A stretch of 34,020 nt of DNA, taken from NCBI GenBank assembly GCA_030645535.1, contig JAUSNM010000004.1, positions 1-34,020 on the forward strand. Direction: 5' to 3'. The stretch is from Gallionella sp. (lineage in GTDB: Bacteria; Pseudomonadota; Gammaproteobacteria; Burkholderiales; Gallionellaceae). The notes below the pieces were generated by a model, which was given only the letters and a program-made list of their open reading frames with translations, was not told where the DNA came from and made no database searches. A program made the translations under genes and the position numbers. Of this stretch, positions 1-34,020 are shown one piece after another; positions within the stretch are counted from its first letter, which is position 1; each line of letters begins with the position of its first letter.

Positions 1-20
1 GGCTTGGCTTGGCTTGGCTT
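1..20. repeat. GGCTT pentanucleotide tandem repeat, 4 copies
   Basis: Four perfect copies of GGCTT stand at the very start of the window and may continue beyond it. They lie just downstream of the leftward promoter at 23-49, so they would fall in the first transcribed bases of whatever gene lies to the left. A perfect 5-bp repeat there could vary in copy number by slippage; that is inference. Confidence 0.8.
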
Positions 21-22
21 TC

Positions 23-49
23 ATTATATGTTCACTTTTCAAATGTCAA
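23..49 (-). promoter_or_regulatory. Sigma70-type promoter firing leftward out of the window
   Basis: On the minus strand a perfect TTGACA (44-49) is followed after 15 bp by a perfect TATAAT (23-28). Both hexamers are consensus; the 15-bp spacer is shorter than the usual 16-18. Transcription would start within the GGCTT repeats and run out of the window, so the driven gene is not visible. Confidence 0.6.
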
Positions 50-427
50 GTCTTTTCTGGTTTTTTTCTGGTAAGCGGGCTTGGTTCCGCAAACTTTCCT
101 TGTGCTGCTTCAAAGTGAACACGCAATGACGTAGCACGAAAAGCTGCACAGAAAATAAGCCGCTTCGTTGTGTTATTGAAACTTGCCAAATGCTCAGTGA
201 GGCAGGTCGCAGTATTGGATTGTTGAGGTGCAACGCAAAGTCGCCAATTTAATCTCATTTCAGTAATTGCCGCGCAGCTTATCATTAATGGTACATATTT
301 TGTCCATCGCAATTCGCGATGGAATTAACATATCTGTCTCCGACAGCTTGAGCTTCTACAACTGACCGATACGATGAGCGGGCAGTCAGATGTGTGCTTA
401 GCGAGTATTTTATTCAACAGGTATTGG
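50..427. other. Gene-free segment with a hairpin and a direct repeat
   Basis: No convincing gene is seen. Minus-strand open frames of 64 and 88 codons exist here but resemble no family I know. The stretch holds a perfect 8-bp inverted repeat with a 5-nt loop (303-310 and 316-323, arms TCCATCGC/GCGATGGA). The 14-mer CGATGGAATTAACA at 317-330 recurs exactly at 479-492, inside the 3' end of lipA, so part of the lipA terminus seems to have been copied here. Confidence 0.6.
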
Positions 428-486
428 TTAGCGAATAGTGATGTAGATTAGCAATTATCGATGTTAATTAGCGTTTATCGATGGAA
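428..486. repeat. Degenerate 20-bp tandem repeat at the lipA 3' end
   Basis: Three units of 19-20 bp begin TTAGCGAATAG (428), TTAGCAATTATC (448) and TTAGCGTTTATC (468). Each contains TTAGC and a GATG core. The third unit is coding: it supplies the stop codon and last residues (SIDKR) of LipA. The array continues the pattern in this window of tandem repeats abutting stop codons. Confidence 0.7.
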
Positions 487-1427
487 TTAACAGCAACGCC
501 TGCCAGATTTGCCTGTTCGTCTGCGTAATAGCTTGATCGGACCATAGGGCCGCAGGCCGCGTGATCGAACCCCATCGCGCGTGCTTCGCGCTCGAACATC
601 GCAAATGATTCGAGCGGGGCGTAGCGCAGCACCGGCAAATGCCCGTCAGACGGTTGCAGATACTGGCCTACCGTCAGCATGTTCACGCCGTGCGCGCGCA
701 GATCCCGCATCACTTCCAGTACTTCCTCGTCGGTCTCGCCAAGACCCAGCATCACGCCGGATTTGGTCGGAATGTCGGGGAAACGAATCTTGAAATCCTG
801 TAGCAGCTTCAGCGAGTGCGCATAATCGGCACCGGGGCGCGCCATTTTATACAGACGAGGCACGGTTTCCAGATTGTGGTTCAGCACGTCCGGCAAGCCG
901 GTCGCCAGCGCATCCAGCGCCTCGATGAGCCGGCCTCTGAAATCCGGAACCAGGATCTCAAGGCGCGTGGCAGGCGAGCTTGCGCGGATCGCAGTCAGGC
1001 AATCGGTAAAGTGCTGAGCGCCGCCGTCGCGTAAGTCATCGCGATCCACGCTGGTGATGACCACGTACTTGAGTTTGAGCAGACCGATGGACCGCGCAAG
1101 GTTGGCAGGTTCGTCGCTATCGGGGGGCAGCGGCTTGCCGTGTGCCACGTCGCAGAACGGGCAGCGCCGCGTGCATACGTCGCCCAGAATCATGAAGGTG
1201 GCCGTGCCTTTGCTGAAACACTCGCCGATGTTCGGGCAGGAAGCCTCTTCGCAGACCGTGACCAGATTGTGTTCGCGCAGCAGCTTTTTTACATCGTTGT
1301 AGCCGGTGCCGCTGCCGGTCTTGACGCGGATCCATTCCGGCTTGCGCAGGCGTTGCAGCAACGGCACGATCTTGATCGGATTGCGCGCCGTCTTGGCCGC
1401 GCCGGTTTGTTTTATAGTGGTATTCAT
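468..1427 (-). CDS. lipA: Lipoyl synthase
   Basis: Radical-SAM enzyme that inserts two sulfur atoms into protein-bound octanoyl groups, the last step of de novo lipoate synthesis, in the cytoplasm. The 319-residue protein shows the LipA-specific auxiliary-cluster motif C59-x4-C64-x5-C70, the radical-SAM motif C85-x3-C89-x2-C92 (CTRRCPFC), and the C-terminal RSSY motif whose serine ligates the auxiliary cluster. Length is normal for the family. I chose the ATG at 1427 because conserved sequence begins soon after it; an in-frame ATG at 1469 would add 14 atypical residues. It is the last gene of the dacC-dat-DUF493-lipB set, but is separated from lipB by a DUF4160/DUF2442 pair. Its last codons lie in a 20-bp tandem repeat. 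Confidence 0.97.
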
Positions 1428-1530
1428 AATATGTTTTCTTTCAGCCTGCCTGACAGGCACAGCGTGCATTCAGGCGAGAGCCTGGCTTGGTAATAATTTG
1501 TAACTATAGGTTTGGCGGGTGACGGTAGTG

Positions 1531-1812
1531 TTAAGCCGCCTTTTGCAGCGCGGCATCCGGTAACAGCCTGTTGTGGTACAAATCTGCGATGGGGAAGCAA
1601 AGGTCATAATCGCCCCACACCAATTCGCCGTATTCGATGCGATGCGCTGCAAAGCGCGCAGGTTCGAGGTAGGCGCGAATATCGGGATGGCGCGAAAGCG
1701 ACAGAAACGGCTTGAAGTCGACGGTCTGCACCGTGCCGTCGTCGAAAGACAAGCGCAGCGCGTAATCACCCGCTTGTTCGGCAGCTGTGATATTGATCGT
1801 TGCAGGTGTCAT
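1531..1812 (-). CDS. DUF2442 domain protein
   Basis: A 93-residue protein of the DUF2442 family (GDYALRLSFDDGTVQTVDF near the start, HRIEYGELVWG later). The family is small, often encoded next to DUF4160 genes, and has been suggested to act with them like a toxin-antitoxin pair; its biochemistry is not settled to my knowledge. The start ATG is preceded by GAGGAG and overlaps the stop of the upstream DUF4160 gene by 4 bp (ATGA), which implies translational coupling. The pair sits between lipB and lipA, an unusual place. No catalytic motif is evident. Confidence 0.8.
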   Translation of the reverse strand: MTPATINITAAEQAGDYALRLSFDDGTVQTVDFKPFLSLSRHPDIRAYLEPARFAAHRIEYGELVWGDYDLCFPIADLYHNRLLPDAALQKAA

Positions 1813-2114
1813 TTCAATCTCCTCGTAATATGTTCCGATTTTACAGGTTTGTGCAGCACGAAGAAATCAATCCACTTTGCCACGATGTCCATGGCTCGCG
1901 CAACAACCAGTTCTTCAAAATGTCGTCGCGCTGTATTCTCAAGCGGTGCACGGCCGGCAACCGTCGAATAACGAATCTCGGTGATTTCGCCATTCACTAC
2001 AATAATTTCAGCGCGTAATTCGCAGCCTTGATATTTTCCGTGTACATGCACTGGCTCATGCTCGTTGGAATAGAACATCACAATCAAACCGAAATATTCA
2101 AAGAGCTTAGGCAT
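1809..2114 (-). CDS. DUF4160 domain protein
   Basis: A 101-residue protein of the DUF4160 family, recognised by the start MPKLFEYFGLIVMFYSNEHE followed by PVHVHG. The conserved HxPxHxH-like cluster (EHEPVHVHG) is typical of the family and could bind metal. ATG at 2114 is preferred over the GTG one codon earlier; AGGAGAAG lies upstream. It overlaps the DUF2442 gene by 4 bp and lies 32 bp after lipB, on the same strand. The two genes look like a mobile cassette inserted into the lipoate operon. Function is unproven; a toxin-antitoxin-like role is inferred from the usual pairing only. Confidence 0.8.
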   Translation of the reverse strand: MPKLFEYFGLIVMFYSNEHEPVHVHGKYQGCELRAEIIVVNGEITEIRYSTVAGRAPLENTARRHFEELVVARAMDIVAKWIDFFVLHKPVKSEHITRRLK

Positions 2115-2146
2115 CACACTTCTCCTTTTAGCTTGATGGCTTGTCT

Positions 2147-2914
2147 TTATAATTTTGCATGTTGCTTCGACTCGAAGTGTTGCTGTAAACCATGGATCAG
2201 GTTTTGCGCCAGTTCAGCCTGGAGTTCGCTGATGCCGGCCGTGATGCCGAGTTCCACGCATTGCGTGACGCGCAGCCCGGCATAGCCGCAGGGGTTGATG
2301 TGGCTGAACGGAGCGAGGTTCATATCCACGTTGAGCGCCAGGCCGTGATAGCAGCAGCCGTGTTTGATTTTCAGGCCCAGGGATGCGATTTTTGCGTCGT
2401 TGACATATACGCCGGGCGCGTCCACGCGTCCGAAAGCTGCCACACCGTATTCTCCGAGCAAGTCCACCACGGCCTGTTCCATCAGGGTGACCAGTTCGCG
2501 CACGTTTATCTTCCAGCGGCGCAGGTCGAGCAGCAGGTAAGCGACGATCTGGCCGGGGCCGTGGTAGGTAATCTGTCCGCCGCGATCAATTTTCACAACC
2601 GGGATGTCGGTCGGGTTGAGCAGATGTTCGGGCAAACCCGCCAGGCCTTGCGTGTAAGTGGGCGGGTGCTGCACCAGCCATATTTCATCGCGCGTCTCGG
2701 GCGTACGATCAGTGGTGAATTTCTTCATCGCCTCCCAGGTCGGTTGATAGTCAACCAGGCCCAAGGTGTGTATAACAGGATTCAGGATTCGGGATTCAGG
2801 ACTCAGGATCTCTGATTGAGGATTCTGGATTCTGGATTCAGTATTCAGGGGCTGCGCGGCTTGGATATTCACGCCTGAATCCTGCATCCTGCATCCTGAT
2901 TCCTGCTTTTTCAT
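2147..2914 (-). CDS. lipB: Octanoyl-ACP:protein octanoyltransferase with repeat-encoded N-terminal extension
   Basis: Transfers octanoate from acyl carrier protein to lipoyl domains, the step before LipA. Family signatures are RGGQITYHGPGQIV (residues 111-124), K175 in AKIASLGLKI, and catalytic C209 in INPCGYAG. From the ATG at 2914 the protein is 255 residues, about 45 more than usual: homologous sequence starts only at residue 47 (VIHTLGLVDYQPTW). The extra segment is translated from 7-bp tandem repeats at 2774-2908 and reads as heptapeptide units ESRIQNP, QSEILSP, ESRILNP. The ATG at 2914 overlaps the DUF493 stop (ATGA), supporting it as the start. Alternatives are ATG at 2887, or TTG near residue 51, which would skip the repeat. 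The catalytic core is intact. Confidence 0.93.
   Translation of the reverse strand: MKKQESGCRMQDSGVNIQAAQPLNTESRIQNPQSEILSPESRILNPVIHTLGLVDYQPTWEAMKKFTTDRTPETRDEIWLVQHPPTYTQGLAGLPEHLLNPTDIPVVKIDRGGQITYHGPGQIVAYLLLDLRRWKINVRELVTLMEQAVVDLLGEYGVAAFGRVDAPGVYVNDAKIASLGLKIKHGCCYHGLALNVDMNLAPFSHINPCGYAGLRVTQCVELGITAGISELQAELAQNLIHGLQQHFESKQHAKL
2774..2908. repeat. Heptanucleotide arrays in inverted arms within the lipB 5' coding region
   Basis: On the plus strand eleven exact-period 7-bp units (TTCAGGA family) run 2774-2850, then 23 bp of unrelated sequence, then five units of the opposite orientation (CCTGCAT/CCTGAAT family) at 2874-2908. The arms are partly complementary, so the lipB message could fold into a long imperfect hairpin near its start. 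The same CCTGAAT unit recurs at 28941-28968. Because 7 is not a multiple of 3, the array encodes a heptapeptide repeat after every three units. Confidence 0.9.
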
Positions 2915-3204
2915 AGCACCATCTTTACCAGCGGGTGATCGCATAACTCCTGATAAACCGCATCGAGTTGTTTGCGCGAGGTGGCGCGTATCGTGCAGGT
3001 CAGGCTGATGTATTTCGCGGTTTTGCTGGCGCGCATCTCCATGCTGGCGGCGACAAAATCCGGGTCGTGTCGGGTGACGACTTCCAGCACGCATTGCGCA
3101 AAGTCGGGGTGCTGGGATCCGAAAATCTTGAGCGGAAAGTCGGAAGGGTATTCGACCAGGCTCTCAGACTCGGGAATCACGGGCATTTCAGGTGTTTTTT
3201 TCAT
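2911..3204 (-). CDS. DUF493 (YbeD-like) protein
   Basis: A 97-residue member of the DUF493/YbeD family, small ACT-like alpha-beta proteins that in many proteobacteria sit directly before lipB. Recognisable parts are YPSDFPLKIFG and the C-terminal region ending LYDHPLVKMVL-like (here LCDHPLVKMVL). The family has been linked to lipoate metabolism mostly by its genomic position; a biochemical role is not established. It overlaps both neighbours by 4 bp (ATGA): the aminotransferase upstream and lipB downstream, so the four proteins are probably translated as a coupled set. Confidence 0.92.
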   Translation of the reverse strand: MKKTPEMPVIPESESLVEYPSDFPLKIFGSQHPDFAQCVLEVVTRHDPDFVAASMEMRASKTAKYISLTCTIRATSRKQLDAVYQELCDHPLVKMVL

Positions 3205-4073
3205 TTGGCACGCATCACGTCACGTTTAAATTCTTGATATAACTGATAAATTTTATTGTACATCGGCCCGGGCTTCGCTGCTCCAACCGGTTTCCCGTCG
3301 AGATGGGTAATGGCCATCACTTCACGGGTGCTGGAGGTGAGCAGCAGTTCGTCGGCAGCGAAGACTTCAGCGGCGGTAATTTTTCGCACCTGATGCACAA
3401 TGCCATGAGCTTCGGCGATTTCCAGTATCACGTCGTAGGTGATGCCGGGCAGCATCAGGTTGTCTTTCATTGGTGCTAACAGCGTGCCGTTTTTGACGAC
3501 AAATATGTTGCTTGCCGCACCCTCGGTCAGGAAAGCATTCTCGCAGGCTACTGCGGGGCGGATCAGAACGGTCTCAGCGCAGCCTGCATCCACTGCCATT
3601 TGGCGCAGCAGCACGTTGGGCAGCAGCGATATGGCTTTGATGTCGCAGCGCAGCCAGCGGTTATCCTCTGCCGTGACTGCACACACACCGCTGGCGAGCA
3701 ACTCAGGCGCAGGCGTGAGCAATGGATTGCTCATCACAAATACGGTGGGCGGCACTTTCGGGGCAGGGAAGGCGTGGTCGCGTTTAGCAGCGCCACGGGT
3801 GATGTGCAGGTACAGGTATTGGTCTTCAGGCGCGTTGCGCGCGATCAGCTCAACAATGATCGCCGTCCATTCGGAAACGCTGTGCGGATTGGCCAGGCGT
3901 ATGCCATCCAGGCTGTGTTGCAGGCGCTGCAGGTGTTCTTCAAGGCGGAAAGCACGACGCGAATAAACCGGGATGACTTCATACACCCCGTCACCGAAGA
4001 TGAAGCCGCGATCCAGCACGGAAATCGTAGCTTGCTCTATCGGCAGGTATTGCCCGTTCAGGTAGATCGTCAT
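3201..4073 (-). CDS. dat: D-amino-acid aminotransferase (PLP fold class IV)
   Basis: PLP-dependent transaminase of fold type IV, probably interconverting D-alanine/D-glutamate with their keto acids, which suits its place after a peptidoglycan carboxypeptidase. The start shows LDRGFIFGDGVYEV (residues 20-33), typical of class IV. K146 in CDIKAISLLPNVL matches the PLP-binding lysine of Bacillus D-amino-acid transaminase. 290 residues, normal length. ATG at 4073 is chosen over 4088 because AGGAG lies 6-7 bp upstream of it and family homology begins there. It lies 24 bp after dacC and overlaps DUF493 by 4 bp. Branched-chain or aminodeoxychorismate-lyase activity is a less likely alternative. Confidence 0.88.
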   Translation of the reverse strand: MTIYLNGQYLPIEQATISVLDRGFIFGDGVYEVIPVYSRRAFRLEEHLQRLQHSLDGIRLANPHSVSEWTAIIVELIARNAPEDQYLYLHITRGAAKRDHAFPAPKVPPTVFVMSNPLLTPAPELLASGVCAVTAEDNRWLRCDIKAISLLPNVLLRQMAVDAGCAETVLIRPAVACENAFLTEGAASNIFVVKNGTLLAPMKDNLMLPGITYDVILEIAEAHGIVHQVRKITAAEVFAADELLLTSSTREVMAITHLDGKPVGAAKPGPMYNKIYQLYQEFKRDVMRAK

Positions 4074-4097
4074 AAGGTTCTCCTGCATGCGCCCATT

Positions 4098-5249
4098 TTA
4101 CAAAGGGCTGTATTTCTGTACCAGCAATCGTATGCTATCCCAGCCGCGCGAAAACACGTTTGCCAGGGTCACGCTATCCAGCGCGACCAGGGGGAATTCT
4201 GCGTAGGGTTTTCCCGCCAGAGAGAGTTTGAGCACACCTAATTGCTGGCCTGACGTAATCGGTGACAGGATGGGCTGATGCGTTTCGATGGTAGCCTTGA
4301 GCTGTGCAAACTGCCCCTTGGGTATGGTCAGGAACACGTCTTGCCGGAAGCCCAGGTCGAGGTGGCTTTCCGTGCCTTTCCAGACACGTATCCGGGTGAC
4401 GGGTTGGCTGTTTTGGTAGAGGCGCACCGCATCGAAGTTCTGGAAACCATAGTTGAGCAGCTTCTGGCTGTCGGCGGCGCGCTGGGTGTCGGAATCCGCC
4501 CCCAGTATCACTGAAATCAGGCGGCGTTTGTCGCGTTTTGCGGAACCCACCAAGCAGAATCCGGCGGTTTCAGTGTGTCCGGTCTTCAGTCCATCGGCGT
4601 AGGGATCCAGCCATAGCAGGCGGTTGCGATTGGCTTGCGTGACATTGTTGAAAGTGTAATCGCGCAGGCCAAACAGCGGATAGTGTTCGGGATAGTCGCG
4701 CACCAGCGCTGCCGCCAGAATTGCCATGTCGTAGGCGCTGCTGTAATGCTGCGCACCCGGCATGCCGACCGGATTGGTGAAGTGCGTGTTGTTCATGCCC
4801 AAACGCTGCGCTTCCGTGTTCATCTTCTCAACAAAGGCAGCCTCGGAGCCTGAGATGCTGGCGGCGAGGGTGTTCGCCGCATCGTTGCCGGATTGCACAA
4901 TCAGGCCATGCAACAGTTCATCAACCGTCACCGTCTGTCCGGGTTTTAGCAGCATGCGCGATTCGCCGCTGGTATTTCTTGGCGCATCAAGCGGCACGAT
5001 GAGGCTTTGATCCAGCTTGAGCGTGCCCTGTTTGATGGCGGAGAACGTCAGGTAGGCCGTCATCATTTTGGTTAATGACGCAGGTTCCAGGCGTGCATTG
5101 GCATTTTGACCCAGCAAAACCTGATTGCTGGAAAAATCGTACAGCAAATAGGCGCGCGCGCTGAGAGCAGGCGGCTCCGGCAGTTGTACGGGCAGAGCGT
5201 AGCTCGCTGCGGATAGCAGCAAACTCAAAAGGGACAGGATAGCTTTCAT
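4098..5249 (-). CDS. dacC: D-alanyl-D-alanine carboxypeptidase (PBP5/6 type)
   Basis: Penicillin-binding serine peptidase that trims the terminal D-Ala from peptidoglycan stem peptides in the periplasm. An N-terminal signal peptide (about residues 1-18) precedes the S11 peptidase domain with the three active-site motifs S58-L-T-K61, S120-G-N122 and K222-T-G224. The C-terminal PBP5_C beta domain ends in an amphipathic helix (NVFSRGWDSIRLLVQKYSPL) that anchors PBP5 homologues to the inner membrane. 383 residues, normal. It is the first gene of the operon leading to lipA; a candidate -10 hexamer lies 26 bp upstream. Pairing with a D-amino-acid transaminase is common in betaproteobacteria. The choice of dacC over dacA as symbol is not certain. 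Confidence 0.95.
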   Translation of the reverse strand: MKAILSLLSLLLSAASYALPVQLPEPPALSARAYLLYDFSSNQVLLGQNANARLEPASLTKMMTAYLTFSAIKQGTLKLDQSLIVPLDAPRNTSGESRMLLKPGQTVTVDELLHGLIVQSGNDAANTLAASISGSEAAFVEKMNTEAQRLGMNNTHFTNPVGMPGAQHYSSAYDMAILAAALVRDYPEHYPLFGLRDYTFNNVTQANRNRLLWLDPYADGLKTGHTETAGFCLVGSAKRDKRRLISVILGADSDTQRAADSQKLLNYGFQNFDAVRLYQNSQPVTRIRVWKGTESHLDLGFRQDVFLTIPKGQFAQLKATIETHQPILSPITSGQQLGVLKLSLAGKPYAEFPLVALDSVTLANVFSRGWDSIRLLVQKYSPL

Positions 5250-5275
5250 GATTGCGTGAGTTGTAACGATGGCAG

Positions 5276-5281
5276 ATTATA
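5276..5281 (-). promoter_or_regulatory. Candidate -10 element upstream of dacC
   Basis: A perfect TATAAT on the minus strand, 26 bp before the dacC start, in the 142-bp gap after the HDOD gene. No good -35 hexamer is found at 16-18 bp, so support is limited to the -10 and the position. Confidence 0.3.
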
Positions 5282-5391
5282 GTCTTTGCGAGACTGTTGG
5301 CGATAGTCGTAACGTCGCAAGGGGCATGCCAAAGATAACCTGCCATGCATCATTTTGGCCGGCAGGCTGTTGCCTGAATAATAATTCCGAA

Positions 5392-6267
5392 TCAGAAAAT
5401 GTCGGCTATCTGCGCGGCTTGTATGGCAAGTTCATTGAGACTGTCGCGCAATTCATCCGCTTTGCCAGGGTCTATGCCCAATTCCAGCCATTCCTGATCG
5501 GCTATCTCCGTGCCGCAGTATTCGTTGATGCCAAAATTGGGTAATAATTTTTCAGCCAGATTAACCAGACGCACCAGAGGATTGTCGGCGGCGACCTGAT
5601 CAACATAGGGCTCGTGATGGTAGCCCAATACGGTGATGATTTCTTCAGGCAGGTTCCATTGCCGTGCCAGTTGTGCGCCAATATAACAGTGCGAAGCGCC
5701 CAGGATTTGCAGTTCGATTTCCATGACCGGACGCTTGGGTTGCAGGCGCAATTGGTGATGTAACTCGTTGCTTGCCGCGTTGTCCAGATAATGAATCGCC
5801 ATATAGCCGATGTCATGCAGCAATCCTGCCAGATAGATATGATCATGCTGGGGGCGGCGCTGTCTGGGCATGGACAGTGAAAGCGTGTGCATGGCGATGG
5901 CGATGGTCAGGCTGTGCAACCACAGATCCTGCGGAGCAAAATTCTGCGAGCCGGGAAGTTGGGGGAAATTCGATATCACCGCAATGCCGAGAGACACGGT
6001 CTTGACCCGATCCAGGCCCAGCAGCATTGCCGCATCAGCTACGCTGCAGACTTTGCGTGTCACGCCCAGCGCAGGCGAGTTAGAAAGGCTGATCAGCTTG
6101 GCAGAGATTTGCGGGTCTTGTTCGATCAGCGTCAGCAACTGAGCTTCACCTTCGGCCGTGTCCAGTTTCAGCGCCATCAGTTTCAGGGCGATGGCCGGCA
6201 TGGCCGGCAGTGAATCGATGTTGGCAAGTGCTTGCGTGAGCAAATGGCGAGCGTGTTCGGTAATCAT
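5392..6267 (-). CDS. HDOD domain protein
   Basis: A 291-residue stand-alone HDOD domain. The early part reads IDSLPAMPAIALKLMAL, typical for HDOD, followed by helices with DRVKTVSLGIAVISNF and the segment HIYLAGLLHDIGYMAIHYL, which keeps an HD-like pair (LLHDIG). HDOD proteins are non-enzymatic or poorly characterised signalling proteins, often tied to c-di-GMP, chemotaxis or stress regulation. I chose ATG 6267 over the TTG at 6288. It follows regA by 87 bp on the same strand and may share the regBA transcript. No receiver or GGDEF domain is attached. Confidence 0.88.
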   Translation of the reverse strand: MITEHARHLLTQALANIDSLPAMPAIALKLMALKLDTAEGEAQLLTLIEQDPQISAKLISLSNSPALGVTRKVCSVADAAMLLGLDRVKTVSLGIAVISNFPQLPGSQNFAPQDLWLHSLTIAIAMHTLSLSMPRQRRPQHDHIYLAGLLHDIGYMAIHYLDNAASNELHHQLRLQPKRPVMEIELQILGASHCYIGAQLARQWNLPEEIITVLGYHHEPYVDQVAADNPLVRLVNLAEKLLPNFGINEYCGTEIADQEWLELGIDPGKADELRDSLNELAIQAAQIADIF

Positions 6268-6354
6268 GGTGTGTCTCTTCAGGTGCAATGGTGAAGCTGC
6301 GAATCTGTAATATACGAGAGATTCGACTATTCTGCGAGTGGATTAGGCTTTTTC

Positions 6355-6900
6355 TTACTTGCCGGGAGGCGGCTTGTTCAGTTTGCGTTGCAGGGTGCGG
6401 CGGTGCATGTTGAGTGCACGGGCGGTGGCTGAGATATTGTTGCCATGCTCATGCAGCACACGTTGAATGTGTTCCCATTCCAGACTCTCGATATTGGTCG
6501 CCGGCACGTTGAAATCAACGTTGCCATCTGCCTGATGATTGAAGGCCGCGACGATTTCATCGGCGTTGGCAGGCTTGGATAAGTATTGGGTTGCACCGAG
6601 TTTGATGGCTTCAACGGCCGTGTTAATGCTGGCATAGCCGGTTAATACGACGATCCGCGTGTTCGGGTCGAGTTCGTGCAATGCCTTGACCAGAACCAAT
6701 CCCGGTGCGCCACCCATTTTCATATCCACCACAGCATATTCTGGCGGGTTAGCGATAGCCAGTGGAATGGCTTCTTCCACACTGTGTGCGACACTCACGC
6801 AAAAACCGCGTTTTACCAGCGCGGCTCTCAGCACGCGGCAGAAAGTGGCGTCGTCATCTACCAGCAGCAGTGAAGCGGATTCTTCGCAGGCCGTGTTCAT
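6355..6900 (-). CDS. regA: Redox response regulator, RegA/PrrA/ActR family
   Basis: A 181-residue response regulator with a receiver domain (about 8-125) and a short Fis-type helix-turn-helix, the RegA/PrrA/ActR architecture. Acidic pocket D15-D17, phosphoacceptor D59 (VVDMKMGG), T87 and K109 are present. The output segment NNISATARALNMHRRTLQRK closely resembles the RegA DNA-recognition helix. It lacks the AAA+ domain of NtrC relatives. The start ATG overlaps the stop of the kinase gene by 4 bp, so the pair is co-translated. In Rhodobacter and relatives RegA/PrrA controls respiratory oxidases, carbon and nitrogen fixation in response to redox state; here that role is inferred. Confidence 0.93.
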   Translation of the reverse strand: MNTACEESASLLLVDDDATFCRVLRAALVKRGFCVSVAHSVEEAIPLAIANPPEYAVVDMKMGGAPGLVLVKALHELDPNTRIVVLTGYASINTAVEAIKLGATQYLSKPANADEIVAAFNHQADGNVDFNVPATNIESLEWEHIQRVLHEHGNNISATARALNMHRRTLQRKLNKPPPGK

Positions 6901-8141
6901 GCTGCTGTACCCTCGACAGGCAAGGTGAGTTCGGTGACGGCGCCGCCACCTTCCCGATTATACAGGCGCACCGTGCCTCCCAAGCGTTCTATCGTGGCGT
7001 TGGCGAGGAACAGCCCGAGTCCTCGTCCTTCTGTCTTGGTGGTGAAGAAGGCCGATCCCGCCTTGAGCAATACTTCTTCACTCAGCCCGGCACCGTAATC
7101 GCGTATTTCCAGTATGAAATTCGAGCTGTCGTGGCGGGTGTTGATTTCGATAGCCTGCACACTGGCATCCGCAGCGTTGTTGAGCAGGTTCATCAGCGCG
7201 GCGCGCAAGGTGACATCCACGCTGATCAGCGGGGCAGGCTTGTCGCCGTCGTAACGGTACTGTGCAGTGGGACGCAACAACTGCCATTCATCCAGCACGT
7301 CGGACATCAATTCATCAGCGCCTTGAATTGTGGTCGTGCCGCTGTCCTGCGCGTTCAGCATGATCTTGTCGAGAATGCGCCGGCAGGCGCGCACCTGCTC
7401 GTCGAGCAGGGTCAGGTTGCCTTGCAGTTGTTCGTCATCGACTTCGTGCTGCAATTCGCCGATGACCACCGCCATGGTGGACAGCGGGGTGCCCAGTTCA
7501 TGTGCCGCACCTGCCGCCTGCGTGCCTAGGGCGACGATGCGCTCGTTGCGCAGAATCTCTTCGCGCACCTGCACCAGCAATTCATCACGGGAGCGCACCT
7601 CCTGGGCCATTTTCACCACGAAATATGCCACTACCACCGCGCTGATGACAAAGCCTGTCCACATGCCCATCACATGGGTATTGAAGGCGTTGTCCATGTC
7701 CTGATGATTGTGGGGCAGGGGAATGTGATAGGCCATCAACCAGCTGTAGCAGGCGGTAGTGAGCGCGGCCATGCCCCAGGTATAACGGGCTGGCAGTGTG
7801 GCGGCCGCGATGACCAGCGGCAGCATATAGATGGATACAAACGGATTGGTCGAGCCGCCCGCGTAATAGAGCAGGAAACTGAGCGCGAATACATCGATGC
7901 TCAATTGCGCGAATAATTCAAGGTTGGTCACAGGCCGGCTGCTGCGAAGGCGCAACAGGGTGAGGAAATTGATTGCCGCAAGTGTCGCGATGCAGGCCAG
8001 CATCGGCAGCCATTCCAGCTCCAGTTCCAGTACTTTCCAGACGGCCAGCAGCGTGAATGCCTGCACCGCGACAGCCAGGCTGCGCAAATTAACCAGACGC
8101 CGCAACTGAATGTGGCCGGGCAATGAAGAAAATATATTCAT
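6897..8141 (-). CDS. regB: Redox-sensing histidine kinase, RegB/PrrB family
   Basis: Membrane kinase of 414 residues from the ATG at 8141. Six probable transmembrane segments fill residues 15-175. Between them lies GGSTNPF (95-101), matching the GGxxNPF ubiquinone-binding heptapeptide of RegB. The H-box GAAHELGTPLST places the phosphorylated histidine at 214, and C253 in ACRRIL matches the redox-active cysteine of RegB (CRxIL). A HATPase domain with DYGAGLSEE and GRGLGLFLANAT follows. All diagnostic residues for quinone and thiol redox sensing are kept. The gene is co-translated with regA and divergent from a copper chaperone, consistent with control of terminal oxidase assembly. Confidence 0.95.
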   Translation of the reverse strand: MNIFSSLPGHIQLRRLVNLRSLAVAVQAFTLLAVWKVLELELEWLPMLACIATLAAINFLTLLRLRSSRPVTNLELFAQLSIDVFALSFLLYYAGGSTNPFVSIYMLPLVIAAATLPARYTWGMAALTTACYSWLMAYHIPLPHNHQDMDNAFNTHVMGMWTGFVISAVVVAYFVVKMAQEVRSRDELLVQVREEILRNERIVALGTQAAGAAHELGTPLSTMAVVIGELQHEVDDEQLQGNLTLLDEQVRACRRILDKIMLNAQDSGTTTIQGADELMSDVLDEWQLLRPTAQYRYDGDKPAPLISVDVTLRAALMNLLNNAADASVQAIEINTRHDSSNFILEIRDYGAGLSEEVLLKAGSAFFTTKTEGRGLGLFLANATIERLGGTVRLYNREGGGAVTELTLPVEGTAA

Positions 8142-8172
8142 AGTCGCGATTGTAATCGTATCGCGGAGCTGG

Positions 8173-8211
8173 CAGGGTGCGACAAGATGTCGCACCCTGT
8201 TTAAGTGCGAC
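8173..8211. promoter_or_regulatory. RegA/PrrA-like palindromic operator between regB and PCuAC gene
   Basis: A 12-bp perfect inverted repeat with a 3-nt loop (8173-8184 and 8188-8199) contains GTGCGAC and its complement GTCGCAC; a third half-site GTGCGAC follows at 8205-8211. Known PrrA/RegA sites are paired GCGNC/GNCGC half-sites with variable spacing, and GCGAC-AAGAT-GTCGC here fits. Placed 32 bp before regB and about 100 bp before the chaperone promoter, it could serve autoregulation and control of the chaperone. The perfect stem could also be a terminator-like hairpin. Confidence 0.55.
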
Positions 8212-8252
8212 ATCTTTTAGCTACGGCAGTTCTGATATTTTTGTCTTCGCAG

Positions 8253-8285
8253 AAAGAAGTGCACTCAATTTGAATGCACTTCTTT
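8253..8285. promoter_or_regulatory. Second inverted repeat upstream of the PCuAC promoter
   Basis: An 11-bp perfect inverted repeat (AAAGAAGTGCA 8253-8263 and TGCACTTCTTT 8275-8285) surrounds an 11-nt centre that is itself partly palindromic (TCAATTTGA). It ends about 28 bp before the TATAAT at 8314, a position that suits an activator or repressor operator. The protein that would bind it is unknown. Confidence 0.45.
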
Positions 8286-8313
8286 TGGCAAACATCCGGT
8301 TATTTGTAACGGG

Positions 8314-8319
8314 TATAAT
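8314..8319 (+). promoter_or_regulatory. -10 element of the PCuAC gene
   Basis: A perfect TATAAT 29 bp before the start codon. There is no recognisable -35 hexamer at the proper distance (TTGGCA at 8285-8290 is 23 bp away), which suits a promoter needing an activator; the inverted repeats upstream are candidates for its site. Confidence 0.45.
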
Positions 8320-8348
8320 TCGCGTTTTAAATTTGACGGAAACTGATC

Positions 8349-8831
8349 ATGACCAAATTAATTAAACTGTGTGCTTTGCTGGGCGCGATGTTGCTGAGTG
8401 CCAGTGTTTATGCGGCCGACATTCAGGTTGAAGGCGCCTGGGCGCGCGCCACGGCCCCCGGTCAGGATACGGCGATGGTGGATTTGGTTATCACCAGTGC
8501 GAAAGAGGCCAGTCTGACAGGATTTTCCTGCCCGGCCTGCAAAACGGCGGAAATGCACAGCATGACGCACGACAACGGCATGATGAAAATGCGCGAAGTA
8601 AAATCTATCGAGCTGCCAGCCGGCCGTCGCGTTGCTTTGGGCGAGAGCGGATATCACCTGATGCTGATTGGCTTGAAGGCACCACTCAAGGCAGGTGACA
8701 GCGTGCCTTTGACGCTGAACATCAAAGTCGGTAATAAAGATGTGGTTAAGGTTGAAGTTGTGGCGCAAGTTAAACCGCTGACTGACGCTGCGATGCAGCA
8801 AGGCGAACACATGCACCATATGCACCACTAA
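8349..8831 (+). CDS. Periplasmic copper chaperone PCu(A)C
   Basis: A secreted protein of 160 residues (signal peptide about 1-22, cleavage near VYAA) of the PCuAC/DUF461 family, which delivers Cu(I) to the CuA or CuB centres of cytochrome oxidases. The family copper motif H-x10-M-x21-H-x-M is exact: H70, M81, H103, M105. Two features differ from the usual protein: a CPAC pair (C61, C64) just before the first ligand, and a short Met/His tail ending EHMHHMHH that may hold a second copper. It is divergent from regB and shares an upstream region with a RegA-like palindrome. Rhodobacter has a different copper chaperone (SenC) next to regA, so the functional link is plausible. Confidence 0.93.
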   Translation: MTKLIKLCALLGAMLLSASVYAADIQVEGAWARATAPGQDTAMVDLVITSAKEASLTGFSCPACKTAEMHSMTHDNGMMKMREVKSIELPAGRRVALGESGYHLMLIGLKAPLKAGDSVPLTLNIKVGNKDVVKVEVVAQVKPLTDAAMQQGEHMHHMHH

Positions 8832-9171
8832 TAATCTTTGCCGGGGCAACCCGGAAGATTTGCGGGGAGCGGCCCCGCCGCCGGTGCCTTTCTTTGCACG
8901 GCCAAAGAAAGGCACTAAAGAAACGCCGCCCCGGTTTGCCGCGCTGTTGGCGTTCCCTCGCTAGTCCGCAAACAAGCGGGGCTGTGCAACTCGCCCTGGC
9001 GGTGCGCACAAACCGCGCCCCTCTGCGGAGCTCAAACAGTGCGCGCCGAAACCCACCGCTTGTTTGCGACTACCTTCGGCGGCGCACAGGGGAGATGGGC
9101 GGTGCGCATGGCAAGTATCAACGAAATAAGAATCGACTGGCTCACGGTAATTCGAACCTGATCCTAATTTA
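8832..9171. repeat. Interspersed intergenic element with 13-bp hairpin
   Basis: This 340-bp gap has no gene. It is GC-rich and contains a perfect 13-bp inverted repeat with a 6-nt loop (8884-8896 and 8903-8915, arms GTGCCTTTCTTTG/CAAAGAAAGGCAC) within text of the kind found in many copies between genes of betaproteobacteria. A structurally related hairpin is at 10107-10142. The two bracket the toxin-antitoxin pair and the methyltransferase stub. No transposase is present. Confidence 0.6.
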
Positions 9172-9510
9172 TCACGCCCCCAGCAGACGATCTAGAGCCT
9201 GTTTTACCCGGCCAGTATCTTCCGCATCGAGCTGCCCCAACCTGCCATGCACCAGACGATGATCCAGCGTGAACAGCTTAAACCGTACCTTGGATGGCGC
9301 AGGCAACCCGGCGGCGTGCAAATTGCGCACCACACAATCCAGCGGCCAAGCCGAATGCGCTTCAGACGTAATCATCGCCATCACCGAATGACCGGCAGGT
9401 GCATTAAATATCTCCTCATCCGACAAAATCAGCGCAGGCCGGCTTTTGCTTGCATCTTTATCGCTGAACGGAAAGGGCACGCGCACCACCTCGAATTGTT
9501 TATAGGTCAC
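9172..9510 (-). CDS. MazF/PemK-type toxin
   Basis: A 112-residue protein of the MazF/PemK-like endoribonuclease family, read from a GTG start (9508-9510). The beginning YKQFEVVRVPFPFSDKDASK followed by SRPALILSDE matches the conserved first strand and the R-P-x-[LV] motif. I prefer the GTG because AGAGGG lies upstream and homology begins there; an earlier TTG-type start (9546) adds unrelated residues. It overlaps the antitoxin gene by 11 bp, as is usual for type II pairs. Such toxins usually cleave mRNA at short sites; the specificity here is unknown. Confidence 0.82.
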   Translation of the reverse strand: MTYKQFEVVRVPFPFSDKDASKSRPALILSDEEIFNAPAGHSVMAMITSEAHSAWPLDCVVRNLHAAGLPAPSKVRFKLFTLDHRLVHGRLGQLDAEDTGRVKQALDRLLGA

Positions 9511-9709
9511 GGTAAGCCCTCTCGTCCGCCTCGCTAGACCACTCACTCAAGGTTTGGTCAATCCCGGCAAGGTAGGCCGCACCGTCAGTGGCTTCATCTG
9601 CATTCTCGCGTGCCGCCAGAAATTCCACGAAATCCAGCACCTCGGCCATGCGCTGCTCGCTCAGTTTCTCCAATTTTTCATCAATACGTTGCTTCAACTG
9701 TGCGTTCAT
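9500..9709 (-). CDS. Antitoxin of the MazF-type pair (DUF2281-like)
   Basis: A 69-residue acidic protein that starts with an alpha-helical stretch (MNAQLKQRIDEKLEKLSEQR) and contains VLDFVEFLAARE, the pattern of DUF2281-type antitoxins in which the C-terminal part wraps the toxin. It precedes and overlaps the toxin gene, the usual order that lets the labile antitoxin be made first. No classic AbrB or RHH DNA-binding motif is obvious, so autoregulation cannot be judged from sequence. Confidence 0.75.
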   Translation of the reverse strand: MNAQLKQRIDEKLEKLSEQRMAEVLDFVEFLAARENADEATDGAAYLAGIDQTLSEWSSEADERAYRDL

Positions 9710-9767
9710 TTTTCACCTCGCGTTAAGCTCACCATCTGTTCAACATAATACCTGCTCGGTGAAACAA

Positions 9768-9965
9768 TCATCGCGCCATTCCTCCGAACCGGTTTGTCAG
9801 AAATTCAGGAATTCTTTCAAAAGCGACATTCGGCGCTTCCACACGCTGCCTGATTTGTCCGGGCTGCCATGAATACACCAACAGCCCGAATTTCGGCTTG
9901 CGGTCACGCTCGCGCAGCAAGCGCAAAAGCTCATCTTTACTGTACTGGTCGTAATTGTCCGCCAC
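9768..9965 (-). pseudogene. Stub of a site-specific DNA methyltransferase N-terminus
   Basis: From a GTG at 9965 the frame reads ADNYDQYSKDELLRLLRERD followed by RKPKFGL, which I recognise as the conserved beginning of adenine-specific DNA methyltransferases of the type III (Mod) kind. After about residue 27 the similarity stops, where the family continues VWERDEIE-like and then to its catalytic DPPY motif; here a different 38-residue tail follows (LVYSWQPGQIRQRVEAP and on) and a stop. The full enzyme has over 600 residues, so this is a truncated remnant. The origin of the tail is unknown. It lies between interspersed repeats and a toxin-antitoxin pair, pointing to a decayed restriction-modification island. 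Confidence 0.6.
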
Positions 9966-11195
<1,230 letters not shown>

Positions 11196-11196
<1 letters not shown>

Positions 11197-11858
11197 TGAC
11201 TTCCCCGCTGTGGATTTTTGATCTGGACAACACGCTGCACGATGCGAGTCCGCACATTTTTCCGCACATCAACCGCAGCATGACCGCTTATTTGCAGGAA
11301 CATCTGCAACTGGATGAGGCCAGCGCAAATGCGCTGCGTCAGCATTACTGGCATCGGTATGGCGCTACCTTGAGCGGCATGATGCGCCACCACGGCACCG
11401 ATCCCGATCATTTCTTGTGGCACACGCATCAGTTTCCGGCGCTCGAAGAAATGGTGGTGCGTTTTCCGCGCCTGCGCCCTGTTTTGCGCGCGTTGCCGGG
11501 CAAAAAAATCGTATTCTCAAATGCGCCGCAGCACTACGCGCTGGCCGTGCTGAAACTGTTGAAAGTTGCGGACTTGTTCGATGACGTGGTGGCGGTCGAA
11601 CAAACGCGCTATCGTCCCAAACCGGACTTCGCAGGCTTCAGGCATGTGATGAGGCGGCATCGCGTCAGGGCCGCGCAGTGTGTCATGGTCGAAGACAGTC
11701 TGGAAAATCTGCTGGCGGCGAAACGCCTGGGGATGCGCACGGTCTGGGTGAATGCGGGCAATAAGTATCCGGCCTGTGTGGATGTGAAGATAAGCGATAT
11801 CATGCAGTTGCCGGGTGTCATGCACCGGGTGTTAAACAAATCCAGGGAGCACATATGA
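11196..11858 (+). CDS. HAD-family pyrimidine 5'-nucleotidase
   Basis: A 220-residue HAD hydrolase of the SDT1/PHM8 type, which dephosphorylates pyrimidine nucleoside monophosphates. The four HAD motifs are visible: FDLDNTL (D9, D11), IVFSNA, the lysine in RYRPKPDF, and MVEDSLENL. It starts with GTG at 11196, one base inside the argB stop, and ends with an ATGA overlap with the next gene, so its translation is coupled to both. Placement after argB is common in betaproteobacteria. The exact substrate is inferred from subfamily resemblance. Confidence 0.87.
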
Positions 11859-12967
11859 TTCTGATCCTCAGTTCCAATGTTAGTGAAAAACCGCAGGAAT
11901 ACCAGGCTTTGCTGTCGCATCTGGCATTGATGCAGGGTATACAGACGCGCGTGCATGTTGAGCGCGGTCAGGAGCTGACGGTCACGGAAATCTATCTGAT
12001 CGGCAACACCAAACAACTGGATATCGCGGACATGCAGAGTCTGCCCTGCGTCGAACGCGTGGTGCGCGTCTCGGAGGAATATCGCATACTCGGGCGTCAC
12101 CGTGACGATCAGCGGCCCACCCATTTCGAATATAACGGCGTGCGTTTCGGTCATGACACCTTGCACCTGTTTGCCGGTTTGTGCGCGGTGGACAATCGCG
12201 AGCATGTCGAGATCATGCTCCGCGCGCTGCGCGATAACGGTCAGGTGTGTACCCGCATGGGCGCCTACAAGCCGCGCACCAGTCCTTACGCATTTCAGGG
12301 GCATGGCAAGAATTGCCTGCCCTATGTATTTGAATTGGCCGGTAAATACGGCATCAAAGTGATGGCGATGGAAATCACTCACGAATCGCACCTCGATGAA
12401 ATCAACGAGGCGCTGCATCAGACAGGGGAGCCTACCGGCGTGATGTTGCAAATCGGCACGCGCAACACCCAGAACTTCGAACTGCTGAAAATCGTCGGTC
12501 GTCAAACCAAGATGCCGGTGCTGCTCAAGCGCGGTTTCGGCATCACGCTGGACGAATCGCTGAATGCGGCGGAATATCTGGCGTCCGAAGGCAATCGAAA
12601 TGTGGTGTTTTGCCTGCGCGGCATGAAGACCAATATGGCCGATCCGCATCGAAATTTTGTTGATTTTGCGCATGTGCCGGTGGTGAAACGCCTGACGCGG
12701 ATGCCGGTGTGCGTTGATCCGTCGCATTCGGTAGGCTCTCGCGCAGCGTCGCCTGACGGTATCATGGACATGATGCATGTCACGGCTCAAGGTGTTTTGG
12801 CGGGGGCCAACATGGTGCTGGTGGACTTTCATCCTGCACCGCCCACGGCGCTGGTAGACGGCCCGCAAGCGATGTTGTTGAAAGAGTTGCCCTACTTTCT
12901 GGAAGACGTGCAGATCGCAAGGGATGCGTATCTTAAACGGGTCGAGCTGCGGCAGCGTCAAGAGTAG
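11855..12967 (+). CDS. Divergent class I-beta DAHP synthase-like protein
   Basis: A 370-residue member of the DAHP/KDO8P synthase family (I-beta, AroA-Q type), which condenses PEP with erythrose 4-phosphate at the start of the shikimate pathway. An N-terminal ferredoxin-like regulatory domain (about 1-75) precedes the TIM barrel with KPRTSPYAFQG (139-149), IGTRNTQNFELL and LLKRG. Metal ligands of the Thermotoga enzyme map to C110, H291 and D335, but its glutamate (IEVHPEP) is D324 (VDFHPAP), GPCSVES is GLCAVDN, and CERG is CLRG. The fold is therefore clear but the activity may be altered. The gene is coupled by ATGA to the nucleotidase. A true aromatic-pathway DAHP synthase may lie elsewhere. 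Confidence 0.75.
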   Translation: MILILSSNVSEKPQEYQALLSHLALMQGIQTRVHVERGQELTVTEIYLIGNTKQLDIADMQSLPCVERVVRVSEEYRILGRHRDDQRPTHFEYNGVRFGHDTLHLFAGLCAVDNREHVEIMLRALRDNGQVCTRMGAYKPRTSPYAFQGHGKNCLPYVFELAGKYGIKVMAMEITHESHLDEINEALHQTGEPTGVMLQIGTRNTQNFELLKIVGRQTKMPVLLKRGFGITLDESLNAAEYLASEGNRNVVFCLRGMKTNMADPHRNFVDFAHVPVVKRLTRMPVCVDPSHSVGSRAASPDGIMDMMHVTAQGVLAGANMVLVDFHPAPPTALVDGPQAMLLKELPYFLEDVQIARDAYLKRVELRQRQE

Positions 12968-13067
12968 GGCAATGACTACCTTATATAAGAAATTTCTCAG
13001 TTAAATTCACGAAAAAGAGCGTTATTTGTCACGAATTGGTAACATTTGCCTGCAATTTTAGTATTTG

Positions 13068-13096
13068 TTGACTGTGACGGCATGGCGCAATATCAT
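13068..13096 (+). promoter_or_regulatory. Sigma70-type promoter of the DUF2934 gene
   Basis: TTGACT (13068-13073) and TATCAT (13091-13096) are separated by exactly 17 bp and stand 47 bp before the ATG at 13144. GGGAGA provides the ribosome-binding site at 13130-13135. Confidence 0.55.
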
Positions 13097-13143
13097 GCAT
13101 CGTTGCAAGGGTTTTTTGGACTGTCATCAGGGAGATTGCGATC

Positions 13144-13518
13144 ATGGTAGAAGAAAAGAAGAAACCAGCCGTAAAAAAAACGGTTGCCAGCAAAGTTGCA
13201 TCAGGTAGCGAAGTCAAGGTCACGAAAGTAGCTGCCAAGAAAGCACCGGCAGCGAAAGCGGTTAAGTCAACAATGTGGCCTTTCCCCGAGGCTGAAAAAG
13301 TAGCCGCACCGGCAAAGAAAGTCGCAGCGAAAACAGCTGCTGTTCCTAAGGCCAAGCCCGTTAAAAAACAAAAAATGGCTCAGCCATCGGCTCAGGAACG
13401 TTACCGCATGGTCGAAACGGCCGCGTACTACATCGCCGAACGTTCAGGTTTTCAAGGTTGTACGACCGACCATTGGGCCGCAGCCGAACTCGAAATTGCA
13501 AACAAGCTGGCCAGTTAA
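13144..13518 (+). CDS. DUF2934 protein with histone-H1-like Lys/Ala-rich N-terminus
   Basis: A 124-residue protein in two parts. Residues 1-80 are Lys/Ala/Val-rich with repeated VKKT, AAKKA and PAKK motifs, strongly basic and like the tails of bacterial histone-H1-like proteins (AlgP, Hc1). Residues 82-124 (ERYRMVETAAYYIAERSGFQ to DHWAAAELEIANKL) form a DUF2934 domain, a short helical domain of unknown function often fused to such tails in proteobacteria. DNA binding or nucleoid condensation is inferred from charge only. It has its own promoter and a strong terminator, so it is a monocistronic unit. Confidence 0.85.
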   Translation: MVEEKKKPAVKKTVASKVASGSEVKVTKVAAKKAPAAKAVKSTMWPFPEAEKVAAPAKKVAAKTAAVPKAKPVKKQKMAQPSAQERYRMVETAAYYIAERSGFQGCTTDHWAAAELEIANKLAS

Positions 13519-13538
13519 CGCCTTTTGTTTGGAATTTA

Positions 13539-13573
13539 AAAACCGCACGAGATGTACATCGTGCGGTTTTTTT
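13539..13573 (+). terminator. Rho-independent terminator after the DUF2934 gene
   Basis: A 12-bp stem (AAAACCGCACGA and TCGTGCGGTTTT) around an 8-nt loop is followed by further T residues to 13573, 20 bp after the stop. The loop GATGTACA is partly self-complementary. The A-rich left arm makes it bidirectional in principle. Confidence 0.92.
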
Positions 13574-13678
13574 ATGATTGCTGTTCAGGCGTGTTGGTCA
13601 TGACTTCTGGTTCTGTGCTGCGCGCTGATGCGCCGTGTATGCTATCTTTACATATCCTTTCCCCGTTGCCGTAATGCC

Positions 13679-14626
13679 ATGAGCCTGTTTGCCCTGATCG
13701 TCGCGCTGTTGCTGGAGCAACTCCGGCCACTGTCTTCGCGTAAATACCTGTATGACTGGCTGTTCAGCTATGTCGATTATTTTCAGCATCACTTCAATTC
13801 GGGAGAATACAGCCACGGCAAGACCGCCTGGTGGCTGGCTGTTTTGCCGATGCTTGCAGGCGGGGTGCTGGTGTTCTGGGGCTTGTATTACCTGCACCCG
13901 ATACTCGCCTGGGCGTTTAACGTGGTCGCGTTGTATCTGAGTCTGGGATTTGGCCAATTCAGCCATTGCTTTACCGATATTCAACAGGCATTGCGCAGCG
14001 GCAAAATTGATGAGGCGCGCGAACTTTTATCCACGCTGCGGGGGCGGGCGTCAGATGAGTTAAACGCCGAAGAAGTCGCCCGTGTCACGATTGAAGTGTC
14101 ACTGGTAGCCTTGCTTCACCATCTGTTTGGCGTGATTGTGTGGTTCGTGTTGTTCAGTTTGCTGGGATTGGGCGGCGCTGCGGGCGCGTTGTTCTATTGT
14201 CTGTGTCTAGCACTGCGTGCGCATTGGGTGGATGATCTCAACGCCCTGGATCCGGGCGATGCGCAATTCGACGGATTTGCGCGAGAAATGTCTGCACGTC
14301 TGGAATGGTTGCCCATCCGCCTGACTGCCGCAACCTTCGCCGTGGTGGGAAATTTCGAGGATACCGTGTACTGCTGGCGTTCCCAGGCGGCACTCTGGCC
14401 CGACAGCGAACTGGGTGTTTTATTGGCCAGCGCTGCGGGTGCGTCAGGCGTGCGTTTGGGGCTGCCGATCATGCAGGACGGTGCGCGTCTGGATCGACCT
14501 GAGCTGGGTGTCAGTGACAAGAGTAATGACGATGCCCTGCACTGCACCATCCGTCTGGTGTGGCGTTCAGTGGTGTTCATGCTGGTCATCCTGTTCATGC
14601 TGACGCTGGCGAGTCTGCTGCGCTAG
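13679..14626 (+). CDS. CobD/CbiB-like integral membrane protein (AmpE-type)
   Basis: A 315-residue membrane protein of the CobD/CbiB/AmpE superfamily, read from the ATG at 13679 (an earlier in-frame ATG-like start at 13628 gives an atypical leader). It begins MSLFALIVALLLEQLRPLSS, typical of the betaproteobacterial family. Probable membrane segments are at 1-15, 55-100, 145-190 and the C-terminus (about 290-312). In enterobacteria AmpE is a regulatory membrane protein linked to beta-lactamase induction; CbiB acts in cobamide synthesis. No cobalamin genes are nearby, so the first type is more likely. The stop is followed at once by a 7-bp-period array. Confidence 0.78.
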   Translation: MSLFALIVALLLEQLRPLSSRKYLYDWLFSYVDYFQHHFNSGEYSHGKTAWWLAVLPMLAGGVLVFWGLYYLHPILAWAFNVVALYLSLGFGQFSHCFTDIQQALRSGKIDEARELLSTLRGRASDELNAEEVARVTIEVSLVALLHHLFGVIVWFVLFSLLGLGGAAGALFYCLCLALRAHWVDDLNALDPGDAQFDGFAREMSARLEWLPIRLTAATFAVVGNFEDTVYCWRSQAALWPDSELGVLLASAAGASGVRLGLPIMQDGARLDRPELGVSDKSNDDALHCTIRLVWRSVVFMLVILFMLTLASLLR

Positions 14627-14631
14627 ATGCA

Positions 14632-14666
14632 GACGTAAGTCGTTAGACGCTAGGCTCTAGTTGTCG
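14632..14666. repeat. Heptanucleotide array after the CobD-like gene
   Basis: Five units of exactly 7 bp (GACGTAA, GTCGTTA, GACGCTA, GGCTCTA, GTTGTCG) begin 5 bp after the stop codon. A complementary array (TAACGAC type) lies at 14838-14872 next to the convergent permease gene. The same family recurs at 32592-32741. Confidence 0.75.
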
Positions 14667-14730
14667 CTGCACGACTTCTGTTGTCTGTCATCTGCTGTGA
14701 GGGAAGCTAGGGAAATGCTGAACAAATCAT

Positions 14731-14822
14731 CCGTTCGCCCTGAGCTTGTCGAAGGGTTTTCGTAACAATATGATTGTTATGAATTTAATCTGATCATGGT
14801 TCGACAGGCTCACCACGAACGG
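14731..14822. repeat. Palindromic interspersed repeat (CCGTTCG...CGAACGG type)
   Basis: The ends are inverted copies: CCGTTCGCCCTGAGCTTGTC followed by GAAGGG on the left, and TTCGACAGGCTCACCACGAA followed by CGG on the right, with a 43-bp AT-rich middle. The sequence is of a very common proteobacterial intergenic repeat type containing the GAGCTTGTCGAA core. A second copy lies at 17433-17549. Confidence 0.8.
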
Positions 14823-14837
14823 ATTAAATCAGTGGCA

Positions 14838-14872
14838 GCCTAGTCGTTGCCAACTAACGACTAGCTACTGCT
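14838..14872. repeat. Heptanucleotide array at the 3' end of the permease gene
   Basis: Five 7-bp units (GCCTAGT, CGTTGCC, AACTAAC, GACTAGC, TACTGCT) end 2 bp before the stop codon of the permease gene at 14875. TAACGAC within it is the complement of GTCGTTA in the array at 14632-14666, so the two convergent genes carry oppositely oriented copies. Confidence 0.7.
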
Positions 14873-14874
14873 TT

Positions 14875-16074
14875 TCACTCCGTTCGCAACGCCTCTACCG
14901 GGTCCAGTCTTGCCGCGCGCCGTGCTGGCATCACGCCGGCGGCTAAGCCGATACTGATGGCGCTGAGTTCTGCAAGGACTGCAAACAGCCAGGGCGTATG
15001 CACCGGCAGGGCCGGGATGAACAGATGCAAACCCTGGGCGATACCCACGCCTAACGCGAGGCCTGCCAGTCCCCCCAGCGCCGACAGCAGCATCGCCTCG
15101 CCCAGGAACAGCGTCAGCACCTGACTCTCGCGCGCACCCAGCGCGCGCAGCAGGCCGATTTCGGCTGTGCGCTCGGTGACGGCCATGGTCATGATGGTCA
15201 GAATGCCGACGCCGCCCACCAGCAGCGATATTCCGCCCAGTGCGCCGACCGCGAAGGTGATCACATCCAGCACAGAACCCAGCACTTCGAGGGCTTTTTC
15301 CTGCGGGACCAGCGTGAAGTCCTCGCGTCCGTGGCGATCGATGAGCAGCGTTGTGATGGAGCGCAGCACGCTTTGCAGATCGGCGCCTGATTTGTAGCTC
15401 AAATGGATTTCCATCAGCCCCGGACGGTTGAACAGTTCCAGCGCGCGGGCGGCGGGAATATATACGGTGTCGTCCAGATCGAAGCCCAGCATCTGCCCTT
15501 TGGCTTCCATCACGCCGATCACCCGGTAGCGTTGCCCGCCGATACGCAAATAACTGCCGAGCGGGTTTTGTCCGGCAAACAATTCCTGACGCACCTTCGA
15601 GCCTAACACCACCAGCGCGCGCGCCTGGGTCGGATCCTCGTCGGGCAGAAAACTGCCGGTCTGCACAAGGCTGGCCATCACGCGGGGCAGGTCGTGCCCC
15701 CCGCCGATTACCATGGTGCGGCGCGTCTTGCCGTTAAAGCGCACCTCGGCATTGCCCGACACGCTGGGATCGGCATACTCGACATTCGGCAAGCGACGCA
15801 AGGCCTGTGCATCCTCGATGGAAATCGTCTTGACCGAACCGAAGATGCCGACGTTTCCGCCCTGCGTCTGCGTCTTGCCGGGCTGGATAGAGATCAGATT
15901 GGTGCCGAACTGGGAAAATTCGGCCAGCACGAACTGATGCAGCCCTTCGCCTATGGAGGTGAGCAGAATCACCGCCGTGATGCCGATGGCAATTCCAAGA
16001 CCCGTCAGGAAGCTGCGCATCCGGTAGGCCAGGAAGCTGGAGGTGGTCAGGCGGATCAGGTCAGGAAACAACAT
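14875..16074 (-). CDS. MacB-type ABC transporter permease (second)
   Basis: A 399-residue inner-membrane permease of the MacB/FtsX type. From the ATG at 16074 it begins MLFPDLIRLTTSSFLAYRMR then SFLTGLGIAIG, the typical first membrane segment; a large periplasmic MacB_PCD domain (about 40-240) and an FtsX domain with three membrane segments follow, with the coupling region TERTAEIGLLRALGAR and ending ARRAARLDPVEALRTE. Together with the ATPase, another permease and the adaptor it would form an exporter powered from the cytoplasm. The two permeases suggest a heterodimer. Just before its start lies the broken N-terminus of another permease (16061-16219). Confidence 0.92.
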   Translation of the reverse strand: MLFPDLIRLTTSSFLAYRMRSFLTGLGIAIGITAVILLTSIGEGLHQFVLAEFSQFGTNLISIQPGKTQTQGGNVGIFGSVKTISIEDAQALRRLPNVEYADPSVSGNAEVRFNGKTRRTMVIGGGHDLPRVMASLVQTGSFLPDEDPTQARALVVLGSKVRQELFAGQNPLGSYLRIGGQRYRVIGVMEAKGQMLGFDLDDTVYIPAARALELFNRPGLMEIHLSYKSGADLQSVLRSITTLLIDRHGREDFTLVPQEKALEVLGSVLDVITFAVGALGGISLLVGGVGILTIMTMAVTERTAEIGLLRALGARESQVLTLFLGEAMLLSALGGLAGLALGVGIAQGLHLFIPALPVHTPWLFAVLAELSAISIGLAAGVMPARRAARLDPVEALRTE

Positions 16075-16219
16075 TGAATATCCCTGAGAACCGTAGCGAG
16101 CGGTTCGAGAGCAAGGCGCACTGAGCGCAGCGAACGAGCCATACCAAACAGGTAGGCGAGGAGCGAGCACCGCGCAACGCAGCTATCGAATCGCGCAGCA
16201 GGTTGTCGGTGGTATTCAT
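16061..16219 (-). pseudogene. Broken N-terminus of an additional permease
   Basis: An ATG at 16217-16219, placed right at the stop of permease 1 (ATGATG overlap after GGAAG), reads MNTTDNLLRDSIAALRGARS. This resembles the start of MacB permeases (compare permease 1: FGAASLRGSRART). After this the frame changes into unrelated Arg/Ser-rich text and stops at 16061. The DNA there (about 16080-16165) is GC-rich with repeated GAGCGAG/GCGCAG motifs and looks inserted. Permease 2 starts within its end, at 16074. It is either a remnant of a lost permease gene, or the original start of permease 2 displaced by an insertion. Confidence 0.5.
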
Positions 16220-17427
16220 CATCTTCCTGCCAGCGCCGTTACAGGATCCAGCCTTGCGGCGCGGCGTGCAGGCCAGACGCTGAAAAGAATGCCGGTGCCA
16301 AGCGATGTGCCGATCGCCGCCAGCACCGCCCACCAGGGGGCGGCCACCGGCAGTGACGGATATATTTTCGCGATCACCAGCACACCCGCCTCACCGAGGA
16401 GCAGGCCGACTATGCTGCCGACGCCGGACAAGATAACGGCTTCTGCAAAAAACAAAGTGCGGATCTGCGCGGCCGGTGCGCCCAGCGCCTTGAGCAGGCC
16501 GATTTCCTGGACGCGTTGCGAGACGGCGATCAGCATCACATTCATGATCAGTATCCCCGCTACCGCCAGACTGATTGCGGCGATGCCGCCCACCGCCAGC
16601 GTCAGTGCGCGCAGGATGCGATCGAAGGTCGCCAGCACGGCATCCTGCGTGACCACCGTCACATCGCGCTCACCGTTGTGGCGGGCGAACAGGATTGTTT
16701 CGGTATCGTGTTTGGCCTGTTCAATGGCGTCGCGACTCTTCGCTTCGACCAGAATGCGGAACAGACCGGAGGTATTGAACAGCATGTGGGCAGAGGCGAC
16801 CGGCACGATGACGATCTCATCGGTATTAAAACCCATCGACTCGCCCTGGCTGGCCATTACGCCGACCACGCGGAAACGCCGGTCGCCCAGCCTGACCCAG
16901 GCGCCGACACCCGATTCCTTGCCGAACAATTCGCGTTTGATCTTGGCTCCCAAAACGCACACGGACTCGCTGGCATGCACGTCACCCGCAGGCAGGAATT
17001 GCCCCTGACCCAGACTCATGTGGCGTACTTCCAGCAGGCTGGCGGTGGAACCCAGTACGATCACTTCGCGATTTTTAGCGTCTTTTGATATCAGCGAAGA
17101 GCCTATGGTCAGCGGCGCGATGCGACCTATAGCACGGCTGCGCAACAAGGCCTGTGCATCGTCAAGGCTGAGTTCGCGCGGAATTTGCCCCAGCAGCATG
17201 CCAGGACCGATCCCGGCAGTTTCGCTGCGTCCCGGGAACACCAGGACGAGATTGGTGCCAAGCGATGAAAACTGATTGATCACATAACGCCGTGCGCCTT
17301 CGCCTAAGGCTGTCAGCACCACCACAGCAGCAACGCCGATGGACATGGCGAGGATCATCAACAAGGTTCGTGCGCGGCTGCCGCGCAGACTCGCTGCGCC
17401 GAACTGCACGACATCGATATATTTCAT
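16219..17427 (-). CDS. MacB-type ABC transporter permease (first)
   Basis: A 402-residue permease paralogous to the next gene. From ATG 17427 it begins MKYIDVVQFGAASLRGSRAR followed by TLLMILAMSIGVAAVVVLTAL; a periplasmic MacB_PCD domain and three C-terminal membrane segments follow, with the coupling sequence SQRVQEIGLLKALGAP and the end RRAARLDPVTALAGR. An in-frame start at 17517 is rejected because the added residues are translated from an interspersed repeat (17433-17549). That repeat separates this gene from the ATPase by 153 bp, unlike the tight coupling elsewhere in the operon. Confidence 0.92.
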   Translation of the reverse strand: MKYIDVVQFGAASLRGSRARTLLMILAMSIGVAAVVVLTALGEGARRYVINQFSSLGTNLVLVFPGRSETAGIGPGMLLGQIPRELSLDDAQALLRSRAIGRIAPLTIGSSLISKDAKNREVIVLGSTASLLEVRHMSLGQGQFLPAGDVHASESVCVLGAKIKRELFGKESGVGAWVRLGDRRFRVVGVMASQGESMGFNTDEIVIVPVASAHMLFNTSGLFRILVEAKSRDAIEQAKHDTETILFARHNGERDVTVVTQDAVLATFDRILRALTLAVGGIAAISLAVAGILIMNVMLIAVSQRVQEIGLLKALGAPAAQIRTLFFAEAVILSGVGSIVGLLLGEAGVLVIAKIYPSLPVAAPWWAVLAAIGTSLGTGILFSVWPARRAARLDPVTALAGR

Positions 17428-17432
17428 AAGCA

Positions 17433-17549
17433 GCCGTTCGTGGTGAGCCCTTCGACGCCGTTCATCCTGAGCCTGTCGAAGGAGAAAATGGCGCTCAGGA
17501 CAGGCTTGTCGAACCATGAACGACCCTTCGACAGGCTCAGGGCGAACGG
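17433..17549. repeat. Second palindromic interspersed repeat, inside the ABC exporter operon
   Basis: The element starts CCGTTCGTGGTGAGCCCTTC and ends GGCTCAGGGCGAACGG, with internal copies of GAGCCTGTCGAAGG and GACAGGCTTGTCGAACC in both orientations. It is of the same type as 14731-14822 but longer, with at least four core units. It lies between the ATPase and the first permease, directly in front of the permease start. Confidence 0.8.
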
Positions 17550-17580
17550 TTTAGAGTCTGATAAACAATATGGGCCCATC

Positions 17581-18255
17581 TCAAGTCTCTGTTTTGGAAA
17601 CTATCTGCCCGTCCACCATGTGCAACTGGCGCTTGGCGCGTCCACCGATGGCGGGGTCGTGGGTGACGAGGATTAACGTGACGTTCTGTTCGGTCAGTTG
17701 TTCGAGCAGATTGATCACCTCGCGGCCGGTAGTCTGATCGAGGTTGCCGGTTGGCTCGTCGGCCAGCAGCACGGAAGGATGCATGCTGGTGGCACGGGCG
17801 ATCGCCACTCGTTGCCGCTGCCCGCCGGAGAGCTGGTCAGGTCTGTGATCTGCTCTATCCGTCAGGCCGTAATTTTGCAGCAACTGCGCGACGCGCATCC
17901 GTCGTTCAGGAACAGGGATGCCTGCCAGGATCAGCGGCAGCTCGATGTTCATCGCTGCGGTGAGGCGCGGCACCAGATGGAAGGACTGGAACACGAAGCC
18001 GATTTTTTCGCTGCGTACGCGGGCCTGTTGTTCGTCGTTGAGGGCAGTGACATTGCCGCCGTCCAGTTTATAGATGCCGGAACTCGGTCGATCCAGCAGG
18101 CCGATCAGATTGAGCAGCGTGGATTTTCCGGAACCGGACGGCCCCATGATGGAAACATAGTCGCCCGCCGCGATGGATAAGTTGATGTCGCGCAGCGCGG
18201 CAACCTCCTGCCCGCCGACCATGAAACTGCGACTGACATTTTCAAACTGAATCAT
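17581..18255 (-). CDS. ABC transporter ATPase (LolD/MacB type)
   Basis: A 224-residue cytoplasmic ATPase. Walker A is GPSGSGKST (near residue 39), the signature is [14 protein letters not shown], Walker B is [12 protein letters not shown], and the H-loop is in LILVTHD. Length and motifs match the LolD/MacB-N family that works with FtsX-like permeases. It overlaps the adaptor gene by 4 bp (ATGA). Here ATPase and permease are separate genes, unlike fused MacB of E. coli. The substrate cannot be told from sequence; macrolides, peptides, siderophores or lipoproteins are all known for this family. Confidence 0.95.
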
Positions 18256-19424
18256 CTGGCAGGTGTTTCCGGCTGCACTTTTACGCCGGCCTTTACGCCT
18301 GCCTGATCCAGTGTCAGCACGATCCGGTCGCCCTCGACAAGCCCTGCGGTGATTTCGGTCTGCTCCCAGTTGGCAAGACCGGTCGCCACGGTGCGCTCCT
18401 CCAATATGCCATCGGGTTTGTAAACCAGGACGCGTTTTCCTTCCAGCAAGGTCTGTGTCGGGATACGCAGCACGTTGTTGTGTGAGGTGTGGACGATTTC
18501 CACATCCGCACTGTAGCCCACCAGCAGGTTTTCGGCCGTCGGAGGCTCGACAAAGTCGACCTCGACTTCCACGGTGCGCGCCTGTTTCTCCAGTTCCAGA
18601 ACATAGGGTGCGACGCGCTTGACCCGGCCAGCGTATGACTTGCCCTTAATCGCATCCAGCGTGATGCGGCTCACCTGACCCGCCTTGATGTTGGCGGCGT
18701 CCACTTCGTCGATCGGCGCGCTGACAAAAAGACATCGGTCATCGATCAGGTCGATGGCAGGCGGGGTTGGAATGCCGGGCGGGGAGGGCGTGGCGTATTC
18801 GCCCAGTTCGCCGCTGATGTCGGCCACGATGCCGTCGAACGGTGCGCGCAGCACCATGCGATCAAGGCCTGCGTTTGCTGCCAGAATGCGCGATCTTCCC
18901 TGTTCGATCTGGCTGCGGGCGGCCTCGCATCCGGCGCTCGCCACACGGGCAGCCGAGGTTTTCTGATCCAGACCCTCGTTGGAAATGAAGCCTTTGGCAT
19001 GCAATTGACGTGAGCGCACGGCTTCTTTTTTCGCCAGATCGGCCTGCAGGCAGGATTGCACGGCCTGAGTCTGCGCCGTGACGAGCTGCTCCTGAGCCAG
19101 GCGCGATTGCGCTTGCAGGTCGTTGTTCCACAATTCAAGCAACACCTGATTGGCCTTGACCCGATCGCCTTTTTTGACCAGCAGATGTGCGATCTGACCG
19201 CCGGACGGGGCAGACAGCTTGGCGCGATGGCAGGCCTTGACCGTTCCGGCGCGCGTGTTACTCACCGTCGCCTCCACTATGCCGCGACCTGCAGTGACCA
19301 GTTGAACATGCAGCGGTGCGGGGCGCGTGAAATACCAGGCTGCGACCGCCAGCAAAGCCAATCCACCCAGCCAGGGAAACAGGCTTGTCCATGTATTTCG
19401 CTTGTCCTGCTGAGCCGCCGTCAT
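18252..19424 (-). CDS. Periplasmic adaptor (membrane fusion protein, MacA/HlyD type)
   Basis: A 390-residue adaptor with one N-terminal membrane anchor (about 18-36), a biotinyl-lipoyl-like domain (LSAPSGGQIAHLLVKKGDRV), a long coiled-coil hairpin rich in Gln/Ala/Leu (about 95-175), and beta-barrel segments (VLRAPFDGIVADISGELGEY). Such proteins link the inner-membrane exporter to an outer-membrane channel. The ATG at 19424 is preferred because AGGGGA stands before it; the earlier start (19451) is weak. No outer-membrane TolC gene is seen in the window. It is the first gene of the four-gene operon. Confidence 0.92.
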   Translation of the reverse strand: MTAAQQDKRNTWTSLFPWLGGLALLAVAAWYFTRPAPLHVQLVTAGRGIVEATVSNTRAGTVKACHRAKLSAPSGGQIAHLLVKKGDRVKANQVLLELWNNDLQAQSRLAQEQLVTAQTQAVQSCLQADLAKKEAVRSRQLHAKGFISNEGLDQKTSAARVASAGCEAARSQIEQGRSRILAANAGLDRMVLRAPFDGIVADISGELGEYATPSPPGIPTPPAIDLIDDRCLFVSAPIDEVDAANIKAGQVSRITLDAIKGKSYAGRVKRVAPYVLELEKQARTVEVEVDFVEPPTAENLLVGYSADVEIVHTSHNNVLRIPTQTLLEGKRVLVYKPDGILEERTVATGLANWEQTEITAGLVEGDRIVLTLDQAGVKAGVKVQPETPAR

Positions 19425-19452
19425 ATGTATCCCCTGCAAAGTTTCATTCAAC

Positions 19453-19501
19453 AGCTACAAGCTACGAGCTACTCGCTTCGTGCTCCTCGCTGCGTGCTGC
19501 A
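19453..19501. repeat. Heptanucleotide array encoding the end of the GGDEF-EAL protein
   Basis: Seven 7-bp units (AGCTACA, AGCTACG, AGCTACT, CGCTTCG, TGCTCCT, CGCTGCG, TGCTGCA) run from the intergenic gap into the gene. The stop codon (19462-19464) and the last twelve residues (AARSEEHEASSS) are read from it. Confidence 0.8.
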
Positions 19502-21846
19502 AGCCATTTCTCGAAATCTTCCGGCGGAACAGGCCTGGAGTACAGGTAGCCTTGCGCATAATCGCAGTCGGCACGGATGAGCAGGTCGCGTTGCTGCTCG
19601 GTTTCCACGCCTTCGGCGATGACCTTTAAACCCAGCTTGTGCGCCATAACGATGATCGCTTCGCATAAAGCCATGTCATCAGAATCCTGCTCCAGATTGC
19701 GCACGAAAGACTGGTCGATCTTGAGATAGTCGATATCGAATTTCTTCAGATAGGACAAAGATGAATAGCCGGTACCGAAGTCGTCGATGGAAACCTGAAT
19801 GCCGGCATCACGAAGCGCGACCAATTTGTTATTGATACGCTGATCCGCATTCAGCAGCAGCCCTTCCGTGATCTCGAACACGAAATTCTTGCCAACAAGG
19901 TTATTTTCGTGCAAATCCTCGATAAACGAATCCACACTGCCACTATCGTTTTCATCCATGAACTCGACGGGTGATTTGTTTATGCTGATCTGGAATCCGC
20001 CGGGCGTGAGACTGTCCAAACGACGGCACCAGACGATTGATTCTTTGCGCACCCATGCACCGATATCGATGATCAGTCGGGTTTTTTCCGCCAGCGGGAT
20101 GAATTCATACGGGCTGACCATGCCGCGCACCGGATGCAGCCAGCGTATCAGCGCTTCTGCCTTGTTTACCCGATTTGTCGCTAACTCGACGATGGGCTGA
20201 AAATAAACTCTGAACTGATTTTCAGTCAGGGCGCAGCGCAAGTCGTTAGTGAGGCGCAAGCGTTTCTGCGCGTCTTCCTGTAGCGATGCGGTGAAATGGC
20301 TGAAGCGGTTGCGGCCATTGTCCTTGGCAGCGTACATCGCCTGATCGGCATTTTTCATCATGTTGTCGATGTCGCTGGCATCAGACGGATATAAGGTGAT
20401 GCCCAGACTGGCCGATATATAGACGACTTCGTTTTGCAGCTGAAAGGGTTCAGTCAGTTTCAGGATGATTTTCTGAGCGATGTTGTCGACCTGGCTGGCA
20501 TTGGCAAGCTGCGGCAATACGACCGAAAATTCATCGCCGCCCAGGCGTGCCACCGTATCCGATTTGCGTACACATTCTACGATGCGAGCTGCGGCCAGCT
20601 GCAGCAGCAGATCGCCCATGTCGTGGCCCAGCGTGTCATTGACTTCCTTGAACTGGTCCAGGTCGATCAGCAGCAGTGCCAGCGGCAGACCTGAGCGATC
20701 CGTTTTTTTGATTTCCTGAGACAGGCGGTCGCGCAACATGTCGCGGTTGGGCAGGTCGGTAAGTGCATCGAAGTTCGCCCGCTTCCAGAGCAGCGCTTTG
20801 GAGCGTTTGACAGACTGGAGATAGATTGCAGAGCCGACAGTCGCCAGGATCAGCACACTGCCGAATGCGCCCAGCAATAGCGTGAACCAGAAATAATCCC
20901 GGCGCAACGAGGACATCGCTGAAATTTCGTTCTCGATATACACCGTCAGGCCATATTCGTACAGTTCATGGGTCGCGAGAACTTGCGGGATCGTGTCGTT
21001 GTGGATCAGCAGCAGAGCAGGAAATCGGCTGTCTTTCCAGGGCTGGATTTTAAGTGCGGGAAAAGTGCTTCTCTGGTAACGCGCCAATCTATCCTGTTCG
21101 GATACGTAGGAAATGGCCGCATCCGGCAGTGCAAGCATCTCCAGTTGTTTGTCGCGTGCAAGTATGATGACGCCATTGGAATCCGCCACAAATGCGTCAA
21201 GATGCTGGGTCAAAAAGGACAGGTGGGGAACGTCGATCTTGGCAACCACTGCACCCGTGAATTTTCCGTCTATGATCACGGGGGTTGCAAAATACAGTCC
21301 GGGGATATGGGTGGTTTTTCCCACCGCATATTGCATGCCGCGCTGACCGGTTTTATTGCGTTTGAAAAAATCACGTTCAGCGTAATTGTTGCCGATGGGG
21401 CTGCCCTCCGTGCCCCAATTGCTGGCAGCCACGCAGTCGCCTGCTGCATTCAATATGAAGATAAGGTCGGCATTGAGGCTCTTTTTCGCCAGCTTCAGAT
21501 AGCTGCTTAAATCGCTTAGTCCGGGATCATTTGTCCATTTTTTGCGCCGCTCGTCGAGCGGCAGGGTCGACGGTAATGCGTCAAATCTCGAGGTGGCTGC
21601 TCTGACACGTAACAGTTCGGATAACAGGTCGGGGATGCCGTGCAGGTGATTCAGATTGCGCACGATGCTGTCAGTCAGGTCGCTGACGCGTTCCTGAGCG
21701 ATGCTGGTTTGCTGATTGATCAATTCGTTGGCATCGGATACGTATGCGCGTGCCGTGAAGTACCAGGACGATGCGTTCCAGAGGACGAGCAGAAATGCTG
21801 TGACAAGCACGGCCGGGTTGTTTCTGAACTTTATTATATTAATCAA
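19462..21846 (-). CDS. Cache-GGDEF-EAL cyclic-di-GMP enzyme
   Basis: A 794-residue membrane signalling protein. A membrane segment (about 12-32), a periplasmic dCache-like sensor region (about 35-305) and a second membrane segment (about 315-340) precede a GGDEF domain with intact RLGGDEFSVVL and the RxxD inhibitory site five residues before it (RKSD), and an EAL domain with EALIRW, DDFGTGYSSLSYLKKFDIDY and EGVETEQQ. Both catalytic motifs are intact, so it could make or degrade c-di-GMP. The start codon appears to be TTG (21844-21846): an in-frame stop lies seven codons upstream and no ATG is near. The C-terminal 12 residues come from a 7-bp array. Confidence 0.93.
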   Translation of the reverse strand: MINIIKFRNNPAVLVTAFLLVLWNASSWYFTARAYVSDANELINQQTSIAQERVSDLTDSIVRNLNHLHGIPDLLSELLRVRAATSRFDALPSTLPLDERRKKWTNDPGLSDLSSYLKLAKKSLNADLIFILNAAGDCVAASNWGTEGSPIGNNYAERDFFKRNKTGQRGMQYAVGKTTHIPGLYFATPVIIDGKFTGAVVAKIDVPHLSFLTQHLDAFVADSNGVIILARDKQLEMLALPDAAISYVSEQDRLARYQRSTFPALKIQPWKDSRFPALLLIHNDTIPQVLATHELYEYGLTVYIENEISAMSSLRRDYFWFTLLLGAFGSVLILATVGSAIYLQSVKRSKALLWKRANFDALTDLPNRDMLRDRLSQEIKKTDRSGLPLALLLIDLDQFKEVNDTLGHDMGDLLLQLAAARIVECVRKSDTVARLGGDEFSVVLPQLANASQVDNIAQKIILKLTEPFQLQNEVVYISASLGITLYPSDASDIDNMMKNADQAMYAAKDNGRNRFSHFTASLQEDAQKRLRLTNDLRCALTENQFRVYFQPIVELATNRVNKAEALIRWLHPVRGMVSPYEFIPLAEKTRLIIDIGAWVRKESIVWCRRLDSLTPGGFQISINKSPVEFMDENDSGSVDSFIEDLHENNLVGKNFVFEITEGLLLNADQRINNKLVALRDAGIQVSIDDFGTGYSSLSYLKKFDIDYLKIDQSFVRNLEQDSDDMALCEAIIVMAHKLGLKVIAEGVETEQQRDLLIRADCDYAQGYLYSRPVPPEDFEKWLAARSEEHEASSS

Positions 21847-21931
21847 AGTTATATACGTCGATGATTAAATTAGCCGTTATGGGTTTCGCAAATCATTTGT
21901 CATGATCAGGTCGTCATGCAAACGGGGGTGA

Positions 21932-22007
21932 TGGTGCTGGAGAGAGGAATCGAACCTCCGACCTACGCGTTACGAGTGCGTTGCTCTACCAACTGAGCTA
22001 CTCCAGC
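21932..22007 (-). tRNA. tRNA-Thr (anticodon CGU)
   Basis: A complete 76-nt cloverleaf with an encoded CCA end. The acceptor stem is GCTGGAG/CTCCAGC, the D-arm is GCTCAGTTGGTAGAGC, the T-arm is GGAGGTTCGATTCCTCT-like, and the anticodon loop is CTCGTAA, giving CGU for ACG codons. The base pair closing the anticodon loop is an A-C mismatch (ACGCA/CGCGT), a mild oddity. It stands alone between the GGDEF-EAL gene and thiO, with no neighbouring tRNA. Confidence 0.95.
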
Positions 22008-22038
22008 AAATAACCTTCGAATTATAGTGGACAGACCG

Positions 22039-23106
22039 TTACTCGCGCCAGCGATATTCCTCAACAGGTACGGGTTGTGGATGGCCCTCGATCTCATTGC
22101 GCAGCAGTTCGGCGCAGGCTAACGACATGGTGACACCATAGCGGAAGTGACCGCAGTTGGCGTAGAGATTGGACAGATTGGGGTGCCGTCCTATGGTCGG
22201 GATATTGTCAGGCGAGGCAGGGCGCAGGCCCGCCCAATGCCGCACCGGCGGTTGATTCCGCCAATCGGGGAATAGTGCATATACGCGTTGCAACAGGCTC
22301 GTCCGTGCCTCATCGGTGGTGGATTTGTCGAAGCCTGCATCTTCGAGCGTGCTGCCGACCAGTACGTGCCCGTCCGTGCGCGGGATAAGGTACAGACTTT
22401 CCTGTAACAGTATTTGCCGGAATGGCGGCGTATCGAACTTGAACAGCAATATCTGCCCGCGTATCGGGCGCACGTCTAAATTCAGCGCATGTTCACCCAG
22501 CAAGGTCTGGCTCCATGCGCCTGCAGCGACGATGTAGGCATCCGCGCTGAGCCTGCCTTGAGAGGTTTGCAGCCCGGTAATACGGCAGCCTGCGATTTCA
22601 AATTTCTGAACTTCATGGTGTTCGAGTATTACACCACCCAGCATTTTCACTTGACGGAGCAGTGCCTGCAACAGACGAGGATTGCGCACCTGGCCGATGT
22701 CAGGCATGAATAAACCGCCGCCTTGCAAGCCAGGTACGCAATCGCTTAGCGTGACATGCTGCAATTGGACCTGATGCGCTGCACACCATTGCGTGGCGCG
22801 ATCATCCTGGAAGGGCGGCAACAGCAGCATGCCGCTGCGTTGATATTCCGGATCGATGCCGGTGGCAGCATGCAGATTTTTGGCCGCTTCATCGAACATG
22901 CCCATGCTGCGCTGAGTCAGGCGTGTGACGGGCTCGGTATAATCCCATGAACACAACGGCGACAGGATACCGCCGCCCGCCCAGGACGCCTCGCTACCTG
23001 TCGTGCCGCGCTCCACCAGCGTGACTTTATAGCCCGCCTGCAGCAAGGCTTGCGCGCTGGTCAGGCCGATTGCGCCGCCACCGATGATCAGGAAATGTTC
23101 AGGCAT
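22039..23106 (-). CDS. thiO: Glycine oxidase ThiO-type FAD oxidoreductase
   Basis: A 355-residue D-amino-acid-oxidase-fold flavoprotein. The FAD-binding motif IGGGAIGLTSAQALLQAG is at the start, followed by EASWAGGGILSPL, typical of ThiO, and a C-terminal HWAGLRPASPDNIPTIG near which FAD is bound. ThiO makes dehydroglycine for the thiamin thiazole. No thiS/thiG gene adjoins it here, and no TPP riboswitch is seen. It begins 5 bp after ispH ends, on the same strand. Other amine oxidases of the family cannot be excluded. Confidence 0.87.
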   Translation of the reverse strand: MPEHFLIIGGGAIGLTSAQALLQAGYKVTLVERGTTGSEASWAGGGILSPLCSWDYTEPVTRLTQRSMGMFDEAAKNLHAATGIDPEYQRSGMLLLPPFQDDRATQWCAAHQVQLQHVTLSDCVPGLQGGGLFMPDIGQVRNPRLLQALLRQVKMLGGVILEHHEVQKFEIAGCRITGLQTSQGRLSADAYIVAAGAWSQTLLGEHALNLDVRPIRGQILLFKFDTPPFRQILLQESLYLIPRTDGHVLVGSTLEDAGFDKSTTDEARTSLLQRVYALFPDWRNQPPVRHWAGLRPASPDNIPTIGRHPNLSNLYANCGHFRYGVTMSLACAELLRNEIEGHPQPVPVEEYRWRE

Positions 23107-23111
23107 TGAAG

Positions 23112-24050
23112 CTAGCTGGTTTCCACAATCTTGATCAGCGTCCTGGGCAGCGGAAACACTACATTCTCGACGATGCCCTGCAATTCGGTGACCTGCTGCG
23201 CGCCGAATTGCTGCAATTTTTCAATCACGCCCTGTACCAGCACTTCAGGGGCGGAAGCGCCCGCCGTGACGCCGACGTGAAGCTTTCCTGCAAACCATGA
23301 TGCCTGTAGTTCGCTCGCATCATCCACCAGATAGGCCGGCACGCCGACATTTGCCGCGACTTCGCGCAAGCGGTTGGAGTTCGAGCTGTTCGGTGAGCCG
23401 ACCACGATCACCACATCGCATTGCCCGACCAAAAGCTTGACCGCATCCTGGCGGTTTTGCGTGGCATAGCAGATGTCGTCTTTCTTGGGTCCTGTGATGA
23501 ACGGGAAGCGGTTTTTCAGCGCGGCGATGATGCAACTGGCGTCGTCCACCGACAGCGTGGTTTGCGTCACATAAGCCAGATTCTGCTCGTCGTGCACGTT
23601 GAGCTGCGCTACCTGCTCGGGGGATTCCACCAGATACATGCCGCCCTCTGTCTGTCCCATCGTGCCTTCCACTTCCGGGTGCCCCTTGTGGCCGATCATG
23701 ATGATTTCCTTGTTTTGATCGCGCAGGCGCGACACCTCGATATGCACCTTGGTGACCAGCGGGCAGGTCGCATCGAACACGGTCAAATTGCGCCTCTCTG
23801 CCTCGCGGCGCACCGCCTGGGATACTCCGTGCGCACTGAAGATCAGAATGCTGCCGGCAGGCACATCGTCCAGGTCTTCGATAAAGACCGCGCCTTTTTT
23901 GCGCAGGCCGTCTACGACGAATTTGTTATGCACGACTTCGTGACGCACATAGATCGGCGCACCGTGCAATTCGAGGGCGCGTTCCACGATCTCGATGGCA
24001 CGATCCACGCCGGCGCAGAAGCCGCGCGGGTTAGCTAACAGCAGATCCAT
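23112..24050 (-). CDS. ispH: 4-hydroxy-3-methylbut-2-enyl diphosphate reductase
   Basis: Last enzyme of the MEP isoprenoid pathway; it reduces HMBPP to IPP and DMAPP with an iron-sulfur cluster. The three cluster cysteines are visible: C12 (NPRGFCAGV), C96 (DATCPLV) and C194 ([10 protein letters not shown]). The catalytic glutamate is E126 in [11 protein letters not shown]. The SxN substrate motif is present as [10 protein letters not shown]. 312 residues, normal. It overlaps lspA by 20 bp and precedes thiO. The lspA-ispH order is usual in betaproteobacteria. Confidence 0.97.
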
Positions 24051-24507
24051 GTTTTTTCTCCATAAAGCTTTCCCATATCATCAAGATGGCCCCGCAGGTA
24101 ATCGCGGAATCGGCAAGATTGAAGGCGGGGAAATAATGTTCATTCCAGTGGAATGCCAGGAAGTCAATCACGTAACCATATGCGATACGATCGATCAGGT
24201 TGCCGAGCGCGCCGCCCAGTATCAGACTCAGCGCCAGCGAGAAGATGATCTCACGGGAATGCCTGCGCAATAACCAGGTTATAGACACGGCAGCTACGAC
24301 GGCAATGGCGGTGAACAACCAGCGCTGCATGCCGCCTGCATTGCTTAAAAAACTGAAAGCTGCCCCCGCGTTATGCAACCGTGTCAGATCAAACACGCTG
24401 AGCACCTTGATGCTTTCAAAATTAGTAAAGTTATTGATAATCAATAACTTGCTTGTCTGATCGAGTGCGATGACCAGACCGGCGAGCCCCAGCCAGCGTT
24501 TAAGCAT
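24031..24507 (-). CDS. lspA: Lipoprotein signal peptidase (SPase II)
   Basis: Inner-membrane aspartyl peptidase that cleaves signal peptides of prolipoproteins. The 158-residue protein has four membrane segments and the family motifs LDQTSK (near residue 16), [22 protein letters not shown] and FNLADSAI with the two catalytic aspartates (GNLIDR and NLAD). The ATG at 24507 is preferred over 24531, since GAGG lies before it and the extra 8 residues are not conserved. It overlaps the stop of ileS by 8 bp and runs 20 bp into ispH. Confidence 0.97.
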
Positions 24508-27313
24508 AGCGCCTCGATTCACCTTCGCCATACAGGTTGCTCACGCAGCGACCGCACAGGGTCGGATGTTGTTCATCTGTACCCACATCTTCACGGTAAT
24601 GCCAGCAGCGCTCGCACTTGTCGTGCAGGCTGACCGACACGTCGATGTGTTGATCTTCCACGCCGGCTACCCGGTGCACGCTGGCACGCGAGGTGATAAA
24701 CACCAGGCGCAGATCATCGCCTAAACGCGCCAACACCTCATAATCATCCCCGGATGCGAACACATCCACCTCGGCGGCAAGCGCCGAGCCTATCATCCCG
24801 GCGCTGCGCGCTTCTTCGAGTTGCTTGTTGACGCGGGCGCGCCAGGCGTCGATGGTCAGCCATGCGCTGATTGCATCCCCTTCCAGTTGTGCATCCGGCA
24901 GGTCATGCCATGCACCCTCGAACACGCTCACATCGTTCGTCCCGTTCAATATCGTCCAGACTTCTTCGCCGGTGAAACTCAGCACAGGCGCGATCAATCG
25001 TGTCAGTGCCTGGGTGATGTGATACAGCGCGTTCTGCGCGGAACGGCGTGCGCCTGAATTCTCGCCTGCGGTGTACAGGCGGTCTTTCAGTATGTCGAGG
25101 TAGAAACCGCCCAGCGTTTCAGAGCAGAATCCCAGCAACTTTTGCACTGCCAGATGGAACTCGTAATGCTCATAATCGGCGCGCACACCGTCTTGCAGCT
25201 TTTGTGTCATATACAGCGCGTAGCGGTCGATCTCCAGCCAATTTTCGACCGGCAGGGCATCTCGCGCCACGTCAAAATCTGAAATGTTCGCCAACAAAAA
25301 TTTTAATGTGTTGCGGATGCGGCGATAACTTTCCACCACGCGTTTGAGGATTTCATCCGAGATGGTCAGCTCACCGGAGTAGTCGGTCGAGGCTGTCCAC
25401 AGGCGCAAAATGTCTGCGCCCAGCGTGTCGAATATCTTTTGCGGCGCGATCACGTTGCCCTTGGATTTGGACATCTTGTGGCCGTTGCCGTCCACCACGA
25501 AACCGTGCGTGAGCAGGGCGTTGTAAGGCGCGCGGCCATTGATTGCGCAGCCGGTGAGCAAGGAGGACTGGAACCAGCCGCGATGCTGGTCGGAACCTTC
25601 CAGATACAGATCCGCGGGTGAATTCAATTCTGAGCGTCTTTGCAATACCGACGCATGGGTGGTGCCGGAATCGAACCACACATCCAGCGTGTGCGTGAGT
25701 TTCTTGTAATGCTCCGCATCAGCGCCGATCAGATCGACCGAATTCAGGCTGAACCAGGCTTCGATGCCGTCCTGCTCGACCCGCTGCGCGACCTGCTCCA
25801 GCAGTTCAGGCGTTCTGGGATGCAACTCGCCCGTCTCCTTATGCACGAAGAACGGCATCGGCACGCCCCAGTTGCGCTGGCGCGATACGCACCAGTCCGG
25901 GCGATTTTTGATCATCGCCTCCAGACGCGCGCGTCCCCAGCTTGGGAAGAATGCGGTCTCATCGACAGCCTTGTTCGCCAGATCGCGCAGCGTCGCTCCC
26001 TTCTCGCTTTCCCCTTCTCCCTTCTCAGTTTGTGTCATGCCGATGAACCACTGAGGAGTGGAACGGAAAATGATCGGGGTCTTGTGGCGCCAGCAATGCG
26101 GATAACTGTGCTGCACTTTCTTCAGGCACAACAAATGGCCGGAGGCTTCCAGCGCCTGCAACACGATGTCGTTGCCCTTCCACACAAACACGCCCGCCAG
26201 CGCCACATCGCCCACGGGCGGCACGGCAGCCAGGAACTTGCCGTCATCGCCCACCGGGTTGTCGGTCGGCAGACCGTATTTTTGGCCGACGAAGTAATCG
26301 TCCAGTCCGTGCGCAGGGGCGGTATGCACAAGGCCCGTACCGGAATCCGCGGTGACATGCTCGCCGCAGATGACGGGCACGATGCGGTCCTGGAACGGAT
26401 GTTGCAGCGGCAGCAAATCGAGCGCCGCGCCACGGCAAATGCCGACTGTCTCGCCGCTCAACTCGTAGCGCTCCAGGCAACTGTCCATCAATTCGGAGGC
26501 GAGCAGCAAATAACCCTTATCTGTTTTGACCAGACTGTATTCGAAATCGGGGTGCACGCTCACCGCCTGATTGGCGGGCAAGGTCCACGGCGTAGTGGTC
26601 CAGATCACCGCAGATACTTTTGCCGAGCCAGGCAGCGATACGCCGAAGGCGCGAGCAAGCGCGATGTTGTCTTTTACTTCGAACGCCACGTCGATCGCGC
26701 TTGAGGTCTTGTCCTCGTATTCGACCTCAGCTTCGGCCAGAGCGGACTGACAATCCAGACACCAGTTCACCGGCTTGTAGCCCTGATACAGATAGCCGCG
26801 ATCATGGATGTGACCTATGGATCGCATGATGTCGGCCTCGACCTTGTAGTCCATGGTCAGATACGGTCTATCCCAGTCGCCCAGCACGCCTAAGCGGATG
26901 AAGTCCTTCTTCTGCCGTTCGACCTGCTCAGCCGCATAGCTGCGGCACAGTTTGCGGAACTCGGCGGGCGGGATCGCCTTGCCGTGCTTCTTTTCGACCA
27001 TCAACTCGATCGGCAGTCCGTGGCAATCCCAGCCCGGCACGTAAGGTGCATCAAAACCCGAGAGCGTCTTGCTCTTGATGATGATGTCCTTGAGGATCTT
27101 GTTCACCGCATGGCCGATGTGGATGTCGCCATTCGCATACGGCGGGCCGTCGTGCAAAATGAATTTTGGCAGTCCCAGTTTCGCTGCGCGTATTTTCTGA
27201 TAGCGCTGCGCCTCCTGCCATCGGGAGAGCATTTGCGGCTCGCGTTTGGCCATGTCGCCGCGCATCGGAAAAGCCGTGTCGGGTAAATTCAGTGTTTTCT
27301 TATAATCAGTCAT
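24500..27313 (-). CDS. ileS: Isoleucyl-tRNA synthetase
   Basis: Charges tRNA-Ile; 937 residues from the ATG at 27313, which overlaps the ribF stop by 8 bp. HIGH (65-68, [16 protein letters not shown]) and KMSKSKGN (near 600) are intact. The bacterial C-terminal zinc finger CERCWHY and CGRC is present. Between QWFIGMTQ and [10 protein letters not shown] an insertion of about 10 residues ([12 protein letters not shown]) is read from a 7-bp-period array (25997-26031), near residues 428-439; relatives that I remember lack it. The insertion is in frame and lies in a loop-like Glu/Lys/Gly stretch, so it is probably tolerated. The gene runs directly into lspA. Confidence 0.97.
25997..26031. repeat. 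Heptanucleotide array inside ileS
   Basis: Five units of exactly 7 bp on the plus strand: TCCCTTC, TCGCTTT, CCCCTTC, TCCCTTC and TCAGTTT. On the coding strand they read as GAGAAGG units. The 35-bp array is translated as part of an insert near residue 430 of IleS. Confidence 0.7.
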
Positions 27314-28232
27314 GTTGTTCGAACCATTTCTTTGCATTTTCTACATCCAACGCAATTTGTCGCGTCAGTGCGCCCACATCGGGAAATTTCTGTTCATCGC
27401 GGCGTTTTTGCAGGAATTCAACGCGCAACGTCTTTCCGTAAATATCTTGTCCAAATTCAAACAGATGCACTTCCAGTATCGGTTTTGCATCGTGTTTCAG
27501 CGTAGGGCGAACCCCCAGGCTGGCGACGCCTTGCAAAATGCCCAGGCCTGCCACATGCGCCTCGACCACGAAGATGCCGGACAGCGGCGGGCGGTTGTGT
27601 TTTAAGTGGATGTTCGCAGTCGGGTAGCCCAGCTTTTTACCTACGCCATCGCCATGCACCACGCGACCGCTGATGCTGTAAGTACGCCCGAGATAATCAT
27701 GTACCCGGCGCATTTGTCCGGCAGCCAGGGCCGCACGCACCGCCGTGCTGGAAATCCGCACGCCGCCATGCATCACGCTCGGTACTGCCCGCACCTCGAA
27801 ACCATGCTGCCTGCCTGCCGTCTCCATCAGTGCGAAATCGCCTGCGCGTCCGCTGCCGAAACGGAAGTCATCGCCTATCAGCACGAATTTAACTGATAGT
27901 TTTTCATGCAGGGCGTGAATGAAATCCGTAGCCGTCATCTGTGCAAACCGGTCATTGAAGCGGCACACATGCACGCGGTCTATGCCCAGCCGGGATAAAA
28001 GTTCCAGCTTTTCACGCAGGCTGCTCAGTCGGACTGGTGCCGATTGAGGTGCGAAAAATTCGCGCGGATGCGGTTCAAAAATCACCGCAGCCGTCGGCAG
28101 TCCGCGCGCCTTGGCCGATGTTTTCAGTTCGTTCAGCAAGGCCTGGTGACCCAGGTGTACACCATCGAAGTTTCCGATAGTGAGGGCGACAGGCTGGGTA
28201 TCAGGGGAGTAGAGTCCGCGTAGTATCTGCAT
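27306..28232 (-). CDS. ribF: Bifunctional riboflavin kinase/FAD synthetase
   Basis: Converts riboflavin to FMN and FMN to FAD. The 308-residue protein has the nucleotidyltransferase start [14 protein letters not shown] (near 20-33) and ATP-binding ISSTAVR, then the riboflavin kinase domain with [15 protein letters not shown] and a C-terminal [13 protein letters not shown] segment. Length and motifs are normal. It overlaps ileS by 8 bp and is the first gene of a coupled ribF-ileS-lspA-ispH-thiO set. The gap to the divergent gene upstream (28233-28405) should hold its promoter, but no clear hexamers were found. Confidence 0.97.
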
Positions 28233-28405
28233 AGCGCAACAATTATACCGTGAGATGAGCGGTTGCCGCTTGCTTGAGTGGTTTCATGGTACGAAAGTGA
28301 GCTAAATTAAATTGATTGCCCCTCTTGTCAGTCATAGCGGTAGAATACGCCGCGTTAAAAGGCTCGGATTCATCGCTTCGGGCGCACCATTTTATTGAAC
28401 AGATT

Positions 28406-28927
28406 ATGACATCCAACATGCAACAAACTTCCCTTGATGTACTTGAACCATTAGGCGCCGGCGAGATTTCGATGGGTGAAATCCGCAGCATGCTTGATGG
28501 CACGCAGATGTTCAGAGATTTTGAGTGGTCACAGATTGAAGCACTCTCAGCTTACATTGAGTTGTATCGCGCAGCGCCCGGAACCGTGTTGTTTCGCGAA
28601 GGTGATCAAGGTGACTTCATGTGTGTCGTGTTGCAAGGCCGTCTCGATATTCGCAAGAAAGATGCACAGCATGACGACAAAATGGTCGCTACCGTTTATG
28701 CGGGGCGCAGTCTTGGCGAGATGGCAATGGTCGACAGCGAAGCAAGATCAGCCACTGCAGTGGTGACAGAGCCGGCTGTTTTGGCCGTTCTGACGCAGGA
28801 CAGTTTTATGTCGATCACGCACGATAAGCCGGCATTGGCGGTAAAACTGCTGCTCAAAATCTCGCAACTGATCAGCCAGCGTCTGCGCCACACCAGCGGT
28901 GTTCTGGTCGATTATCTGGAAAAATAA
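28406..28927 (+). CDS. Cyclic nucleotide-binding domain protein without output domain
   Basis: A 173-residue protein with one cyclic-nucleotide-binding domain (about 35-155). The phosphate-binding cassette AGRSLGEMAMVDSEARSATAVV is close to the consensus GxxxGExAxxxxxxRxAxxxA, with the arginine and glutamate that bind cAMP/cGMP. No helix-turn-helix or enzymatic domain is present, unlike CRP/FNR; the C-terminus is a helix (LLKISQLISQRLRHTS). It may act by protein-protein contact. ATG at 28406 is chosen over an unlikely TTG at 28316. It is divergent from ribF and convergent with the nuclease gene, with a 7-bp array between their ends. Confidence 0.87.
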   Translation: MTSNMQQTSLDVLEPLGAGEISMGEIRSMLDGTQMFRDFEWSQIEALSAYIELYRAAPGTVLFREGDQGDFMCVVLQGRLDIRKKDAQHDDKMVATVYAGRSLGEMAMVDSEARSATAVVTEPAVLAVLTQDSFMSITHDKPALAVKLLLKISQLISQRLRHTSGVLVDYLEK

Positions 28928-28940
28928 GCTGCAATATCTT

Positions 28941-28983
28941 CCTGAATCCTGAATCCTGAATCCTGAATCCTGACTCAGGATTT
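28941..28983. repeat. Heptanucleotide array between convergent genes
   Basis: Four perfect CCTGAAT units (28941-28968), a partial fifth, and then the reverse unit TCAGGAT starting at 28975. It begins 14 bp after the cNMP gene stop, and the nuclease stop codon (28975-28977) lies in the reverse unit. AATCCTGACTCAGGATT at 28966-28982 can form a hairpin followed by TT on the plus strand, so it may help end transcription. The unit is the same as in the lipB array. Confidence 0.9.
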
Positions 28984-29712
28984 TGCCGGCAGGAAATCGA
29001 TCCCGGTGCGCCTGACCAGCTCCTGATAGCTGATCGGTCGGCTCACACGGGCTTCGTCCGTGTTATCCAGCCAATTCACCCAGCTACGGCGGGTTGACGG
29101 GTCGTAGACCAGCTTGAATAAATGCTGCGGCACCCACACCCGGTTAGCGCCGATGGTGGGCGGTGTGCCGTCAAACACGGGGCCGGTAATCACGTAAACG
29201 TCACCCGCCGCGCGCATCACATATTTACGCGTTGCCTTCTCGATGCCGGCCCAGGCGCGGCGGTTATTGATTGCATACTGCGGCACCATATTGGCAAGTG
29301 AAAAACTCTGCGCCATCGACGCATCGGTTGCCATGTCGCCTGCCGGAGCCATGTGGCCGCGATCAAATCCGGAACCATGATAATCATCCAGTTCGGCGCG
29401 CTCAGCCCTTGGCAATCGGGCATCCGCGTAAAATTTATTCGTTCTCTGGTTGTTTTTAGCGTCTTGCAATATCGCATTATTGAGCCGCTCGGCGACATAG
29501 ACAGGCGTACGACTTTTGCCCGAATGCAACACTGCAAACGCGTTAAAACAAAGGGCGCGCGACTGCAATGCTTCCTGGTGCCGGATGACCGGCGGGTTGC
29601 CGTTGGCAAACACCTCGCGGCATAGCTTGAAATCATCACTTGCCGCAAATGCGTTGCCGAATGACATGGCAACGACGGCTAAACCTAACCCTAACCTTCT
29701 AATCAATATCAT
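28975..29712 (-). CDS. Secreted DNA/RNA non-specific endonuclease
   Basis: A 245-residue protein with a signal peptide (about 1-23, GNAFAAS) and the beta-beta-alpha-metal nuclease motif DRGHMAPA, with its catalytic histidine, followed by the conserved Asn region (MVPQYAINNRRAWAGIE). The family (NUC1, Serratia nuclease, EndA) cuts DNA and RNA without sequence preference and needs Mg. Export to the periplasm or outside fits nutrient or DNA-uptake roles. The frame ends PAKS with the TGA formed from the 7-bp array. No cognate inhibitor gene is nearby. Confidence 0.93.
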   Translation of the reverse strand: MILIRRLGLGLAVVAMSFGNAFAASDDFKLCREVFANGNPPVIRHQEALQSRALCFNAFAVLHSGKSRTPVYVAERLNNAILQDAKNNQRTNKFYADARLPRAERAELDDYHGSGFDRGHMAPAGDMATDASMAQSFSLANMVPQYAINNRRAWAGIEKATRKYVMRAAGDVYVITGPVFDGTPPTIGANRVWVPQHLFKLVYDPSTRRSWVNWLDNTDEARVSRPISYQELVRRTGIDFLPAKS

Positions 29713-29733
29713 CAGCCTGTATTTGAATATTAT

Positions 29734-29775
29734 AGGTAGCCAGTAGCCAGTAGCTACTACCAGCTACAGCTATTA
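29734..29775. repeat. Heptanucleotide array ending at the stop of the FabMG-like gene
   Basis: Six 7-bp units (AGGTAGC, CAGTAGC, CAGTAGC, TACTACC, AGCTACA, GCTATTA) lie between the nuclease start and the stop codon of the FabMG-like gene. The stop (29773-29775) lies in the last unit. Confidence 0.85.
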
Positions 29776-31092
29776 TGCGTTGTGCATCGCGTTCAGCTGT
29801 TTGGCGATGATGTCGTGATTCAGCCAAAGCACGGGGCCTGCCGGATTGGAGGTCTCATAAAACATCAACGGCCCGGTACCTTCCAGTACCAGCGCGCTCA
29901 ATACACCTACAACCAGTTCACGGCGATCTACATGCATCTGGATGATTTCATCCGACGTGCCTATCATCAAGTCTGCCAGGGCTTCCGAGTTGTCCATCGG
30001 CCAGGCCGCGAAATTCCGGAATTCTTTCATCACGGAGCTGGTGTTGTAGTCTTCGATTTTCTGCAACAGCGCTTCGAGCGTAATGCCCTCCTGTAATAAC
30101 GGCCGGCAGGCTTGCCACTGTTGTTCTGCCCACGCACCGCCATTTTCCCGTTTCAGCGCTTCAAGCAGCGGGAACAGTGAGAGCTCAACGCCTGCGAAGA
30201 TGTCGGACGAATTAGTGCGGATCTCCGGGCAGTTGTAAACGGTGGCTACAACGCCATTCGCCCAGGCGGCCTGGGCCACATTTTCCAGACGCATCTTGGC
30301 ACGGCCCTGCGTGTAGTTGCTGTAGGTTTGCCACTGGTATTTGCCGTCGATCAGGATTTCGGTGCCGTGATAGCCGTAGGCGGTGTAGCGCACCTTGCCG
30401 CCTGTCGCATCCAGTCTTGCGCGAATAGCAGCGCTGCCGTCGATCAGGTACTGGAAGGTGTTGGCCGTGACTTCGTCGAAATTCATCAGGATCAGTTTGC
30501 CCAGATCGCTGTCCAGCAGGGCGCGGGAGGACATGAAACGCTCGCCCCGGCCTTTGTAGATGCGGTTGGCGATCGCCAGGAACACTTTTACCTTCGGGAT
30601 GCCGCCTGCCATGGTATGGGCAAAGAAGGCGTTGGCCCCGTCCGGGATCATGCGATCCAGTTCGCTCATGACAAGGGCTACCGAATCCTTGAAGCGTTTT
30701 ACGCCTACTTCGCGACATTTCTCGATATGCGCCCAGTCGAGTTTATCTTCCTGCCAGCTTTTCAGCGTCATGCCGGCCAGCAGTTCGGTAGGAGTGGGTT
30801 CACCTGCCGGTGCGTCCAGATCGAATCCGGCCATCAGCGGCACGTTGATGATGCGTCCGCCCAGGTTGGCTTCGGCTTCTGTCAGTTCTTCACTGGTCAG
30901 TGCGCGCAGGGCGTTGTTTTCATCGCGGCGACCGACCGTGATGCCGATGATGGTCATGCCGGATTTCTTCGCCTCGTTGATCAGGCCGTTGGCATAGCCC
31001 CGGCCAAACAGTTCGCCGAACAGCACGAAGACATCGCCTTTGCGAAAAATGTTGGTTCGGGGGATTTCTCTGAGCGAAATGGGTGCATTCAT
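29773..31092 (-). CDS. SDR-fold reductase, probably enoyl-ACP reductase-like (FabMG family)
   Basis: A 439-residue protein with a Rossmann-type cofactor motif G26-x3-G30-x-G32 (FGELFGRGYANG) and a later stretch YSNYTQGRAKMRLENVAQAA in which a Y and K are spaced Y-x8-K, as in the FabV enoyl reductases; the second Tyr gives Y-x5-K. These point to an enoyl-reductase-like short-chain dehydrogenase. I recall a FabMG family found by triclosan-resistance screening that matches this size; that name is tentative. The protein has a long C-terminal part of unknown role. It lies 37 bp downstream of tldD on the same strand, apart from any fatty-acid gene cluster. The ATG at 31092 has GGAG 9 bp upstream. 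Confidence 0.5.
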   Translation of the reverse strand: MNAPISLREIPRTNIFRKGDVFVLFGELFGRGYANGLINEAKKSGMTIIGITVGRRDENNALRALTSEELTEAEANLGGRIINVPLMAGFDLDAPAGEPTPTELLAGMTLKSWQEDKLDWAHIEKCREVGVKRFKDSVALVMSELDRMIPDGANAFFAHTMAGGIPKVKVFLAIANRIYKGRGERFMSSRALLDSDLGKLILMNFDEVTANTFQYLIDGSAAIRARLDATGGKVRYTAYGYHGTEILIDGKYQWQTYSNYTQGRAKMRLENVAQAAWANGVVATVYNCPEIRTNSSDIFAGVELSLFPLLEALKRENGGAWAEQQWQACRPLLQEGITLEALLQKIEDYNTSSVMKEFRNFAAWPMDNSEALADLMIGTSDEIIQMHVDRRELVVGVLSALVLEGTGPLMFYETSNPAGPVLWLNHDIIAKQLNAMHNA

Positions 31093-31129
31093 AATTGTGA
31101 CTCCGATATACAATTCTAAAAAATACGAT

Positions 31130-32584
31130 TTAAACCGTGCCGCCGACTGTCAGTCCGTCGATGCGCACGGTCGGTTGGCCGACGCCGACCGGCACGCTCT
31201 GGCCTTCCTTGCCGCAGGTGCCGACGCCCGGATCGAGCGCCATGTCGTTGCCTATCATCGAGATGCGGGTCAGCACGTCAGGGCCGTTGCCGATCAGCGT
31301 CGCACCTTTCACCGGATGCGTGATCTTGCCGTCTTCGATCATGTAGGCTTCGGCGGTGGAGAAGACGAACTTGCCGCTGGTGATGTCCACCTGGCCGCCG
31401 GCGAAATTCACCGCATACAGGCCATGCTTTACCGAAGCGATGATCTCCGCAGGATCTTTGTCGCCGCCCAGCATATAGGTGTTGGTCATGCGCGGCATCG
31501 GGATATGTGCGTAGGATTCGCGGCGGGCATTGCCCGTCACCGGCACACCCATCAGGCGGGCGTTGAGCGTGTCCTGCAAATAGCCTTTGAGGATGCCGTT
31601 CTCGATCAGCGTGGTGCACTGAGTGGGGTTGCCCTCATCGTCCATTTGCATCGAACCGCGCCGGTCGGCCAGCGTGCCGTCATCCACCACGGTCACGCCC
31701 GCTGAGGCGACGCGTTCGCCGATGCGGCCTGCGAACGCCGAGCTGCCCTTGCGGTTGAAGTCGCCCTCCAGTCCATGACCGATTGCTTCATGCAGCAGGA
31801 TGCCCGGCCAGCCGTTGCCCAGCACCACGGTCATATTGCCGGCAGGAGCGGGTGCGGCATCCAGATTGACGACCGCCTGATGCACCGCAAGGGCTGCATA
31901 TTTATGCAGCATCGCATCGTCGAAATAGGCGTAATTGAAGCGTCCGCCACCACCCGCCGAACCTTGTTCGCGGCGTCCGTTGCTCTCGATAATCACGGTG
32001 ATCGACAAGCGCACTAATGGTCTGATGTCGGCATTCATCAGGCCGTCGCTGCGCGCGACCATCACTACTTCGTATTCGCCGGCTAAACCCGCCATGACCT
32101 GCACCACGCGCGGATCAAGCGCGCGCGCATAGCCTTCGATGCGTTCGAGCATGGCGACCTTGTCGGCATCCTTGAGGCTTGCGATCGGATCGTTCGGCAG
32201 ATAGATGTCGCGCCGTGAGCCGCGATGCAGCATCGGCACGGTCTGTGTGCCGCCGCTGGAAGCGATGGCGCGTGTGGCATTGGCCGCACTTTGCAGCGCA
32301 TTCAAGCTGATATCGTCGGAATAGGCAAACGCGGTTTTTTCGCCGCTCACCGCCCGTACGCCGACACCCTGATCGATGCTGAAGCTGCCGGATTTGACGA
32401 TACCTTCCTCAAGAGACCAGCTCTCGGCCCGGCTGTACTGGAAATACAAGTCCGCATAATCGAGACGGTGCGCCAGCATGCTGTTGAACACCTGCTCGAT
32501 CTGAAGTGTTTCAATCAGGTAGGGCGCGAGCAGGATTTGCTGTGCGGTGGCGAACAGGGTGTCAGGTGAGGCGGATAGGGTCAT
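31130..32584 (-). CDS. tldD: Metalloprotease TldD
   Basis: A 484-residue TldD/PmbA (modulator of DNA gyrase) protease subunit. The zinc motif HExxxH is seen in [14 protein letters not shown], with an upstream domain and the downstream [15 protein letters not shown]. TldD works with TldE (PmbA) as a heterodimer that degrades unfolded peptides and matures microcins; tldE is usually elsewhere in the chromosome, as it must be here. It is in the typical yhdP-nitrilase-tldD order of betaproteobacteria and gammaproteobacteria. 148 bp separate it from the nitrilase gene, filled by a 7-bp array. Confidence 0.96.
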
Positions 32585-32591
32585 ATTTAGC

Positions 32592-32741
32592 CGTTAGACG
32601 TGAGTCGTTAGTTATTAGTTAAATCAAAATCAGTCGTTAGATGTTGGTGGTTGGTTTAATTCAGTTATTAGTCGTTAGACGTTAGTTGGTATTGTCGCTT
32701 CGCGGCATTAACTAAATACTAAGGTCTAGCGTCTAGCAACT
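32592..32741. repeat. Long heptanucleotide array between the nitrilase and tldD genes
   Basis: The 150 bp hold many 7-bp units of the CGTTAGA/CGTTAGT/TATTAGT family, in partial register, with the reverse family AGCGTCT/AGCAACT at the nitrilase end (32721-32741). The nitrilase stop codon (32733-32735) lies in the array. The family is the one found at 14632-14666 and 14838-14872. Confidence 0.75.
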
Positions 32742-33572
32742 GATTTTTCGATGTTCCAGTGCCGGCAGGCTGGCACGCAGGCTGGCCTGATAGGTGCGAT
32801 TAATGTCGGCTATCACCACGCCGGATCCGCGCGGCAGCCTGTCCAGTACGCGCCCCCAGGGATCAACAATCATGCTGTTGCCATGTGTCTCGCGCCCGTT
32901 GACGTGATAGCCGCCCTGGGCTGAGGCGACGACATAAGCCAGATTTTCAATGGCACGGGCGCGCACCAGAACTTCCCAGTGCATCTTGCCGGTGGTCTCG
33001 GTAAATGCGGCGGGCAGCACGATCATGTCCACGTCCTTCATCGCACGAAACAGCTCCGGGAAGCGCAGGTCGTAACACACGGCCAGACCAATGCGCCCGA
33101 ACGGTGAGTCTACCACTACTATCTTGTTACCCGGTTCTATGGTTTTGGCCTCATCATAACTTTCATTGCCCAGCGACAAATTGAACAAGTGGATCTTGTC
33201 ATAGCGCGCCATCTGGCGTCCCTGGTCGTCGAATACCAGGCAGCTATTGAGCACCTTGTCCGGCACACTTGCTGCCAGCGGGATGGAGCCTCCGATCAAC
33301 CATACTTTGTACTGGCGTGCAGCATCGCTCAGGAATGCCTGGATAGGGCCAGTGCCTTCCTGCTCGCGCACCACTACCTTGTCCTGTTCCGTCATGCCCA
33401 TGATCGCGAAAAATTCCGGCAGCACCACCAGTTTTGCGCCTTGCTCGGTGGCGCGGGCTATCAGGCGGCGCGCCTCGCTCAGGTTGCCCGCCACATTCGG
33501 GCCGGAAGCCATCTGAATGGCGGCTACCTTGAATGTGCTGGCTTGAGAAGTGCTGGGCATGGCGACTGACAT
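32733..33572 (-). CDS. Nitrilase-superfamily carbon-nitrogen hydrolase (Nit1/NitFhit type)
   Basis: A 279-residue amidase of the C-N hydrolase fold. The catalytic Glu-Lys-Cys triad is visible in VVLPEFFA, RYDKIHLF and AVCYDLRFPE. It resembles Nit1, which hydrolyses deaminated glutathione as a metabolite repair enzyme; this substrate is inferred from family likeness and from its place next to yhdP and tldD. AGGAG lies before the ATG at 33572. The end KISC and the stop are encoded by the 7-bp array. Confidence 0.92.
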   Translation of the reverse strand: MSVAMPSTSQASTFKVAAIQMASGPNVAGNLSEARRLIARATEQGAKLVVLPEFFAIMGMTEQDKVVVREQEGTGPIQAFLSDAARQYKVWLIGGSIPLAASVPDKVLNSCLVFDDQGRQMARYDKIHLFNLSLGNESYDEAKTIEPGNKIVVVDSPFGRIGLAVCYDLRFPELFRAMKDVDMIVLPAAFTETTGKMHWEVLVRARAIENLAYVVASAQGGYHVNGRETHGNSMIVDPWGRVLDRLPRGSGVVIADINRTYQASLRASLPALEHRKISC

Positions 33573-33586
33573 AGGTACTCCTGTTG

Positions 33587-34020
33587 TTATTTCGCGGGTT
33601 TATTTGTTGTATTTGCAGCTTTTGGCGCGGCCGGAAGTATGACGGGTGTCTCGCCAACCTTGATTACGTTCGGGTCGCTCCATGTTCCGCTGACATTGTA
33701 TTCAAAAGAGATTAACTTATCGAGCGGATTACCCAATACCTTGCTGACGATCAGTGTACCCAGTCCCACAATCGGCCCTGCAGCAAACGCGCTCAGCATG
33801 GATACGCTGGAGCCCAGGGTAGGTAATACCACCACGCGCAGGTTCTGCGTTTCGTCGTTCAAGTTGACCTGCCCCTTCATCGTTACCTTGGCTGAAGAGC
33901 CGTCTATGTGCAAGTCATTGGTTTGCATCACACCGTGTTTGATTGTGGCATTGCCGTTGATGTTGTCGAACTCGAAACCGGCGCTGAACACATCGGTAAA
34001 ATCCAGCGTGATGCGTTTGG
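33587..34020 (-). CDS. yhdP: YhdP/AsmA-like protein, C-terminal part (runs off the window)
   Basis: The last 144 residues of a large envelope protein; the frame is open to the window edge and its start is not visible. The pattern LDFTDVFSAGFEFDNINGNA, then VSMLSAFAAGPIVGLG, SKVLGNPLDKLISFEYNVSG and TWSDPNVIKV is that of the YhdP C-terminal domain. YhdP-type AsmA-like proteins form bridge-like tubes that move phospholipids to the outer membrane. The C-terminal tail is Pro/Ala/Lys-rich. It ends 14 bp before the nitrilase gene, giving the yhdP-nit-tldD order. Confidence 0.9.
   Translation of the reverse strand, partial: KRITLDFTDVFSAGFEFDNINGNATIKHGVMQTNDLHIDGSSAKVTMKGQVNLNDETQNLRVVVLPTLGSSVSMLSAFAAGPIVGLGTLIVSKVLGNPLDKLISFEYNVSGTWSDPNVIKVGETPVILPAAPKAANTTNKPAK

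Follow-up and report, generated by a model that had tools for sequence, protein, structure and literature searches.

The 34,020-nucleotide Gallionella sp. sequence analysed here (the window) carries heptamer arrays and heptamer-built inverted pairs (Table 1). With neighbours named by Pfam, the 2776..2908 pair sits between a DUF493 gene (stop 2911) and an LplA/LipB-like gene, the 28940..28983 array between a cNMP-binding-domain gene (stop 28927) and a nuclease gene (stop 28975), and the 32587..32741 pair fills the spacer between a TldD/PmbA-like gene and a nitrilase-family gene (stop 32733). A convergent gene pair, CobD-like (stop 14626) and MacB/FtsX-like permease (stop 14875), encloses the 14629..14871 arms, each immediately next to one of the stops, and the 29734..29775 pair lies at a FabMG-like stop (29773) and has no counterpart at the orthologous junction of G001. 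The 19453..19501 array overlaps the 3′ end of a GGDEF-EAL gene, taking in its final codons and its stop (19462), and extends to a HlyD-like gene; GGDEF-EAL orthologs in G014 and G001 end without an array. The 25996..26031 array lies within an isoleucyl-type tRNA synthetase (IleRS) gene (24500-27337), where it covers a five-residue insertion relative to G001. At gathering scores, the only Rfam match in the window is a tRNA.

Table 1. Heptamer arrays and inverted pairs in the window, with arm complementarity and fold z-scores.
Position	Strand	Feature	Complementarity and folding
2776..2908	.	Inverted heptamer pair: CAGGATT-type arm 2776-2848, 25 bp gap, AATCCTG/CATCCTG-type arm 2874-2908	Arms 2776-2800 / 2874-2898 88% complementary; z -6.8
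14629..14871	.	Degenerate TAGTCGT-type arms 14629-14646 and 14854-14871, no array call at the 18/28 threshold; REP-like palindrome 14729-14824 (84%) between them	Arms 78% complementary; 14834-14880 z -5.3; 14628-14668 z 0.4, so not folding
19453..19501	-	Lone array: GCTACNN on +; TAGCTCG/GAAGCGAG on the gene's sense strand	No better than shuffles, z -0.7
25996..26031	-	Heptamer array inside IleRS coding sequence, encoding 11 residues	
28940..28983	.	AATCCTG x5 array with short CAGGATT return	z -2.8
29734..29775	.	Short inverted pair GTAGCCAGTAGCCAGTAGC / GCTACnnGCTAC, immediately past the FabMG-like stop	z -2.3
32587..32741	.	Degenerate inverted pair, TAGTCGT/TAGACGC-type	z -3.4

The window contains seven period-7 regions at a threshold of at least 19/28 matches, compared with a mean of 0.04 across 100 local dinucleotide shuffles, and nine at 18/28 or more (shuffle mean 0.31). 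Of the eight loci listed in the original prediction, six were recovered by the 18/28 scan; 14632-14666 and 14838-14872 fall below it as arrays and are rather degenerate inverted hairpin arms, and 25997-26031, listed as a gene end, is the array inside the synthetase gene. The genome-wide excess that had been foreseen is present: 799,989 bp of this genome hold 132 period-7 arrays and 2-3 at each of periods 4, 5, 8, 10 and 11, and the unit listing of array loci bears out several unit families. Tandem 7-nt units exceed chance and other periods, and 134 of the 161 arrays in G000 and G028 fall outside called ORFs; both traits are those of the mostly intergenic heptameric long simple sequence repeats of prokaryotes. 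Units vary from locus to locus while the period stays at 7, and sampled stretches from species of one genus differ widely in density, between 0 and 16.5 arrays per 100 kb.

Arrays are concentrated next to stop codons. In tandem spacers of G000 and G028 pooled, 49 of 109 arrays are no more than 10 bp from the stop, against 24.9 expected under random placement inside each array's own spacer, a count matched in 0 of 5000 random runs; the stop-codon bias originally claimed therefore exceeds chance. In convergent spacers of the two genomes, 16 of 17 arrays come as close as this to a stop, and divergent spacers are depleted (5 arrays versus 19.6 expected). The description of arrays as marks of gene 3′ ends holds as far as this bias goes, but of the 91 arrays that can be oriented and lie no more than 30 bp from a gene, 27 are at start edges, and stop-over-start preference is weak in the tandem spacers of G028 alone (12 stop and 7 start arrays within 15 bp). 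In the window, the stops at 28975, 32733 and 19462 lie inside arrays as described, and that at 29773 lies inside by the bounds first drawn but 5 bp outside by trimmed bounds; the elements reported just past stops 14626, 14875 and 28927 start 5, 2 and 13 bp away. To some extent such overlap is bound to occur: TAG, TAA or TGA is present in many units, so that an ORF reading into an array terminates within it.

The arrays are also strand-polar. Read 5′ to 3′ outward from the flanking gene, the nearest array within 30 bp is AG/G-rich in a ratio of 56:8 at stops and 24:3 at starts, and the outward strand holds 221 G versus 88 C. This AG-versus-CT orientation rule was picked after the first G000 sample had been viewed, and fresh tests came from a second G000 batch (19:2 at stops, 6:2 at starts), from G028 (12:0 and 9:0) and, within 20 bp, from other-phyla loci (62:16 and 27:9). 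The last set comprises 118 named loci (14 viral) fetched with one unit, CAGGATT, which therefore dominates it; its 333 arrays were counted after removal of 85 that fell in long ORFs and 45 lacking two neighbours. From the 161 arrays of the other three samples, 27 in called ORFs and 3 lacking two neighbours were likewise removed (16 of 74 were set aside in the first pass), with genes called by a home-made ORF scorer that gives approximate starts and misses some small genes. At least one array was removed wrongly: through a mis-called start the window arm 2776-2848 was lost, and its partner 2874-2908 consequently entered the counts as a lone array and an exception at a start edge. In all, 11 of the 91 orientable arrays are exceptions, running outward-R; batch-B stop edges out to 60 bp are weaker (19:7), and right-then-left pairs exist in other phyla (9 against 43; 1 against 2 at viral loci). 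General spacer composition was rejected as the source of the polarity, array-free spacers having no consistent outward skew. Rho utilisation sites were also discarded as a reading, the sense strand just past stops being G-rich, not C-rich. An anchor trinucleotide fixed across all units was another candidate, but a heptamer drawn at random is likely to contain AG or CT anyway.

Polarity of this kind, together with inverted pairs and a G-rich outward strand, is what recommends a quadruplex-forming repeat as proposed for Xanthomonas GGGAATC (PMC4692102), an explanation we nonetheless regard as highly improbable. The arrays share outward G-rich polarity and inverted pairs with GGGAATC-type repeats but not the quadruplex-capable G-tract units: within 30 bp of a gene edge, units with GGG or CCC occur in only 18 of 96 arrays, and in 31 of the 96 (17+2+2 at stops, 9+1 at starts) the units lack GG or CC altogether. 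Because these units obey the polarity all the same (17:2 at stops, 9:1 at starts), quadruplexes are not required, and we reject them as a necessary cause. Telomerase-like addition of repeats by a reverse transcriptase to both 3′ ends of a break, followed by joining, would supply both the strict 7-nt step and the polarity, as DNA added 5′ to 3′ outward from both flanks independently of transcription, in lone arrays too. It has very little chance of being correct: among the genomes examined, the two richest in arrays, G000 (86.6% complete) and G028 (99% complete), gave no RVT_1 match, many units per genome misfit one RNA template, and one array grew out of an existing array.

Many arrays form inverted pairs, a feature that the original prediction overlooked along with the obedience of start-side edges to the same polarity. 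A partner is present for 54 of 131 arrays and was not detected for 77, partners being undercounted. Pairing alone leaves the polarity unexplained, because these lone arrays follow it too. Across 25 inverted elements the mean fold z is -3.8, with 18 below -3, compared with -0.3 for the sequence between the arms; of the window pieces, three of eight fold no better than shuffles, which counts against a hairpin. An intrinsic terminator would show a GC-rich stem with a T run after it. Terminator cores between the arms, considered as an explanation, occur in just 2 of the 25 elements; outside the arms there is a T excess on both strands, with at least 6 T in 8 positions at 6 of 50 flanks versus 21 of 567 random spacer positions.

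The arrays could instead be non-functional products of 7-nt replication slippage that survive where they do little harm, mainly after stops, their arms arising by unselected fold-back copying. This is a possibility of some weight, if on balance doubtful. Arrays without a partner are no less frequent than those with one (77 versus 54) and include most of the perfect arrays (16 of 77 versus 3 of 54); the avoidance of divergent spacers, the wide range of density inside one genus and the in-frame array within IleRS point the same way. Mean purity does not differ between paired and lone arrays. Unless an extra rule is added, such slippage predicts neither the outward polarity found at stop and start edges alike nor the coordination between arms at orthologous junctions.

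That coordination was seen at three junctions, nitrilase-tldD, queA-tgt and nusB-thiL, at each of which the unit has been replaced and both arms have changed in step. Each junction was represented by its best-scoring 30 loci, of 60, 38 and 41 genomes with a match, with a neighbour gene missing in one queA-tgt locus and six nusB-thiL loci. At nitrilase-tldD, arms from the same species pair at -26.7, versus -17.8 with the arms of other species (0 of 10000 permutations), and same-species arms also pair better than cross-species arms at queA-tgt (8 of 10000) and nusB-thiL (0 of 10000), in permutation tests that ignore relatedness. Restricted to heptamer rows, the test weakens at two junctions, to 151 and 305 of 10000, and one of the rows kept for queA-tgt (G017) in fact has units of 9 bp. 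At nusB-thiL, G028 and G000 have the same layout built from different units, and at a CysS-GlnS-like junction an existing arm was expanded. The turnover between relatives that had been anticipated is visible at 57 conserved G028/G000 junctions, with arrays in both at 3, in neither at 47 and in one species at 7, the last count being too high since at two of the seven a degenerate arm in the other species escaped the detector. In this genus, period and polarity persist through unit replacement and the hairpin arms co-change, which makes quadruplexes unnecessary as a cause.

At the three junctions, the spacer is often very short in species that lack arrays, that of nitrilase-tldD measuring 8-37 bp in 12 of the 30 best-scoring loci, and in other species the same junctions hold other palindromes, some with 9-bp units. 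Both observations suit a mobile REP/MITE-type palindrome moved by a transposase, with lone arrays as decayed remnants, as does a stretch common to two loops (C20 39015 and C42 23817). We consider such an element improbable, given that the loops are otherwise mostly unlike one another, that units vary by locus, and that Y1 transposase (Y1_Tnp) matches number one each in the array-richest G000 and G028. The array-poorer G010, G032 and G013 have more such matches.

We lean, at slightly less than even confidence, towards arrays as intergenic junction hairpins, grown by slippage, maintained by pairing and forming a putative transcript 3′-end structure. Arrays would grow via 7-nt slippage from short imperfect copies, with the second arm kept complementary by fold-back template copying, by selection for pairing, or by both; selection would clear arrays from promoters and retain them mainly just after stops, and the transcript hairpin may slow exonucleases or terminate weakly from either side. 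Judged from sequence, their function is probably that of 3′-end RNA structure. We count in favour of junction hairpins the period excess, polarity, folding, coordinated arms, arm expansion, T excess and divergent-spacer depletion, and against them the IleRS array, the tests that ignore relatedness and the rarity of terminators between arms.

REP/BIME elements are palindromic and intergenic, lie after stops and are rare between divergent genes. The present arrays resemble them in all of this and differ in having arms built of 7-bp units and no fixed consensus, units and loops differing by locus. Cyanobacterial STRR comprise several heptamer units per genome, and the present arrays are like them in that respect. 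Calothrix is mentioned in PMC4692102. STRR had been named as the closest analogue; among the published descriptions consulted, the GGGAATC repeats of Xanthomonas, with a stop-proximal sense-strand bias and inverted pairs (PMC4692102), are closer.

In Xanthomonas and Nostoc, GGGAATC / GGGGA(C/T)T heptamers are scattered between genes, and Xanthomonas has many inverted pairs, in 70 and 75 cases (Rehm et al. 2015, PMC4692102). Irrespective of how the ORF is oriented, these repeats lie on the sense strand immediately past stops and on the non-coding strand shortly ahead of starts; they are rare between divergent ORFs, and occupy sites shared by sister species with changed lengths. The account involves one G-rich unit and invokes quadruplexes, and Nostoc has few inverted pairs (PMC4692102). 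Heptamer arrays, inverted pairs and polarity are thus already reported for Xanthomonas GGGAATC and partly for Nostoc (PMC4692102), and our arrays match Xanthomonas in intergenic siting, inverted pairs, outward polarity and divergent-gene scarcity. They are a many-unit variant of such repeats in which quadruplexes are not needed: in contrast to the single unit described in PMC4692102, there are dozens here, some without GG or CC, and what sets them apart from that description is unit replacement at the same junction with both arms changing together.

TAACTGA repeats of Beggiatoaceae, Cyanobacteria and Bacteroidetes, located mostly just upstream of start codons (MacGregor 2015, PMC4679880), are likewise intergenic heptamer direct repeats spread across distant phyla, but have a single unit and, in the main genome of that report, one indirect repeat. 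A betaproteobacterial system, which the original prediction found unfamiliar, has precedent in the four Burkholderia among the top ten for 5-11 nt repeats in Mrazek 2007 (PMC4679880). A search of one literature collection for intergenic tandem repeats in Gallionella found no paper. The SPADE survey ranks heptamers as the most abundant intergenic tandem class in prokaryotes, with "no clear clue" to function (PMC6344855), and Mrazek 2007 proposed that the 7-nt step reflects a polymerase contact length (as told in PMC4692102 and PMC4679880). Both surveys concern the same intergenic heptamer class, and polarity and arm pairing are not among the features described for them in the passages drawn on here (PMC4692102, PMC4679880, PMC6344855). 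It is conceivable, though unlikely, that bacteria of many phyla share an undescribed process by which DNA grows seven nucleotides at a time, its G-rich strand directed 5′ to 3′ away from gene edges and into the spacer independently of unit sequence, quadruplex ability and reverse transcriptase, and that paired arrays are then used as 3′-end hairpins whose arms stay complementary during unit drift. The question of why seven becomes testable within one genus, where array densities span 0 to 16.5 per 100 kb and orthologous junctions occur with and without arrays.

Scanning the window for period-7 self-matches detected seven regions at a threshold of ≥19/28 matches and nine at ≥18/28; 100 local dinucleotide shuffles averaged 0.04 and 0.31, respectively. 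Contig C45, which the window spans in full, belongs to a draft genome of 2.68 Mb (G000, 86.6% complete). The same excess extends across 413,216 bp of that genome: 74 regions reach ≥19/28, where ten shuffles yielded 1.0 on average and never more than 2. Another 386,773 bp contained 58. Periods 4, 5, 8, 10 and 11 gave just 1–2 regions each in the 413,216 bp, and periods 6, 9 and 12 were slightly elevated, with at least half of such arrays inside called genes. Array density per 100 kb of sampled sequence was 16.5 in G000, 7.5 in the relative G028 and 0 to 2.5 in five further species of the genus. The original prediction of heptamer arrays at eight window loci stands as an observation with corrections: two of the eight do not qualify as arrays, and another is located within the IleRS gene. 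Its interpretation that arrays mark gene 3′ ends stands in part.

Array placement bears out the proposed bias towards stop codons. In tandem spacers of G000 and G028, 49 of 109 arrays lie ≤10 bp from the upstream stop compared to 24.9 expected from random placement within each array's own spacer (0 of 5,000 runs), and 18 of 109 lie ≤10 bp from a start (24.9 expected). Convergent spacers place 16 of 17 arrays ≤10 bp from a stop, and divergent spacers hold 5 arrays versus 19.6 expected by length. Because many units provide a stop codon, the presence of stops within arrays is partly automatic. The window GGDEF-EAL gene retains its conserved C-terminus and has gained array-coded residues and a stop relative to genome G014, and the array following the FabMG-like stop is absent in genome G001. 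Within the IleRS gene, the array encodes a charged loop that is 5 residues longer than in G001. A separate tandem 20-bp repeat (2.2 copies) lies just past the end of the first minus-strand ORF.

Polarity is the principal addition to the original prediction. Whichever gene flanks it, the nearest array is AG/G-rich when read 5′ to 3′ outward from the gene edge into the spacer. Within 30 bp, arrays with an inverted partner favor this orientation over the opposite by 26:1 near stops and 8:1 near starts, and lone arrays by 30:7 and 16:2. The polarity recurred at stops and starts in the first G000 batch (25:6 and 9:1), the second, fresh G000 batch (19:2 and 6:2), G028 (12:0 and 9:0) and, within 20 bp, loci from other phyla (62:16 and 27:9), and array-free spacers lack a consistent outward skew. 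Convergent spacers, which have no starts, also obey it (14:2 in the three samples, 29:6 in other phyla); avoiding spurious ribosome-binding sites is thus insufficient as a cause. Adjacent arrays of opposite type are ordered left-then-right, with counts of 13:0, 5:0 and 7:0 for the three samples and 43:9 for the named other-phyla loci. This polarity has been reported for GGGAATC repeats, where it was discussed together with G-quadruplexes (PMC4692102). Our data show that quadruplexes are unnecessary for polarity, and units lacking GG or CC keep it equally (17:2 and 9:1).

An inverted partner or inner complement accompanies 54 of 131 arrays, an undercount because weak arms went unrecorded, as did one located in a mis-called gene. 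Twenty-five left-right elements have a mean fold z of −3.8, with 18 below −3, and the stretches between their arms average −0.3. Five window pieces fold with z from −6.8 to −2.3, and three fold no better than shuffles. Many CAGGATT-family hairpins of G000 pair an arm of mostly CAGGATG with a CAGGATT arm, so that each unit carries one mismatch and the palindrome is imperfect. Two distant G000 hairpins have GGGAAGACCCTTGCGGTCTGA in common in their loops, beside the right arm. The window also carries two REP-like palindromes with GTTCGCCCTGAGCnnGTCGAA in inverted pairs (4 matches versus 0.02 expected), one of them between heptamer arms at the CobD/permease junction.

Pieces tested for folding and repeat features in the window and in contigs C20 and C42 of G000
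Sequence	Position	Feature	Fold z
Window	440-483	Tandem 20-bp repeat; ORF end at 468	
Window	2765-2912	Folding piece	−6.8
Window	14628-14668	Piece tested for folding	No better than shuffles
Window	14733-14820	REP-like palindrome	
Window	14834-14880	Folding piece	−5.3
Window	17460-17547	REP-like palindrome	
Window	19440-19510	Piece tested for folding	No better than shuffles
Window	25985-26035	Piece tested for folding	No better than shuffles
Window	25996-26031	Array inside IleRS gene	
Window	28925-28995	Folding piece	−2.8
Window	29725-29785	Folding piece	−2.3
Window	32590-32738	Folding piece	−3.4
C20	39015-39153	Heptamer hairpin	
C42	23817-24001	Heptamer hairpin	

We compared arms across species at three orthologous junctions whose gene families were verified by Pfam (TGT, Queuosine_synth, NusB, AIRS, CN_hydrolase); the AIRS-family gene beside NusB is presumably ThiL. 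At the nitrilase-family/TldD junction, 12 of 30 species have 8–37 bp spacers with no array and 18 have 79–203 bp spacers, 14 of them heptameric by shuffle test and drawn from three or more unit families (AGTGG, TAGACG and AAGGG). Left arms there pair better with their own right arm than with right arms from other species (−26.7 versus −17.8 kcal/mol; heptamer rows only, −27.7 versus −18.6; each 0/10,000 permutations). The QueA-Tgt (8/10,000, n=11) and NusB-ThiL-like junctions (0/10,000, n=14) give a matching result, more weakly for heptamer rows alone (151/10,000, n=8, and 305/10,000, n=6); the arm-pairing sets also contain other palindromes and 9-bp-unit arms, and the permutations ignore relatedness. 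Inverted 9-bp-unit arrays occur in other species at these junctions (L310, L315, L321, L287, L295 and L267; CAGATTACG, CACGAAAGA/CACGAAGAA and CACAGAGAA), also ordered left-AG, right-CT. Further species have non-tandem palindromes (L306, L307, L312, L329, L320, L322, L266 and L248) that begin GTAGG and finish CCTAC, for example GTAGGATGGGTTGAGCGCAGCG... and GTAGGTCGGG..., with handedness as in the heptamer elements.

Comparison with G028 (mean protein identity 81%, 93 reciprocal best hits) revealed turnover of arrays and units. Among 57 junctions conserved with G000, 3 have arrays that pass the detector in both genomes, 7 in one genome and 47 in neither. One shared array is almost unchanged, another, between cysteinyl and glutaminyl/glutamyl tRNA synthetase family genes, has grown in G000, and the NusB-ThiL hairpins share a layout built from different units. 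We favor slippage-grown hairpins kept at transcript 3′ ends, with slippage that is tolerated and non-functional as a close rival. As candidate machinery, the reverse transcriptase domain RVT_1 was not detected in G000, G028 and three others of ten genomes searched. Y1 transposase matches do not simply track array counts, numbering one each in G000 and G028, 5–6 in G010, G032 and G013, and 0–2 in five array-poor genomes.

Heptamer repeats and Xanthomonas-type inverted pairs are a known kind whose function is called unknown in earlier reports (PMC6344855, PMC4692102, PMC4679880). Judged against the open-access literature searched, this case adds a many-unit variant not dependent on quadruplexes, with coordinated change of the arms. 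The units are diverse, among them CAGGATT and variants, TAGTCGT/TAGACGC, GTAGCNN, AAGGGNN, AGTGGNN, CAGTTTT and AATTGAN, and within some arrays the unit switches in register. A search for CAGGATT repeats (18 bases, allowing one mismatch) matched 20 of 300 genomes of the order, versus 1 of 300 for a reversed control pattern. With two mismatches allowed, their number per genome runs from 0 to 320 among 61 genomes of the genus. A few of these 61 (G003, G015 and G344–G347) instead match the reversed control unit (GGACTTA type) many times, suggesting that different species prefer different heptamers. Exact matches to a 25-base CAGGATT pattern number at least 118 genome stretches from many phyla, plus 14 stretches in viral contigs.
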